Below are positions 1-64,000 of a stretch of DNA of 64,000 bases, one piece after another. The translations under genes were made by a program, and so were the position numbers. Source of the DNA: Halomonas sp. M20 (GTDB lineage: Bacteria > Pseudomonadota > Gammaproteobacteria > Pseudomonadales > Halomonadaceae); the NCBI RefSeq assembly GCF_020622265.1, contig NZ_JACNMQ010000006.1, positions 62,001 through 126,000 on the forward strand. Direction: 5' to 3'. Every line of letters begins with the position of its first letter. Positions within the stretch are counted from its first letter, which is position 1. The notes beneath the pieces are model-generated. The model did not search any database, was not told the origin of the DNA, and was given only the letters and a program-made list of their open reading frames with translations.

Positions 1-1359
1 ATCCTGAACAACATCCTGGATTTCAGAGAGAGTTACATTAAAAAATTCTTTTCTGAGGTTAACCATATTTATGCGCCTGTCTGAAAATTTGCGATGCAAT
101 GTATTCTCAAGTCCCGGCGCATTATCCGAGTACACCATGCCATGCACATCAAATGGGAAAGGTACAGATGCACCCCCAAGCTCACGTATTCGGTCTGATG
201 GATCTAAGCGGCGAGTCATTCCTATTTTGAATACCTCTTCACCGAAACACCCAATATTTGAGATAATGTAAACATGCCCTGCCCGTGTTAGTTGTGCTTG
301 TGAAAGCGCCCTTTCCTTCCTTGCTATCGCTTCATCCAAATGAGCCTGTATCTCAGAAACCTTTCGCTCGGCTTCCCCCTTCTCGATATATCCAGCCTCA
401 TCTAGGTCTTTTCTGGCTTTACGAAGCGCTCGCTCGTAGTTTGCTCTATCCTGATCAGCCTTTTTCGTTGCTTTTTCTACATCCTTTTGAAGCTTGGCCT
501 CTTCACGCATAGCCTCACGAATTTGACGCTGTTCTTCTTTCTCTTCATGTATTTTTAACTTCAGTTCATAATGAAGCTGGAATTCTTTAAGTTTGTGCTC
601 AAGATATGTCTCAGTTATCTCAATGTCATTTGATTTACCAAGCTTATTAATAGCATTGAATGACTTCTGTATGCGTTGCTTCATGATGGTGGCATTATTC
701 CATGTTACTTTCACCATTGCAGCATCGCATTCACCGTTAAACGCTCTGAGCATAAGCTTTGCTTGGCGCTTTGTCATGGTTCTTCCTTTTACTAGGCTGT
801 CCCCCACGCTCCAGACCGTACTACAGCTCCAAGCCAAGTCATACTTAATATCCTCTTTTTGCTCCCTGCTAATATCAAGAAGCGCTTCTTTGAACTCGTC
901 AGAATGCTGATAGGTGAAATGTGGGCGATAAACACCGTATGTCATGCACTCCAAATCCTCCTCTTGCTCTGAAATTCTTTTCCTAAGCTCATCATATGTA
1001 ATTTTATAGTTTTTGTAATTTTTAGACAACTTACTTATTCTGGATTTAAATTTGTAATACTCCAATTCTAGATTTTTATTTTTATTTTGGTATTCTTTTT
1101 CAAGCTCCTTCTCATGCTCTTCTATGTTCCTAATTTTTGAAAATCTAGCAAACTCATTTTCCAAATAGTCACGCCATTCTTTTTGTATTTTTTTTACCTC
1201 AACCTGGTGAAGCACTTTTGACAACCTGTATTCTTCTAAAGACTTTGCCTGCCTTATTTTGTAAGTATTACTGATTCTATGGATTTTGTAATGTAGATAG
1301 GCAATATATAAGAATAAAGCTGAAAGAGGGATGGCTAAATATAAAGCAGGTATTCCCAT
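1..1359 (-). CDS. DUF4041 / T5orf172 GIY-YIG-like protein, 3' end outside window
   Basis: The minus strand is open from an ATG at 1359 to the window edge (453 codons), so the C-terminus is missing. Residues about 4-22 form a hydrophobic anchor. Long charged coiled-coil stretches follow (about 45-130 and 255-350) around a DUF4041-like core. From about residue 355 there is a GIY-YIG-like T5orf172/Mug113 block (GHVYIISN, then VFKIGMTRR and a later ENTLHRKF). Family knowledge: DUF4041 plus Mug113 proteins are common in phages and mobile DNA and look like nuclease or DNA-binding proteins; no precise role is established. The gene is clearly lower in GC than the DNA to its right, which suggests separate acquisition. 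Domain identity is fairly sure, function is not. Confidence 0.8.
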   Translation of the reverse strand, partial: MGIPALYLAIPLSALFLYIAYLHYKIHRISNTYKIRQAKSLEEYRLSKVLHQVEVKKIQKEWRDYLENEFARFSKIRNIEEHEKELEKEYQNKNKNLELEYYKFKSRISKLSKNYKNYKITYDELRKRISEQEEDLECMTYGVYRPHFTYQHSDEFKEALLDISREQKEDIKYDLAWSCSTVWSVGDSLVKGRTMTKRQAKLMLRAFNGECDAAMVKVTWNNATIMKQRIQKSFNAINKLGKSNDIEITETYLEHKLKEFQLHYELKLKIHEEKEEQRQIREAMREEAKLQKDVEKATKKADQDRANYERALRKARKDLDEAGYIEKGEAERKVSEIQAHLDEAIARKERALSQAQLTRAGHVYIISNIGCFGEEVFKIGMTRRLDPSDRIRELGGASVPFPFDVHGMVYSDNAPGLENTLHRKFSDRRINMVNLRKEFFNVTLSEIQDVVQD

Positions 1360-2064
1360 TACACACCTTTAAGCATCGTATGATCCTGATGTTAAATTAT
1401 AATCGACTTATTGAGGTAATACCAGCATTAGCATAGACTGATCATTGTCCTTTTCGACCGACTGATGTTTAAAAACAATTGACTTAAACGGCACAAACAC
1501 ATTCGAACGGCACGGTAACCCCGCTTATATGTAACTGATTCATACGCATTATCACGGCTGCTTGTGAGGAACAGCCACACTTAACCAGGGCTTAACCAGA
1601 CCTAGCATTGCAGGGTTCTTAAGCACATAGGTGATTTCCCTGTCCACTGCATCGGCAGCGCCTTGATTTTCTAGCTGGTCCAGCAAGGCCTCTTCACCTC
1701 GGCCCCGCGCAGCGAGTTAAGCTAGGAGGGCCAGCTTAATTCTCGGTGGGCCCTAATAACCCGCTATGTCCTCTTGCCGTTCTACTGATTGCATCGCCTT
1801 CATTAGCTTATAAGCTGGTCCATTACCGTCATAAACGATCCGCTTAATCACTTCAAAATCGATAGCAAGACATGTTTTCCTGAAGTTTCTATACGTTCGA
1901 AGGCTTTAAGACCATCAGTTCAATATGGATATTCCGCCCAGTATTCTTTTTCTGGCAAGCCCTACGCCCCTATACGTCTATTATCATTGTTCTACTATGT
2001 ATGTGGTATAGGCGAGCGACTTTTCTATCATTGCCAAGCCCTAATGCTGCTCCATCAACAAACA
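1360..2064 (-). pseudogene. Non-coding stretch with a decayed minus-strand gene remnant
   Basis: No intact gene is seen in about 700 bases. Read on the minus strand, two short coding-like pieces survive in different frames, separated by stops. One (about 1555-1690) contains EEALLDQLENQGAADAVDRE and then ITYVLKNPAMLGLVKPWL. The other (about 1765-1870) contains IKRIVYDGNGPAYKLMKAMQ. They look like one degraded gene I do not recognise. Confidence 0.35.
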
Positions 2065-2304
2065 CTACGTAACCTGGCCACCTTTCTTAGCTGTTTTCCT
2101 CTCGACGTCTTCTGCCGCTTCGATCCGCGCCCGACGATCGACACTCAAAACAATCAAGGCCATCCCCATACCGATGATAACAACTGCTTTCCAGACTTCG
2201 CCGTAACCGCTAATAAGTAGGAAAACCGCCACGGGAATCGCTATCACGCCGAAATCCGTAGCCGATTTCCACAGATGTTTTCTAAGGTAGTGATTTTTAT
2301 TCAT
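2065..2304 (-). CDS. Small two-helix membrane protein, unknown function
   Basis: A 79-residue protein beginning MNKNHYLRKH. I chose the ATG at 2304 because GGAAGAGAG lies a few bases upstream; an in-frame extension back to 2448 has no such site. Two hydrophobic segments (about residues 18-35 and 38-55) form a hairpin, followed by a charged tail rich in R, E and K. I do not recognise the family. It lies just downstream of the interrupted EEP gene on the same strand and belongs to the pre-island chromosome. Confidence 0.55.
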   Translation of the reverse strand: MNKNHYLRKHLWKSATDFGVIAIPVAVFLLISGYGEVWKAVVIIGMGMALIVLSVDRRARIEAAEDVERKTAKKGGQVT

Positions 2305-2908
2305 TGAAACTCTCTTCCAAGGGTAAGTGACTGCAATTGCTCCCTTGTTCGGGAGGCAGCATCCCCGACTCAGCTTGGTCTTATAGCTTTTAGCTTTTAG
2401 CGTTTCGCATAGCGCCGCTTGCGAGGGGCTTCCGGTAGCTTGATTCACTCAAGCGAGATGCCGACCTATTTCAAGTCGATACCTAGTGTCCTGGAATTCG
2501 AGCCTCAGCGGAGGGTGTTTTCAGCGGACATATACATTTTTCCTTCCGTACTGCTTTAGATAAACCCTGCCTGACTAGAGGCAGGGTTAGCTGTGTGACG
2601 CATACCGCAGACGATCCTTGATAGGAACGAGTAAAAAGGCATCACACACTAAACAGTATCGGTAGGTAGCGTTGTAAACTTGAGCAAAGCTAGATTTTTC
2701 GTACGCAACCTGGCGGCTATCTCTTCGAAAAGCGCTACATCACGTTCGATATTGCCGCGCGACTTCAGATTGGCAATCAGCTTTCAGAATCAGTCCGTCA
2801 GGTCTGCAGGCTAATGCTGACCGAAGCGTCAATAGCCCTGACAGAGGATCAGCGCTCCTACATGGGATATCATCGGGAGCACCTGTTTCGCAGGTAACCC
2901 GTAGCGAG
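2305..2908. other. Intergenic, one strong hairpin
   Basis: No gene can be supported here. The only structure seen is a perfect 10-bp inverted repeat, AACCCTGCCT at 2563-2572 and AGGCAGGGTT at 2579-2588, with a 6-base loop. Neither strand has a clear T-run after it, so it is not called as a terminator. Confidence 0.5.
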
Positions 2909-3895
2909 CTATCCCTGACACACCAGTCCGCTTTGCCGGATTTCCTCAACGCGCGCCGAGCCAATGCCATTGATGCGAGTAAGATCATCGACGCTGGCCC
3001 AGGGCCGACCGCCGATGATGTCCTGCGCACGTGCCGGACCGACGTTAGGGAGCCGATCGAGCTCGCTTGGCAGCGCCCTATTGAGATCGATGCAGTGATA
3101 GCCACGACCATCAGACAAACCGCGTGCGGTCACTGAGTCGTTTATCTCGGTGAACGCGGGACTCGCATTGCCCGTGGTCAAATAAATCGGCGCATGGTCC
3201 GAGACGGAGGCTCGCGCAGTCTGATGGTCAATCCCTAACATCTGCGGGAAATGAACAATACCAGCCTCGGTCACGTCGAGTGAGTTCGCATCAATCCAGA
3301 AGTTGTCATAGAGGCTGGCATATCGACCATCGCGTTCACTGAGCGTCGTGGCGCCGGTGGTAATCGCTGGCTGGGCGCCGGCATCGCGCAGCGGCTGCCA
3401 GGCGAGATCGCTAGGAGGCAGATTGAAGTCGCCGACGATCAGCCGAGCGCTGCCGGGATAGACCTCATACATCCACTCCCAGATGCTGGCCAGTTCTTGT
3501 ATTTCTGGCGTGCGGTCGGTGCGGCTATCGCCGTAGACGATATGCACTACTGCCATGGCGACCGTCTCCCCACTGTCCTTATCGCGAAATTCCGCCAGGT
3601 AAGGCTCCCGCGCGAAAAGGTCGCCCGGATCGAGATAGACCACGGCGCCCTGGGTGTAATCGACCGCGCTGTCGCGCCACAGGAACGCATAGCTTTCTTG
3701 ATAAGTGTTACGCCCCACCGCGTGTGATGCCATGGAGCTCCACGATTCTCCGGTCTGCTGCTCCAGTTGCCGCTCAAGCGTTTGGACCGCGCCTGTGTCC
3801 ATCACTTCTTGAAGGGCCCAAAGATCCGCTCCCTGCATGATCCCGGCGACCGTGGCAAGGTGCTTGCCGTTGTTCCAGCCCAAGTGCTTGAGGTT
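2909..3895 (-). pseudogene. EEP-family secreted nuclease/phosphatase with HhH tail, 3' part of split gene
   Basis: This is the larger part of a gene interrupted at codons 34-35 by the island. From NLKHLGWNNGK onward it shows DNase I-like EEP motifs: LQEVM (the metal-binding Glu), VGDFN and the catalytic SDHAP. A C-terminal helix-hairpin-helix region of ComEA type follows (LPNVGPARAQDIIGG, then INGIGSARVEEI). The signal peptide and first strand are missing here but present at 56841-56945, in the same orientation and frame. An ATG at 3934 inside the insert gives an artificial start (MTDRRPGWGAPAK) without a signal peptide, so an export-competent enzyme is unlikely. Family role: extracellular nuclease or phosphodiesterase. 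Confidence 0.85.
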
Positions 3896-4247
3896 TTTTG
3901 CCGGAGCGCCCCAACCAGGCCTCCTGTCTGTCATTTAGAACGAAGCCACTTGGTATCAGTTAGACAGGTGCACCTACTACCTACGTCCCGCACCACGTTC
4001 CATCAACTCTCGCCTTCGTAAGCTGCTGGGACGCAGAAGGTGGAGGGAATACTGCAATCGCAATTGGTAATGTTTTGCAACATCCAGATTCAGCTGTACC
4101 GCCTAACTTCTGAGTAGCTCAGGGTTCGCTATTGGTGAGAGTATGAAACCAAGAAAAACCAGCCGACACTGTCAGCTGGCTCTTGTTGCATGAACTATCG
4201 GCTGATGCCGTAGCTCAGTCTTGAAGATATAAAGTACCTAACCAGGC
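3896..4247. other. Left island terminus, no gene
   Basis: No coding sequence can be supported. The stretch holds the subterminal inverted repeat CCTGTCT/AGACAGG (3923-3968) and one CATTTAG motif, which are candidate recombinase-binding sites. The remainder is featureless. Confidence 0.4.
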
Positions 4248-4532
4248 TTATTGGCGAATACCTTCAAGCACAACATATAACTCGACTTCATGCATGACTT
4301 CGGGGAATTGGCTCATATCGATACCGTAATCAGCCAGCTCCAATGTGGTGCTCCCCTCGAAGCCTTGGGGCAGCATCTCCCAGGGAATGCCCGAGCGCAG
4401 CACAAACAGGATGCCCGTCAAGGCTGCGCGATTGGAGATGGGAGGCCGGCCACCGCGTGGCCTGGGCGTCGGTGGTGGCAGCAGTGGCTCGACAATGGAC
4501 CAGAGTTCGTCGGATACGATTTTCTTAGCCAT
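4248..4532 (-). pseudogene. IS5-family transposase N-terminal fragment (DUF4096)
   Basis: Residues 1-57 (MAKKIVSDELWSIVEPLLPP through GIPWEMLPQ) match the DUF4096 N-terminal domain of IS5-type transposases. After MLPQ the frame runs into unrelated sequence (GFEGSTTLELADYGIDM...) and stops. The catalytic DDE part is absent, so this is a broken remnant. Confidence 0.75.
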
Positions 4533-5106
4533 ACCGAAAATCTAGGAATGACTGAAGGGGTTTTCAAGGTTTTGAAAGGCACTCTTAGTCATTCGCATCT
4601 CTTTCACTCCTTTCACGCAATTAACCAATATCAATACTGAACAAAAGTCAAAATATTCCCACAATCTACCGCCATGAATCAAGCATAAAGACGTCCCACT
4701 TTCCCCCTTTACCCTTCTTCAGAAAATGGCTGTGCTTCCACACCCTTTAGGCCAACAACAATCAACCCCCCAATGTTCAGCGCCATTTCAGCTTGGCTGC
4801 GCAGACTGACAGCTGACAAGGGTCAAGAAAAGAATCCTTAACCACTTCCTCACTTTACCCTTGAGCAACCCATAGGTTGTATCCTGATAACAAGCTCGCA
4901 TTCGCAACGTGGCGATAGGTTGACGGCAGACGGCAAAGGACAGCGACGATGAACAGGCTGGTGCTGTTCATGCCACAGGCAGGAATCACCTGAAGCCCCC
5001 TCTTCTGAGCTGCACAGGCTATAGTGCCTGGGCTCATAGAATCACCGCAGCACCGTTGACTACACGGTAGAGGCAGGAGAGCCAGACGACTACCGAGGGG
5101 CCGCAC
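4533..5106. other. No recognisable gene
   Basis: About 570 bases in which I see no supported coding sequence on either strand. A short dyad (AACC CATA GGTT, 4867-4878) is the only structure noticed. Confidence 0.4.
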
Positions 5107-5226
5107 TGGATTCCACCCACCGAAGACGTGGATCCCGTGTGTGGCAAAACCGTCAGTACCGAACAGGCCAAGCCGAGTGTTCACGATGGCCATGACTACT
5201 TTTTCTGCTCCCGTGACTGCCATTGA
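5107..5226 (+). pseudogene. YHS-domain gene fragment
   Basis: 39 codons starting WIPPTEDVDPVCGKTVSTEQ and reaching FFCSRDC, then a stop. This is a partial copy of the YHS protein at 13265 (which reads WIPPAEDVDPVCGKTVSTEK ... YFCSRDC), without its membrane N-terminus and C-terminal tail. The codons just upstream do not continue the homology. DNA from here to 5427 contains no gene that I can name. Confidence 0.8.
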
Positions 5227-5427
5227 GGACGAGCAGGACAAAACATGCGCCGCTGTGGGTGCTCGGCGTGAAGGTGCCACTGGCGATTGCCACCGCCCTG
5301 GGGCTTCGTCCACTGAAGCAGGCACAGCATGAGGAAAGCGCTCGGGCTTTGATGGCATCTGCCAGCCGGCTGTCATTCATCCCCAAGGAGGCCGAGTGGG
5401 TGCAACGACAAGCGTGGGAGATCGGGA

Positions 5428-6183
5428 TTGGAAAACATGGCCAGGCAGAAGAAGCCGGAAGACGGCGCCCCTTCCCGCTTATCCCAAGCCTCGAGGCGGC
5501 GCATCCTGTGTGGCGTTGGGCTGCTTGCCGCCTTCCTTGCCACCACCCTGCTGCTGTGGCGCACCGGGACGCTGGAAACCCTGCTGACCGGCGACACCCT
5601 CGAGCAGGCAGTGATACGGCTTGGCCCGTTGGGGCCGGTCCTGGTCATCGGCCTGATGACCCTGGCCATCGTCATGAGCCCGATTCCCAGCGCCCCGATA
5701 GCGCTTGCCGCCGGCGCGGCCTATGGCCATGCCTGGGGGACGCTCTATGTCGCCATCGGCTCCGGCACGGGGGCGCTGATCGCCTTCTCCATTGCCCGCC
5801 TGCTGGGATATGACGCCCTGAGGACCTGGTTGGGCGTGCGCCCTACTCCAAACCTGCTACACCGTTTCATCGGCTCGCAGAATGCCCTGATGGTCGCGGT
5901 TTTCGCGACCCGGCTGATGCCGTTCCTGTCCTTCGACGTCCTCAGCTACGCGGCCGGCCTCACCCCCCTCAAGGCCTGGCGCTTTGCCGTCGCGACGCTG
6001 CTCGGGATCATTCCGGCGAGCTTCCTGCTGGCGCATTTCGGTGACGAGCTCGCCTCCAGCGATCTGCGCCGCGCGGGCCTCACGGTGCTCGCGCTCGGCA
6101 CCATCACCCTGCTCCCCCTGGCCTGGAAGGCGGCTCCGGCGCGCTATCGCGCGACCGTAAGGCGCTGGCTGCATCTCGGGTAG
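5428..6183 (+). CDS. TVP38/TMEM64-family (DedA superfamily) inner-membrane protein
   Basis: 251 residues, normal length for the family. A short charged N-terminus is followed by about six hydrophobic segments. The central SNARE-associated/VTT core is visible: PIPSAPIALAAGAAYGHAWG, then GTGALIAFSIARLLG, FIGSQNALMVAVFATRLMP and a C-terminal GIIPASFLLAHFGDELASSD. Family knowledge: DedA/TVP38 proteins are lipid- or envelope-related membrane proteins; this one's substrate is unknown. The ATG at 5428 is used, and 5437 is an alternative. It stands alone between a YHS fragment and an IS5 element and may once have belonged to the metal-stress block. Confidence 0.85.
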   Translation: MENMARQKKPEDGAPSRLSQASRRRILCGVGLLAAFLATTLLLWRTGTLETLLTGDTLEQAVIRLGPLGPVLVIGLMTLAIVMSPIPSAPIALAAGAAYGHAWGTLYVAIGSGTGALIAFSIARLLGYDALRTWLGVRPTPNLLHRFIGSQNALMVAVFATRLMPFLSFDVLSYAAGLTPLKAWRFAVATLLGIIPASFLLAHFGDELASSDLRRAGLTVLALGTITLLPLAWKAAPARYRATVRRWLHLG

Positions 6184-6344
6184 CCGAGTCTCAGCCCCGC
6201 CAAGCGCCCTGCTTGAAGCGTCAATGATGGGGTTCTGGCATGGGGTACGGGGACGCCTAACCCGGCATGCCTAGCCGACATCCCAATGACATGACGCCCC
6301 AACAGGCTCCGCCCATTCAGGGTTGGTTCAGCTTTGCCATCTAG

Positions 6345-7198
6345 GGGCTGTTGACGTTTCACATCGGTAGCCAGAGAAACCCACACGCCATGGCCACCAT
6401 GCTCTCGTAATTTCGCTTTAGCTTGTCATAGCGGAACGCCACTGCGCGGTAGTGCTTTAACCGCGCAAAGGCATTCTCGACCAGATGCCGATAGCGATAC
6501 AGTCCTTTATCCAGATCGGCATTGCCCCTGAGCGAGTTACGTTTTCTCGGAATCACCGGATGGGCCCCCTGGCCCTTGATCTGCTCACGAATGCGTTCAC
6601 TGTCATAGCCCTTGTCAGCCACAATCGCCTCGCCACAGGGCAGTTGGGCTATCAAGCCGGGGGCTTCGGTACTGTCGTTGATGTTGCCTCCCGTAAGTCT
6701 GAAAGCGACAGGTAATCCATAAGCATCAACAGCTAAGTGAATCTTGCTCGTGTGGCCAGCACGGCTCTTGCCGATGGCCTCAGACTGACTGCTGGCAGCG
6801 CCGGCACTGTGCTGGTGAGCCTTGACGTAAGTCCCATCGATGAACATCCACTCGAAATCAGGCTCTTCGATCAGCGCATCAAATACCCTGAGCAGCTTGC
6901 CTGCCGCCGACCAGGCATTGAAGCGTTTATAGACCGAATTCCAGTACCCAAAGGCGCAGGGCAGGTCCCGCCATGGGCAGCCTACGCGCATCCGGTAAAG
7001 AATTCCCTCCACCGTCATTCGCAGATCAGGCTTGCGGTAGATGGCCTGTTGAACCAGAATTTTCTCCAGCTTCGACCAGAGCTCGTCACTGAGCATCAAT
7101 CGGGGCATTGCAGACTCGCAGAGTGTCGGTGTGGAAACCTCAATTCTGCGGGACTGCTCTTATTCAGCAATGCCGTTCTCGTGAAACGTCAACAGACC
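6345..7198 (-). mobile_element. Complete IS5-family insertion sequence
   Basis: An 854-bp element. Its ends are near-perfect inverted repeats, each reading inward to CTGTTGACGTTTCAC. It is flanked by CTAG on both sides (6341-6344 and 7199-7202), a 4-bp target duplication of the YTAR type typical of the IS427 group. One uninterrupted transposase is inside, so the copy looks recently active. Confidence 0.85.
6359..7108 (-). CDS. IS5-family (IS427-type) transposase
   Basis: A 249-residue single-frame DDE transposase. The DUF4096 domain occupies about residues 1-80 (LSDELWSKLEKIL ... GCPWRDLP). The catalytic acidic residues are in MFIDGTYVKAH, IVADKGYDSERI and VENAFARLKHYR. No frameshift is seen, unlike many IS427 copies split in two frames. 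It catalyses movement of the surrounding 854-bp element. Confidence 0.9.
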   Translation of the reverse strand: MPRLMLSDELWSKLEKILVQQAIYRKPDLRMTVEGILYRMRVGCPWRDLPCAFGYWNSVYKRFNAWSAAGKLLRVFDALIEEPDFEWMFIDGTYVKAHQHSAGAASSQSEAIGKSRAGHTSKIHLAVDAYGLPVAFRLTGGNINDSTEAPGLIAQLPCGEAIVADKGYDSERIREQIKGQGAHPVIPRKRNSLRGNADLDKGLYRYRHLVENAFARLKHYRAVAFRYDKLKRNYESMVAMACGFLWLPM

Positions 7199-7202
7199 CT
7201 AG

Positions 7203-7525
7203 GCTAGGGGTGAGCCTCACAAAACCGGAAATTGCATGACATCGATCAAGGTTCGGAGCTATCCGCAACCCTGGTGCTCCCCACTCGCTTGACCTTTGCG
7301 TTACCCAAGGGCTTTAGGCTTCGAGCAAATCGGCGGCTTCCCAGCGTCCAGGTATCGCCAGAGGCCTAGGGCCGGCGACGGCATCAAGGATGCCCTGGGC
7401 CGAAGGGGGAGTAGATCAGTATCGTCATTGCGATCAGCTCGGTGTCGGTGGCGGGCAATGCTCCGCACTTCCACCAGATGTGGATCTACCCGTGCATGAC
7501 GAAATGGCAGAAGGGAGAGTTTCGT
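7203..7525. other. Leader region with a MerR-type promoter, no gene
   Basis: About 320 bases between the IS5 element and the HMA-like gene. Apart from the promoter at 7289-7320 nothing else is recognisable. The spacing implies a long 5' leader of about 200 bases. Confidence 0.45.
7289..7320 (+). promoter_or_regulatory. MerR-family (CueR/ZntR-like) promoter
   Basis: -35 TTGACC (7289-7294), a 20-bp spacer and -10 TAGGCT (7315-7320). The imperfect dyad CCTTTG/CAAGGG is centred about 2.5 bp upstream of the spacer centre, the geometry of MerR-family activated promoters. It points at the gene at 7526. No CueR or ZntR gene is in the window. Confidence 0.6.
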
Positions 7526-7864
7526 ATGTCAAAGAACGAACACCGCCTCGGCGTCTCCGAGGTCAATCTAGTGACTCGCAAGCTGAAGCTCGAGCCCTGC
7601 GATCAGGATGAGTTACGCGTCGCCATGGACGAGATCGATGGGCTATACGGGCTCGAGCGAGTCACCTATGACACCGAGAAGCACAAGCTCAGTATGGCCT
7701 ATGATGCGACGCGGCTGTGCATCGACCATATCGAGGCGATCCTCGCCTGGCACGCCATCGAGATCAGCCATGGCTGGTGGACGCGCTTCAAGGAAGACCA
7801 CTACCGGTTCGTCGACCAGAACATCAAGGACAATGCCAGCAAGGAGCCATGGAGTTGCCATTGA
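7526..7864 (+). CDS. HMA-like small protein with C-terminal WSCH tail
   Basis: 112 residues from an ATG preceded by AAGGGAGAG. The first about 75 residues have the beta-alpha-beta-beta-alpha-beta pattern of heavy-metal-associated domains (VNLVTRKLKLEP ... VTYDTEKHKLSMAYDATRLCIDHIEAILAWH), but without a GMxCxxC loop. The tail (WWTRFKEDHYRFVDQNIKDN ... PWSCH) is strongly conserved in a second copy at 21348. Metal binding through the terminal Cys-His is possible but inferred. The MerR-type promoter upstream supports a metal-related role. Function unknown. Confidence 0.7.
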   Translation: MSKNEHRLGVSEVNLVTRKLKLEPCDQDELRVAMDEIDGLYGLERVTYDTEKHKLSMAYDATRLCIDHIEAILAWHAIEISHGWWTRFKEDHYRFVDQNIKDNASKEPWSCH

Positions 7865-8075
7865 CTGCTCTCTTCATCGCCGCCGCAGCCATGTCGTTCG
7901 GCTCGGTATCGGTGATACGACACTCCCTGCGCTCGAGCCAAATGAGGATCTGACCACGAGGTCTGTCGATGGCTATTGATCGATGTCGATCTCATCGACG
8001 TTTTCCATAGCCCCGACCGTCTGCTGACGGTCGCCCACGCCCCACAGGGGCCTCAATACTTAGGACATGTCTCTC

Positions 8076-9155
8076 ATGAAGAACTCTCTGCACAGTTCTT
8101 GGCTGGCTAGTCTCATGGCCGGCATCGCCCTCGCAGCCTCAACGACCGCCCTGGCGGCGAGCGACCGGGCCTTCGTGCCGATGGGGACGGCAGATGCCGT
8201 GGGTATCATCGACCTGGAGCGTCAGGAGGTGATATCGACCGTGACCGATACGATCAATACGCACGGCTCCGCCCTCACTCCTGACGGACGACACCTCATC
8301 GTGGGGAGCCTTTCCCCGCAGGATGCCGGTCGCGAGATCGTTCGTCCCGAGGGGGTGACGGAAGACGAGCACGCGGCCCATCATGGCGATGGCGCAACGA
8401 CCTCCCCGGAGGAAGCGAGTACCGGCCTGCTCTACGTCGTCGACACGGCCACGAGCCGCATCGTCAGAACCCTGGAAGTGCCAGGGGCCGTGCATCATGT
8501 GCTGGTCACGCGAGACGGGCGTCATGCCGTCTCGACCCACCCCACGGGCGGAGGCATCAGCATGGTGTCGCTGGATAGCGGCCAGGTCATCGCCTCCCTG
8601 GCCACGGGGCCGAATCCGAACTACCTGGTTCAGCACGAGGAGGGGGGTAGCATACTGGTCAGCAACGCCGGTAACGGCACCATCAGCGAGGTGGATCCTC
8701 AGCACTGGTTCGTGCGGCGCAACATGCGCGTCGGCGGGAACCCGGAACACATGGTGCTCTCGAAGGACGGTAAATCCCTCTACGTCAACGATCATGCCGG
8801 GGGCCGCGTCCTGGCGGTGGATCTGACGACAGGCAGTGTGGCGGAGGATTATGAGATCGGCACGGCGCCTCACGGCATCGACCTGAGTCCGGATGGCCAG
8901 ACGCTCTATGCGACGAGTCAGGGCGACAACCGCCTCGTCAGGATCTCCCTCGAGGAGGGCACACGGCATGCCGCCGAGCTGGCACCGGCCCCCTACCATC
9001 TCGCCGTTTCGCCCACCGATGGGCGGGTGCTGGTCACCAGCCGCGACGAACCCCACCTGTGGATCATCGCCCCGGACACCCTCGAGGTGTTGCAGACCGT
9101 GGAGCTGGGGGGCATCGGTCACCAGATATCTCTCGGGGCATCGCCTTCCAGGTGA
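8076..9155 (+). CDS. Periplasmic YVTN-type beta-propeller protein
   Basis: 359 residues. A Sec signal peptide (about 1-29, ending TTALAAS) is followed by repeated blades of 40-45 residues with the pattern GxxPxxxxxSxDGxxLYxxx (for example VGGNPEHMVLSKDGKSLYVN and IGTAPHGIDLSPDGQTLYAT). This is the cytochrome-D1-like/YVTN propeller family. A His-rich loop (DEHAAHHGDG) sits near residue 105. The ATG at 8076 is preferred over 8067 because TAGGAC is correctly spaced only for 8076. Such proteins often accompany metal or respiratory loci; no enzymatic residues are seen. Confidence 0.8.
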   Translation: MKNSLHSSWLASLMAGIALAASTTALAASDRAFVPMGTADAVGIIDLERQEVISTVTDTINTHGSALTPDGRHLIVGSLSPQDAGREIVRPEGVTEDEHAAHHGDGATTSPEEASTGLLYVVDTATSRIVRTLEVPGAVHHVLVTRDGRHAVSTHPTGGGISMVSLDSGQVIASLATGPNPNYLVQHEEGGSILVSNAGNGTISEVDPQHWFVRRNMRVGGNPEHMVLSKDGKSLYVNDHAGGRVLAVDLTTGSVAEDYEIGTAPHGIDLSPDGQTLYATSQGDNRLVRISLEEGTRHAAELAPAPYHLAVSPTDGRVLVTSRDEPHLWIIAPDTLEVLQTVELGGIGHQISLGASPSR

Positions 9156-9260
9156 ACCAATGAGTTGGTGACCGCGAAGTCTGCTTCCGCACCTAGGCCG
9201 GCGACCCTGACGATCGCCGGCCGATAGCCATTCCCTTCATTTCACCCAGGTAGAAGCTCT

Positions 9261-9983
9261 GTGGAAACGCTCTCCTCCATCGGCCTGATCGGCGCCCTCT
9301 TCGGCGGGCTGCTGTCGTTCTTCTCGCCCTGCACCCTGCCCTTGCTGCCCGCCTATCTGTCGGTGGTCACCGGCGGCAGTGCCGGCAAGGCGGATCGGCG
9401 CTTCGAGGCGTTGCTGCTCAGCACCTTCTTCGTCTTCGGCTTCAGCGTGGTCTTCATCCTGATGGGCCTGGGGGTCACCAGCATCGGCCAGCTGCTGCGT
9501 GGTTATCGCCAGGAGCTCAACTGGATCACCGGCAGCATCGTCATCGTGCTCGGCCTATTCATGACGGGCGTGTTCCGGCTGCCCGTCCTGCAGCGCAGCT
9601 TTCAGTGGTCGCCCGAGCTGAGAGGGGGCTCTCCCATGGCGGCGACCTTCTTCGGCATCTCCTTCGCCATCGGCTGGACGCCCTGCATCGGCCCGATCCT
9701 GGGGGCGATCCTGATGGCCACCTCGACCACCGCCAATGCCCAGGCCGGCATGCTCTACCTGGCGACCTACTCCCTGGGCCTGGCCCTGCCCTTCCTGGCC
9801 AGCACCCTGCTGCTCAACAGGTTCAGCCACTACCGGGGCCGCCTCGGTAAGTGGAGTGCCTATGCCCGACCAGTCGCCGGAGTGATCCTTATCCTCATGG
9901 GGTTGCTGATCGTCTCCGGGACGCTCACCCGGCTCTCCAGCATCCTGGTGGACTGGTTTCCGGCCCTGGCCACAATCGGCTGA
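9261..9983 (+). CDS. CcdA-family thiol-disulfide transmembrane protein
   Basis: 240 residues from a GTG start. Six hydrophobic segments carry the two CcdA/DsbD signature cysteines, in FFSPCTLPLLPAYLS (near residue 25) and GWTPCIGPILGAIL (near residue 140). Family role: moves reducing equivalents from cytoplasmic thioredoxin across the inner membrane for cytochrome c maturation or periplasmic thiol repair. Downstream of the propeller gene, it could keep periplasmic metal-binding cysteines reduced, which is inference. It ends convergently with the TPM gene at 10118. Confidence 0.88.
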   Translation: METLSSIGLIGALFGGLLSFFSPCTLPLLPAYLSVVTGGSAGKADRRFEALLLSTFFVFGFSVVFILMGLGVTSIGQLLRGYRQELNWITGSIVIVLGLFMTGVFRLPVLQRSFQWSPELRGGSPMAATFFGISFAIGWTPCIGPILGAILMATSTTANAQAGMLYLATYSLGLALPFLASTLLLNRFSHYRGRLGKWSAYARPVAGVILILMGLLIVSGTLTRLSSILVDWFPALATIG

Positions 9984-10117
9984 GGGCGTTGATCGACATC
10001 CAACCGTCGAGTCTCCTGCGACTTCTCAACGTATCGCCCCACGTGTTCCGTGTCAGACGGCGGCACCTCTGCCGGGGAGAAGCACTCGTCATGCCCCGGT
10101 GCATGGGCAGATGAGGG

Positions 10118-10735
10118 TCAATCCAGCACGATCAGATGATTGGGCAGTTCGTTGCGCTCGTGGGTGGCTGGTACCTGCTCCTTGAGATGTTCGCCGCATG
10201 CCTCGATGCACGCCAGGAAACCCCGCAGGGTCTCACCTGCCTTCACCTGCTGGGTGAACGCCGCCACGATGGATTGCCAGGTCTCGTCGCTGATACGTGC
10301 CGAGATGCCCCGGTCAACCAGGATTTCCACATACCGCTCGGCTTCGGAGACGAAAATCAGCATCCCCGTTCCCCCCTCGGTGTGGTGCAGCTCCTGTTCC
10401 AGGAACTGCCGCCGGGCGAGGTTGGCCGCCCGCCAATGACGAACCGATCGCGGGATCAGCCGGGTGGTGATGGCGGGGATGCGAAACACCAGTCCCAGCA
10501 CGATGAAGGTCGCCCACTGCACCAGCGTCAGCTCGTAGGCCGTCAACCAGCCGGGAAAGTAATTGACCGCACCCGGTACCACCAGGGCCAGCAGGCCGGC
10601 CCAGAGCAGCGGGATATAGGCATAGTTGTCCGCTCGCGGAGCCAGCACGGTGACCAGCTCGGCATCGGTGTCGCGTTCGACCCGATGAATCGCCTCGGCT
10701 ACCTGGCGTTGCTCGTTTTCACTCAGTAAGGCCAT
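10118..10735 (-). CDS. TPM-domain membrane protein
   Basis: 205 residues. The TPM fold is split around two transmembrane segments (about 42-60 and 70-90): MALLSENEQRQVAEAIHRVE at the start, then GGTGMLIFVSEAERYVEILV and DRGISARISDETWQSIV. It is the third gene of a lemA-TPM-TPM operon, a common arrangement; the exact role of the family is unsettled (envelope stress or protein quality control are suggested). No catalytic residues can be named. Confidence 0.8.
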   Translation of the reverse strand: MALLSENEQRQVAEAIHRVERDTDAELVTVLAPRADNYAYIPLLWAGLLALVVPGAVNYFPGWLTAYELTLVQWATFIVLGLVFRIPAITTRLIPRSVRHWRAANLARRQFLEQELHHTEGGTGMLIFVSEAERYVEILVDRGISARISDETWQSIVAAFTQQVKAGETLRGFLACIEACGEHLKEQVPATHERNELPNHLIVLD

Positions 10736-10797
10736 GGGGGTTGTGATCTCCGAATCCTGATTGTCATGTCGGTGTCGCCACCGGCGGGAAGGCTGGC

Positions 10798-11577
10798 TTA
10801 CCAGCCGCCGGAAGCGCCGCCGCCACCGAAGCCGCCGCCGCCACCGCCGAAGCCGCCGCCTCCGCCGAAACCACCCCCGCCGCCGCCGCGCGACCTGCCG
10901 CCGAGCGCACCGCCCAGCAACATGCCGGCCAGCAGGCCGCCGCGACCGCCCCGTACCAGCGTCATGACGATGACGAACATCACGAAGAAGAGAATCGATG
11001 CCGGTCCTTCAGGTCCCTGTTCCCGAGCCGGGGCGCTGGCGGTGGCACTGGTGTCCATGGGCTCGCCACCCAGCACCTGGATCATCGCCTCCACGCCCTC
11101 GGTGATGCCGCGGGCGTAGTCGCCCTCACGGAAGGCCGGCGTCAGGGTCTGGTTGATGATCACCGAGGACTGGGCGTCGGTCAGTCGACCCTCGAGGCCA
11201 TAGCCGACCTCGATGCGCACCTTGCGCTCCTTCGGCGCGACGATCAGCAGGGCGCCGTTGTCCTCCTCTTGCTGGCCGATGCCCCAGTGGCGCCCCAGCT
11301 GATAGCCATACTCCTCGATGGTGACGCCCTGCAGGTCCGGCAGGGTGGCCACCACCAGTTGCTCGGTGGTGGCTTCTTCGTGGGCCGCGAGCCTCTCGCT
11401 CAGGCGTGATTCGGTGGCCGGATCCAGCAGCCCGGCCTGGTCCACCACACGACCGGTCAATTCGGGAAAGTCGAGTTCCTGTTCCTCAAGCTCCTGGGCC
11501 TGGAGGCCTTGTGCCTGAAGGCCGAGGCCCCCCGACAGCAGCAGCGCCAATAGCGGGATGCGCAGAAGATCGCTCAT
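10798..11577 (-). CDS. TPM-domain YgcG-like protein with glycine-rich tail
   Basis: 259 residues: signal peptide (about 1-22), TPM domain (about 37-165: LTGRVVDQAGLLDPATESRL ... IEEYGYQLGRHWGIGQ ... RKVRIEVGYGLEGRLTD), one transmembrane segment near 195, and a C-terminal tail almost wholly of glycine and phenylalanine. This is the YgcG architecture. Its start overlaps the lemA stop (ATGA), so the pair is translationally coupled. The GC-rich tail produces a spurious proline-rich reading on the other strand. Confidence 0.87.
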   Translation of the reverse strand: MSDLLRIPLLALLLSGGLGLQAQGLQAQELEEQELDFPELTGRVVDQAGLLDPATESRLSERLAAHEEATTEQLVVATLPDLQGVTIEEYGYQLGRHWGIGQQEEDNGALLIVAPKERKVRIEVGYGLEGRLTDAQSSVIINQTLTPAFREGDYARGITEGVEAMIQVLGGEPMDTSATASAPAREQGPEGPASILFFVMFVIVMTLVRGGRGGLLAGMLLGGALGGRSRGGGGGGFGGGGGFGGGGGGFGGGGASGGW

Positions 11578-12194
11578 TCAAACTCCACCTGGGGGGCCTG
11601 GTCCGCGTTCTCGGTCGTGGCTTCGAAGGTCTCGCGCAGCGGCATGTCGCTGTAGAGGATGCTGTGCCACAACCGCCCGGGGAAGGTGCGGATCTCGGTG
11701 TTGTAGCGCTCGACCGCGGTGATGAAGTCGCGCCGCGCCACGGCGATGCGGTTTTCCGTACCCTCCAGCTGGGACTGCAGGGCCAGGAAGTTCTGATTCG
11801 ACTTCAGGTCGGGATAGCGCTCGGACACCGCCATCAAGCGGCTCAGTGCCCCGGTGAGTTGCTGCTGGGCCTGCTCGAACTGGCGCAGCTTTTCCGGGTC
11901 GTCGAGCGACTCGGCGTCGATCTGGATGGACGTGGCCTTGGCCCGCGCCTCCACCACGGCGGTCAGGGTCTCCTGCTCCTGGCGGGCAAAGCCCTCGACC
12001 GTCTCGACCAGGTTGGGCACCAGGTCCGCGCGTCGCTGGTACTGGTTCTCCACCTGCGCCCAGGCCGACTTCACCTGTTCGTCATAGGTGGGGATGTTGT
12101 TGACGCCGCAACCCGTCAACAGCATCGCCATGATCAGCACAAGGACAAACCGCCAGACGCGAGGGTCGGGAAGCGTGGTGTATCTCGTCAGCAT
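11574..12194 (-). CDS. LemA-family lipoprotein
   Basis: 206 residues from the ATG at 12194. A lipoprotein signal ends in LLTGCG (Cys near residue 28). It is followed by the helical LemA core (YDEQVKSAWAQVENQYQRRA, DLVPNLVETVEGFA ... AVSERYPDLKSNQNFLALQ). Other in-frame ATGs at 12206 and 12215 cannot be excluded. LemA and TPM proteins form a conserved envelope module. The DNA immediately upstream is a truncated lgt sequence, so its native promoter may have been replaced. Confidence 0.88.
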   Translation of the reverse strand: MLTRYTTLPDPRVWRFVLVLIMAMLLTGCGVNNIPTYDEQVKSAWAQVENQYQRRADLVPNLVETVEGFARQEQETLTAVVEARAKATSIQIDAESLDDPEKLRQFEQAQQQLTGALSRLMAVSERYPDLKSNQNFLALQSQLEGTENRIAVARRDFITAVERYNTEIRTFPGRLWHSILYSDMPLRETFEATTENADQAPQVEFE

Positions 12195-12211
12195 GGGGTC
12201 AGTCATCCCTG

Positions 12212-12367
12212 TCATTGCGAATCGATGAGGTCCAAGGTACAGCTCAGCTTGATGCGAAGGAAGCGATGCCATGCCGCCACGAAGCCGACAACGTACATCA
12301 GGCCATACCAGTGAATCTGCACCGGCCCGATGGCGATGGCAACCGGATCGATCTGAGGATACTGCAA
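12212..12367 (-). pseudogene. lgt 5' fragment (prolipoprotein diacylglyceryl transferase)
   Basis: 51 codons reading [20 protein letters not shown], then [13 protein letters not shown]. This is the characteristic N-terminus of Lgt; the frame then runs out into unrelated sequence and stops. It has no ATG start (TTG at 12367). The enzyme body is absent, so this is a remnant, either captured with the lemA operon or left by a deletion. Confidence 0.75.
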
Positions 12368-12391
12368 CCGAGGTTTGCAGCGCCATCTGAC

Positions 12392-12434
12392 TTGATCTGG
12401 ATCAATCGACAGGATCCGGTTCTGGGCTATATGG
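12392..12434 (+). promoter_or_regulatory. FNR/Anr box with class II -10
   Basis: A perfect FNR/Anr palindrome TTGAT-CTGG-ATCAA at 12392-12405, with TATATG at 12429-12434. The centre-to-centre distance of about 32 bp fits a box at -41.5. It lies 63 bp upstream of the gene at 12468 and suggests oxygen-limitation induction. Confidence 0.75.
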
Positions 12435-12467
12435 TGGGGACATAACCTGCCACAGGAGCCCTGCAAC

Positions 12468-12890
12468 ATGGCCAGGCATGCCCTCTTTCCCAAGCATTCC
12501 ACGCGGCCTGACGTCGCCTGGCCGCGCCTTGGGATGGGCATCCTGCTGGGCATGGTGCTGGTGCTTCTCTTCAGTGCCGCCACGGCGGCGCCTGTGCCTT
12601 CCTCGACCGCGTTTGGCCAGGTTGGCGTCGAGTTTCTCTCGGACACGCACTCGAGCGCCGAACGCATCGACACGGAACACCCTCGGCCGCGCTGCCACCA
12701 TGGCGCTCGCCATGCCGGCAGTGCCCTGTTGCGCCTGGAACGCCAGGACCTCGAGTGCAAGCTTCTTCCCTTGAGCATGGCTGCCCCGACCATAGCGCCC
12801 CGGGTTGTCACCGCCAGCGGCACGCCACGTGCCCTTCCCGCCCCTTCTCCGGTTGCAGTCTACCTGTTGAGCCAACGCTTCAGAGTCTAA
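12468..12890 (+). CDS. Hypothetical secreted or membrane-anchored protein
   Basis: 140 residues from an ATG preceded by CAGGAG. A hydrophobic segment at about residues 22-41 ([20 protein letters not shown]) looks like a signal peptide or anchor; the rest is a polar mature part with several Cys and His. No family is recognised. The FNR/Anr-type promoter directly upstream is the best evidence that the gene is real and used under low oxygen. Confidence 0.55.
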
Positions 12891-13264
12891 GTCATCCCCA
12901 TTTCCCCAGCCCCACGACTCCAGACGGATACGCGGGGAGATAACTCGTGCCCGCCCTCGTATCGAACCAGGCGACTGCCGGAGTGGCCGCTGTGCGTGCA
13001 GAGACTCTTCCCACCAGACTTATCAGCATCTCGAGCTATAAACCACTGCCAGGCGTCGGGGTGCTTCGCTTTTCAGCGTCAATTCAGTTTCGTTGCGTAT
13101 GCTTTGAGACACTCCGCGAAACCGAGAGGCGTAGGGCAGCGACTCCGGCCTTGACCATTGTGTCACACATAGGCTCTAGCCTTTCTCTGGACAGCTTCTC
13201 GGCATAACGAAGAAGGCGGCCGATATGACACGGGTCCCGATAATGAAATAGCAGGAGAGAGTCC
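12891..13264. other. Intergenic carrying a MerR-type promoter
   Basis: No supported gene. The only recognisable element is the promoter at 13151-13182. AGGAGAG precedes the YHS start codon at 13265. Confidence 0.45.
13151..13182 (+). promoter_or_regulatory. MerR-family promoter
   Basis: -35 TTGACC (13151-13156), a 20-bp spacer and -10 TAGCCT (13177-13182). The perfect dyad TGTGT-C-ACACA (13159-13169) is centred 2.5 bp upstream of the spacer centre, exactly as in the promoters at 7289 and 14733. It is directed at the YHS gene. Confidence 0.6.
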
Positions 13265-13618
13265 ATGAACGAGCTCGTATATTTCATGCTCTGGGCGGGA
13301 ATCATCTTTCTGATGATGCGCTTCGGCTGCGGTGCTCACGTGATGGGTCATGGTCGTGGCAAGGCCAAGCATGGCGAGGGGGCATCAGAGAGGCAGGCGA
13401 CCACCGAGAGCCTGCGCTGGATTCCGCCAGCCGAGGACGTCGATCCCGTCTGTGGCAAGACCGTCAGCACCGAAAAGGCCAAGTCGAGCGTCCACGAGGG
13501 CCATGTCTATTACTTCTGCTCACGTGACTGCCGAGAACGCTTCGAGGCCGCGCCCGAGCAATATCTCGCCGCTGAAGCCATGAGCCCGCCCGCCCAGCCG
13601 GAGAATGAACATGCCTGA
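13265..13618 (+). CDS. Membrane-anchored YHS-domain metal-binding protein
   Basis: 117 residues. One N-terminal transmembrane helix (about 3-19), a His/Gly-rich linker (HVMGHGRGKAKHGEG) and a YHS domain (DPVCGKTVSTEKAKSSVHEG ... YYFCSRDCRERFEAAPEQYL). The Cys residues of DPVCG and CSRDC are the expected metal ligands. YHS domains accompany copper ATPases as metal-binding or chaperone modules. Its 3' end overlaps the next gene by 14 bases, so the YHS, DUF5676 and methyltransferase genes form an operon. Confidence 0.85.
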   Translation: MNELVYFMLWAGIIFLMMRFGCGAHVMGHGRGKAKHGEGASERQATTESLRWIPPAEDVDPVCGKTVSTEKAKSSVHEGHVYYFCSRDCRERFEAAPEQYLAAEAMSPPAQPENEHA

Positions 13619-13949
13619 TGCCGATGTTCCGCCGACAGCCAAGCCGCATTACGGAACCCGCTTGCCGGTTCAAGCCGTGCCGCGGATCCCGGTGATCGCA
13701 CTGGGTATGAGCCTGGGGCTGTTTCTGGCCGTGACCTTCATCCTGTGCGTCGGCTTCGGCCTGCTGTTTCCCGACCGGGCGATGTATGAGAGCTGGCTGC
13801 GCCTGCTGCCTGGCTTCACCTGGTTGAGTTGGCCAAGCTTCTTCCTGGGCCTGGCTGAAAGCTTCGGCTACGGCTGGTACGTGGCCCTGGTCTTCGGCCC
13901 GCTCTACAACTTCTTTGTCACACGCCTCAACCGGCGCAGCGGAGCGTAG
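13605..13949 (+). CDS. DUF5676-family membrane protein
   Basis: 114 residues with two hydrophobic hairpins. The PRIPVIALGMSLGLFLAVTF segment and the C-terminal LLPGFTWLSWPSFFLGLAES, YGWYVALVFGPLYNFF block are typical of DUF5676. The family sits in copper and heavy-metal islands next to YHS and SHOCT proteins; its biochemical role is unknown. It overlaps the YHS gene by 14 bases. Confidence 0.8.
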   Translation: MNMPDADVPPTAKPHYGTRLPVQAVPRIPVIALGMSLGLFLAVTFILCVGFGLLFPDRAMYESWLRLLPGFTWLSWPSFFLGLAESFGYGWYVALVFGPLYNFFVTRLNRRSGA

Positions 13950-13952
13950 GCC

Positions 13953-14624
13953 ATGAACGAATCCCTCAACCATACCGGCGCCTGGGGCCTCGCGCTGATC
14001 GTCATCGTCTTGGTGTCCTGGTTCTTCTATCGCTATTTCGCACCGAAGAACTGGCGCGAATGGACCGGTGCCGGCGCGGTGCAGGCCTTTATCATCGCGC
14101 TTTACGCCGAGATGTATGGCTTTCCGCTCACTATCTATCTGTTGGTGCGTTTCTTCGGTCTGGATAGCGAGTATGTCAGCGCCAGCCTCTGGTCGACGCT
14201 GGTGGGGCTGGGAGAAACCGGCATGCTTGTCTCCATGCTGCTTGGCTACGGGCTCGCGTTTACCGGCATCGGGATCTTTATCCAGGGCTGGCGGCAAGTC
14301 TACAAGGCACGGCGCGAGAACCACCTGGTGACCGGCGGACTCTATTCCCTGGTACGGCATCCCCAATACACCGGCTTGTTCATCGCCTTGTTCGGCGAAG
14401 GTGTGGTGCATTGGCCGACACTATTCTCGATCGGCCTGTTTCCAGTGATCGTGCTTGCCTATACCTGGCTGGCCCACCGCGAGGAACGGCAGATGCTGGC
14501 CTGGTTCGGTGACGCCTATCGCGCCTACCAGCGGCGGGTGCCGATGTTCATTCCTCGCTGGGGACAGTGGCGGAAGCTAGCGGGTAGCTCACGCAATACT
14601 CACGATGAGCCGGGGGTTCACTGA
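13953..14624 (+). CDS. Isoprenylcysteine carboxyl methyltransferase-family membrane protein
   Basis: 223 residues, about five transmembrane segments. The C-terminal SAM-binding motif of the ICMT/PEMT family is clear: GGLYSLVRHPQYTGLFIALF, then AHREERQMLAWFGDAYRAY and RRVPMFIPR. The bacterial substrate is unknown; these proteins are common beside copper ATPases. It starts four bases after the DUF5676 stop, so it is the third gene of the YHS operon. Confidence 0.82.
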   Translation: MNESLNHTGAWGLALIVIVLVSWFFYRYFAPKNWREWTGAGAVQAFIIALYAEMYGFPLTIYLLVRFFGLDSEYVSASLWSTLVGLGETGMLVSMLLGYGLAFTGIGIFIQGWRQVYKARRENHLVTGGLYSLVRHPQYTGLFIALFGEGVVHWPTLFSIGLFPVIVLAYTWLAHREERQMLAWFGDAYRAYQRRVPMFIPRWGQWRKLAGSSRNTHDEPGVH

Positions 14625-14690
14625 CATCCTGGATTCACACATCAACACACGCGGGCGGCGTTGATTTCATCCCACTGAAGATGCCGAACG

Positions 14691-14731
14691 TTGACCGGGA
14701 TCAAGAGCCGCATGCTTTCACCTCATATTAT
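14691..14731 (+). promoter_or_regulatory. FNR/Anr-type box with class II -10
   Basis: TTGAC-CGGG-ATCAA at 14691-14704 and TATTAT at 14726-14731; centre distance about 31 bp. It overlaps, just upstream, the MerR-type promoter at 14733, so two signals converge on the SHOCT-copA transcript. Confidence 0.65.
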
Positions 14732-14732
14732 C

Positions 14733-14764
14733 TTGACCCTTGGGTCTCCCACAGGTTTTAGCCT
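14733..14764 (+). promoter_or_regulatory. MerR-family (CueR-like) promoter
   Basis: -35 TTGACC (14733-14738), a 20-bp spacer and -10 TAGCCT (14759-14764). The dyad ACCCTTGGG/CCCACAGGT (7 of 9 positions) is centred 2.5 bp upstream of the spacer centre. It lies upstream of a SHOCT gene and a copper ATPase, the classic CueR target. Confidence 0.7.
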
Positions 14765-14801
14765 GATATCAGGATGATTCAACTTGAAAGGAGATCCGAC
14801 C

Positions 14802-15056
14802 ATGTGGGACGACATGACGGCGTATATGGGGAGTTACGGCTGGGGACATATGCTCTTCGGCGGGGTCATGATGGTGTTGTTCTGGGGCGCCGTCATTGCC
14901 TTGGCCGTTCTCCTGGTGCGTGGCCTGACCCGAGGCCGGGGCGAGCCATTTTCTCAACGGCGGCCAACGGCCCTGGACCTTCTTCAAGAACGCTACGCCC
15001 GGGGAGAAATCGACCGCGAGGAGTACGAGCAACGCAAGCGCGATCTTCTGCTTTGA
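14802..15056 (+). CDS. SHOCT-domain membrane protein
   Basis: 84 residues starting MWDDMTAYMGSYGWGHMLFG, with GAAAGGAG correctly spaced before the ATG at 14802. One transmembrane helix (about 21-44) is followed by a C-terminal SHOCT motif (ALDLLQERYARGEIDREEYE). SHOCT proteins of this size accompany copper ATPases; the Met-rich N-terminus could touch Cu(I), which is inference. First gene after the dual promoter, upstream of copA. Confidence 0.82.
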   Translation: MWDDMTAYMGSYGWGHMLFGGVMMVLFWGAVIALAVLLVRGLTRGRGEPFSQRRPTALDLLQERYARGEIDREEYEQRKRDLLL

Positions 15057-15156
15057 TCGCACCTCCTGATTATTGGATACGGCACTATTAGTTTCGACCC
15101 TATCGAGATAGGGCCACGAGGTTGAATCAAGACGCGGAAGCGACGGAGACGATTCC

Positions 15157-17565
15157 ATGACGCAACACCAACACGACCATTGTCACGGGCATGCCTCGCA
15201 CGAGGCACCGACACGAGGCAGCGGCGATACGGACCAACACGCCGCCGGCAGCCAGGGTGGCGCCCAATACACCTGCCCGATGCACCCGGAGGTCGTCTCC
15301 GACCAGCCGGGTGACTGCCCCAAGTGCGGCATGCACCTCGTGCCCGTGGGAAGCGACGACTCGCAGACGCATGACGGGCATGGTCATGGGGCCTCCGCGC
15401 CGGCCCACGGCGGCAAGTACGACAAGGTGCCGGCCGGGCATGCCGGTGCCATCTACACCTGCCCGATGCACCCCGAGGTGCGGCAAACCGACCCCGGTGC
15501 CTGCCCGCTGTGTGGCATGGGACTGGAGCTTGAATCGGCGGCCGTCGGCGATGAGGGGCCGAATCCCGAGCTGGTCGATTTTACCCGACGCTTCTGGGTC
15601 GCGGCCGTGCTCACGCTTCCGGTCCTGATTCTGACGATGAGCCCCTACCTGGGCCTCGGGGCCATTCGCGACTTCTTCGGTGAACGCAACGCGATGTGGA
15701 TCGAGCTGGTGCTCAGCACGCCGGTGATCCTGTGGTCGGGCTGGCCGTTCTTCGTGCGCGGCTACAACTCCTTCCGCACCATGAACCTCAACATGTTCAG
15801 CCTGATCGGCATGGGGGTCGGCGCGGCCTATCTGTTCAGCATCGTGGCGGTGCTGGTGCCGGGCGTCTTCCCCGACGGCTTTCGCCGGGAAGACGGCTCC
15901 GTCGGAGTCTACTTCGAGGCCGCAGCGGTAATCGTAACCCTGGTCCTGCTAGGCCAGGTGATGGAGCTGCGCGCTCGCGAGGGCACCGGCAAGGCGATCC
16001 GGGCACTGCTCGACATGGCCGCCAAGACCGCGAGGGTGATCCGGCCCGACGGCAGCGAAGAGGAGATACCGCTGGAAGACGTGCAGGTCGGCGATCACCT
16101 GCGGGTGCGCCCCGGCGACAAGGTACCGGTGGACGGCATGGTGGTCGAGGGCCGCTCCTCGATCGACGAGTCGATGATCTCCGGCGAGCCGGTACCGGTG
16201 GAGAAGGTCCAAGGCGACCAGGTCACGGGGGCCACGATCAACGGCACCGGCAGCCTGGTCATGGAAGCCACCCGCGTCGGCGCCGACACCATGCTCAGCC
16301 AGATCGTCGAGATGGTGGCCGCTGCCCAGCGCTCGCGCGCACCGATTCAGAAATTCGCCGACAAGGTGGCGGGCAAGTTCGTGCCCGCGGTGATCGGCGT
16401 CGCCATTCTCTCCTTCATTAGCTGGGCGATCTGGGGTCCGGCGCCGGCGCTGTCCTATGCGCTGGTCTCGGCGGTGGCGGTGCTGATCATCGCCTGCCCC
16501 TGTGCGCTGGGCCTGGCCACGCCGATGTCGATCATGACGGCCACCGGGCGCGGCGCGCAGGCCGGCGTACTGATCAAGAATGCCGAGGCGCTGGAACGTT
16601 TCGCCAAGGTCGATACGCTGATGGTCGACAAGACCGGCACCCTGACCGAAGGCAAGCCGAAGCTGGTGGCGGTGCTGCCCGAGGAAGGGCATGACGAGGC
16701 CGAGGTGTTGCGCCTGGCGGCCAGCCTCGAGAAAGGCTCCGAGCACCCACTGGCCGAGGCCATCGTCGCCGGCGCCGAGGAGCGCGGCGTGTCCCTCGCC
16801 GATGCCACCGATTTCGAAGCCGTGACTGGCATGGGCGTCAAGGGGGTCGTGGACGGCAAGTCGGTGGCCCTCGGTAACGCCAAGCTGATGGCCGAACTGG
16901 GCCTCGATGGCGGCCGGATCTCCGAGACCGCGAACGCCCGCCGCGATGAAGGCGAAACGGTGATGTTCGTCGTGCTCGATGGCCAGATCGCCGGCCTGGT
17001 CAGCGTCGCCGACCCAGTGAAGGCAACCACGCCCGATGCCCTGAAGGCGCTGCACCGGCTGGGGTTTCGCATCATCATGGCCACCGGCGACAACGAGCGC
17101 ACGGCGAAGGCGGTGGCAGGACGCCTGGGCATCGATGAAATCCGCGCCGATGTCATGCCCGAGGACAAGGCCCGCATCATCAAGGAACTGCAAGCCGAAG
17201 GCCGCAAGGTGGCAATGGCTGGCGACGGGGTCAACGACGCCCCGGCGCTGGCCCAGGCGGATGTCGGCATCGCCATGGGCACCGGCGCCGACGTGGCGAT
17301 CGAAAGCGCGGGCTTCACCCTGGTCAAGGGCAATCTCGACGGCATCGTACGCGCCCGCAAGCTGTCGCTGGCCACCATGCGCAACATCAAGCAGAACCTG
17401 TTCTTCGCGCTGATCTATAACGGAGCCGGCGTACCCATCGCCGCCGGGATCCTCTATCCATTCCTCGGCATTCTGATCTCACCGATGTTCGCCGCCTTCG
17501 CGATGACCGCGTCGTCCCTGTCGGTGGTCTTGAATGCGCTGCGCCTACGCCGAGTGAGGATCTGA
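15157..17565 (+). CDS. copA: P1B-type copper-exporting ATPase
   Basis: 802 residues. The N-terminus has two heavy-metal-binding zinc-ribbon-like modules ([20 protein letters not shown] near 45 and [20 protein letters not shown] near 105) with a His-rich linker, in place of GMxCxxC domains. The ATPase core has the TM6 CPC (447-449), phosphorylated Asp in DKTGTLTEG (491), SEHPLAEA and [27 protein letters not shown] and MTASSLSVV in the last helices define the Cu(I) subgroup (P1B-1). It exports cytoplasmic Cu(I), or Ag(I). FNR/Anr-type and MerR-type signals upstream suggest oxygen and metal control. Confidence 0.93.
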
Positions 17566-17567
17566 TC

Positions 17568-17621
17568 ATGGCCGACAACCAGCGCTGGCTAGACCGGCGG
17601 CCAAGCAAAGGGCGCATCTAG
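17568..17621 (+). other. 17-codon open frame between copA and nhaA
   Basis: MADNQRWLDRRPSKGRI starts three bases after the copA stop. It is either a very short translated peptide or the remnant of a deleted gene; no homology is recognised. Confidence 0.25.
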
Positions 17622-17645
17622 GAGCGAATGCCGGGAGGCTACAGC

Positions 17646-18899
17646 ATGACGACGGCGGCACAGCAGGGATCGGAGGAACGGGCGGCGGGGCTGGTCACCG
17701 TCGGCGCCATGCTCCTGGCGCTGGTGCTCGCCAACACCCCGCTACGTGAGTTCTACCAATTCCTGCATCATACCCCCGTGTCGGTGCAGGTGGGCGCCTT
17801 GGGCATCGACAAGCCGCTGATCCTGTGGATCAACGACGGGCTGATGGTGTTCTTCTTCCTGCTGATGGGGGTCGAGCTCAAGCGCGAGATGCTCGGCGGC
17901 CTGTTGGGCTCGATCCAACAGGTGGCACTCCCCGGCATCGCCGCGATCGGCGGCATGCTACTGCCGGCACTGATCTATCTGCTGGTCAATGGCACCGAGG
18001 GTATCGCCGCCCACGGCTGGGCCGTGCCCACCGCCACCGATATCGTGCTGGCCCTGGCGGTACTGTCGCTGTTCGGTAAGCGCGTGCCCCCCGCATTGCG
18101 GGTGTTCCTGATGGCCCTGGCGGTGTTCGACGATCTCGGCGCCATCGTGATCATCGCGCTGTTCTATACCGAGCGCCTCGCCGGGGAGGCGCTACTCGTC
18201 GCCGGCATTGCCGTCGCTGGCCTCATGGTTCTCAATCGCTTGCGGGTCATGCGCGCCCTGCCCTACGTGCTGCTGGGGCTGGTGCTGTGGTTTGCGGTAC
18301 TCAAGTCCGGGGTTCACGCGACCCTGGCCGGGGTCGTGATCGCTTTGGCCATTCCCGCCAAGACACGGGATGGCCACCGGGAAGGCTCCCCACTCAATCG
18401 CACCTACCATGACCTGAGGCGCTGGGTCACCTTCGGCATCGTGCCCGTGTTCGCCTTCTTCAACGCGGGGATCGTGGTGGGAGCAGGAGGCGAGGGCTTC
18501 GGCAACGTCTTCCTCGGGGTGGCCCTCGGTCTCTTGCTGGGCAAACAGTTGGGGGTGTTCACCTTCGCCTGGCTGGCGATCCGGCTGCGCCTCGCGCGGA
18601 TGCCCGCCGGGGTTCGCTGGTGGCACTTATACGGAGTGGCCGTGCTAGCGGGTATCGGTTTCACCATGAGCCTGTTCATCGCCGGGTTGGCCTTCGACGA
18701 CCCGGGGGCCCTGACCGCGGCCCGCCAGGGCGTGTTACTCGCCTCGGCCATCGCGGCACTCCTCGGCGGTGCGTTGCTGGCGGCAACGCTGCCCCGGCGG
18801 CACCGGGTCGAAACGACTACCGAACGGTCACTCCGCTCGGTGGCGTCGCCCAAGCCCCCAACGGAAGATAAGACTATTGATTCCAGGAGGCAGTCATGA
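17646..18899 (+). CDS. nhaA: NhaA-type Na+/H+ antiporter
   Basis: 417 residues from the ATG at 17646, near the usual NhaA length. Eleven to twelve hydrophobic segments. Diagnostic sequences are INDGLMVFFFLLMGVELKRE, PTATDIVLALAVLSLFGKRV and the ion-binding Asp pair in LAVFDDLGAIVIIALFYT. It exchanges cytoplasmic Na+ for external H+. Its stop overlaps the start of the Rieske gene (ATGA), so they are co-translated. Confidence 0.93.
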   Translation: MTTAAQQGSEERAAGLVTVGAMLLALVLANTPLREFYQFLHHTPVSVQVGALGIDKPLILWINDGLMVFFFLLMGVELKREMLGGLLGSIQQVALPGIAAIGGMLLPALIYLLVNGTEGIAAHGWAVPTATDIVLALAVLSLFGKRVPPALRVFLMALAVFDDLGAIVIIALFYTERLAGEALLVAGIAVAGLMVLNRLRVMRALPYVLLGLVLWFAVLKSGVHATLAGVVIALAIPAKTRDGHREGSPLNRTYHDLRRWVTFGIVPVFAFFNAGIVVGAGGEGFGNVFLGVALGLLLGKQLGVFTFAWLAIRLRLARMPAGVRWWHLYGVAVLAGIGFTMSLFIAGLAFDDPGALTAARQGVLLASAIAALLGGALLAATLPRRHRVETTTERSLRSVASPKPPTEDKTIDSRRQS

Positions 18900-19477
18900 A
18901 ACGACGACGCTTTCTCGTCGGCGCGACGGTGGTGGTCGGCGCAGTCGGAGCGGCATTCACGGCGGTGCCCTTCATCGCCTCCTGGCAGCCCAGCGCGCGC
19001 GCCCGGGCCGCCGGCGCCCCCGTCGAGGTCGACATCGACAAGCTGGAGCCGGGGCAACAAGTGACCGTGGAATGGCGCGGCAAGCCCATCTGGGTGTTAC
19101 GCCGCACCCCGACGATCCTCGAGCGTCTGGCGACGCTAACCGAATCCGGTCGGCTTCGCGATCCGCTCGCCAAGGTAGCAACCCAACAGCCGGGCTATAT
19201 CAGCGGGCCGTTACGCGCGATCAAGGAGGAGTATCTGGTGGTCATCGGGATATGCACCCACCTCGGCTGCGTACCCTCATTCCGGCCGGAACCGGGCTCG
19301 GTCGGCGACGACTGGCCGGGCGGCTACTTCTGTCCCTGCCACGGCTCCAAGTTCGACTTCGCCGGCCGCGTATTCAAGGCGGTACCGGCGCCAACCAACC
19401 TGGAGATTCCACCCTACCGTTTCCTGTCCGAGTCCCGGGTCGAGATCGGTACCGACCCCGAGCCAACATCATCCTGA
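18896..19477 (+). CDS. Orphan Rieske iron-sulfur protein, PetA-like
   Basis: 193 residues. A twin-Arg-like N-terminus (MKRRRFLVGATVVVG) with one membrane anchor leads to a Rieske domain with both cluster motifs, CTHLGC (near 124) and CPCHGS (near 148). It resembles the Rieske subunit of cytochrome bc1, including the ubiquinol-cytochrome-c-chap-like TLTESGRLRDP region. No cytochrome b or c1 gene lies beside it; instead it is coupled to nhaA. It may serve an alternative quinol or periplasmic redox step, or substitute for the chromosomal subunit (inference). Confidence 0.88.
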   Translation: MKRRRFLVGATVVVGAVGAAFTAVPFIASWQPSARARAAGAPVEVDIDKLEPGQQVTVEWRGKPIWVLRRTPTILERLATLTESGRLRDPLAKVATQQPGYISGPLRAIKEEYLVVIGICTHLGCVPSFRPEPGSVGDDWPGGYFCPCHGSKFDFAGRVFKAVPAPTNLEIPPYRFLSESRVEIGTDPEPTSS

Positions 19478-19496
19478 CACCGAGAGGTAAACCACT

Positions 19497-21308
19497 ATGA
19501 ATACCAAGACATCGACAGCCAAGGCACCCACGGCGCGTAAAGCCCCGCGTAAGAGTCAATCGGCTCCTTCCCAGGAGGCGGCCGACCAGATGGCCGCGCC
19601 CGAACTCGAACACGCCACCATCCCGAGCAACCCGGCGACGGAGCTGCTCGCCTACCAGACCGACCTGTGGCGGCGTGGCGTGCGCTACCTGGATACCCTA
19701 CGCGAGCGCGCCGACAACATGCTCGAGCATGAACGGATGGGCAAGCCGCCACTGCTCGACTTCGACTACGAGATAATCCTGGACGGCCGCCGACTGGAAC
19801 GCCCCGCCAACTATGCCCTGTTGCGCATCACTCGGGTCGGCGAGGACTGTCTGGAAGACTGCCTCGACGAGACCAAACCACCGGTGATGGTCGTCGACCC
19901 GCGCGCCGGCCATGGCCCGGGCATCGGCGGTTTCAAACAAGACTCCGAAGTGGGCATGGCGCTGCACGAGGGGCACCCGGTCTACTTCGTGATCTTCTTC
20001 CCCGAGCCCATGCCCGGGCAGACGCTGGAGGATGTGCAGCACGTCCTGCGGCGCTTCGTCGAGACGCTGGCCGAGCGCCACCCCGGCCAGCCGCCGGTGC
20101 TCTACGGTAACTGCCAGGCGGGCTGGGCCATCGCGCTGCTCTCCGCCGACTGCGAGGGTCTGGTCGGGCCGGCGGTGCTGAACGGCTCGCCGCTCTCCTA
20201 CTGGTCCGGCGAATCCGGCGTCAATCCCATGCGCCTCGCCGGCGGCCTGCTGGGCGGTGCCTGGCTGACGCACCTGATGGCCGACCTGGGAGACGGGCGC
20301 TTCGACGGTGCGAACCTCGCCACCAACTTCGAAGCCCTCAAGCCGGCGAATACCCTGTGGCAGAAGGACTATCAGCTGTTCGCCGACATCGACGGCCAGC
20401 GCGAACGCTTCCTCGAGTTCGAGCGCTGGTGGACGGGCTTCTATAGCCTGAGCAAGGAAGAGATCGTTGCCATCGTCGAGAACTTCTTCGTCGGCAACAA
20501 GCTGGAGCGTGGCGAGCTCGAGGTCTGCCCCGGCTGTAGCGTCGACCTCAAGCGCATCCGCAACCCCCTGGTGATCTTCGCCTCCGGCGGCGACAACATC
20601 ACCCCGCCCCATCAGGCGCTCAACTGGATCCCCGCGGTCTATCCCGATACCGCGGCACTCAAGGCCGCCGACCAGCGCATCGTCTACCTGCTCAATCCCC
20701 ACGTCGGGCATCTGGGCATCTTCGTCTCCTCCAAGGTGGCGCGCCTCGAGCACCGAGCGATCCTCGAGAGTGTAGGCGATCTCAACGATCTTGCCCCCGG
20801 GCTCTACGAGATGAAGATCGACAACCCCACCGGCGATCCCGATTGCCACAAGCCCCAGTTCCAGGTGCGGTTCGAGGAACGCCGGGTGGAGGACCTAGAT
20901 TACCCCTCTCAGGCACCGGCGTTCGAGCAGGTGCGCGCACTTTCCGAGCACAATGTGGCCCTCTACGAGACCTTCGTCGGCCCCTGGGTGCGGCTGTACA
21001 CGACCCCTTGGACGGCCGAGATGCTGCGTCAATTGCATCCTGCGCGGACCAGTCGGCTGATGTTCTCGGAACGCTTCGCTCCCTGGATGAAAGGCGTGAA
21101 GTGGCTGGCCGAGATGGCGGAGACCATGCCGACGCCGGTCGATAGCAGCAGCCCCTATCGGCAATGGGAGACGTTGATGAGCGATTCAATCGCCTCGACG
21201 CTGGAACTGGCCGGCACGACTCGCGATAGCGTTTTCGAGATGGCATTTGGAACGCTCTATGCCGGGCCCTGGGCAGGTATGGCATGGGTAAAGACAAGCA
21301 ACGATTGA
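19497..21308 (+). CDS. DUF3141 alpha/beta-hydrolase-like protein, PhaC-related
   Basis: 603 residues. An Ala/Lys/Thr-rich N-terminus (1-40) is followed by a DUF3141 core: DFDYEIILDGRRLERPANYA, MVVDPRAGHGPGIGGFKQDS, a nucleophile elbow YGNCQAGWAI with Cys (near 206) and NITPPHQALNW and HVGHLGIF further on. It resembles PHA-synthase-type hydrolases. The end (TLELAGTTRDSVFEMAFGTL) looks shorter than many family members, perhaps a C-terminal truncation. It sits directly upstream of the acetate/PHA genes, consistent with a carbon-storage link, which is inference. Confidence 0.8.
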   Translation: MNTKTSTAKAPTARKAPRKSQSAPSQEAADQMAAPELEHATIPSNPATELLAYQTDLWRRGVRYLDTLRERADNMLEHERMGKPPLLDFDYEIILDGRRLERPANYALLRITRVGEDCLEDCLDETKPPVMVVDPRAGHGPGIGGFKQDSEVGMALHEGHPVYFVIFFPEPMPGQTLEDVQHVLRRFVETLAERHPGQPPVLYGNCQAGWAIALLSADCEGLVGPAVLNGSPLSYWSGESGVNPMRLAGGLLGGAWLTHLMADLGDGRFDGANLATNFEALKPANTLWQKDYQLFADIDGQRERFLEFERWWTGFYSLSKEEIVAIVENFFVGNKLERGELEVCPGCSVDLKRIRNPLVIFASGGDNITPPHQALNWIPAVYPDTAALKAADQRIVYLLNPHVGHLGIFVSSKVARLEHRAILESVGDLNDLAPGLYEMKIDNPTGDPDCHKPQFQVRFEERRVEDLDYPSQAPAFEQVRALSEHNVALYETFVGPWVRLYTTPWTAEMLRQLHPARTSRLMFSERFAPWMKGVKWLAEMAETMPTPVDSSSPYRQWETLMSDSIASTLELAGTTRDSVFEMAFGTLYAGPWAGMAWVKTSND

Positions 21309-21347
21309 GAGAAAGATCTTCATTCACGAAAGGTCGGGAGGCCTACC

Positions 21348-21683
21348 ATGCATCAGGAACATCGTCTTGGCGTCAGCGAAGCCAACCTAGTTACTCGGAA
21401 ACTGAAGCTCGAGCCCTGCAGCCAACGAGAGCTCGAGATAGCGCTCCAGGAAATCGATCAGCTTTATGGACTCGACAGCGTGGCTTTCGATGAAAATAAG
21501 CGAATGCTTCGTCTGGCTTACGATGCATCGCGTATTTGTATCGAATGCGTCGAAGAGGTTCTGACAAGACATTCGATCGACATCAGCCACGGCTGGTGGA
21601 ACCGCTTCAAGGAAGATCACTACCGGTTCGTCGACCAAAACATCAAGGACAATGCCGCCAAGGATCCCTGGAGTTGTCATTGA
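21348..21683 (+). CDS. HMA-like small protein, paralogue of the one at 7526
   Basis: 111 residues starting MHQEHRLGVSEANLVTRKLK, preceded by GGGAGG. Clearly homologous to the 7526 protein over its whole length; the C-terminus HGWWNRFKEDHYRFVDQNIK, then PWSCH, is almost identical, while the middle differs. HMA-like fold inferred from the pattern; no CxxC loop. It sits between DUF3141 and ackA with no promoter of its own seen. Confidence 0.7.
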   Translation: MHQEHRLGVSEANLVTRKLKLEPCSQRELEIALQEIDQLYGLDSVAFDENKRMLRLAYDASRICIECVEEVLTRHSIDISHGWWNRFKEDHYRFVDQNIKDNAAKDPWSCH

Positions 21684-21731
21684 TCCTTGTCTCGTCCAAG
21701 ACAGAGCAATCGTTTATCAGGAGGTCAGTCA

Positions 21732-22934
21732 ATGTCGACGATGCCAGCCATTCTGGTGGTCAACTGTGGCTCATCCAGTCTGAAGTTTGCCGTGTTTGGT
21801 CTGGCTAATGGCCTCAACCGTCAGTGGTGGGGAGCGGCCAGTGGCATCGGTACCGAGCAGGGACGGCTTCGCGTGATGGAAGCCCGGGGGCAAGTACTCG
21901 CAAATAGCGATGTGCGGCTCGCGGATCATGCGGCGGCCATCGCCCACCTCGGCGAGGTCCTGCATCAGCAAGGCGAAGGACTCCACCTGGTGGGTATCGG
22001 CCATCGAGTGGTTCATGGTGGGCCGGACTGCGACTGTTCGCAGCGCGTCGACGACGCGCTGCTACGCCGCCTAGAAACGCTGATCCCGCTGGCCCCGCTG
22101 CATCTGCCGCACAACCTGGCCGGCATCACCGCCATGCGTGCGCATTTCCCCGATGTGCCCCAACTCGCCTGCTTCGATACGGTGTTCCATCATGGCCTAC
22201 CCGCGGTCGCCCGACACACCGGGCTGCCGCGCGAGTACGAGGCCCAGGGCGTGCGTCGCTATGGCTTTCACGGGCTCTCCTACGAATTCATCGTCGAGAA
22301 CCTGGTGCGTCGCCACGGCCCTGCGGCACTTTACGAACGTCTGATCGTCGCTCACCTGGGCAATGGTGCTTCCCTGGCAGCCATTCGCGGTGGGCACAGC
22401 GTCGAGACGACGATGGGGTTCAGCGCCCTTGGCGGCATGCCCATGGGGACCCGCAGCGGCGATCTGGATCCCGGCATCCTACTGTATCTAGCCGGGCAGC
22501 AGGGGCTCGATCCCCAGGCGTTACAGACGCTGCTCTACCGGCGCTCCGGTTTGCTGGGTCTCTCCGGCGTCAGCGCCGATATGCGCGAACTTTTAGCGCG
22601 CCGTAATGACATCCCGGAGGCCGCCCAGGCGATCGACTTCTTCTGCCATCGTGCCCGCCTCTTCATCGGTGCCCTGAGCGCCGCGCTCGGTGGACTGGAC
22701 CGGCTGATCTTCACCGGCGGCATCGGCGCGAACGCGCCGGCCATCCGCATGCAGATCTGCGATGGCCTGGCGTACCTCGGCGTCACGCTGGACCCGCAGC
22801 GCAACCGCGAGTCGGAGCCGCTGATCTCCGCCGCCGATGGTTCGGTCCAGGTGGAAGCCGTGACCACCGATGAAGAACTGATGATCGCCACGCACGTGCA
22901 GCGCTTGTATGGCGACAGACGGGAGGACACATGA
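21732..22934 (+). CDS. ackA: Acetate kinase
   Basis: 400 residues from the ATG at 21732, with CAGGAGG upstream. ASKHA-fold signatures: VVNCGSSSLKFAVF at the N-terminus, YGFHGLSYE, HLGNGASLAAIRGG, DTTMGFSALGGMPMGTRSG-type block (here ETTMGFSALGG) and FTGGIGANAP. It makes ATP and acetate from acetyl phosphate and ADP. The stop overlaps the start of the phosphotransacetylase gene (ATGA), giving a coupled acetyl-CoA to acetate pathway that yields ATP under oxygen limitation. Confidence 0.94.
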   Translation: MSTMPAILVVNCGSSSLKFAVFGLANGLNRQWWGAASGIGTEQGRLRVMEARGQVLANSDVRLADHAAAIAHLGEVLHQQGEGLHLVGIGHRVVHGGPDCDCSQRVDDALLRRLETLIPLAPLHLPHNLAGITAMRAHFPDVPQLACFDTVFHHGLPAVARHTGLPREYEAQGVRRYGFHGLSYEFIVENLVRRHGPAALYERLIVAHLGNGASLAAIRGGHSVETTMGFSALGGMPMGTRSGDLDPGILLYLAGQQGLDPQALQTLLYRRSGLLGLSGVSADMRELLARRNDIPEAAQAIDFFCHRARLFIGALSAALGGLDRLIFTGGIGANAPAIRMQICDGLAYLGVTLDPQRNRESEPLISAADGSVQVEAVTTDEELMIATHVQRLYGDRREDT

Positions 22935-23953
22935 CTCACAGAGCAGTTCAACGACTTGCCACGCTCGATGACCTGGTTCAACAGGCCCGGGACGGGGACC
23001 CGATCCGGGTCGCCGTGGTCAACGCGGCCCAGGCCTCGGTGCTGGAAACGCTTCACGACGCGGTGCGACTCGGGATCGCCGAGCCCCTGCTGATCGGGCG
23101 TTCGGCCGAGATCGCCGAGGTTGCGTCGGCACTCGGCTGGGACATCGACCCGGCATCGGTGATCGAGGCCGGCTCGGAGGCCGATGCCGCCCGCCGTGGG
23201 GTGGAACTCGTGCACAGCGGCCATGCCGATGCGCTGATGAAGGGGCACATCCACACCGATGCGTTCATGCGTGCCCTACTCGATGGTGAACGCGGCCTGC
23301 GTCAGCCCGGTAGCCGCGTCAGCCACGCCTTTCTGGTAGACATACCCAATTGCCCACGCCTGCTCGCCATCAGCGATGCGGCGGTGAATATCATGCCGGA
23401 CCTCAACGCCAAGGCACAGATCCTGCGGAACGCCATCGCGCTGATGCAGATGGTCGGCGTCGAGACGCCCCGGGCGGCGGTGATCTCGGCGGTAGAGACC
23501 GTCAACCCGGCGCTCCCCTCCACCCTGGACGCCGCCTGTCTGACGCTGATGGCCCGGCGCGGACAGATCACCGGCGCCGAGGTCGATGGCCCGCTGGCTT
23601 TCGACAACGCGGTCTCCGAGCATGCGGCTCGGGAGAAAGGTATCGACTCCCCGGTGGCGGGCCAGGCGGACATCCTGCTGATGCCGGACCTGGTCTCCGG
23701 CAACGTCCTGGCGAAGAACCTGGAGTACCACTCCGGCGCCACCGCGGCGGGCGTGGTCATGGGGCTGATGGTGCCGGTGGTGCTGAGCTCTCGGGCCGAC
23801 CCGCCCAAGGCACGCCTGGCGGGGTTGGGGGTCGCGGCCTTGATGTACCGGGCGGGCATCCGCCTGCCGGCCCCAACCGTACCGGAGACGGAATCCGCTT
23901 TCCACTGCGCGCCGCAGCCCGAGTCGGCCTGCTGCCCCAAGGAGGTGTGCTGA
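22931..23953 (+). CDS. Phosphate acetyl/butyryltransferase
   Basis: 340 residues of the PTA_PTB family. Landmarks are VVNAAQASVLETLHDAVRLG, DALMKGHIHTDAFMRALLD and, near the C-terminus, DILLMPDLVSGNVLAKNLEY. It converts acetyl-CoA (or butyryl-CoA) to the acyl phosphate. The short form is often called Ptb-like, so substrate is uncertain; the ackA coupling favours acetyl. An extra Cys-rich tail (PQPESACCPKEVC) is unusual. Its stop codon overlaps the phaC start (TGATG). Confidence 0.88.
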   Translation: MTHRAVQRLATLDDLVQQARDGDPIRVAVVNAAQASVLETLHDAVRLGIAEPLLIGRSAEIAEVASALGWDIDPASVIEAGSEADAARRGVELVHSGHADALMKGHIHTDAFMRALLDGERGLRQPGSRVSHAFLVDIPNCPRLLAISDAAVNIMPDLNAKAQILRNAIALMQMVGVETPRAAVISAVETVNPALPSTLDAACLTLMARRGQITGAEVDGPLAFDNAVSEHAAREKGIDSPVAGQADILLMPDLVSGNVLAKNLEYHSGATAAGVVMGLMVPVVLSSRADPPKARLAGLGVAALMYRAGIRLPAPTVPETESAFHCAPQPESACCPKEVC

Positions 23954-25734
23954 TGGACGCCACCGTCAAGACGAACGATGCCACCACCAAGGCGAATACC
24001 ACCGACGCGTCGACAACGACCGCATCAAAAGCGACCGTCGACCAACAGCTGAACGCGATGATCGGCATGCTCTCCGGCGGTCTGTCACCTAGCGCCGTCC
24101 AGCAGGCCTGGTGGGACTGGGCACAGCATCTCGCCGCCTCACTGGACACGCAGGCCAGGCTTGCCAAAAAGGCGGCCCGCCAGTGGCAGCGCTTCCGGGC
24201 CTACTCCGAGCGAGCTTGCCAAGACCCCGGGTGCGAACGCTGCATCGAGCCGCTGCCCCAGGACAAGCGCTTTCGTGGCGACGCCTGGCAACGGTGGCCC
24301 TTCAACGCCCTCTACCAGGGCTTCCTGCTGCAGCAGCAGTGGTGCCACGCGGCGACCACCGGCGTGCCGGGGGTCTCGCGCCATCACGAGGCGATGGTGA
24401 CCTTCGGCGCCCGGCAGTGCCTCGACGTGTTCTCGCCGTCGAACTACCTCGCCACCAATCCGGAGCTGATCGAGCAGACGCTGCGCGAGGGTGGCGCCAA
24501 CCTGGTCCGAGGCGCCGCCAACTTCCTGGAGGACTGGCAACGCCAGCTGGCGGGGCAAGGCCCGGCGGGGGTGGAGGACTATCGGGTCGGCCAGGAGGTG
24601 GCGGTGACGCCGGGCCAGGTGGTCTACCGCAACCGGCTCATCGAGCTGATCCAGTACGCCCCCGCCACGCAGGAGGTCCATGCCGAGCCGGTACTGATCG
24701 TGCCGGCCTGGATCATGAAGTACTACATCCTCGACCTCTCCCCGGAGAACTCCCTGGTGCGGTATCTGGTGAGCAAGGGCCACACGGTGTTCGTCGTCTC
24801 CTGGAAGAACCCGGGTAGCGACGAGCGGGACCTGGGCATGGCCGACTATCGCCGGCTAGGCGTCATGGCGGCGCTGGACGCGGTGACGGCCATCTACCCG
24901 GCACAGCGTATCCATGGGGTGGGCTACTGCCTGGGCGGGACCCTGCTGTCGATCGCCGCCGCCGCCATGGGCCGGGACGGGGACGAGCGCCTCGCCAGCC
25001 TCACGCTGTTGGCCGCGCAGACCGACTTCAGCGAGGCCGGCGAGCTGATGCTGTTCATCGACGAGGACCAGGTGCGCCTTCTCGAGGACATCATGGCCGT
25101 GAAGGGCTATCTGGACACCCGGCAGATGGCCGGGGCCTTCCAGCTACTGCGTTCCAAGGACCTGATCTGGTCGGCGATGGTGCGCAGCTACCTGGCCGGC
25201 GAGCGCCCCCCGATATTCGACCTGATGGCCTGGAACGCCGACGGCACGCGGATGCCGGCGCGTATGCACAGCGAGTACCTGCGCAAGCTGTTCCTCGACA
25301 ACGATCTCGCCGGCGGGCGTTACAGCGTCGACGGCCGCCCCGTGTCCCTGACCGATATCCGTATCCCCGTGTTCGCCGTCAGCACTCGGAAGGATCACGT
25401 CGCCCCCTGGCGCTCGGTCTACAAGATCCAGTGGCTGACCCGGACGGAGGTGACCTTCGTGCTTTCCAGCGGCGGGCACAACGCGGGCATCGTCAGCCCG
25501 CCCGACCACCCCCGTCGCGTTCACCAGATCTCGACCATCCACCAGGGGGAGCCGTTCGTGGACCCGGATGGCTGGCAGGCCGAGGCGCTGCACCACGAGG
25601 GCTCCTGGTGGCCCTGCTGGCAGGGCTGGCTGGAGACGCACAGCGGCGAGCGCGTCCCGGCCCGGGAGCCCGGCGCGACGGCAGGCTACCCGGCCCTGAA
25701 TGAGGCCCCGGGGCGTTATGTCCTGGAGCAGTGA
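23953..25734 (+). CDS. phaC: Class I poly(3-hydroxyalkanoate) synthase
   Basis: 593 residues from the ATG at 23953, which overlaps the pta stop; longer upstream frames are readings of pta. Lipase-like box GYCLGG with catalytic Cys326, Asp481 (KDHVAPW) and His509 (SGGHNAGIV) form the expected triad. Other family blocks are NPELIEQTLREGGANLVRGA and VPAWIMKYYILDLSPENSLV. It polymerises hydroxyacyl-CoA on the granule surface. A Thr/Ala-rich N-terminus (1-30) is variable as usual. Two stem-loops (25737-25751; GGGGGTC/GACCCCC from about 25755) lie in the gap to phaA. Confidence 0.94.
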   Translation: MDATVKTNDATTKANTTDASTTTASKATVDQQLNAMIGMLSGGLSPSAVQQAWWDWAQHLAASLDTQARLAKKAARQWQRFRAYSERACQDPGCERCIEPLPQDKRFRGDAWQRWPFNALYQGFLLQQQWCHAATTGVPGVSRHHEAMVTFGARQCLDVFSPSNYLATNPELIEQTLREGGANLVRGAANFLEDWQRQLAGQGPAGVEDYRVGQEVAVTPGQVVYRNRLIELIQYAPATQEVHAEPVLIVPAWIMKYYILDLSPENSLVRYLVSKGHTVFVVSWKNPGSDERDLGMADYRRLGVMAALDAVTAIYPAQRIHGVGYCLGGTLLSIAAAAMGRDGDERLASLTLLAAQTDFSEAGELMLFIDEDQVRLLEDIMAVKGYLDTRQMAGAFQLLRSKDLIWSAMVRSYLAGERPPIFDLMAWNADGTRMPARMHSEYLRKLFLDNDLAGGRYSVDGRPVSLTDIRIPVFAVSTRKDHVAPWRSVYKIQWLTRTEVTFVLSSGGHNAGIVSPPDHPRRVHQISTIHQGEPFVDPDGWQAEALHHEGSWWPCWQGWLETHSGERVPAREPGATAGYPALNEAPGRYVLEQ

Positions 25735-25836
25735 GCCCGTCCCACGGGCCTGGAAGGGGGTCGGTGCAATCGAAGACCCCCAGAGCAGCCGTGCCGAAGG
25801 GCGCGGCCAAAGCCATAGTCAGCGAGGTAAGCAACC

Positions 25837-27024
25837 ATGAAGGAATCCAACGTCGTTCTCTGCGCCCCGGTGCGCACGGCCATCGGCACCTACGGTGGCA
25901 CACTCAAGGGCATGCCGGCACCCGAGCTCGGTGCTACCGCCATCGCCGAGAGCCTGCGCCGCTCGGGCTTGGCCCCCGAGGACGTGCAGAGCGTGGTGCT
26001 GGGTCAGGTGGTCCAGGCCGGCGCCAAGATGAACCCGGCGCGCCAGGCCGCGATCCATGCCGGCTTGCCGGTGTCGGTGCCGGCGATGACGGTCAACCGG
26101 GTCTGCGGCTCCGGCGCCCAAGCCGTGGCCAGCGCCGCCCAGGAGGTGATGCTCGGGCATCTCGACTGTGCCATCGCCGGCGGAATGGAGAATATGGACC
26201 TCGCGCCCTACCTGGATCTCGCCGGACGCTGGGGCCATCGCATGGGCAATGCCGAAATCTACGACAGCATGCTGCGCGACGGGCTCAATGATGCCTTCTC
26301 CGATCAGCACTCGGGGTGGCACACCGAGGATCTGGTCAGCCGCTTCGGCATCAGCCGCGAGGATCAGGACCGCTGGGCGGCGCGCAGCCAGCAGCGCTTC
26401 AGCGAGGCGCAGGCGGCAGGACGCTTCGACGTCGAGATCGTGCCGCTCGAAATCAAATCCCGCAAGGGCACGGTGGCCTTCGAACGTGACGAGCACAATC
26501 GTCCGGACGCCACCGCCGAGGGCCTCGGCAAACTCAGGCCGGCCTTCCGCAAGGACGGCACCATCACCGCCGGCAACGCCCCGGGGCTGAACACGGGCGC
26601 GGCGGCGATGATCGTCGCTGATCGCGCCTGGGCGGAACGCCATGACCTCGAGCCCATGGCGCGGCTAGTGAGCTACGGTATCGGCGCCGTCGAGCCCGGC
26701 TACTTTGGCCTTGGCCCGGTGCCGGCGGTGCAACAGGCACTGGCACGTGCCGGCTGGAGCATGGGTGATATCGAGCGCATCGAGATCAACGAGGCCTTCG
26801 CGGCCATCGCCCTTGCTCTGACCCGGGAGCTCGGGCTAGCCGAGGACATCGTCAACGTGGAAGGCGGCGCGATCGCCCACGGCCATCCCATCGGCGCCAC
26901 CGGTGCGGTGCTGACCACCCGGCTGTTGCACGCCATGGTCCGAGATGACGTGCGCCGCGGCGTGGTCACCTTGTGCATCGGTGGCGGCCAGGGGGTGGCG
27001 CTGGCGCTGGAGCGCCTAGCGTAA
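25837..27024 (+). CDS. phaA: Acetyl-CoA acetyltransferase (beta-ketothiolase)
   Basis: 395 residues, full length for a biosynthetic thiolase. Active-site Cys90 in NRVCGSGAQA, His350 in AHGHPIGATGA and the second Cys in CIGGGQGVALALE. It condenses two acetyl-CoA to acetoacetyl-CoA, the entry to PHB. Placed 102 bp after phaC; the SDR at 28199 may supply the reductase step. Confidence 0.93.
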   Translation: MKESNVVLCAPVRTAIGTYGGTLKGMPAPELGATAIAESLRRSGLAPEDVQSVVLGQVVQAGAKMNPARQAAIHAGLPVSVPAMTVNRVCGSGAQAVASAAQEVMLGHLDCAIAGGMENMDLAPYLDLAGRWGHRMGNAEIYDSMLRDGLNDAFSDQHSGWHTEDLVSRFGISREDQDRWAARSQQRFSEAQAAGRFDVEIVPLEIKSRKGTVAFERDEHNRPDATAEGLGKLRPAFRKDGTITAGNAPGLNTGAAAMIVADRAWAERHDLEPMARLVSYGIGAVEPGYFGLGPVPAVQQALARAGWSMGDIERIEINEAFAAIALALTRELGLAEDIVNVEGGAIAHGHPIGATGAVLTTRLLHAMVRDDVRRGVVTLCIGGGQGVALALERLA

Positions 27025-27093
27025 CCGCGAATCAACCCGTACGCGCGGCTCGCTATGAAAGTGCCGAGCCGCGCCACTCAAGGAGGCAACATC

Positions 27094-28125
27094 ATGAAAG
27101 CACTCGTCTATCATGGTCCTGGCCAGCGTCGCTGGGAGGACAAACCGCGCCCAGGCATCACCAAGCCCACGGATGCGGTGGTGCGCATTACCCATACCAC
27201 CATCTGCGGCACCGACCTGCACATCCTCAAGGGCGACGTACCCGCCGTGGAGGATGGTCGTATCCTCGGCCACGAGGGCGTCGGCGTCGTCGAGGAGGTC
27301 GGCGACGGCGTGAGCCATATTCAGGTCGGCGATGAGGTGCTGATTTCCTGCATCACCTCGTGTGGCCGCTGCGACTATTGCAAGCGGGGTCTCTATGCCC
27401 ACTGCCGCGACGGCGGCTGGATCCTCGGTCACCTGATCGACGGCACCCAGGCCGAGTACGTGCGTATCCCGCACGCGGACAACAGCCTGCACCGTTTACC
27501 CAAGGACATGGACCGCGCCGCGGCGGTAATGCTCAGCGACATTCTGCCTACCGGTCATGAGATCGGCGCCCTGAACGGCGAGGTGGGGCTCGGCGACACG
27601 GTGGCCATCGTCGGCGCCGGCCCCATCGGCCTGGCAGCGCTGATGACCTCCCGCTTCTACTCCCCGGCGCGGATCATCATGGTCGACCCGGACGAGAACC
27701 GCCTGGCCATGGCGAAGCAATTGGGCGCCACCGACACCATCGCCCGGGAGCCGATCGATGCCATCGACGAGCTGACCAATGGCGAAGGCGTGGACGTGGC
27801 CATGGAAGCGGTAGGCATTCCCGAAACCTTCGACATCTGCCAGCGCATCGTCCGCCCGGGGGGGCATATCGCCAACATCGGCGTACACGGCAAGAGCGTC
27901 GAGTTCCGCCTACAGGATCTGTGGATCAAGAATGTCACGGTGCGTACCGGCCTAGTGAACACCAACACGACTCCGGTGCTGATGCGCATCGTCGAGGCCG
28001 GTGGCGTCGAGCCCGCGGGTTTGGTGACCCACCGCTTCAAGCTCGACGACATCGAGAAGGCCTACGATATCTTCAGCGAAGCGGCGAAGGAGCAGGCCAT
28101 CAAGATGCTGCTGACCGCCGAGTGA
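27094..28125 (+). CDS. Zinc-dependent alcohol dehydrogenase family protein
   Basis: 343 residues from the ATG at 27094 (AAGGAGG upstream). MDR family: catalytic-zinc ligands in CGTDLHILKG and GHEGVGVVEEVG, structural-zinc site CGRCDYCKRGLYAHC (near 95-110), and the nucleotide fold VAIVGAGPIGLAALM. Oxidises or reduces an alcohol/aldehyde with NAD(P); substrate unknown. In this cluster it could regenerate NAD+ by reducing aldehydes under low oxygen (inference). Confidence 0.88.
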   Translation: MKALVYHGPGQRRWEDKPRPGITKPTDAVVRITHTTICGTDLHILKGDVPAVEDGRILGHEGVGVVEEVGDGVSHIQVGDEVLISCITSCGRCDYCKRGLYAHCRDGGWILGHLIDGTQAEYVRIPHADNSLHRLPKDMDRAAAVMLSDILPTGHEIGALNGEVGLGDTVAIVGAGPIGLAALMTSRFYSPARIIMVDPDENRLAMAKQLGATDTIAREPIDAIDELTNGEGVDVAMEAVGIPETFDICQRIVRPGGHIANIGVHGKSVEFRLQDLWIKNVTVRTGLVNTNTTPVLMRIVEAGGVEPAGLVTHRFKLDDIEKAYDIFSEAAKEQAIKMLLTAE

Positions 28126-28198
28126 TGCTCACCCTCATCGGAAATGACGGTCACTTCGAGGCCGCTGAATATCGATCATGCGAATAAGGAGCACAAGC

Positions 28199-28981
28199 AT
28201 GGAGTTGAAAGGCAAGACGATCGCGATCACCGGCGCCGCCCAGGGGCTTGGTCGAGCCATGGCGGTACACCTCGCACAATGCGGTGCACAGCCCGCCCTG
28301 CTGGACAGGGATGAGGAGGGCCTGCGGCAGACCCACGCCGCTTGTGGGCAAGCAGGAGCGCGCAGTCGGTACTATCCCGTGGATATCACCGAGGAAACCC
28401 AGGTGGAAGCGTGTTTCCAGGCGTTGGCGAATGATTTCGGCACACTGGATGGGGTGATCAACAACGCCGGCATTACCCAGGATGGCCTGCTGGTCAAGGC
28501 CAAGGACGGCCAGGTCGTCAAAAAGATGTCATTGGCGGACTGGGACGCGGTCTCGCATATCGATATGCGTGGCGTCTTTCTGTGCGCCCGAGAGGCGACG
28601 GCGCGCATGATCGAGGCCCGAGCGGATGACACCGCCCGCCAATTCCCTGGGCTGATCCTTAACATTTCGAGTATCAGCCGTGCGGGCAATATCGGGCAGA
28701 CCAACTACTCGGCGGCAAAGTCGGGGGTGGATGCGATGACCGTCACCTGGGCCAAGGAGCTCGCCCGCCACAACATCCGTGTCGCCGCCATCGCTCCAGG
28801 ATTCTTCCGCACGGCCATGGTCGAGGCAATGCCCGACAAGATCCTCGACAAGCTGCGGGCCCAGATCCCGCTGGGACGGCTCGGCGATCCTGAAGAGGTC
28901 GCGCACGCGGCGCAGTTCATCTTCGAAAACGACTACTTCAATGGCCGCATCCTGGCGTTGGATGGCGGGCTGCGTTTGTAG
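28199..28981 (+). CDS. Short-chain dehydrogenase, FabG/acetoacetyl-CoA reductase-like
   Basis: 260 residues from the ATG at 28199, with AAGGAG upstream. Classical SDR: GAAQGLGRAMAV near the N-terminus, INNAGITQDG, the catalytic Ser of NISSISRAGN and YSAAK. The C-terminus reads NGRILALDGGLRL. It could be the NADPH-dependent acetoacetyl-CoA reductase of the PHB pathway (PhaB role) or a FabG-type reductase. Position after phaC-phaA favours the former, which is inference. Confidence 0.85.
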   Translation: MELKGKTIAITGAAQGLGRAMAVHLAQCGAQPALLDRDEEGLRQTHAACGQAGARSRYYPVDITEETQVEACFQALANDFGTLDGVINNAGITQDGLLVKAKDGQVVKKMSLADWDAVSHIDMRGVFLCAREATARMIEARADDTARQFPGLILNISSISRAGNIGQTNYSAAKSGVDAMTVTWAKELARHNIRVAAIAPGFFRTAMVEAMPDKILDKLRAQIPLGRLGDPEEVAHAAQFIFENDYFNGRILALDGGLRL

Positions 28982-29033
28982 ACGGGGGCGCAGCAAGAAG
29001 GCGTGGTTCTGACTTATAAAGGAGTGAACAGCA

Positions 29034-29234
29034 ATGAAACGCGAACGCGTGGAGCAAAAGTCTTTCGTGGATCCGGTTTGCGGCATGCAGGTCAGCTACA
29101 AGACCGCCGCCGCGGAGTCCGACTATCACGGTAAACACTATTACTTCTGTGCGACGGCCTGCCGCGAACAGTTCGACGCGGATCCCGCGCGCTATGTTCG
29201 TACGCACCGCCAGCATGGGTCGAGACGTGGGTGA
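29034..29234 (+). CDS. Small YHS-domain protein
   Basis: 66 residues, no membrane anchor. DPVCGMQVSYKTAAAESDYH, then YYFCATACREQFDADPARYV, with both Cys motifs expected in a metal-binding YHS domain. ATAAAGGAG precedes the ATG. It overlaps the following oxidoreductase start by 20 bases. Third YHS sequence in the island. Confidence 0.85.
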   Translation: MKRERVEQKSFVDPVCGMQVSYKTAAAESDYHGKHYYFCATACREQFDADPARYVRTHRQHGSRRG

Positions 29235-30453
29235 ACGTCGAGGCCCTTCAGCCGTGATCCAGGCCCCGACCGTCTGCGCCGATCCCACGCACCGGGAGCC
29301 CGTGACCGTGATCGGCGCGGGCCCCGCCGGGCTGGCCTGCGCCATCGTTCTGGCGCGCGACGGGCAGCGCGTGATCGTGCACGAGCGCCGCGGCCGCGTT
29401 GGCGCCCGCTTCCACGGCGACTTCCAGGGGCTCGAGAGCTGGAGCGACGGCATCGATGTACTCGATGAGCTCACGAGTGCGGGAATCCGGCCCAGCTTCG
29501 AGCATCATGCCATCTCTCGGGTCACGGCCTTCGATGGCTGGGGCGGTCGCCACGAGGTTCGCTCGGACAAGCCGTTGTACTACCTGGTGCGGCGTGGGTC
29601 GGGAACGGATACGCTGGATCACGCGCTGTTCGAACAGGCCCAGGCCAGCGGCGTGGAGGTAAGGCTGTCCTCTCCCATCAAGAGTACTTCCGGCCCCGCC
29701 GTCGTGGCCACGGGGCCGGTGCTCGCCAACGTCATGGCGGTGGGCTACCTGTTCGAGACCACCATGCCGGACGGCCAGTGGGCCTGCTTCAGCGACCGCC
29801 TGGCGCCGGGCGGCTACGCCTACCTGCTGGTGCGGAATGGCCAGGGTACCGTCGCCACCTGTCTGTTCCGGGAGTTCACCCATAGCGACGCGTTCCTGGC
29901 GCGCACGATCGCCTTCTTTATTGAGCATGCCGGGCTGGACATGCGCGCCGCGCGTCCTTTCGGTGGGGTCGGCAACTATGGACCGCCCTGCCGGGGCGAG
30001 CACGAGGGACGCCTGCTGGTGGGCGAGCATGCGGGCTTTCAGGATGCACTGGCGGGCTTCGGCATGCGTTATGCCCTGCGCTCGGGCGTCCTGGCCGCGC
30101 GCAGCCTGCTGGAGGGTAGCGATTACGACTCGCTGTGGCGACGCTCGCTGCTGCCGGCCATCCGCCAGGGCATCGGCAACCGACTGCTGTACGCGAAGGT
30201 CGGTGACCGAGGACGACGGGCCATGTTTCGCCGGCTGGCGGCGGGAGATGCGCGCCCGATGCTCGCCAAGCTATACCGCCCGAGCCTGTTGGGCCGGGTC
30301 CTGTACCCATTCGCGCGACGCCACGGACGCATACCCCAGCACGATCCGGACTGCTGCGACAACGCCTGCACCTGCCTGCGTTGCCTGTGCGGGCGTCATA
30401 TCAACTCGGGGGCCGCCGCGTCGCGGCAGGATCCTCGGCCGCTGGAATTCTAG
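29215..30453 (+). CDS. FAD-dependent oxidoreductase (geranylgeranyl-reductase-like)
   Basis: 412 residues from the ATG at 29215. N-terminal FAD fold VTVIGAGPAGLACAIVLARD and a substrate-domain pattern similar to geranylgeranyl reductase/monooxygenase-like flavoproteins; a later GEHAGFQDALAGFGMRYALR is the second FAD contact. An unusual Cys-rich C-terminus (DCCDNACTCLRCLCGRH) suggests a metal or cluster site. Substrate unknown. The start is uncertain because no strong ribosome site is seen; it overlaps the YHS gene. Confidence 0.75.
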   Translation: MGRDVGERRGPSAVIQAPTVCADPTHREPVTVIGAGPAGLACAIVLARDGQRVIVHERRGRVGARFHGDFQGLESWSDGIDVLDELTSAGIRPSFEHHAISRVTAFDGWGGRHEVRSDKPLYYLVRRGSGTDTLDHALFEQAQASGVEVRLSSPIKSTSGPAVVATGPVLANVMAVGYLFETTMPDGQWACFSDRLAPGGYAYLLVRNGQGTVATCLFREFTHSDAFLARTIAFFIEHAGLDMRAARPFGGVGNYGPPCRGEHEGRLLVGEHAGFQDALAGFGMRYALRSGVLAARSLLEGSDYDSLWRRSLLPAIRQGIGNRLLYAKVGDRGRRAMFRRLAAGDARPMLAKLYRPSLLGRVLYPFARRHGRIPQHDPDCCDNACTCLRCLCGRHINSGAAASRQDPRPLEF

Positions 30454-30470
30454 GGAGATAGAAAACAAAC

Positions 30471-31253
30471 ATGGAAACCATTGACATGAAAGGACGCAAG
30501 GGCTTGGTCGTGGGCATCGCCAACGAACATAGCCTGGCCTGGTCGGCCGCCCGGCATTTTCGCCATGCCGGCGCGGAGTTGGCGCTTACCTATCTCAACG
30601 ACAAGGCCCGTCCCCATGTCGAGCCGCTGGCCCGGGAGGTGGATGCCGGGCTCTTGCTGCCCTGCGACGTGACGGTGCCGGGGCAGCTGGAGGCGGTGAT
30701 CGAGGCGATCCGCCAGCGCTGGGGGCGGCTGGACTTCCTCATGCACGCCATCGCCTGGGCCCGCAAGGAGGAGCTGCACGGACGCCTCACGGACTGCTCG
30801 GCGGAGGGCTTCGCGGAGTCGATGCTGGTGTCCTGCCACTCGCTGATCCGCATGGCCCAGTTGGCCGAGCCGTTGATGGACCGGGGCGGCAGCCTCATGA
30901 CGCTGAGCTACGTCGGTGCCGAGAAGGTCGTCGATCACTACAACGTCATGGGGCCCGTCAAGGCCGCGCTGGAGGCCTCGGTGCGCTACCTGGCCCACGA
31001 ACTGGGCCCCCGCAACATCCGCGTCAACGCGCTCTCCGCCGGTACGGTCAAGACCCGGGCGGCCTCCGGTATCGAGCATTTCGACGAACTGCTCAACGAG
31101 TCCGCGAAGCGGGCGCCGCTGCGCCGCACCGTGGAGGCCGACGAGGTCGGTCGCACCGCGCTGGTGTTGGCCAGCGACTACACCACGGCGATCACCGGCG
31201 AGGTGCTCTACGTCGACGCCGGCTTTCATGCCGCCGGCATGGTATTTCACTGA
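30471..31253 (+). CDS. FabI-like enoyl-ACP reductase
   Basis: 260 residues. FabI features: GIANEHSLAWSAARHF (cofactor loop of FabI type), the catalytic Tyr and Lys spaced as YNVMGPVKAALEAS, and NIRVNALSAGTVKTRAASGI. In a normal FabI this reduces enoyl-ACP with NAD(P)H in fatty acid synthesis. Here it is a paralogue within an accessory cluster next to cfa, so it may tune membrane lipids or reduce other enoyl thioesters. A fragment of a second copy lies near 47023-47226. Confidence 0.88.
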   Translation: METIDMKGRKGLVVGIANEHSLAWSAARHFRHAGAELALTYLNDKARPHVEPLAREVDAGLLLPCDVTVPGQLEAVIEAIRQRWGRLDFLMHAIAWARKEELHGRLTDCSAEGFAESMLVSCHSLIRMAQLAEPLMDRGGSLMTLSYVGAEKVVDHYNVMGPVKAALEASVRYLAHELGPRNIRVNALSAGTVKTRAASGIEHFDELLNESAKRAPLRRTVEADEVGRTALVLASDYTTAITGEVLYVDAGFHAAGMVFH

Positions 31254-31290
31254 GTCATGACATTTCACTGCAACTAGCAAGGAGGCTTCC

Positions 31291-32518
31291 ATGATGTTGT
31301 CGGCATTTCTCAGCCGCATCGTTCGGGTCGGAGAGCTCACGGTGATAACGCCGTCCGGGCGGCGGCAGCGTTTCGGGCCGGGTGGCGCGCCCGCGGTCAC
31401 GGTGCGGCTCCACCACCGGGCGCTCTATCGCAAACTGATCATGAACCCCGATCTGTATCTGGGCGAGGCCTACATGGACGGGACCTTGACCGTGGAGGAG
31501 GGGAGCCTGCGCGACTTGCTCGAGCTCTGCACCGCCAACGGCGAGGCTCTCGATAGCCATCCGATTCAGCGGGTGCGGCGGCGGCTCGGCCGGCCCCTGC
31601 GTTATCTGCAGCAGTACAATCCGCTCGGCCGCTCGCGCGCGAATGTCGCCCATCATTACGATCTCTCGGCCGAGCTGTTCGATCTATTCCTCGACCGGGA
31701 TCGCCAGTATTCCTGCGCCTATTTCCCGGACGGCAACGAGAGCCTCGAGCAGGCGCAGGAGAAAAAGAAGCGCCATATCGCCGCCAAGCTGTTGTTGCAG
31801 CCGGACATGCGCGTGCTCGATATCGGCTCGGGCTGGGGCGGCCTCGCCCTGCATATCGCCGAGAGCGCCGGGGCCCGTGTCAAGGGGATCACCCTCTCCG
31901 AGGAGCAGTTGAAGGTCGCCCAGCAGCGGGCGGTGCGCTCCGGGCTGGCCGAGCGTGCGCGCTTCGAGCTGCTCGACTACCGAGCGGAGCGCGAGGTCTA
32001 CGACCGGATCGTCTCGGTCGGCATGTTCGAGCACGTCGGGGTGTCGCACTATGGGGGGGTTCTTCCGCACCCTGAAGGGCCTGCTCAAGCCCGACGGCGT
32101 CGCCCTGATCCATGCCATCGGGCGCATGGAGCCGCCGGGGCAAACCAATCCCTGGCTGCGCAAGTACATCTTCCCGGGCGGCTATTGCCCCGCGCTCTCG
32201 GAGGTGCTGGCCGCGGTGGAAAAGGCCGGCCTGTGGGTAACGGACATCGAGGTGCTGCGCCTCGACTATGCGGAGACGCTGCGGGAGTGGGCGCGACGCT
32301 TCGCGGCCAACCGCGAGCAGGTGCGTGCATTCTACGACGAACGCTTCTGTCGCATGTGGGAATTCTATCTAAACATGTGCGAGATGGCCTTTCGCAACGG
32401 ACCGATAATGGTCTTCCAGATCCAGCTCACACGCCAGCGGGACGCCGTTCCCTCGCACCGGAACTACATCGCGGATTGGGAGCATGCCCTGGAAAACGAC
32501 GCCAACGAAGTCGCGTGA
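31291..32518 (+). pseudogene. cfa: Cyclopropane-fatty-acyl-phospholipid synthase, frameshifted
   Basis: The N-terminal frame (from ATG 31291, AAGGAGG upstream) contains NVAHHYDLSAELFDLFLDRD, SCAYFPDG and the SAM-binding VLDIGSGWGGLALHIAE, up to FEHVGVSHYG. The C-terminal part (FFRTLKGLLKPDG ... YFN-type end with RNYIADWEHAL) continues in the +1 frame. The shift coincides with a run of seven G at 32053-32059; six G would restore one frame of about 408 residues. Either a sequencing error or real inactivation (possibly phase variable). The intact enzyme adds a methylene from SAM to unsaturated phospholipid acyl chains. Confidence 0.9.
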
Positions 32519-32595
32519 GCGGGTCGGGTCGGAAGGTGGTTTTACTGTTGGGAGCGGTGCTCGCCGGATTCCACTGAGGTGAGTAAGGAGACTTC

Positions 32596-32649
32596 ATGGT
32601 ATTTTTGGCATTCTTCAGCCGTCTGGCTCATGAGTACGGTACCGCATGA
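32596..32649 (+). other. 17-codon leader, remnant of a second cfa 5' end
   Basis: MVFLAFFSRLAHEYGTA ends at a TGA overlapping the MFS ATG (ATGA). AAGGAG and the first codons resemble the cfa start at 31291 (MMLSAFLSRI). It appears to be the stub of a deleted cfa copy whose translation now couples to the MFS gene. Confidence 0.5.
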
Positions 32650-33986
32650 GCGAGAACGGAAAGCTAAGTAATGGCGACACCGACGTGAGCCTTGATCTCG
32701 GGCATCCGCGAGACCCGAACGGCAATGCGAGCGACCGTTCGATTGGTGTGGTGGCAAAATCTAGCGCTGGTTTCAATACCCTGCTCGCCGCCACTTTCGT
32801 CGTCTTCCTCGGCTACGGCACGGTGCTGCCGATCCTGCCGCTGTTCCTCGACCGCGTGCTGGCAGTGACTACCCCCGGGGACGTATCGCTGCACACCGGG
32901 CTGCTGACGGGGGTGTATACGCTGGCCTTGTTCGGCTTCGCCCCACTATGGGGAAGTCTCTCCGACCGCCTGGGCCGGCGGCCCGTCCTGCTGTGGGGGC
33001 TGGCAGGGTTTGCACTGGCCATGCTGGGGTTCAGCCTGACTCGAAACCTGCCACTCGCCTATGGAGTACGGGCCCTTGCCGGCGCCTTCGCGGCGGCGGT
33101 GATCCCGGTGGCACTGGCGCAGGCGGCCGAGTGTGACGATGCGACACGCCGTGCACGTCGTTTCGCTTGGCTCAGTGCCGCCTCCACCCTGGGCTTCCTG
33201 TCCGGCCCCATGCTCAGCGGTTGGCTCGCCAGCATTCCGATGGTGATGCCGCAATCCGAGATGCTGCTCGGCGGACCCGTGGCCTGGCCCTTCGTGGTCA
33301 CGGCGGGACTCGCCGGTGCGGTGTGGCTGTTGCTCTACCATCACGTTCGCGAACAGTCGGCACACCGTCCGCCTGCCGACGAGCCTGCCGGTGAGCCGGC
33401 GTCGCCTCGGGCCATCGGTGGCTTTCTGACGCTGACGCTGCTGGCGATGCTGGGCCTGGGGGCCTTCGAGGTGGGCCTCAGCCTGCAGGCGCGACAGTCA
33501 ATCGGTCTCGACCCCTTCAGGGTCGGATTGCTGTTCACGGAGTGCAGCCTGGTGATGCTGGCGGTGCAGCTGCTGTGGTCGGCATACCCACCGAAACGAC
33601 TCTCCCCCGGCCATCTGATCGGCGGGGCCTTCCTGCTGATGGCCGGGGGCATTCTCGGCCTCCCCTACGCCTCGGGCTTCTGGGAGGCATTCGTCGTGGT
33701 GGGGCTGTTGGGCGCCGGATCGGGACTACTGATTCCTTTGCTGGCCTATCAGGTCTCCCTGGCCAGCGGGCCGGCACAGGGTGCGGCGCTGGGCAAGCAG
33801 ACCGCCTTGGCCAGCCTCGGGCAAGCCGTGGGGTCTGCGGGCGCCGGGATGCTGTTCGTGGGTAGTGCGCTCGGCACGTACTGGGGGCTTGCGGTCGTGC
33901 TTTTCGTTACTGCCATCGTCACTTTCGTTGTTCACTATCATCCTCGCGTGATAGCACTGGTTAAACACGCACCGCGTCAGGATTGA
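32646..33986 (+). CDS. MFS transporter
   Basis: 446 residues, about 12 hydrophobic segments. The loop 2-3 signature is present (GSLSDRLGRRPVLLWG), and similar charged loop sequences occur later. The N-terminal 40 residues are polar and atypical. Drug/metabolite efflux of the DHA type is likely, substrate unknown. Translation starts at an ATG overlapping a 17-codon leader. A degraded copy of its middle portion lies at 47227-47560. Confidence 0.87.
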   Translation: MSENGKLSNGDTDVSLDLGHPRDPNGNASDRSIGVVAKSSAGFNTLLAATFVVFLGYGTVLPILPLFLDRVLAVTTPGDVSLHTGLLTGVYTLALFGFAPLWGSLSDRLGRRPVLLWGLAGFALAMLGFSLTRNLPLAYGVRALAGAFAAAVIPVALAQAAECDDATRRARRFAWLSAASTLGFLSGPMLSGWLASIPMVMPQSEMLLGGPVAWPFVVTAGLAGAVWLLLYHHVREQSAHRPPADEPAGEPASPRAIGGFLTLTLLAMLGLGAFEVGLSLQARQSIGLDPFRVGLLFTECSLVMLAVQLLWSAYPPKRLSPGHLIGGAFLLMAGGILGLPYASGFWEAFVVVGLLGAGSGLLIPLLAYQVSLASGPAQGAALGKQTALASLGQAVGSAGAGMLFVGSALGTYWGLAVVLFVTAIVTFVVHYHPRVIALVKHAPRQD

Positions 33987-34014
33987 AGGGGAATGTTTCC
34001 TGTGTTTTTCAAGC

Positions 34015-34056
34015 TTGATATGGGTCAATGGGCAGATGGCATCACTGGCCTAAAGT
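34015..34056 (+). promoter_or_regulatory. FNR/Anr-type box with class II -10 ahead of V-ATPase operon
   Basis: TTGAT-ATGG-GTCAA at 34015-34028 (one mismatch to the palindrome) and TAAAGT at 34051-34056; centre distance 32 bp. It lies about 120 bp upstream of the B-subunit start. Confidence 0.6.
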
Positions 34057-34172
34057 AAGGGGACCGCTTCCCACCAGCGGCTTTCCCTCTCGACGAATTT
34101 CGCGTTGTCCCCGGCAGCGTCGCTTGCATCGTGCCGAGACAACCCCCTCTTGTGTGGAGTCATCGGCCCGGC

Positions 34173-34787
34173 ATGTCACAACCCCTCAGTCACTATCGCA
34201 ATATCCTCAGTATCGTCGGCGGCATCGTCCGAGTACGTGTGCCCCAAGGCGATGAAAACCGAGCCTCCCCGGCGCGCTTTCGCGATCTCGCCAGCCTGCG
34301 CAAGGCCGACGGCGAGACGGTGCTCGCCCAGGTGATCCGCATCGATGACGATGTGGTCTCGCTGCAGGTCTTCGGCGGTACCGCCGGCCTGACCACCCAG
34401 GCCTCGATCCGCTTCCTCGGTCACCCCATGCGGGTCATCTGCTCCCAGAATGTGCTGGGGCGGGCCTTCAACAGCCTCGGCGAGCCCATGGATCGCGGCC
34501 CGGCGCTCGGCGAGGATCGTCGAGTGGACATCGGCGACCCCTCGGTGAATCCCATGCGCCGGGTGATGCCGAGCCGCATGATCCGCACCGACGTGCCGAT
34601 GATCGACGTCTTCAACACCCTGGTGGAGAGCCAGAAGATTCCCATCTTCTCGGTGGCCGGGGAGCCCTACAATGCTTTGCTTGCTCGCATCGCCATTCAC
34701 GCCGATGCGGACGTGGTGGTGTTCGGCGGCATGGGGCTGATCTTCGACGACTACCACTACTTTCGGGGTATCCGGATTAAGTGGTAG
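34173..34787 (+). pseudogene. atpB: V-type ATPase subunit B, 5' part (gene split by transposon)
   Basis: Starts MSQPLSHYRNILSIVGGIVR and covers the N-terminal barrel and part of the nucleotide-binding domain (QVIRIDDDVVSLQVFGGTAG, FNSLGEPMDRGPAL, PMIDVFNTLVESQKIPIFSV). The native sequence ends at DDYHYFR; the last six codons (GIRIKW) come from the ISL3 element. Removing the element and one 8-bp duplicate joins this to the part at 39916 and gives 461 codons with no frame change. The B subunit is essential to the V1 head, so the complex is probably inactive here unless another B gene exists. Confidence 0.93.
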
Positions 34788-34813
34788 ATGGAGCCCCTTG
34801 CTCCTTCGAACCC

Positions 34814-36136
34814 TTAACTCTTCCAGAAGGTTGATAGATCGACGCCGTAGTTTTTCTCAGGCTCGGGAAGACCCATGCTGTAGGTCATGGTGGCCTTGCC
34901 CAGGAAGGGGGATTCCTTGGTCTGCGGCACCTTCTTCTTGTGCTTGGTGGTGTAGAGCATCCGGGCCCGCATCACCTCGAATGAGTAGCCACGGCCATCG
35001 CGGTTCTTATCCTTGGCCAGCCGGTTGATTGACTCCGTGAAGGCGTTGGTGATCGGGATGTCGGTCTCGAAGTAGGTCAGCATCTCCTCATGCCAGCCAC
35101 TGATAGCACTGACGAGATCTTTCCAGACCTCCTTTTGCCCCTGTGGGATGTCGTCAATCCAGGCAGTCAGCGCCTTCTCGGCGTCACGCCGGGTTGTGGC
35201 GTCCCAGATGTGGAAGAACCGCTCCTTGTGCTCGTAGGCCGCCAAGAGCTGGGGGAATGCCCCTGTCCAGGTCTCCATGATGAGCCGTTCGCGATCTGAG
35301 ACATCGTGAGCGCGCTTCAGCAGGATCTTCCGGTCACCCTTGAGGGTTCGGCGCTGGTTGGACGTCAGCTTTTTCCTGAGCCCCTTGCGGACCTTTTCCA
35401 AGGCCTCGTTGGCCATTCGCACGACGTGGAACTTATCGACCACAATGCGAGCCTGCGGCAGCACCGCCTGGACAGCACGGCGGTAGGGTTTCCACATATC
35501 CATGCTGACGATCTCGACCTGGTGGCGCTCGGTCATGCTCATGAGGCGCCTCGTCACCGCGTCCTGCTGGCGACCGGGCAGCAGGTCCAGTAGGGTACGC
35601 TCCTCCAGGTTGGTCAGGATGCAGCGGTAGCGGCGGTTCAGGTACAGCTCGTCGATCCCCAGGCAGCGGGGTGTCTCGAAGCGATGCCAGGCTGCCAGGA
35701 ACTCAGCCTTCTTCTTGAATATCTCGCGGACAGTCTTCTCGTCGAGGCCCGTGGTATCAGCCACGTAGGCGTAGGGGTGATTGAAGGCTTCCTTCTCGAC
35801 GTGGTTGTAAAGCCTCCGCGTCATGCGGTGATCGTCTACCATTTCCGGAAGAGCTGGCCGGAACGTCCTTCCACACGCCCGGCAGGTGTAGCGGCGACGG
35901 ACCACCCAGAGGGTGACCCGCCTTCCGTGGATGGGTAGGTCGCGATAGGCCACATCGCGCTTGCCGAACCTGACAAACTCACTCTCAACGCCGCATTCCT
36001 CGCAAGCTAGAGGCTCAGGAGCTTCGACCTGGTAGTGGAGATCATGCTCTTCCATCTTGGTGGCTAGGACGTGGTACTCGGGAAGGTGCAGGATGTTGTC
36101 AGGCAAGCTGGTCATGCAAACTTTCCTTGTCGACAT
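34814..36136 (-). CDS. ISL3-family transposase
   Basis: 440 residues. An N-terminal zinc ribbon (CEECGVESEFVRFG ... YTCRACGRTF) is followed by a helix-turn-helix and the DDE_Tnp_ISL3 domain, with Asp in LGIDELYLNRRY and IVVDKFHVVRMANEALEKVR and a distal Glu region TNAFTESINRLAKDKNRDGR. The ATG at 36115 (MTSLPDNILHLPEY) is an alternative start. Complete and presumably able to move the 5.1-kb element. Confidence 0.92.
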   Translation of the reverse strand: MSTRKVCMTSLPDNILHLPEYHVLATKMEEHDLHYQVEAPEPLACEECGVESEFVRFGKRDVAYRDLPIHGRRVTLWVVRRRYTCRACGRTFRPALPEMVDDHRMTRRLYNHVEKEAFNHPYAYVADTTGLDEKTVREIFKKKAEFLAAWHRFETPRCLGIDELYLNRRYRCILTNLEERTLLDLLPGRQQDAVTRRLMSMTERHQVEIVSMDMWKPYRRAVQAVLPQARIVVDKFHVVRMANEALEKVRKGLRKKLTSNQRRTLKGDRKILLKRAHDVSDRERLIMETWTGAFPQLLAAYEHKERFFHIWDATTRRDAEKALTAWIDDIPQGQKEVWKDLVSAISGWHEEMLTYFETDIPITNAFTESINRLAKDKNRDGRGYSFEVMRARMLYTTKHKKKVPQTKESPFLGKATMTYSMGLPEPEKNYGVDLSTFWKS

Positions 36137-36193
36137 GGTCCATAGATGATTGCGACTCTTTGACCGCGTTGTTTTCTACGAACTGAAGGTGAT

Positions 36194-36640
36194 TTACTCC
36201 CTTGGGTCTTCTGCTTCTCTGAGCCCTTCATGCAATGACGCAATTAGCGGGCAAGTGATATTGCCTTGTTGTGCATGGCATCGGTCGACCATTTCGCTCA
36301 GCACCTTCTCAATTCTTTCAAGCCTGTCGATCTTCTCGCGAACGTCCCCTAACTTGTGCTCTGCGAGAGCACTGGCTTCTTGACAGTGGGCGCCATCTTC
36401 CAGCCGAAGTAGGTCACTGATCTCATCCAGACTAAAGCCCAGCTGCTGCGCCGTTTTCACGAACGTCAACCTGTCGATATCGGCGGCACTATAGCGTCGA
36501 ATACCTCCGGGAGGTCGTTCGGGCTCCGATAATAGCCCTCGTCGCTGGTAATAGCGGATTGTCTCGACATTGACGCCGGCCGCCTTGGCCAGGCCGCCAA
36601 TGGTCATGGTGTCCGCCACTTTATCTGCATGTCTCTTCAT
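36194..36640 (-). CDS. merR: Mercury-responsive MerR regulator
   Basis: 148 residues. MerR-type helix-turn-helix ([20 protein letters not shown]). All three Hg(II)-binding Cys are kept ([22 protein letters not shown]), matching the known set in Tn501-type MerR. It is divergent from merT across the operator at 36646-36676 and should repress without Hg and activate with it. Confidence 0.94.
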
Positions 36641-36645
36641 GATGC

Positions 36646-36676
36646 TTGACTCCGTACCAAGCTACGGAAGTAACCT
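36646..36676 (+). promoter_or_regulatory. merT promoter/MerR operator, copy 1
   Basis: -35 TTGACT (36646-36651), a 19-bp spacer with the dyad CCGTAC-CAAG-CTACGG, and -10 TAACCT (36671-36676). This is the classic MerR promoter with an over-long spacer. Confidence 0.93.
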
Positions 36677-36713
36677 TATCGTAGCTCCCCCCATCCCGAA
36701 AGGAGAATCGTCA

Positions 36714-37064
36714 ATGCGGACACCTAAAACGGGGCGAGGGCCCCTGGCCGCCGGAGGAGTCGCGGCCCTCCTGGCCTCGGCGTGTTGCCTCGGCCCGCTG
36801 GTTCTGATCACGCTGGGCGTTTCCGGCGCCTGGATCAGCAATCTGGCGTCGCTGGAGCCCTATCGCCCGCTCTTTATCGGCGTCGCGCTGGTGGCGATGT
36901 TCTTCGCCTGGCGTCGCGTCTTTCGGCCAGTGGAAAAGTGCCAGCCGGGAGAGGTGTGTGCCGTGCCACGGGTCAGGACGGGCTACAAGGCGATCTTCTG
37001 GCTCGTATCGCTGCTGGTGCTAATCGCCCTGGTATTCCCCTACGTCTTGCCCTTGTTCTATTAA
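36714..37064 (+). CDS. merT: Mercuric ion transporter MerT
   Basis: 116 residues, three transmembrane helices. The Cys pair in helix 1 (LLASACCLGPLVL) and the second pair in the cytoplasmic loop (KCQPGEVCAVP) are the Hg relay residues. It carries Hg(II) across the inner membrane from MerP to MerA. AAAGGAG precedes the ATG at 36714. Confidence 0.94.
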   Translation: MRTPKTGRGPLAAGGVAALLASACCLGPLVLITLGVSGAWISNLASLEPYRPLFIGVALVAMFFAWRRVFRPVEKCQPGEVCAVPRVRTGYKAIFWLVSLLVLIALVFPYVLPLFY

Positions 37065-37077
37065 AAGGAGATCTACC

Positions 37078-37374
37078 ATGAAAGCTCGTTTCGCCTTCAT
37101 CGCGCTACTCGCCCTGCTCAGCACGCCCGCCTTAGCGGCCTTGCAGACCGTGAAGCTGTCGGTGCCGGGCATGACCTGTGCCGCCTGCCCGATCACCGTC
37201 AAGGCCGCCCTCAACAAGGTGGACGGCGTCTCGCAAGTCGACGTGAGCTACGCGGATCTCGAGGCCGTGGTCACCTTTGACGACGCCCGAACGTCGGTGG
37301 AGGCATTGACCGAGGCCACCACCAACGCTGGGTATCCATCAACCCCGACATCCTCGCAAGCGGATCGAGAGTGA
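37078..37374 (+). CDS. merP: Periplasmic mercury-binding protein MerP
   Basis: 98 residues: signal peptide (about 1-20, ALLSTPALAA) and an HMA domain with the GMTCAACPITVK site. Binds Hg(II) in the periplasm and hands it to MerT. AAAAGGAG precedes the ATG; gap to merT 13 bp. Confidence 0.94.
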   Translation: MKARFAFIALLALLSTPALAALQTVKLSVPGMTCAACPITVKAALNKVDGVSQVDVSYADLEAVVTFDDARTSVEALTEATTNAGYPSTPTSSQADRE

Positions 37375-37376
37375 TC

Positions 37377-37634
37377 ATGAAGAATCCCAAGACCCTGCTG
37401 CGCGTGAGCGTGATCGGCACCGTCCTGGTGGCATTGTGCTGCTTTACGCCGATCCTGGTGATCCTGCTTGGCACGGTGGGCCTGGCGGCGCTGACGGGCT
37501 ATCTCGACGTTGTGTTATTGCCGGCCCTGGCCTTCTTCATCGGCCTGACCATTTATGCGATTTGGCGTAAGAAGCAGTTCGACGCCTGTTGTGACAACGG
37601 CTCTATCAAATCAAGGAATACGCCCCCTGAGTGA
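37377..37634 (+). CDS. merF: Mercury transporter MerF
   Basis: 85 residues from the ATG at 37377. Two transmembrane helices, the first with vicinal Cys (LVALCCFTPILVILLGTVGL), and a second Cys pair in the C-terminal part (KKQFDACCDNG), which is the MerF pattern. Additional Hg(II) importer. It begins two bases after the merP stop. Confidence 0.9.
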   Translation: MKNPKTLLRVSVIGTVLVALCCFTPILVILLGTVGLAALTGYLDVVLLPALAFFIGLTIYAIWRKKQFDACCDNGSIKSRNTPPE

Positions 37635-37707
37635 CATCAAGCAGCTGCACATCGCGGTCATCGGGTGAGTTGTTTACGAGCTTGTCCGTCACGGTGAAGG
37701 AATAAGC

Positions 37708-39595
<1,888 letters not shown>

Positions 39596-39610
39596 ACGAT
39601 ATGAGCGCGA

Positions 39611-39645
39611 CCGTGGTGCCACTGGGCGGCGGCACCACGGGTTTT
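39611..39645 (+). terminator. Rho-independent terminator after merA
   Basis: Perfect 10-bp stem CCGTGGTGCC/GGCACCACGG with a 10-base loop, followed by GTTTT, 15 bp after the merA stop. Confidence 0.8.
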
Positions 39646-39676
39646 GGGCATGGACACCACAGGGAGCCCTGTCACG

Positions 39677-39811
39677 ATGAACACGACACTACCAGATTGC
39701 GGGATGATGGGGGCGATGGGCTGGATAATGCCAGTGATCGGAATTGCCCTACTATTGCTACTGGTCCTGGGCATCGCCTGTTTGGTGAAGTATCTGCTCT
39801 CTAGCAAGTGA
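39677..39811 (+). CDS. 44-residue single-helix membrane peptide in mer transposon
   Basis: Starts MNTTLPDCGMMGAMGWIMPV and is followed by one hydrophobic helix and LVKYLLSSK. GGGAG precedes the ATG. It lies after the merA terminator and is too small for standard gene calls. Met/Cys-rich start plus helix resembles small metal-island membrane peptides, but no family can be named. Confidence 0.5.
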   Translation: MNTTLPDCGMMGAMGWIMPVIGIALLLLLVLGIACLVKYLLSSK

Positions 39812-39907
39812 GCGTACTCAGCGAGCCATCAACCAGCCAATCCGTTGTGGGTTGAGTTTGTCGGCCACCTTTCGCTCTCGCATACCAACCAGATAATCCG
39901 GATACCC

Positions 39908-40705
39908 TACTTTCGCCAGCGCTTCCTCGACGCCGGCGTGTTCGCCCATACGGTGATGTTCGCCAACCTGGCCTCGGACTCGGTGGTGGAGCGCCTGCTG
40001 GTGCCGGACATGGCACTGGCGGTGGCGGAGCGTTTCGCCGTGGAGGAGGGCAAGCGGGTGCTGGTGCTGCTCACGGACATGACCGCCTTCGCCGACGCCT
40101 TGAAGGAGGTGGGCATCAGCATGGAGCGAGTGCCGTCGAATCGCGGCCACATGGGGGATCTCTACTCCCAACTGGCGCGGCGCTATGAGAAGGCCTGCGA
40201 CTTCCACGGCGCCGGCTCGGTCACGGTGCTCACCGTCACGACCATGCCCGGCGACGACATCACCCACCCGGTACCGGACAACACCGGCTACATCACCGAG
40301 GGCCAGTTCTACCTGCGCGACGGCCGGATCGATCCCTTCGGCTCCCTGTCCCGGCTCAAGCAGCACGTGATCGGCAAGAGCACCCGGGAGGATCACGGCG
40401 CGCTGATGAATACCATGATCCGGCTGTATGCCGGCGCACGGGACGCCCAGCAGAAGCGCGCCATGGCCTTCGAACTCTCCCGCTTCGACGAAAAGCTGCT
40501 GCGCTTCGGTGAGCTGTTCGAGACCCGCTTCATGGATGTCTCGGTCTCCCTGCCCCTGGAGCGCGCCCTGGACCTGGCCTGGAAGACCCTGGCGGAATGC
40601 TTCGAGCCCCAGGAACTGCTCATGCGTCAGCAGCTGATCGACAAGTTTTTTCCCGGCAAGCAGCAACAGCCCGGCGAGGAGACGCCAGCCGATAGCATGG
40701 CGTAG
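39908..40705 (+). pseudogene. atpB: V-type ATPase subunit B, 3' part
   Basis: Begins at the target duplicate ([20 protein letters not shown]) and runs to the native stop ([10 protein letters not shown]). It contains the domain typical of V-type B ([29 protein letters not shown]-type block [38 protein letters not shown]). A GTG at 39845 inside the element could start a truncated product, but it would lack the N-terminal half. Confidence 0.93.
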
Positions 40706-40729
40706 TCATCGGAAAAAGGATGTGGTGGC

Positions 40730-41335
40730 GTGGCACGACTCTCATTAAACAAGACCGCCCTGCACCGGGAACAGTCCCGGCTCCGGCAGTTCCAGCGGCT
40801 GTTGCTGTCCCTGGACCTCAAGCGCCGCCAGCTGATCGCCGAGCGCCGGCGCGCCCGGGAAACAGTGCAGGCCAGCGAGGCGGAGCTGGACGCCCTGGTG
40901 GCCCGGGTGCGCGAGCGGCTACCCATGGCCGGGGACGACACCCTGAAGATCGAGAATCTGGCCCAAGTGACGGCTGTGCGGCTGCGCGAGCACAACCTGC
41001 TCGGCGTGCATCTGCCGATGCTGGAGGGTATCGATATCGACCTCGCCGACTATCCGGCGCTGACCACGCCCCACTGGTTGGATCGCTATCGGGAAGTCCT
41101 GCGCGACGCGCTCGCATTGACGGTGCGCCTGCAGGTGGAGTGGGAGCGGCTGCATCGCCTGGAGCGGGCGGTCAGGCGGGTCACCCAGCGGGTCAACCTG
41201 TTCGACAAGGTATTGATTCCGCGCACCCGGGAGCATATCCGCCGCATTCGCATCCATCTCGCCGACGGCGAGCGCTCCGCGGTGGTGCGGGCCAAGCTCG
41301 CCAAGCGCAAGCAGGCTCAGGGAGCGCGCCGATGA
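40730..41335 (+). CDS. atpD: V-type ATPase subunit D
   Basis: 201 residues from a GTG start. Typical V-type D: LSLNKTALHREQSRLRQFQR at the N-terminus, long coiled coils and a C-terminal helix (RVNLFDKVLIPRTREHIRRI). It is the rotor shaft linking head and membrane ring. The end overlaps the next gene (ATGA). Confidence 0.9.
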   Translation: MARLSLNKTALHREQSRLRQFQRLLLSLDLKRRQLIAERRRARETVQASEAELDALVARVRERLPMAGDDTLKIENLAQVTAVRLREHNLLGVHLPMLEGIDIDLADYPALTTPHWLDRYREVLRDALALTVRLQVEWERLHRLERAVRRVTQRVNLFDKVLIPRTREHIRRIRIHLADGERSAVVRAKLAKRKQAQGARR

Positions 41336-43113
41336 GCATCGTGTCCCTGCGCCGAGTGACCCTGGTCGGCAGCCACGGCGACAAGCCGGCCACGCTGCGC
41401 GAGCTGCAGCGCCTGGGCGTCATGCACCTGATCGACCTGGGAGAGACAAGGCGCGACACCCCCACCGGCGCGGTGGCCGGCGACACCCGCAAGGCGCTGG
41501 CCTACCTGCTCGACTGCCCGGCCAAGCGCCATCAGGTGCCCAGCGACCCGGACTTCGATCATCAGGCCATCGTCGAGCGCGCCCTGGAGAATCAGCGCCG
41601 GATGCGGGATCTGGAGGACAGCATCGACTTCGCCCGGCGGCGTCTCAAGGATCTCGAGCCCTGGGGAGATTTCGACTTCCCGCCCCTGGAAAGCCTCGCC
41701 GGGCATCGCCTGTGGTTCTACGAGGTACCCCACTACAGGGCGCGCCAGCTCGCGGAAGTCGAGCTGCCCTGGCAGGAAGTGCATCGCGACAACCGCAACC
41801 GCTATATCGCGGTGATCAGTCGGGAAGAGCCCGCCATGGACGCCCTGCCGGTGCCGCGCACCCATACCGGCAGCGTGCCGCGCTGGCGGCTGCGTGAGCA
41901 GCTGCAGCGCCTGGTGGTGCGCCTCGATGAGTGCACCGCCGAGCGAGAGGCGCTGACCCGCTGGATTCATCTGCTCCATCGCCATCAGGCCCGGGCGGAG
42001 GATGCCACCCGCCTGACTCAGGCCCAGCAGCTCACCCGCGACACGGATGCGATCTTCGCCGTGCAGGGCTGGGTGCCCGAGGCGGCGATCGAGGACGTTC
42101 GACGCCTCGCCGAGCAGCAAGGGCTTGCCCTGCTCGACGAGCCGGTGGGTCCCGAGGATCAGCCCCCCACTCTGCTCGACAACGACGAGCGCACCGCCGG
42201 CGGCGCGGAGATCGTGCACTTCTATCAGATGCCCGGCTATCGCAGCTGGGACCCCTCCCGGGTGATCTTCTTCTCCTTCGCGGCGTTCTTCGCCATGATC
42301 CTCGCGGACGCCGGCTACGCCCTGCTGCTGCTCGGCGCGCTGCTGTTCTTCTCACCACGCCTCAAACGCAGTCGTACGGGATTGCGAGTGCGCACTCTGG
42401 GTTTTGCCCTGGTCGGCTTCGCCTTCGCCTACGGCGTGCTTGCGGGCAGCTATTTCGGCTGGAGCCCGCCACCGGAAAGCTGGCTTTCTCACTCGAGGCT
42501 CCTCGACGTCAACGACTTCGGTCAGATGATGCAGCTGGCGATCGGCATCGGCCTGGCGCACCTGATCGTCGCCAACGCCACCGTGGCCTGGCACCACCGG
42601 GGGCGAGCCGCCATGCTGGCGCCGCTGGGCTGGATTGTCGCCCTGCTGGCCGGTGTCATGCTTTTCTACGGCATGACCGGCGGTGCCGTCGCCATGACCC
42701 TGGGGCTGATCGGCGTCTTCGTCTTTACCGATACCCGCCCCATACGTGAACCGCTGGACCTGCTCAAGCGGGTCGGTGGCGGTCTCTACGCCCTGACCGA
42801 CGTGACCCGGGCCTTCGGCGACGTGCTGAGCTACCTGCGCCTGTTCGCCCTGGGGCTCGCCAGCGCGTCGCTCGCGGTCACCTTCAACCAGCTCGCCGCG
42901 GACGCGGCGGCGGCCTTTCCGGGGCTCGGCATCCTGCTCAACGCGCTGATCCTGATCGTCGGCCACGCCCTGAACTTCGTGCTGGCGGTGGTCAGCGGCG
43001 TGGTGCACGGACTGCGGCTCAATCTGATCGAGTTCTACCACTGGGGCATCTCGGACGAGGGCTACCCTTTTACCGCATTCGCAAAAACGGAGACCACACC
43101 ATGGAGCAACTGA
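41332..43113 (+). CDS. atpI: V-type ATPase subunit I (a-subunit homologue)
   Basis: 593 residues from the ATG at 41332. The N-terminal soluble arm (MSIVSLRRVTLVGSHGDKPA ... coiled coils) leads to about seven to eight transmembrane helices from residue 310 (RVIFFSFAAFFAMILADAGY), with the conserved late Arg helix LSYLRLFALGLASASLAV. It forms the ion half-channels with the K ring. Overlaps the D stop and the K start. Confidence 0.92.
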   Translation: MSIVSLRRVTLVGSHGDKPATLRELQRLGVMHLIDLGETRRDTPTGAVAGDTRKALAYLLDCPAKRHQVPSDPDFDHQAIVERALENQRRMRDLEDSIDFARRRLKDLEPWGDFDFPPLESLAGHRLWFYEVPHYRARQLAEVELPWQEVHRDNRNRYIAVISREEPAMDALPVPRTHTGSVPRWRLREQLQRLVVRLDECTAEREALTRWIHLLHRHQARAEDATRLTQAQQLTRDTDAIFAVQGWVPEAAIEDVRRLAEQQGLALLDEPVGPEDQPPTLLDNDERTAGGAEIVHFYQMPGYRSWDPSRVIFFSFAAFFAMILADAGYALLLLGALLFFSPRLKRSRTGLRVRTLGFALVGFAFAYGVLAGSYFGWSPPPESWLSHSRLLDVNDFGQMMQLAIGIGLAHLIVANATVAWHHRGRAAMLAPLGWIVALLAGVMLFYGMTGGAVAMTLGLIGVFVFTDTRPIREPLDLLKRVGGGLYALTDVTRAFGDVLSYLRLFALGLASASLAVTFNQLAADAAAAFPGLGILLNALILIVGHALNFVLAVVSGVVHGLRLNLIEFYHWGISDEGYPFTAFAKTETTPWSN

Positions 43114-43550
43114 TTCTCGCCCTGGGCTGGGCGGGCCTTTACGGCCCCATGGCCCTGGGGGCCATCGGCAGCATCATCGGCTGCGCCATCGCCGGCCAGG
43201 CGGCCATCGGTGCCCTGCTCGAGACCGAGTCCGGCCACGGGCGCTTCATCGGGCTCTCGGCGATGCCCTCCTCCCAGAGCATCTATGGCATCGTGGTGAT
43301 GTTCACCCTGCAGCGCCCGATCACCCTCGAGACCTCCGCGGGGCTGTTCTCCGTGGGCATCCTCGCCGGGGTGGCCCTATTGCTGAGTGCGGTCTACCAG
43401 GGCAGCTGCTGTGCTTCGGCGATCAACAGCGCGAAGAGCAAGCCGGAGATCTTCGGCCTGTCCATCGCCCCGGCGGCCATCGTCGAAGGCTTCGGGGTGT
43501 TCGCCTTCATCTTCGCCCTGGTGATCGGCGGCAATATTCCGGCCCAATGA
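43101..43550 (+). CDS. atpK: V-type ATPase subunit K (ring proteolipid)
   Basis: 149 residues, four helices (tandem hairpin). The ion ligands of the Enterococcus Na+-ATPase ring have counterparts: Ser58-Gln59 (MPSSQSIYG), Gln100 (AVYQGS) and Glu129 (AAIVEGFGV). The Gln-to-Glu distance of 29 equals that of NtpK. This suggests Na+ rather than H+ coupling, as an inference from motif conservation. Confidence 0.9.
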   Translation: MEQLILALGWAGLYGPMALGAIGSIIGCAIAGQAAIGALLETESGHGRFIGLSAMPSSQSIYGIVVMFTLQRPITLETSAGLFSVGILAGVALLLSAVYQGSCCASAINSAKSKPEIFGLSIAPAAIVEGFGVFAFIFALVIGGNIPAQ

Positions 43551-43566
43551 GTTCGAGGAGATCCTC

Positions 43567-44256
43567 ATGAGTCAAGCGGAATCCCTGCAGGGCGCCTCCT
43601 CCGGCGTCGAGGCGCTGATCGAGCGGCTGCGCGGCGAGGGGGTCGAGCAGGGCCGGGAAGAGGCCCGGCGCATCGTGGGGGATGCGGAGCGTCGCGCCAC
43701 CTGGATGATCGAGCAGGCGGAGCGGGACGCCGAGGAACTGCGTCGGGAGGCCCGAGAGGAAGCCGGGCGCCTGGAAAACGCCGCCAGGGAAGCGCTGCGG
43801 GTCGCCGCCCGGGACGCGGTGCTGGAGATGCAGGCCACCCTGACCCACCGCTTTCGCGATCATCTACGCTGGCTGGTGGGCGAGGCCCTGTCCCGGGAGG
43901 ACCTGCTGCAGCGGCTGATTCTCGAACTCGCCGCCCGCACCCGGGCCGAGTCGCCGCTGGAGGCGGAGAACGACATCGAAGTGATGCTGCCCCGGGACGC
44001 GGTGGGGCTGGAGGAGCTGCGTCGCCGCCCGGAAGCGCTCAAGGAGGGCACGCTTTCCTGGTTCGTGGCCGCCCAGGCCCGGGAGGTGCTGCGTGAGGGG
44101 GTACGCTTCACCACAGGCGAGCACGCAAGCGGCCTGCGCATCCGCCTGCACGAGCACGAGATGGAGCTCGATTTCAGCGACGAGGCGGTGGCGGAGCTGC
44201 TATTGCAGCATCTGCAGCCGCGCTTTCGCGCCATGCTCGAAGGCATCGTCAAGTAG
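43567..44256 (+). CDS. atpE: V-type ATPase subunit E
   Basis: 229 residues. The N-terminal half is a long charged helix (GVEALIERLRGEGVEQGREE ... EEAGRLENAAREALRVA), the peripheral stalk part; the C-terminal part is a small globular domain. Position between K and the DUF2764 gene supports the E assignment over other stalk subunits. Confidence 0.82.
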   Translation: MSQAESLQGASSGVEALIERLRGEGVEQGREEARRIVGDAERRATWMIEQAERDAEELRREAREEAGRLENAAREALRVAARDAVLEMQATLTHRFRDHLRWLVGEALSREDLLQRLILELAARTRAESPLEAENDIEVMLPRDAVGLEELRRRPEALKEGTLSWFVAAQAREVLREGVRFTTGEHASGLRIRLHEHEMELDFSDEAVAELLLQHLQPRFRAMLEGIVK

Positions 44257-44258
44257 CG

Positions 44259-44978
44259 ATGTCATTAACAACGATGTCCAAACGCCACCAGTACGTCGAC
44301 CTGCTCGCCAGCCTGCCGGCCCTGCCCGCCACGCCCTTCGGCCGCGAGCCCCTGCCGATCTCGGCGATTCGTCTGGAGCGTCGCCTGGAGACTCTGAGCG
44401 ACGCCCATCGCGACACGCTAGAGGCGCTGGAGAGCCTGCTCGACTGGCGGCATCTGGGCCTGGAGTTGTCCACCGTGGCCTATATTCATCGCTACCGGCA
44501 GGCGGCGCCTCGGCTGGCGGAGCAGGGTGTGAAAGATCTCGTCGAGGCCCAGCTCGAACAGTGCACCCTGGTGGCGGCCCTGCGTCGACGCCGGTCCGGC
44601 GACCCTGCTCCGGCCTTGGGCGAAACCTGGGGAATCGGCCCGCGCCTGGCGCATATCGGCGCCCACTGGCAGGCAGCGCTGTTCGGCCTGGGAGCGGTCT
44701 TTCCCTGGCTCGCCGAGGCCCGGGAGCATCTGGCGCAGGACCGTCCCCGGGAGCTGGAGCGACGGCTCATCGAGGAGAACTGGCGGCGGCTGGAGCGGGC
44801 GCGGCGCTATGACCGCTTCGACTTTCGCGAGGTCGTCATCTACTGGCTGCGCTGGCGACTGATCGCCGCCTGGCGGCGCTACAACGCCGAGGCGGCACAG
44901 CGTCGTCTGCGAGCCGATATCGCGCGGGGGCTCGGCGACTACGGAGTGCTTTTTCAGGAGGTCGAGAGTGATGGATAA
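44259..44978 (+). CDS. DUF2764-family V-ATPase accessory or stator protein
   Basis: 239 residues, start ATG 44259 (44274 also possible). N-terminal YVDLLASLPALPATPFGREP and a helical remainder. DUF2764 genes occur in V-ATPase operons of Chlamydia, Bacteroidetes and similar bacteria in the order E-DUF2764-A, exactly as here. Probably does the job of the C/d subunit, but this is unproven. Overlaps the A start by 8 bases. Confidence 0.78.
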   Translation: MSLTTMSKRHQYVDLLASLPALPATPFGREPLPISAIRLERRLETLSDAHRDTLEALESLLDWRHLGLELSTVAYIHRYRQAAPRLAEQGVKDLVEAQLEQCTLVAALRRRRSGDPAPALGETWGIGPRLAHIGAHWQAALFGLGAVFPWLAEAREHLAQDRPRELERRLIEENWRRLERARRYDRFDFREVVIYWLRWRLIAAWRRYNAEAAQRRLRADIARGLGDYGVLFQEVESDG

Positions 44979-46818
44979 GGATTGCCGGGTGGTCAATGTC
45001 CAGGACGATATCGTGGTCATCGAGGCTCTTGAAGATTCGAAGGGGCTGATGAAGAACGAGGTGGTCTATATCCGTCCCGCCCAGGATGAGGAGGAACGGG
45101 ACGTCCGCCTCAAGGGCGAAGTGCTGCGAGTCCAGGGCAAGCGGGCGGACGTTCAGGTCTTCGAGGATACCGGCGGCATCAAGGTGGGCGACGGCGTGGA
45201 GCAGACCGGCGAGATGCTCTCGGTCACCCTCGGCCCGGGTCTGCTGGGGCAGATCTACGACGGCCTGCAGAACCCCCTGGAGCAGATCGCCCTGCAGTCC
45301 GGCTTCTTCCTGCCTCGGGGGCTACACCTGGCGGCCCTGGACAGGACCACCAAGTGGTCCTTTTCCCCCAGGGTGCGCATGGGCGCCAAACTGCGCGCCG
45401 GGGACACCCTGGGCACCGTGCAGGAGGGGCGTTTCACCCACCGCATCATGGTGCCCTTCGACACCCGGGGGGAGCAGGAGGTGAGTTGGATCCAGGAGGG
45501 CAGCTTCGCCGTGGACGTACCGGTGGCGCGCCTCGTCGACGAGGCGGGCGTCGAGCGCCGGGTCACCCTGGCCCAGCGCTGGCCGGTGCGCACACCGCTG
45601 CCGCAGCGCCTGCTCGCCAGCCACGCCAGCGAGCGGCTCTATCCCGACCGCCCCCTGGACACCACCATTCGGGTGATCGATACCTTCTTCCCCATCGCCA
45701 CCGGCGGCACCGCCTGCATTCCCGGCCCCTTCGGCGCCGGCAAGACGGTGCTGCAGAACCTTATCGCCCGCTACTCCACCGTGGATATCGTGATCATCGT
45801 CGCCTGCGGCGAGCGGGCCGGCGAGGTGGTGGAGACCATCACCGAGTTCCCGCGACTCAGCGACCCGACCACCGGCGGCTCGCTGATGGACCGCACCGTG
45901 ATCGTCTGCAACACCTCCTCGATGCCGGTGGCCGCCCGGGAGGCCTCCATCTACACCGGCATCACCCTCGGCGAATACTATCGTCAGATGGGGCTCGACG
46001 TGCTGCTGATCGCCGACTCCACCTCGCGCTGGGCCCAGGCGATGCGCGAGACCTCCGGACGCATGGAGGAGATTCCCGGCGAGGAGGCCTACCCCGCCTA
46101 CCTGGACTCGGCGGTGCGCAGCGTCTACGAACGCGCCGGCGTGATTCGGAACAACGCCGGCGACAGCGGCAGCCTGACCCTGATCGGCACCGTCTCCCCC
46201 TCCGGCGGCAACTTCGAGGAGCCGGTGACCCAGGCGACCCTGAGTACGGTCAAGGCGTTTCTCGGTCTGTCATCCGAGCGCGCCTACAAGCGCTTCTATC
46301 CGGCGGTAGATCCCCTGCTCTCCTGGTCACGCTATCGAGCCGAGCTCGAACCCGCCATCGCCGAGCGTCTCGGCAAGGAGTGGCCGGGGCGAATCGACGA
46401 ATTATTACAGCTGCTTCACGATGGGGAGGACGTCAACCAGATGATGCAGGTCACCGGGGACGAGGGCATCACACTCGAGGACTTCCTCACCTACCACAAG
46501 GCCGCCTTCCTCGATCTGGTCTATCTCCAGCAGGATGCCTTCGATGCGGTGGATGGCAGCACCTCCCCGGCGCGCCAGCGGCGCAGCCTGGAACTGATCC
46601 ATCCGCTGGTGAACGCGACATACGCCTTCGAGGAGAAGGACGCCATTCGCGAGTACTTCACCGCCCTGGCCAGCGAGATGAAGAACCTCAACTACGCCCC
46701 GCTGGATTCCAGCGAGTATCGTCGTCACTACCGGGAGATAGAACGATTGGCCCAACAAGCGGGACTCGAACTGGCAGCACTGCTGGAAGCGTCGAATGAG
46801 TCCACGTCGAAAAGATGA
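44971..46818 (+). CDS. atpA: V-type ATPase catalytic subunit A
   Basis: 615 residues from the ATG at 44971. Walker [13 protein letters not shown] (about 252-263) and the A-type non-homologous insert region, plus [20 protein letters not shown] and [16 protein letters not shown]. It is the catalytic head subunit. Last gene of the operon. Its partner B is split in this strain. Confidence 0.94.
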
Positions 46819-46895
46819 AATATCTTCATCCATCACCGAGCCGGGCCGCATCGACCAGCAGGACGACCGTCTGGCCATCGTCGACGGCTGAACCT

Positions 46896-47022
46896 TGGTG
46901 CACTACGCGGCCCTCGACGCGATCACGGCCATCTACCCGGCGCAGCCTGTCCACGGCGTGGGCTATTGCTTGGACGGAACCCTGCTGTCAACCGCCGCGG
47001 CCGCCATAGGGCGGGACGGTGC
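46896..47022 (+). pseudogene. phaC fragment
   Basis: About 40 codons (AALDAITAIYPAQPVHGVGY, then CLDGTLLSTAAAAIGRDG) match phaC residues about 306-345. The lipase box is mutated (YCLDGT instead of YCLGGT). Start and end are abrupt: a decayed piece of a second phaC copy. DNA from 46819 to here shows no gene. Confidence 0.85.
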
Positions 47023-47226
47023 CAAGGCAACTGGAGGCGGTATTCGAAGCGATCTACCAGCGTTGGGGGGCTGGACTTCCTCATACACTCCACCGCCTGG
47101 GCACGCAAGGAGGAGCTGCATGGACGCCTCACCGATTGCTCGGCCGAGGGCTTCGTGGAATCGATGACGGTGTCCTGCCATTCGCTGATCCTCATGGTCC
47201 AGCTGGCTGAGCCGTTGATGGACCGT
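47023..47226 (+). pseudogene. FabI-like gene fragment
   Basis: Matches the 30471 gene at about 30686-30886: LEAVFEAIYQRWG, a one-base insertion in the G-run, then LDFLIHSTAWARKEELHGRL and SHSLILMVQLAEPLMDRG-type sequence. No start, no end. Confidence 0.85.
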
Positions 47227-47560
47227 GGCATTTGCCTGGCTCAGTGCCGCCTCCACACTGGGGTTTTTGTCCGGCCCCATGCTCAACGGTTGGCTCGCCA
47301 GCATACCGATGGTGATGCCGCAATCCGAGAGGCTGCTCGGCGGGCCCGTGGCCTGGCCCTTCGTGGTCACGGCAGGACTCGCCGGTGCGATGTGGCTGTT
47401 GCTCTACCATCATGTTCACGAACAGCCGGCTCATCGGTGGCTTCCTGACGCTGACGCTGCTGGCGATGCTCGGCCTTGGGGCCTTCGCGGTAGGACTCAG
47501 CCTGCAGGCGCGACAGTCGATCGGGCTCGACCCTTTCAGGGTCGGGTTGCTGTTCACCGA
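47227..47560 (+). pseudogene. MFS transporter fragment
   Basis: Matches the MFS gene at 33163-33540 (FAWLSAASTLGFLSGPMLNG, WLASIPMVMPQSERLLGGPV, then ARQSIGLDPFRVGLLFTEC), with a short internal deletion around the linker. It joins directly to the FabI fragment at MDRG/AFAWL, so two large deletions produced the mosaic. From 47560 to 47668 no gene is recognised. Confidence 0.85.
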
Positions 47561-47668
47561 GTGCGGGCTGGTGCCGCAGCGTCCGAATCCCCAGGTACGC
47601 ACCCGTTGGTGCGTGCCCACCGGCGAGGCTCGCGGCAAACAGCCGAAGTATTTCGTCCTCGGTAAAAT

Positions 47669-48583
47669 CTATACGCACTGACAGGGATGCACGGCCTGGC
47701 TTTCCCGACCCCGCGACATCTCGCGGGTCAGCCAGAAGCCGGCGCCGAGCAGCAAGGCGCCGCCATAGATCATGCCTCGGCCCGGCACCTCTGCGAAGAT
47801 CAGAAAACCCAGGCTCGAGGCCACCACCGGCGAGACGATGATATCGACCAGGGCATAGACGTTGGCATTGAGCGACTTCAAGACGATGGAGATGCCGAAA
47901 TAGGCGAAGCCCGTGGACACGATGCCCAGGCTTGCGGCCCAGAGCATCACCGGCAGTTCCACGCCGAGTGCCGGATAGGCGATCGTCATCGCCACCTGGC
48001 CGGGACCCGCGATCAACAGGAACGGCGAGAGCACCAGCGCCGCGACTAGCAGCGACCAGGCGATGTCATTCCCGGTCTCGGTCTTGCCCTCATAGCGCAT
48101 GTAGGTAACCATCGCGGCGTAGATCGCCCCGGTGGCCAGCGCCACGAGGTTGCCCAGCATATGGCCGCCGCCGAGCGGATTGGCGAGCGCGATACCGATC
48201 AGGGCGATGGCGAAGATCAAGACATAGCTCCTGCGCGCCTTCTCGCCCAAGAACAGCGCCGAAAAGATGAACACGAAGAATGGCGCGATGCTCCAGAAGA
48301 TCACCGCGTTGGCGATCGGCACAAGTGACATGGCGAAGTTGAAGACGCCGCCCTGGGCGGCGATCAGTACGCCGATGATGGCGGTATCCTTGACGTTGCC
48401 TTTGGGAAACCGAGGCCATTGCCGAGTTGCCAGGGCCCGCGCTATGAATAGGAAGGCCGCCGCGAAGGCCATGGCATAGAAGGTCAAAGTTTGGATCGGA
48501 ATCCGCCCGTCGGTAAGCTTAACGAACACACCGATGGTCGCCTCGGAGACCGTGATCAGCGCAAGCAGAAGGAGGGTGTTCAT
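47669..48583 (-). CDS. DMT-superfamily (EamA) transporter
   Basis: 304 residues with ten hydrophobic helices and two EamA repeats (EATIGVFVKLTDGRIPIQTL; later LWAASLGIVSTGFAYFGISI). Exporter of small metabolites, substrate unknown. Start overlaps the upstream CDF gene stop, so both are in one operon on the minus strand. Confidence 0.88.
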   Translation of the reverse strand: MNTLLLLALITVSEATIGVFVKLTDGRIPIQTLTFYAMAFAAAFLFIARALATRQWPRFPKGNVKDTAIIGVLIAAQGGVFNFAMSLVPIANAVIFWSIAPFFVFIFSALFLGEKARRSYVLIFAIALIGIALANPLGGGHMLGNLVALATGAIYAAMVTYMRYEGKTETGNDIAWSLLVAALVLSPFLLIAGPGQVAMTIAYPALGVELPVMLWAASLGIVSTGFAYFGISIVLKSLNANVYALVDIIVSPVVASSLGFLIFAEVPGRGMIYGGALLLGAGFWLTREMSRGRESQAVHPCQCV

Positions 48584-49521
48584 GCCTGCCCTCCCTTGCT
48601 CGCCGGTCGCGTGACATCGATCACTTCGGCACCTGACTCGTCGAGACAGGTGGTCTCCACCTGCAGTGTGGCGAAGAAAAAGCCATAATGATCCTTGAGC
48701 ATGCTATAGCCGGCTTTGAGCACGGCCTGTGGATCGGTGCCGTCGGAGATTCGCAGGTGACCGGAGAATACGTAACGGCCGCTGGTCAGTGCCCAGGCGT
48801 GCACGTGATGAGCATTTTCCACGCCGTCAAGCGCTATCAGTGCTTCCGTCACCTCGGCCAGTCGAATCTCGGAGGGCGTACCCTCCATCAGCAAATGGGT
48901 GGCATCGCGCAGGATACCCCAGCTCGCCCACAACAGTACGAAGCCGAAGGCCATGCCAAGCAGCGGGTCGATCAGCAAGAACCCGGTGAAGCGAATCACC
49001 AGCGCGGTGACGATGATGAGCAGGCTGCCGACGAAAGTCTGGATGATATGCCACAATGCGCCTTTGACGTTCAGGTCGCTGCGGCTTTGTTTCCAGATCA
49101 GGCCCAGCGAGACGATCTCGGTAAGCAGGCCGCCAGCCGCCGCCCACAGCATGGGTGCCGTGGACAGATCAATGGGGTCGGTCATCCGCATGCCGGCCAT
49201 CACGACCACGATCAGCGCCATGCCCAGCAAAAAGCCGCCGTTGACCAGGGCACCCACGATCTCGGCGCGATACCAGCCGAAGCTGCGGTCCTCATCAGCC
49301 GGGCGGCGGGCGAGCCGGGCAGCGGTGATGGCCACCAGCACGCCACCCACCGCCGAGAAGGTGTGGAAGGCGTCCGAGATCACCGCGACCGAGCCGGTCC
49401 AAAGACCGATGCCCATCTCGATGAAGAAGTAGATCCCCGTCAGCCAGGCCGAAATCGCCATTCCAGATCCACTGGAAGGCATGTGCCCCGCATGGCCGTG
49501 ACCGCCGTTGCCGTGATTCAT
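48580..49521 (-). CDS. Cation diffusion facilitator-like protein with altered metal site
   Basis: 313 residues from the ATG at 49521 (a longer frame upstream is not supported). His-rich start (MNHGNGGHGHAGHMP), six helices and a C-terminal cytoplasmic domain (HHVHAWALTSGRYVFSGHLR). In ordinary ZitB/CzcD proteins TM2 has HxxxD and TM5 HxxxD; here TM2 reads SDAFHTFSA (Asp to Ala) and TM5 ALWHIIQT (Asp to Thr). Both site Asp are lost, so substrate or activity may differ from Zn/Co efflux. Confidence 0.85.
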   Translation of the reverse strand: MNHGNGGHGHAGHMPSSGSGMAISAWLTGIYFFIEMGIGLWTGSVAVISDAFHTFSAVGGVLVAITAARLARRPADEDRSFGWYRAEIVGALVNGGFLLGMALIVVVMAGMRMTDPIDLSTAPMLWAAAGGLLTEIVSLGLIWKQSRSDLNVKGALWHIIQTFVGSLLIIVTALVIRFTGFLLIDPLLGMAFGFVLLWASWGILRDATHLLMEGTPSEIRLAEVTEALIALDGVENAHHVHAWALTSGRYVFSGHLRISDGTDPQAVLKAGYSMLKDHYGFFFATLQVETTCLDESGAEVIDVTRPASKGGQA

Positions 49522-49872
49522 AAGCGCACCTTGTCTCCGTTTCAGTACGTGCCATTCGATCATGGGCATCGTGTTCGAGCGATCACGTCCGGGCCCCGGC
49601 ATGGCCAGAGATTCATTCATGACGCGGCCCCTGCCCAGTGTTGCCACGTACCCCTTTCGACTCGACATCTGATTGGGTCACCGACTGATCCGAAAGGCTC
49701 GAGAGTAACCCCGTCAATCTGCCCGCATGCATGAGCGGTTCCTCCAACTTGAGAAGAGCACCGCACGAACAAGGTACACCGGCCGAAGAGCAACGGGTTT
49801 GTCGAACGTCTGCATAGAACGCTGTTGGACGAGCATTGTCAATGGCCATCAGAACTGACCCACCCGTGATCG
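49522..49872. other. Intergenic between CDF operon and IS21 remnant
   Basis: No supported gene. A 78-codon minus-strand frame (49613-49849) has a Cys-containing segment but no recognisable homology or ribosome site. The IS21 end is probably in the last few tens of bases. Confidence 0.4.
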
Positions 49873-50613
49873 TCAGCTGAGCGTCTTCTGCTTCAGCCGG
49901 TAGCTCTCCCCGCCGAGCAGGTAGAGGTGCGAGTGATGGATGATCCGGTCGACGATCGGCACCGCCACGTTGTCGTCGTGGAAGAACTCGCCCCAGCTGG
50001 TGAAGTCCTTGTTGGTGGTGATGATCAGCGACCGGTGCTCGTAGAACCGGTTGATCAGCTGGAACAGCGCGTAGCGCGCCTGCCGGCTCATCGGCAGGTA
50101 GCCCAGCTCGTCGATCACCAGGGCGTCGACCTTGGCGAGCTTGTGCAGCGTCTTCTTCAGCTCGCCCTTCATCTCCGCTAGCTCCAGCTCCTCGACCAGG
50201 TCCAGGGCGTTGCGGAACAGCACCCGGTAGCCGGCCTCGATGGCCTTCTGGCCGATACCGATGCTTAGATGAGTCTTGCCCACCCCTGGCGGGCCGATGA
50301 ACACCAGATTCTCGCGGTTATCGAGGAAGGAGAAGTCCAGCAGGGCGTTGATCTGGCGCTTGGTGATGGTGGTCTGGTGCCGGTAGTCGAACCCCTCCAG
50401 CCGCTTGTCGCTGGGGAAGCCGGCTTGGCGCCGGTAGAGGTCGATGCGCTTCGCCTCGCGGGTCTGGCGCTCGTGCTCGACCAGCATGTCGGCAAAGGCC
50501 AGGTAGGAGACCTCGTTAGCCTCGGCCTGAGCCAGCAGCGCGGTGAGGCCGCCGGCGATGGCGCCCAGGCGCAGGCTGCGGTAGCGCCCGACGGTCAGCT
50601 CAAGCTGCCCCAT
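49873..50613 (-). CDS. istB: IS21-family helper ATPase IstB
   Basis: 246 residues. AAA+ ATPase with Walker A FIGPPGVGKTHLSIGIGQKA, Walker B ALVIDELGYLPMS and sensor motif LIITTNKDF. It assists the IstA transposase. The transposase gene itself is missing upstream apart from about 30 codons, so the element cannot move by itself. Confidence 0.93.
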   Translation of the reverse strand: MGQLELTVGRYRSLRLGAIAGGLTALLAQAEANEVSYLAFADMLVEHERQTREAKRIDLYRRQAGFPSDKRLEGFDYRHQTTITKRQINALLDFSFLDNRENLVFIGPPGVGKTHLSIGIGQKAIEAGYRVLFRNALDLVEELELAEMKGELKKTLHKLAKVDALVIDELGYLPMSRQARYALFQLINRFYEHRSLIITTNKDFTSWGEFFHDDNVAVPIVDRIIHHSHLYLLGGESYRLKQKTLS

Positions 50614-50715
50614 GGGTCACCTCCTGCTGGCCGCTGGAGTGGCCAAGCCGGCCGTACTGAGCCAGCTCCGCCGGTGTCGTACAGGGGATCAGGTATTTAT
50701 GGCGGTTCTGCCTGA
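50614..50715 (-). pseudogene. Probable istA 3' remnant
   Basis: Upstream of istB, in its usual place, the minus strand reads KYLIPCTTPAELAQYGRLGH and then SSGQQEVTHG, running up to the istB start. This looks like the C-terminal tail of IstA; the rest is deleted at the junction with the recombinase module. Confidence 0.45.
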
Positions 50716-50783
50716 AACCCGCTTGGATCAACCTATGTGCAATTAACGCCGTGTATATTAGCCGCACCAAGCCCGAGCACTCC

Positions 50784-52199
50784 TCAAAACTCAGGCGTTC
50801 TCTGGTCTTTAATTCTCGCGATGGGGCGGGTTTCTTTCGCAGCGCTCAGTAATGTATCAATATTCCTGCCGAGCAACTTGGCCTCCTCAAGCGAGGTAGC
50901 CGACTCAAGAGCGTTGCGTAAGCCTTGAAGCTCGTGAGAGAAGGCAGCAATTTGCCGCTCGAAATAGGCCATCCTTTCGGCACTGCTGAAGTAGCCTGCC
51001 TTTTCATGGGCCATATGCAGGTATGGCGCTACGCCCTGCATTGATTTGTGGCCTGTCTGGCTCATCAGCCGCACGCCTATACCGGCCTGGGCCGCCGCAG
51101 ATCCCCGGGTGTCCAGGGCATAGGCGCAAGCCAGGATGTCGATCCAGTTATGGCGCAGCAGATGAAGGTGCGCAGGCTCATGCAACCCGGCCAGCTTCTT
51201 CAGTTGTAGCACTTCATCGCTGAACGAGCGCGTCGCCCATGACCGGCCATCGCTTGCGACGAAAAGGAGTCCGGGATCGGCATCTATGATACCGTTAGTC
51301 TTGCCACGTAAGATCGCCCGCTTTCTCGGCCCCTTGATCCAGCGGATCGCTCGCATGATCAGTTCCGGTGCAAAAGCGACAACTCGCTCATCGTTAACGA
51401 TGCCGGACTTCGCGACTGTCATGGCAACTCTGACGCTCTGCTGACTCTCGGGGCTGCGCCTCTGTTCCTCCAAACGGCGCTTAGCCTCTTCAATATCCTT
51501 CACTGTCAAACGCGACAACTCGATACGTCGTGCTCCTGTCTGCTCCGCGCACGAGAGAAGTAGCTTCATCCTATCCCGGCGAAACTTGCCGCTCTCACCT
51601 GGCACTCCTAATCTGGGAATCGCGTTCCAAAGCGCTTCAATCGTCTCCGAAGATACCGGGAAGCGCGGGACCCGGGCACTCACCGGTAGAAGTGAAGCAT
51701 GAGCGAAAGTGCTCTTTGCGATTGCTCCACGCTTAGTGCGGATCTGATACGTTTCCATACCAATGACAATCTGCGCAGGATCCTCGGTACCAATAACCAA
51801 ACTGTCGCCGAAGTAGTGCCTACGCTGTAGCCAACTAAGAGCATGGAAACAACGACGCAGAATGGTGTTGATCTGGTTGTTACTCCGCTCTGTTTTATCC
51901 CGGAGAAGGTGGTTGCGAAAGTCGACCATCGTCTGGCCATCAATGGCGACGAGCGGGAGCCTGAGACTGTCTAGGTATTGGACGAAGAGCGATAGATTGG
52001 CGGCATATGTCTGGAGTGAGCCCACGGCCTTCGTACCCGTGCCGAAGTACCGTAGCAGATAGTCTATGAACGGCCAAAAAGGATACCCGGCATTGTCGAG
52101 AATCAATGGCATACCAGCGTCATCGCACTTGTACGCTCTTTTGAATGCCGGATCGCGGATATTAGCGGCCTGCGTCGAGCGGAGAATTTTTCTCATCAT
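50784..52199 (-). CDS. Tyrosine recombinase, fourth gene of the module
   Basis: 471 residues from 52199 (GAGGATGAG upstream; 52196 also possible). Phage-integrase fold: core-binding half (TYAANLSLFVQYLDSLRLPL) and catalytic half with Arg (TGARRIELSRLTVKD), His-x-x-Arg (HLHLLRHNWIDIL), GHKSMQ and Tyr (VAPYLHMAHEK). All catalytic residues seem present. Overlaps the end of the 210-residue gene by 38 bases, so it is co-translated. Confidence 0.88.
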   Translation of the reverse strand: MMRKILRSTQAANIRDPAFKRAYKCDDAGMPLILDNAGYPFWPFIDYLLRYFGTGTKAVGSLQTYAANLSLFVQYLDSLRLPLVAIDGQTMVDFRNHLLRDKTERSNNQINTILRRCFHALSWLQRRHYFGDSLVIGTEDPAQIVIGMETYQIRTKRGAIAKSTFAHASLLPVSARVPRFPVSSETIEALWNAIPRLGVPGESGKFRRDRMKLLLSCAEQTGARRIELSRLTVKDIEEAKRRLEEQRRSPESQQSVRVAMTVAKSGIVNDERVVAFAPELIMRAIRWIKGPRKRAILRGKTNGIIDADPGLLFVASDGRSWATRSFSDEVLQLKKLAGLHEPAHLHLLRHNWIDILACAYALDTRGSAAAQAGIGVRLMSQTGHKSMQGVAPYLHMAHEKAGYFSSAERMAYFERQIAAFSHELQGLRNALESATSLEEAKLLGRNIDTLLSAAKETRPIARIKDQRTPEF

Positions 52200-52794
52200 T
52201 CTCATCCTCAGCCACTTGGCTGCCAGGTAAAGGCTGCTTTGCAGCAACGAGCGCAAGACGGTACTTGGCATGGTGGCGCCGCATCGCCTCTTGTCGATGG
52301 GCATTCATTTGAGCTTCGGCTTCCAGCGTGCTTACTGCGTCCAGGTAAGCAGCGCGCAACTGAAGGAGAGCATCTGTGAGGACGCTCACCTGGTGGTTAA
52401 GGTCGCTGTTGCGTGCTTTGAGCCCGGTCTTGGTATCCGACCGCTTCTTATTGATTAAGGTGTCCTGAGAATGTTCTCGGAGCGCTTTTTGCTCTTGGGT
52501 CTTATGAAGGGCGCGGAGTTGCTTCGAAAGTCCTTTTAAGTCCTTATACAGATTCAGGTCACAATTCTTTGCAGCGTTGACCGAGCAGCAGACAATCTCC
52601 AGGCCCTTCTCCTTACTCTTAAACTCCCACGCGCAAATGCATGCCACAGACGCGTAGGCTTCAAAACCATCAGGGATTCGGCCTTCAGTGAGCATTTCCT
52701 GCAGATGCCTCTGTTTCCATATCAAGCTCTTATGAATTCTCGCCTGCTTCTCGGCGATCCCGGACGCAATTTGACCAGACTGTAATCTTGGCAA
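52162..52794 (-). CDS. Coiled-coil accessory protein of recombinase module, TnpC-like in position
   Basis: 210 residues from a TTG start with GGGAGG upstream. No catalytic motif; mostly charged helices with a heptad pattern (LYKDLKGLSKQLRALHKTQE ... LTDALLQLRAAYLDAVSTLE). In position it resembles TnpC of Tn554, a small third protein next to two recombinases. Starts 2 bases after the preceding gene. Confidence 0.65.
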   Translation of the reverse strand: MPRLQSGQIASGIAEKQARIHKSLIWKQRHLQEMLTEGRIPDGFEAYASVACICAWEFKSKEKGLEIVCCSVNAAKNCDLNLYKDLKGLSKQLRALHKTQEQKALREHSQDTLINKKRSDTKTGLKARNSDLNHQVSVLTDALLQLRAAYLDAVSTLEAEAQMNAHRQEAMRRHHAKYRLALVAAKQPLPGSQVAEDENDEKNSPLDAGR

Positions 52795-52796
52795 GG

Positions 52797-54752
52797 CTAT
52801 GCAACCTCCCTCTGATATCGGATAATGAGCGCTTCGCCTGCGCTCTTCACATCCGGACTGGCAACGACCTCGATGTTGAGCGCTCCTGATTCGTGCAAGT
52901 ATTCAAGATAGTCTTGGAGATCCTCGTCAGGAATGACTTCGAGGCGGTTGACATTGAAATGGCGCTCCACATCCGCCTCAAGCTTTTCCCGGTTTTCAAC
53001 ATTGGCGATGTGCCTACGCAGGGCTTCCATCGTAAAGCGCGCCTCCTCCTCGAAGAGTTCTGCCCCACCCATGGACTCTTGGATGTAGCGGAGGGTTTGC
53101 TCTTTGTTCAGGTGACCCATGAACCATGACAGGGCGTCGAGGGAGGCGTCGCGGCGATGCCAAAAGAAGGCCATCGCGAAGAAGCGACGCAGTTCGTGTG
53201 GCTGCACGTACCAGCGAGCAAGAACGTCATTGACGGTCTGGGCTGGTACTTCGATCATGTCGGCGAACTGCGCCATGCGATTGATAATCAGATGCCTCCC
53301 CTCTATATCTCGAAGCGCGTCCCCGAAGCGAAAGATGAAGCCGCTCGTGCTGGCAGTCCCCGAGAGCGACGCAATAAGCCCGAATGCCTGTGCGCCGACA
53401 TCGGGTATCGGCCGCAACACTTCCTGCATAGGTCCATAGTCACTTCCCTTTTCCAGGTAAAAGCGCAGCCGATAGCAGCCCGGCTCGCCGACCAAACCGT
53501 CTCCACGGAGCGCAACAAGCTCCTCGACTCGCCGCGCTGAGAACGCGCCAAGCACTAGGAAGCAAGCGCCGATGAGACAATCTATCGCATCGAAAATAGA
53601 GGGGGATTCGCGCCGGGTACGGTGTTTGACGCCGGTGTGATATCTGTGGGCACGAACTATATTCAGTGAATCAAGGGCTACAGGCTGGCGTACCTTGCCA
53701 AACGCAGCTGTGCCACTGTATTTGCTTAGTCTTTGGCCGCCAGTCGCATCCACTAGGTCGAAATAATAGCCGACCAGCTCGTGGCCATACTCAACCACCC
53801 ATTTGATCGCGTGATTGAGGTAGTGCAGTGCGATTGGGTATGGAATGGTAGGGGTTCTGTTGGTGCCGCGACCGAGTTGTTCTGCGTATAAGCTTGGGCT
53901 TGATTCGATACCGAAGGCGTCAAAGCCAATGCCGTCTGGCAGATACGGACGTTGGGTGAAAAGTTCTCGCCAGGGTAGCAGAAGACTATAGATCGTGTGC
54001 TTGCCAACGGTAGGCTCTACGTCATCACCCCAGCCATTCGCGATTCGAAGATCGACCAGCTCAGTTGTATAGGCACTTCGGTCATTGCGTCGCGGCATTG
54101 ATAACCCGCTCTCCTCCAGAATGGCCCTCACTGCTGGACTCTTGGCTAAATGTACCATCGGGAGATCGGTCGCATCGGCCAACTTCTGATAGGAAACCAA
54201 GCCATCTGCATTCAGTATTGAGCTGTAGTCCTCGTTATCTTCTAGGTCCGCAAGATACGCCTGAATGTTCTCAGAGACACCGAGAAGGCCCTCCAAACCC
54301 CGCTGGACATCCTCAAGAAACCATTCGAAGTGCTTCACTGTCAGGGCCCCGAATCGGAGCATGGTTAAAGGCTCGCTCAAGCCTCGCAAGATCATCCAAC
54401 GTATGAGGGCTATAGCGCCATGGGCAAGTTTTAGCTGCACCCTTGCATTCGATGTGAACATCGAAGGGCCGGAGCGGGAGAGCCACACCAGACGCCGGAT
54501 CGTCTCCAGCAGATCCGCCATCTCCGGGTCTAGCAAAGTCCTTCCCTTCAGCAACCTAACGTCCCAGTTGATACGATTGGCTCTACGCCACCGATCGGTG
54601 CCGGGGACTCGCTCTTCTTTGCCGAACCCCCTTTTGATGTACCACACCGGGGCGTGCCAGTCGGACAGCAGCCAATCGGCTATAGGAGTCTCCGAGAAGT
54701 CAGGAGCATCAAGAAAGCTAATGAGTTGGGCGCGGTCGAGAGACTTTTTCAT
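52797..54752 (-). CDS. Large tyrosine recombinase, TnpB-like
   Basis: 651 residues from the ATG at 54752 (GGAGG upstream; overlaps the stop of the previous gene as ATGA). The catalytic part is in the C-terminal third: Arg in FSARRVEELVALRGD, His-x-x-Arg in QPHELRRFFAMAFFW, GHLNKEQ and Tyr in TLRYIQESM. Size and position resemble Tn554 TnpB (about 630 residues). Expected to take part in integration and excision of the island. Confidence 0.85.
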   Translation of the reverse strand: MKKSLDRAQLISFLDAPDFSETPIADWLLSDWHAPVWYIKRGFGKEERVPGTDRWRRANRINWDVRLLKGRTLLDPEMADLLETIRRLVWLSRSGPSMFTSNARVQLKLAHGAIALIRWMILRGLSEPLTMLRFGALTVKHFEWFLEDVQRGLEGLLGVSENIQAYLADLEDNEDYSSILNADGLVSYQKLADATDLPMVHLAKSPAVRAILEESGLSMPRRNDRSAYTTELVDLRIANGWGDDVEPTVGKHTIYSLLLPWRELFTQRPYLPDGIGFDAFGIESSPSLYAEQLGRGTNRTPTIPYPIALHYLNHAIKWVVEYGHELVGYYFDLVDATGGQRLSKYSGTAAFGKVRQPVALDSLNIVRAHRYHTGVKHRTRRESPSIFDAIDCLIGACFLVLGAFSARRVEELVALRGDGLVGEPGCYRLRFYLEKGSDYGPMQEVLRPIPDVGAQAFGLIASLSGTASTSGFIFRFGDALRDIEGRHLIINRMAQFADMIEVPAQTVNDVLARWYVQPHELRRFFAMAFFWHRRDASLDALSWFMGHLNKEQTLRYIQESMGGAELFEEEARFTMEALRRHIANVENREKLEADVERHFNVNRLEVIPDEDLQDYLEYLHESGALNIEVVASPDVKSAGEALIIRYQREVA

Positions 54753-56722
54753 GTAGCCTCCAGGAGCTCGTTGAGACATGGGAACTCGATTTCGCAGTCT
54801 GTATTGCGCGCCAGCGCGAGGCCTTCTCGATAGATGCTCGCAAGTTCGCGGTCCATACAACTGCGCATGACGCCATGTAGACAATTGCGCAGGTCGAGCC
54901 AATCGCGAGCCAGAAAGCGTTTATAGACTCTATCTAGACTGAATCGGGGGTGCCTCGCCTGCAACTCCTTGAGCGCATCGCACAGCCGCTCAAGCACCGC
55001 GACATTCCTCGGGCTGAGCATAAATACCGATTGCTGTTGCGGAGTGGATTCGGCCACGATCTCCCGATCTCTTCTTTTGAACATGGGGGACCCGGACAAG
55101 GCCTTGTCTTGGCGAATCGCCTCCAGCTCGGTACTCAGCCCATCAAGGGACTCAAAACGCAGCGCTTTCACCAAAATATCGGCATCTTGCTGCGTTGCAG
55201 CGATAACTAAGAGGTTTTGGAATTTGCGAATCTGATGCTCATAGAAGGCGTCCTGGATCTCTTTGGGAATGTAGTTGCGGAGGGCGACGTCGGGTCTGTT
55301 ATTAAGATACGCGGCGGCGACCTGCATATCGCCTCCGGCTTCGAACCAAACCACAACGCCCCCCAGGACACGGACATCCGCTCGGGTTATAGGCTTCGAG
55401 ATAAGCGCGCTGATACTAGGCCAGCGACGCAAGAACGCTTTCCAAAGGCTCTGATGCTTTCCTATCGGAGCCGGCACATCGCCCCTTCTTGGTGCCAGCC
55501 ACAGGGCCATTTCGCCATCTTGCCGCCAGTGCTCCGTCATCGCATACAGTGCGGACATGATCTCCGAGACACTGATCGCCTCGCTTGGGCCTGCAAGCTT
55601 ATGAACGACCTTCGCCGCCCTTGGCTTCACAACAGCAACACGGGTCAGGGCGGGGTCGTCGAATGAGCTAGTTAGACGCAATTCGCCATTTAAATTTTGC
55701 AGGCGAGCCGAATCCAGTGACTCCACGTTCACTCCTAGCTCAATCACCAGCAGAATGAAGAACGCTACGGAGGTTGTTCGAGTCAGCCCAAGATGGCGAC
55801 GAACAAATTCTCGACCGTAACTCTGTGTCACACTTCCCCATGAAAAGGGCAGTGCCTCCAGGACGGCGATTCCGTTGTGGCGGTGATGAAGGTAGCCCAC
55901 GAGATTCTGCAAACCATTTGGGTGGTACGTCGAGAAGAAACTGATGCGAGCCTGGTATTTGCCATGCCGCAGATCAGGGTCACACGTAACGCCCCGGCCC
56001 AGGAAGTACTCCAAGCGCTCGATGTCACAGGCTCTAGCCATTTCCTGACCTCTCTTGAAGAGTTCGATGGATTCGCTGGCCTCCTGCTGAGCCGCCTCCC
56101 GAATAGCTCGCAAAAGCTCGCTGCTGGCTCTGTGAACGTCGTCGAAGAACTCTCCATCTTTCACGCTCGGGAGTGCAAGTTTGCGTGCACTGCTACTCGT
56201 AATGGCGAGCTTGTCCAAAACGGTCGGAGTAGAGCGATGAATTTTTCGAAGTCCCGGCACTTTCTTATCTAACGGAGGCAGTGGAAAAACCGGGATTACT
56301 TTGATCTGTTGTAATTGCCGCAGGTGTAGGCGACCGGCTTCCCAATAGCGATGAGAGGAGAGATATTCCCGCTCTTCCGAGCTGAGCCACGAAATCAGCC
56401 AGCTATGAAGATTATCAAAGACTTTGGTTGCGCTCGATTGGTAGAAGGATGGGTTCCGACCATGGGTGGTGCACCACTCCAGATAGTTATTTATCGGATA
56501 AATAACATGCTGCTGGGTGGTCTGCGACCTCCCCGCCAGTTGCCTCTCCATACCTGAACGCAGCCGATCAGCTTCAGAGACAGGAAGGTGGCGCAGCCCC
56601 GAGAACTGGTAGGTTCGGGTCTTTCGCCCTCCCGGGAGGATGCATGTGAGGGTAAAATTGGTACCTATGTCAGAGCGCCCGACTGTCATATAGCACCATT
56701 GCTTCTTTATGATTGTTGTCAT
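54749..56722 (-). CDS. Large recombinase-like protein with degenerate catalytic motif
   Basis: 657 residues, first gene of the module at the island's right end. The C-terminal region has the outline of a tyrosine recombinase (ADVRVLGGVVVWFEAGGDM, then AAYLNNRPDVALRNYI), but His of HxxR is replaced (TRADVR) and the GH box is LNN. The protein may be a structural or DNA-binding partner instead of an active enzyme. The N-terminus contains a likely core-binding domain. No similar named family is recognised with certainty. Confidence 0.65.
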   Translation of the reverse strand: MTTIIKKQWCYMTVGRSDIGTNFTLTCILPGGRKTRTYQFSGLRHLPVSEADRLRSGMERQLAGRSQTTQQHVIYPINNYLEWCTTHGRNPSFYQSSATKVFDNLHSWLISWLSSEEREYLSSHRYWEAGRLHLRQLQQIKVIPVFPLPPLDKKVPGLRKIHRSTPTVLDKLAITSSSARKLALPSVKDGEFFDDVHRASSELLRAIREAAQQEASESIELFKRGQEMARACDIERLEYFLGRGVTCDPDLRHGKYQARISFFSTYHPNGLQNLVGYLHHRHNGIAVLEALPFSWGSVTQSYGREFVRRHLGLTRTTSVAFFILLVIELGVNVESLDSARLQNLNGELRLTSSFDDPALTRVAVVKPRAAKVVHKLAGPSEAISVSEIMSALYAMTEHWRQDGEMALWLAPRRGDVPAPIGKHQSLWKAFLRRWPSISALISKPITRADVRVLGGVVVWFEAGGDMQVAAAYLNNRPDVALRNYIPKEIQDAFYEHQIRKFQNLLVIAATQQDADILVKALRFESLDGLSTELEAIRQDKALSGSPMFKRRDREIVAESTPQQQSVFMLSPRNVAVLERLCDALKELQARHPRFSLDRVYKRFLARDWLDLRNCLHGVMRSCMDRELASIYREGLALARNTDCEIEFPCLNELLEAT

Positions 56723-56840
56723 TTAGAAGCGTAGCGTAGTTATCAGGAAGAGACCGAAAATAATTCCTTTTTAAAACTGATATTTATTAAATTGATAAAT
56801 TTACTCACAAGCTAAATGATAGTGCAGCAGACCGACTAAA
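56723..56840. other. Right island terminus
   Basis: AT-rich stretch between the first recombinase gene and the EEP junction, with the palindromic run TTTATTAAATTGATAAATTT-like sequence (56782-56802) and one inward CATTTAG (56818-56812, minus). Probably contains the recombinase-binding arm sites and the operon promoter. Confidence 0.45.
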
Positions 56841-56945
56841 GAGGTTCCAGCTGCCGATCGTGATATCCGCTGATGCTTGACCCCAAAGGCCAAGGGCGAG
56901 CGTTAGCGCGACGGCGGACTTTAGCGTATTGAGCAGGCGGAGCAT
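56841..56945 (-). pseudogene. EEP gene, 5' part with signal peptide
   Basis: 35 codons: MLRLLNTLKSAVALTLALGL, WGQASA, then DITIGSWNL, ending exactly at the AACCTC hexamer. A Sec signal peptide with cleavage near ASA-D is clear. It continues out of frame into the island and is the missing start of the 2909-3895 part. Confidence 0.88.
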
Positions 56946-57192
56946 GTAGGCCTCTGATGAACAACACATTCAGCCGGTGCAACTTACCGGATTAACACAA
57001 CCAAGCCAACTTAAGCTCGCCCCTGCCTGTTGAGACGCACGCCCAAATGAAACAGTGCAGCATGCTCGGTTCGGTGAAACCGATACACCCTGCGAGTCAC
57101 ATTGGCGTTGAACGTGCATTAGCGATCGCCTATGGCTCATTTGGCTCAGAATACTGTATAAAAGAACAGTATTCACAAAATGGAGACACCTC
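56946..57192. other. Divergent promoter region between EEP and umuD genes
   Basis: Holds the LexA box at 57152-57171. No gene is seen. Confidence 0.5.
57152..57171 (+). promoter_or_regulatory. LexA (SOS) box
   Basis: TACTGTATAAAAGAACAGTA: CTG-N10-CAG with the extended TA flanks, 21 bp before the first gene of the umuD operon. Expected to give DNA-damage induction. Confidence 0.85.
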
Positions 57193-57375
57193 ATGGCAAC
57201 ACCAACTCTCGCTCACCATGACTATCACCTTGTTATTCAACGGCTTCCCGATGAAAGCAAGCGCGAATGGCAGCGCACGCTCGACAAGATTGAAGCCCAT
57301 GGCCATGCCACCGTGACGCGTCTCCCGGACGATTGCGCGGGTCTCAGGTGGGAACTGCAGGAGGCGGTGGCATGA
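57193..57375 (+). CDS. 60-residue leader gene of the umuD operon
   Basis: MATPTLAHHDYHLVIQRLPD ... ELQEAVA. It lies between the LexA box and umuD, and its TGA overlaps the umuD ATG (ATGA). GGAGA precedes the ATG. No family is recognised; co-transcription suggests an SOS-related small protein. Confidence 0.6.
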   Translation: MATPTLAHHDYHLVIQRLPDESKREWQRTLDKIEAHGHATVTRLPDDCAGLRWELQEAVA

Positions 57376-57818
57376 TGTATCTCGATGTGGTGGGTCGTGT
57401 CGATGAAACGGCAACGGCACGCTTGCTGCCTCTCTTTGCCGATGTAGTTCGTGCCGGTTTCCCCAGCCCGGCAGATGATTATATCGAAGCGAACCTCGAC
57501 CTCGTCGACCACTTGGTGCCGCACCCCAGCAGCACGTTCTATGTCCGTGCAAAAGGGGACAGCATGGAAAGTGACGGGATCTACGATGGTGATTTGCTGA
57601 TTGTCGATCGCTCGCTCGAACCCCGTGATGGCGACGTGTTGATTATTGCCCTGGATGGTGAACTGACCTGCAAGCGTTTGGGGACGATCGGCCAGCGCCC
57701 CTACCTGCTTCCAGGCAGCCCCAACTATCGACCGATCCCGCTTACCGGCGTTGAATGCCATGTATGGGGCATCGTCACTCACAACGTCCATGCGCTTCGT
57801 AGAGGCGTCGGGCGATGA
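57372..57818 (+). CDS. umuD: UmuD-type autoprotease
   Basis: 148 residues. S24 peptidase: Ala28-Gly29 cleavage site (RAGF), nucleophile Ser64 in [20 protein letters not shown] and Lys101 in ELTCKRLG. RecA-stimulated self-cleavage gives UmuD', the accessory subunit of polymerase V. Start overlaps the previous gene and the end overlaps umuC. Confidence 0.93.
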
Positions 57819-58312
57819 TTGGGCTAGTCGATTGCAATAACTTCTATGTGAGCTGCGAACGGGTCTTCGATCCGCGTCTTGAAGGACGCCCCGTAGGCGT
57901 GCTGAGCAACAATGATGGCTGCGTTGTTGCGCGTTCACAGGAGATCAAGGAGCTGGGCGTCGCGATGGGAACCCCGGCATTCGAGATCCCGTCTGAAATT
58001 CGTCGTCAATGCACGCTGTTGAGTTCGAACTACACCTTGTATGGCGATATGAGCGCCCGGGTCGTAGCCACACTGCGCGAGTTCACGCCTGATGTCGAAG
58101 TCTACAGTATCGACGAGTCGTTTCTCGGCTTTGATGGTTTCGACCCGCATGGGCTTGAAGCGCATTGTCAGCAACTGCGCTACGAGACGAAGCGCAATAC
58201 GGGCATTCCAGTCAGTGTGGGACTCTCAACGTCGCGAACACTCGCCTTATCCGTAGGAAATCAAATCTGGTTTAAAGATCTATCATATCTGACTTTTGAC
58301 TTGTGCAAGTAG
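57815..58312 (+). pseudogene. umuC: umuC, truncated after about 143 codons
   Basis: Y-family polymerase N-terminus: [39 protein letters not shown] and the catalytic [10 protein letters not shown]. At STSRTLA (about 58243) the normal AKLAN continuation is replaced by unrelated codons ([20 protein letters not shown]) and a stop. The little finger domain is lost, so Pol V cannot be made from this locus. Confidence 0.92.
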
Positions 58313-58330
58313 ATTATGTGGATGAATGAA

Positions 58331-58408
58331 GGGTATCCAGATTAAATGGTGTATATGGCCTTTTACCAATTCATGATCACGCCTTGCTTTCTCCGGATTA
58401 TCTGGTTG
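58331..58408 (+). repeat. ISL3-type terminal repeat remnants
   Basis: GGGTATCCAGATTAAATGG at 58331-58349 differs at two positions from the left end of the 34766 mer transposon. At 58392-58408 CCGGATTATCTGGTTGG is identical to 17 bases of that element's right end. Both are oriented inward toward the second mer operon, and no transposase lies between them. Confidence 0.7.
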
Positions 58409-58454
58409 GCAGGATCGGAGGAATACTCGCCGATGAGCTGAACAAGCAACAGCC

Positions 58455-59284
58455 TCAAAGGCGCTGTCGCTTCCCGTCCTGGTGAGGGCTCACAAAGGGC
58501 TGGAGCAGCATACGATCTAGCCGCAGGTTACGCGGTTCCCTGAACCCCTCGATGCCGATCGTCATGCCGAGATGCCCGGCGGCAGGTTGGTCCCGGTAGG
58601 TGCCAAACAGACGATCCCACTAGGGCAGGTTGAAGCCGAAGTTACTGTCGGTTTCCCGACGGATGATGGAGTGGGGGACACGGTGCATGTCCGGCGTCAC
58701 CACAAGCAAGCGCAGCCGGCGATCGAGCCTGGCTGACAGGTGGATGTTGGCGTGGTTGAACATTGAGGTGGCGTTCAGTAATACCTCGAAGATCAGGACC
58801 GCCAGCGCTGGGGCCCGAACAGAGTCACCACGGCGAGCTTGATGCCCATCGAGAGCAGGATCTCAAGTGGATGGAAACGCAGCCCTGTAGTAACGTCGAA
58901 TTCCAGGTCCGCATGGTGCATGCGATGCAGCCGCCAGAGCCAGGGGACAGCATGGAAGAGGCGGTGTTGGAAATAGATGGCCAAGTCCAGCACGACCACG
59001 GAAGCGACCACGGTCAGCCACACCGGGACCGCGATCAGGTTAAAGAGGCCCCAGCCTCGTTCGGCGGCGACCAAGGCGGCACCGACGGCGGCCAGCGGGA
59101 AGACCAAGCGAACCGCCAATGTGTCGAGGACGACGATCAAGAGGTTGCTTGGCCAGCGCTGGCGACGGTGAATGTGTTGAGGCCGACGCTTGGCGACGAT
59201 CTCCCACAGTGCCATCGTCAGCAGGACGAAGGTGAAGATGGCCCCACGAATTAGCGGCTCATGAGCCAGTAGCGTATCTGACAT
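58455..59284 (-). pseudogene. Sterol desaturase-family protein, frameshift and nonsense
   Basis: First part (59284 to about 58800): hydrophobic helices and the His motifs IYFQHRLFHAVPWLWRLHRM and FHPLEILLS. The frame then shifts to continue as LAVLIFEVLLNATSMFNHAN, DMHRVPHSI, SNFGFNLP. TAG at 58622-58620 replaces the expected Trp before WDRLFGTY. The di-iron fatty acid hydroxylase/desaturase family is clear, but this gene is broken twice. Confidence 0.82.
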
Positions 59285-59320
59285 GACGGTGCCTTTTGTC
59301 CCCTGATCCCCCCATATCAG

Positions 59321-61214
<1,894 letters not shown>

Positions 61215-61216
61215 GC

Positions 61217-61495
61217 TTATTCCTTCACCGAGCTCGGATACCCCGCGTTGGTCGTCGCCTGGGTCAGCGCTTCCACGGACGTTCTGGTGTCGTCGAAGGT
61301 GACCACGGCCTCAAGATCCGGATAGCTCACGTCGACTTGCAAGACGCCTTCCACCTTGTTGAGCGCGGCCTTGACGGTGATGGGGCAAGCAGCGCAGGTC
61401 ATGCCCGGCACCGAGAGCGTCACGGTCTGCAAGGCCGCCAGGGCAGGCATGCTGAGCAAGGCGAGTAGCGTGATGAGGGCGAATCGCATTCTCAT
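61217..61495 (-). CDS. merP: MerP, copy 2
   Basis: 92 residues from the ATG at 61495 (AAAGGAG upstream). Signal peptide LLALLSMPALAA and the GMTCAACPITVK site. Periplasmic Hg(II) carrier. There is no separate merF between this gene and the MerF-like gene, unlike copy 1. Confidence 0.93.
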   Translation of the reverse strand: MRMRFALITLLALLSMPALAALQTVTLSVPGMTCAACPITVKAALNKVEGVLQVDVSYPDLEAVVTFDDTRTSVEALTQATTNAGYPSSVKE

Positions 61496-61509
61496 GGACA
61501 AATCTCCTT

Positions 61510-61860
61510 TCAATAGAACAGGGGCAGGAAGTAGGGGAACACCAGGGCGATCAGTACCAGCAGCGACACCATCCAGAAGATCGCCTTATAGGCCGTTCTG
61601 ACGCGTGGCACAGCACACACCTCACCCGGCCGGCACTGCTCCACTGGCCGAAAGATTCGGCGCCAGGCGAAGAACATGGCGACCAGCGCGACGCCGATGA
61701 ACAGCGGGCGGTAGGGTTCCAGGGCCGTCAGGTTGCCGATCCAGGCGCCGGAAACGCCCAGCGTGATCAGCACCAGAGGCCCAAGGCAGCAAGCCGAGGC
61801 CAGAAGTGCCGCTACCCCTCCGGCGGCCAGGGGCCCTCGCCCTGTTTTTGACTTCCGCAT
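61510..61860 (-). CDS. merT: MerT, copy 2
   Basis: 116 residues, nearly the same as the copy at 36714: LLASACCLGPLVL in helix 1 and QCRPGEVCAVP in the loop. First gene of the operon, transcribed from the operator at 61898-61928. Confidence 0.94.
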   Translation of the reverse strand: MRKSKTGRGPLAAGGVAALLASACCLGPLVLITLGVSGAWIGNLTALEPYRPLFIGVALVAMFFAWRRIFRPVEQCRPGEVCAVPRVRTAYKAIFWMVSLLVLIALVFPYFLPLFY

Positions 61861-61897
61861 TGACGTTTCTCCTTATCAGGACAGGGGTACTGAGATA

Positions 61898-61928
61898 AGG
61901 TTACTTCCGTAGCCGAGTACGGACTCAA
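61898..61928 (-). promoter_or_regulatory. merT promoter/MerR operator, copy 2
   Basis: On the minus strand: -35 TTGAGT (61928-61923), a 19-bp spacer with dyad CCGTAC-TCGG-CTACGG, and -10 TAACCT (61903-61898). Confidence 0.92.
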
Positions 61929-61933
61929 GCACT

Positions 61934-62374
61934 ATGCAGAATCAAGTGGAAACCCTGACCATCGGCGGTCTCGCCAAGGCCGCGGGCGTCAATGTCGAGA
62001 CCATCCGCTATTATCAGCGACGCGGGATATTGCCGGAGCCGGAGCGGCCCTATGGCAGTATTCGCCGGTATGGCACAGCCGAGGTGGCGCGTCTGACCTT
62101 CGTGAAAACCGCGAAGCGACTGGGCTTCAGCCTGGGTGAGATCGCCGAGCTATTGCGCTTGGAGGATGGCACTCATTGCCAGGAGGCCAGCACCCTGGCC
62201 GAGCATAAACTGGCGGATGTGCAAGAGAAGATCGCCGGCCTGCGACGCATCGAGCGGACACTGGCCGAACTGGTACAGGCATGTCATGAGCGGGAGGGCA
62301 GCATCACCTGCCCGCTGATCGCCTCATTACACGAGGGCTCGATCAGCGGGGAGCGGTGGCTCCCCAGAAATTGA
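61934..62374 (+). CDS. merR: MerR, copy 2, with replaced C-terminus
   Basis: 146 residues. Same helix-turn-helix ([20 protein letters not shown]) and the three Hg-binding Cys (THCQEAS, QACHERE, SITCPLI). After SLHEG the tail is [11 protein letters not shown] where copy 1 has LREAEDPRE: the 3' end runs into an unrelated methyltransferase fragment. The lost segment is not known to be needed for binding, so activity is likely kept. Confidence 0.92.
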
Positions 62375-62500
62375 AACCGGCAAACCGCGGGACCTTCGGC
62401 AGATAGCCCGTCTCCATTCGCTGGATACGGGAGCCGGCGTGCTCGATGAGCTTGGGTATGTCGCGGTTGAGATGGCAGCCCCCCGCCACCACGCGACCAT
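62343..62500 (-). pseudogene. SAM-dependent methyltransferase C-terminal fragment
   Basis: The minus strand ends [47 protein letters not shown] and a stop. This is the usual tail of small UbiE-like class I methyltransferases (CHLNRDI... EHAGF ... MEYGYLPG). No upstream domain is present. It overlaps the merR 3' end and marks a recombination joint. Confidence 0.7.
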
Positions 62501-62567
62501 CTCCGCGGCAGACTCAAGCCCCCCTGACCAGCTCGACGCGTTGCGGATAACACATCTTCCGACTGCC

Positions 62568-63520
62568 TCAGCATCTGATCAAGTGACCAGGTACCCATCG
62601 TAGAAAGGCCACCATCCCGAACAGCTCCACCAGCGATTGCAGCACGATCACGACGATGGTCGCGCTCCAGGCTTCCGGCAGGGACAGTGCCAGTGGCAGC
62701 ATGACGAAGGAGTTGCGGGTGCCAAAGCTGAAGGTGAGAGTGCGTCCCGTGGCAGGAGGCAGCCGGAACACCTGGCTGAGCAGCCTCCCGATGGTCGCGG
62801 CGATCACCAGGTAGAGAACAAAGACCACCAGTACCCGCCAAAGCAGGGTGCCGCTGTCGATTACTAGGTTGGCCTGGGAGCCGGCGATCAGCAAGACCAC
62901 CAGTGCCAGCAGAGGGATGGGGAGCCAGCCCAACTCATCGATGATTCCCTTGAGGGCGACGTGTCGCATGGCCAACCGTTCGGTCAGCCAGGCCAAGACC
63001 AGAGGCGTGACGATTAGTCCAAAGAAGGCCGGCAGCAGGTGGCTGCTAGCAGTCAGTTCGATGGCCAACTCTCCCATGAACCACCACACATACACCGGCA
63101 GCATCACCAACTGAGCCAGCAGCAACAAGGGGGCCGCCGCTATCGCCCGCGTGCTGTCCCCTCCACCCAGATGGGCAAACTGATAAACCAATCCGTGCAG
63201 GGCACCAGCAGTACCAGGAGTACGCCGAGCCGAATGGCGGGCTCCTCCGGCAACAACAGTAACAGGGCACCGACGGCCAGCGGTATCAGCAGGAAGTTGC
63301 CTGCCAGGAGGGCGGCCATGAAACGCCGGTCACGAAAGGCACGGGTCAGATGAAGCAGGGGCACTTGGGTGAAGGTGGTGTAGAGCAGCACGCCCAGCAG
63401 TGGCCAGAGCCATGTCTCCCAACGTTGAGTCGTTTCCGGCGAGCCCCACCCGATCGCCATGCCGATCAGAATGGCGATGAAATAGATCCAGACCTGATGC
63501 TGCTCCAGTGTGGCGCGCAT
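62568..63520 (-). pseudogene. Bile acid:sodium symporter/Acr3-type carrier, frameshifted
   Basis: The N-terminal part (63520-63140, MRATLEQHQVWIYFIAILIG ... LVPCTDWFISL) continues in another frame (from about 63188: YQFAHLGGGDSTRAIAAAPL ... FGTRNSFVMLPLALSLPEAW). The joint falls at the conserved CTDWF segment near 63185. Together they give about 315 residues with ten helices, the BASS/ArsB-Acr3 fold; CTDWF is typical of Acr3-like arsenite exporters. One indel (or sequencing error) breaks it. Confidence 0.85.
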
Positions 63521-63579
63521 ATGTCAGTGATGTCCTCGTCGGGGGAGAAACTGCTGCCGAGGCATGAGAGCCTGTCACC

Positions 63580-64000
63580 CTAGGTATCGTCGGCAAGCCT
63601 TTCGAGGTCGGCAACCACGGCCTCCAGGGGGTCGCTGTCCCGGATCAGCAGGCGTACCTCTCCCAGGTCATTGAAGGCGAAGACAGCGCTGGAGTGGGAT
63701 ACATCGTAGTTGCCGTTGTCGTCTTTCTCGCCATAGCCGTAGGTCACGCGATAGCGGCGCGTCAGGGCATCCAGGGCCTCCTTGTCTCCCGTTAATCCCA
63801 CGAACTGGGGGCCGAAGGCGTCGGTATATTCCTTCAACGTCTCGGGATCATCGCGTGCCGGGTCGACCGAGACGAACAGCACCTGCATGTCTTCCTGGGT
63901 ATCATCGTCAAGTCGCTTGATAGCCGTGCCAAGGCGCGCAAGCGTGGTCGGACAGACATCCGGGCAATGGGTGAAGCCGAAGAACAGCAGCGTCGGCTCG
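63580..64000 (-). CDS. SCO1/SenC-family copper protein, 5' end outside window
   Basis: The minus strand is open at the window edge. Thioredoxin-like SCO fold: LLFFGFTHCPDVCPTTLARL with the copper CxxxC, FVSVDPARDDPETLKEYTDA and the distal His in NYDVSHSSAVFAF. Delivers copper to cytochrome oxidase or acts as a thiol reductase. Close spacing to the carrier gene (60 bp) suggests a common operon. Confidence 0.92.
   Translation of the reverse strand, partial: EPTLLFFGFTHCPDVCPTTLARLGTAIKRLDDDTQEDMQVLFVSVDPARDDPETLKEYTDAFGPQFVGLTGDKEALDALTRRYRVTYGYGEKDDNGNYDVSHSSAVFAFNDLGEVRLLIRDSDPLEAVVADLERLADDT

Follow-up and report, generated by a model that had tools for sequence, protein, structure and literature searches.

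In Halomonas sp. M20, two same-strand pieces of coding sequence for an EEP nuclease lie 53 kb apart, which raises the question of whether they form a single gene and, if so, what came between them and by which machinery. In this study, the question was addressed in a window of 64,000 nt (assembly GCF_020622265.1, contig NZ_JACNMQ010000006.1, positions 62,001-126,000, forward strand). The window was compared with a sister genome that has an empty site (G009), with the copy of the island in Modicisalibacter xianhensis (G012) and with the wider recombinase-operon family, for which counts rest on 80 kept loci and those of upstream target genes on 51 ORFs. The intervening DNA is very probably an integrative element that is moved by its own four-gene tyrosine-recombinase operon and targets EEP motif DNA with a 6-bp core.

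The divided EEP gene and its empty site

The features that define the break are as follows:

2909..3895 (-): EEP C-terminal piece, from the joined frame
56841..56946 (-): EEP N-terminal piece, codons 1-35, from the joined frame
3890..3895 (-): attR, far-end 6-bp core AACCTC
56841..56846 (-): attL, recombinase-end 6-bp core AACCTC
3896..56840 (-): island body, 52,945 bp, recombinase end at 56840; placed by contiguity in G009 and by the same two end points in M. xianhensis

The original prediction held that the two pieces belong to one gene, that both ends of the break share AACCTC and that joining them restores a full frame with a signal peptide. AACCTC is indeed common to both ends (56846-56841 and 3895-3890, minus strand), and joining the pieces with the 6 bp counted once gives a single frame of 361 codons, identical to the uninterrupted G009 gene at 319 of 361 aligned positions; the signal peptide was judged by eye, the N-terminus looking like one. 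In G009, where the EEP gene is intact, window positions 1-3895 and 56841-64000 are adjacent and overlap by exactly 6 bp, AACCTC (L005 2479-2484; L039 11917-11922), with contiguous flanks of about 97% identity over 3.9 and 7.2 kb. The two EEP pieces therefore derive from a single gene, which an insertion of 52,945 bp has interrupted; looking for an uninterrupted gene in relatives was the check that the prediction had proposed. The motif codons are unbroken in 28 of 29 EEP loci, the motif being unalignable in the remaining one, and AACCTC is present in 5 of the 28 loci with an alignable motif. Within the window, open frame P0006 (2909-3934, 341 aa) starts at an ATG at 3934, 39 bases inside the island, and runs in frame into the C-terminal piece; the island supplies this piece with a new start, without the signal peptide.

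Island cargo and a second insertion

The cargo includes the following features:

6346..7198 (-): IS4/IS5-type element (transposase 6359-7108), missing from the M. xianhensis copy
15157..17565 (+): heavy-metal P-type ATPase with HMBD domains; copper is the putative substrate
17628..18899 (+): Na+/H+ antiporter NhaA
21687..27024 (+): acetate/propionate kinase, phosphotransacylase, PHA-synthase-like protein (under its cut-off) and thiolase
34131..46818 (+): V-ATPase operon, subunit B split (34131-34787 and 39845-40705)
34766..39907 (no strand assigned): ISL3-type transposon with merA, 5,142 bp, nested in V-ATPase subunit B
47669..49668 (-): transporter-like gene and CDF metal exporter
49873..50613 (-): IS21-type helper ATPase IstB, adjoining the recombinase operon

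The ISL3-type transposon has 14-bp inverted ends and an 8-bp repeat, TACTTTCG. M. xianhensis carries the same island with both end points shared and the recombinase end identical, without the IS4/IS5-type element and without the 5.1-kb ISL3-type transposon; window 17.6-34.8 kb is 87-94% identical to this copy and the remainder 98-100%. The idea that a single event brought the present cargo does not survive the absence of these two transposons and the divergence of the 17.6-34.8 kb stretch, and part of the cargo came later or was exchanged. No conjugation or mobilization gene was named among the 30 cargo ORFs and six other proteins scanned.

In M. xianhensis, a sister species, the island sits at the same two codons but in another, related EEP gene, and its orientation relative to the EEP gene is opposite to that in the window; a palindromic target as the cause of both orientations was unsupported by eye. 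Together with the empty site in G009, the recurrence of these codons upholds a site-specific event at codons 34-35 of an EEP gene, and the recombinases are found at an EEP junction in a second genome, as the proposed check required. The two cores of this copy differ: the recombinase end has CACATT, the target's own, and the far end has AACCTC. The EEP frame is restored with only CACATT, counted once; the target core was read from this joined frame, with no empty site for that EEP gene among the genomes examined. Both cores in the window are AACCTC, so the window alone is uninformative on polarity, and of the two insertion events seen, one (G012) is informative. On the polarity of SEs and Tn554, its attL CACATT and attR AACCTC would imply that the donor site had AACCTC, as in an EEP site like that of the window.

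The recombinase operon and its proposed mechanism

The four genes of the operon are as follows:

54749..56722 (-): gene 1, P0001, 657 aa, tyrosine-recombinase-fold protein, Tfp/GinC-like by position and fold (low-confidence model)
52797..54902 (-): gene 2, P0002, ORF of 701 aa from TTG, long tyrosine recombinase with R-K-H-R-H-Y residues
52162..52794 (-): gene 3, P0003, ORF of 210 aa from TTG, small protein in the Srap/GinD/TnpC position
50784..52304 (-): gene 4, P0004, 506 aa, ordinary-type tyrosine recombinase

A four-gene recombinase operon had been placed within 125 bp of one end, and gene 1 does start at 56722, 118 bp inside the island end at 56840, with genes 2-4 next on the same strand. 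Genes 2 and 4 are catalytically complete tyrosine recombinases. Gene 1 is a probable recombinase-fold protein according to a low-confidence model (mean pLDDT 66.9; best Foldseek E 6.4e-3, none below 0.001). PDB profile searches with genes 1 and 2 gave no match, two of the four gene families are unnamed by Pfam and NCBIfam, and the E. coli annotation checked for family names holds 'hypothetical protein' only. P0001 was found in 2 of 14 genomes of the genus, 100% identical in both and with both copies inside EEP genes. All four genes in the order fold protein, long integrase, small protein and integrase occur in 60 of the 80 kept loci.

The core of the case is that the insertion is precise with a single net 6-bp core, that a relative has the empty site and that the same element was inserted a second time, at these codons of another EEP gene. 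The element would recognise the stretch of EEP nuclease genes that codes for their conserved Gly-Ser-Trp-Asn motif, with recombination across the 6-bp core at codons Asn-Leu or Asn-Val. By analogy with SEs and Tn554, the circle would carry 6 bp from beside the recombinase end of the donor site; upon integration, attL, at the recombinase end, would keep the 6 bp of the target, and attR, at the far end, would receive those brought by the circle. Genes 2 and 4 would cut and join, gene 1 may bind DNA and gene 3 may assist.

Mobility could also be that of an ordinary excise-and-integrate element (ICE/IME- or Tn916-like), in which both strands are exchanged, the core of the circle is heteroduplex and either 6-mer may lie at either end. 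Taken alone, the single informative insertion (G012) is compatible with chance polarity, and resolved 6-nt heteroduplexes and some empty sites were reported for GInt circles and scars (PMC5385486). However, the one informative core pair shows SE polarity, and the larger ORFs scanned include none recognised as Xis-like; we consider such an element unlikely. DDE-type transposition (Tn7-like or composite IS) with a 6-bp target duplication and the recombinases as passengers would account for AACCTC at both window ends and for the IS21 helper gene near the recombinase end. In G012, however, there is no duplication, because the ends carry different 6-mers and the frame is restored with CACATT counted once; moreover, untargeted transposition would not be expected to hit identical codons in homologous genes twice, which makes this explanation very improbable.

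The least probable explanation, with hardly any weight left, is an assembly artefact or two separate EEP genes that lie 53 kb apart by chance. Such an explanation could draw on the abundance of EEP relatives in the family and on G002, in which the island is represented by its left part alone, together with the left junction. The contiguous flanks in G009 speak against it, as do the recurrence of the left junction in G002, in a 20,000-base stretch at 99.995% identity, and the same two island end points in G012.

Targets in the wider family and known systems

EEP as a general target of the recombinase family was rejected, given that one of the 80 loci (L062) has an EEP piece next to the operon. 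In L063, an EEP-like frame is located some 5 kb past gene 4. No EEP piece was found in the stretches surrounding three distant relatives from other Halomonadaceae (0/3; one stretch is a 6-kb contig). Relatives split other genes at motif codons, namely, hrpB (13 of 51 upstream ORFs), comM (12/51) and ligA (5/51); betT is beside the Pseudomonas copy in L056 alone, and the neighbour of about 720 aa is hrpB. Target labels cluster on the long-integrase tree (15 changes versus a shuffled mean of 28.9; 0 of 200 as low), with near-copies aiding this clustering and the EEP row on a long branch of unsure placement.

A joint reading of these results, for and against which we see even chances, is that the family homes in an intein-like manner on DNA for conserved enzyme motifs, each lineage on its own gene (EEP nuclease Asn motif, ComM Walker B, HrpB helicase motif II and a LigA motif), that the far-end 6 bp represent the previous site and that some members carry a re-spelled target half restoring the gene. 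If this is true, the last home of the island is readable from its own sequence. It is only a thought that the targets are linked to DNA uptake, considering ComM, the ComEA-like HHH on the EEP protein and a putatively CinA-like start in L118 and L139.

One element at the same gene motif in two species provides a natural record, and its 6-bp tag indicates what kind of site it came from. The family is tied to a testable target rule, by which island ends would be readable from split hrpB, comM, ligA and EEP genes. The case shows how four-gene recombinase islands pick and mark targets and how metal, PHA and V-ATPase genes, a cargo of 50 kb, move among halophiles. No published description was found of the gene order, the EEP target or the motif-codon rule.

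Gamma-mobile-trio (GMT) islands are defined by recombinase-type genes, with GmtX, GmtY and GmtZ as their diagnostic proteins, and are common in Vibrio, and the Vibrio relatives of the operon may be of this kind; among the recombinase-operon proteins compared with NCBIfam (from the window, Providencia, P. aeruginosa, P. putida, Vibrio and P. fluorescens), none matched a GMT-named model. Jumbo-phage islands, which have one integrase and use tmRNA (PMC12595487), were set aside as a different kind. RITs have three recombinases of 315-410 aa and 34-bp terminal inverted repeats (PMC10214605), whereas the island ORFs are of 657, 701, 210 and 506 aa and its ends are not a 34-bp repeat.

GInts carry ginA (Int), ginB (Int), ginC (fold) and ginD (small) with large cargo, and 6-nt staggered cuts were inferred by the authors (PMC5385486). 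The island resembles them in a four-gene operon at one end with three recombinase-type proteins and a small protein, in large cargo and in site-specific insertion. It is set apart by the GInt description in its order (fold-long Int-small-Int versus Int-Int-fold-small), in its mid-gene motif codons versus sites at gene ends, 5' ends or intergenic positions and in its 6 bp versus flanking repeats of 10-17 nt. GInts also feature a short AT-rich 3' end, and the far end of the island has a GC of 0.615 over the last 39 bp and 0.506 over 500 bp (island mean 0.629). Tn554 and its relatives likewise pair an ordinary with a long tyrosine recombinase, have a small third protein, are site-specific and show a 6-bp footprint (PMC10214605, PMC3414803); Tn554 has TnpA, TnpB and TnpC only, with no counterpart of gene 1 (PMC10214605), and is set apart by this.

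In SEs, the target 6 bp lie at attL and the donor 6 bp at attR, and the gene order from the attL end is intA-tfp-intB-srap (PMC10214605), which was also observed in pAQU1. The island is like SEs (PMC10214605, PMC9345347) in having four genes at one end, with two tyrosine recombinases (one long), a fold protein and a small protein, in target specificity and in a 6-bp core that is the target's own beside the recombinases and the donor's at the opposite end (G012, one informative insertion). The order differs (Int-fold-long Int-small in SEs), and so does the size, 52.9 kb versus a reported median of 15.7 kb (maximum 58.5 kb). Imperfect terminal inverted repeats of 13-19 bp are an SE feature; the island ends match at 11 of 19 positions, and 111 of 20,000 random island pairs are equally good. 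Like-with-like comparison with the pAQU1 SE gave weak scores (gene 2/IntB 11.3 bits, gene 4/IntA 11.5 bits), and genes 1 and 3 had no similarity to Tfp and Srap of this one SE (blastp at 1e-3, hhalign and profile search). SE-PaeBT2436 was rejected as a member of the same family, the P. aeruginosa operons examined carrying other protein accessions. The original prediction knew of no described element of this kind with this target; the mobility is of a known kind, as such 6-bp behaviour is described for the four-gene tyrosine-recombinase islands (SEs and GInts) and for Tn554.

Split EEP gene and the empty site

In the window (contig 12, 62001–126000, of a 3.89-Mb genome), the minus strand holds an endonuclease/exonuclease/phosphatase (EEP) gene that begins at 56946 and is interrupted at 56841, after codon 35. 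It continues from 3895, and AACCTC is present at both break points. In the sister genome G009, the flanks 1–3895 and 56841–64000 adjoin at approximately 97% identity with a 6-bp overlap, AACCTC, and the EEP frame is open over 369 codons from stop to stop. The joined window flanks encode 361 residues, and G009 is identical at 319 of 361 aligned positions. The empty site and the joined frame therefore indicate that the two pieces, 53 kb apart, form one gene, and that the insertion amounts to 52,945 bp, with one net 6-bp core. The split EEP gene of the original prediction, which proposed an uninterrupted form in relatives as a check, is thereby confirmed, and its central inference of insertion holds. 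The motif codons at the break were alignable in 28 of the 29 EEP loci given and unbroken in those 28, five of which carry the core AACCTC. The window's genome contains no further long EEP gene of this type.

The C-terminal piece lies in the following frame:

2909–3934, minus strand: P0006, open frame holding the C-terminal EEP piece, starting 39 bases within the island

The far end of the island (3896–3934) supplies this piece with an in-frame ATG, which would allow synthesis of a cytoplasmic EEP protein. Beside the right flank, a UmuC-like frame (57815–58312), named by eye, is truncated near 58250 and followed by unrelated sequence.

Island copies and cargo in related genomes

P0001, the first gene of the recombinase operon, was detected in two of 14 genomes of the genus, the window's own and Modicisalibacter xianhensis (G012), and was 100% identical in both. 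The recombinase end in M. xianhensis matches the window through 56840, where the match ends. This copy sits in a different EEP gene (approximately 50% protein identity to that of the window), inverted relative to the gene compared with the window and at the same motif (GSW-Asn-Val versus GSW-Asn-Leu). The proposed site specificity for EEP codons is thus supported by a second copy at the same motif codons, and the same recombinases were found at another EEP junction, the check proposed with the original prediction. The recombinase-end 6 bp is CACATT, complementary to the Asn-Val codons of that gene, and the far-end 6 bp is AACCTC, which is out of keeping with the gene's frame. Target duplication, considered as the origin of the 6-bp cores, is ruled out because these two ends carry unlike 6-mers.

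In SEs, according to PMC10214605, the target's 6 bp is placed at attL (the recombinase end) and the donor's 6 bp at attR (the far end), and the core polarity in M. xianhensis is the same. Since this pattern assigns the attR core to the donor, the previous site of the M. xianhensis copy most likely carried AACCTC beside the recombinase end; the copy would have left such a site, for example a window-like EEP site. We infer that the donor of the window island carried the same 6 bp, because both window cores are AACCTC.

The cargo includes a heavy-metal P-type ATPase, NhaA, acetate kinase, phosphotransacylase, a PHA-synthase-like protein, thiolase, a V-ATPase operon and a CDF exporter, among others. 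Two pieces are absent from the M. xianhensis copy (47.9 kb):

about 6346–7198: IS4/IS5-type element
34766–39907 (5,142 bp): ISL3-type transposon with merA, splitting V-ATPase subunit B

The inverted ends of the ISL3-type transposon are perfect over 14 bp, and its 8-bp repeat is TACTTTCG. Window positions 17.6–34.8 kb are 87–94% identical to the M. xianhensis copy (L034, L035) versus 98–100% elsewhere, a sign that this middle part was exchanged, as by homologous recombination, or has another history; 21244–21984 is unaligned between the copies. The claim that a single insertion brought the whole cargo thus stands for the precise entry into the EEP gene, but not for the two transposable pieces or the divergent middle.

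In a third genome, G002, a 20,000-base stretch of C15 (L038) contains the island's left junction together with 17.4 kb or more of its left part, at 99.995% identity, and P0001 was not found in this genome. When window 50000–60000 was compared with G002 (40 of 66 candidates scored), the match, elsewhere in that genome (C28), was 100% from 58326 on, and the sole match below that point was 68% at 57454–57985. The G002 island is either a remnant or interrupted by an assembly gap.

Recombinase operon and target genes of relatives

From the island end inward, the operon comprises P0001 (657 aa), P0002 (701), P0003 (210) and P0004 (506) on the same strand, and its first start codon lies 118 bp inside the end. 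P0004 has weak tyrosine-recombinase matches below the cut-offs in Pfam and NCBIfam, and in the PDB the profile of its family hits XerA, XerD and others; four residues (R259, H381, R384, Y428) are invariant in 17 rows, and H419 is almost so. P0002 keeps R458, K485, H569, R572, H597 and Y606 (17 rows). For P0001, Pfam gives no match at 0.01 and NCBIfam a single one, far below cut-off. Foldseek with its structure model (mean pLDDT 66.9, pTM 0.53, 38 sequences) placed tyrosine recombinases at all of ranks 1–23, weakly (best E 6.4e-3, none below 0.001). Across 38 rows, the invariant residues include R451 and Y484, and no histidine is fully or nearly conserved. P0001 is read as a putative counterpart of the fold protein Tfp/GinC. 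P0003 has no family match in Pfam or NCBIfam and occupies the operon position corresponding to Srap, GinD and TnpC.

A pattern scan of 84,980 species genomes yielded 155 matched stretches and 116 relatives, the best 80 of which were kept; among these, the closest segment after M. xianhensis was 31% identical. Four-gene profiles (E 1e-5) recovered all genes in the order 1-2-3-4 at 60 of the 80 loci, including M. xianhensis (53 as single frames, seven with one member in two frames). At seven loci one or two of the end genes are missing, in some cases at contig ends, and 13 have the long integrase but neither gene 1 nor gene 3. Four plasmid operons have the identical annotated order. The operons of L070–L073 (Thalassolituus, Colwellia, Neiella and Acinetobacter) are >99% identical in DNA, a recent spread across families.

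At 51 loci, the large ORF lying closest upstream of gene 1 was identified as hrpB (13), comM-type, Mg-chelatase-like (12), ligA (5) or EEP (1, L062), or was left unassigned (20). In each of the 13 hrpB loci the piece picks up again at (E)RSL(D/Q)ADL, directly after HrpB motif II. Conservation in comM runs up to FLDE, the Walker B motif, in 12 of 12. The ligA pieces start at VIP(K/Q) in four of five (L105 deviates). Among the 20 unassigned loci, L108 has a ligA piece at the same VIP(K/Q) point, and in L132 (PA7) a piece of comM lies at a different motif, MNPCPCGY. The comM C-terminal half was found 9–14 kb on at two of the 12 loci (L127, L129), so comM is split there. At three of the 13 hrpB loci (L095, L101, L128), the recombinase end bears a displaced C-terminal piece and the far side a second, full-length hrpB, which reads DEFHSRNLDADL in place of native ERSLDADL in L095 and L128; these elements thus appear to carry a re-spelled C-terminal half restoring the target gene. 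On the tree of the long integrase, target labels form clusters, a pattern to which near-copies contribute, and the EEP row is a long branch of unsure place. At L118 and L139, a short frame upstream of gene 1, with a putatively CinA-like start, is broken near the element end and is a possible further target.

Relationship to known tyrosine-recombinase elements

The four pAQU1 genes next to blaGMA-1, taken as the SE that PMC10214605 names there, gave weak like-with-like signals for gene 2/IntB (11.3 bits) and gene 4/IntA (11.5 bits), and no resolvable signal for genes 1 and 3. The GMT (gamma-mobile-trio) islands of Vibrio could belong to the same family as the window operon. In the portions of the literature searched, no published match was found for the EEP target, the gene order 1-2-3-4 or the motif-codon rule. 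The reported orders are Int, fold, long Int, small in SEs (PMC10214605) and Int, Int, fold, small in GInts (PMC5385486); the window order differs from both and therefore represents a third arrangement of like parts. The claim that no element of this kind had been described is not sustained: with its SE-like 6-bp pattern (PMC10214605), the kind is already known in outline.
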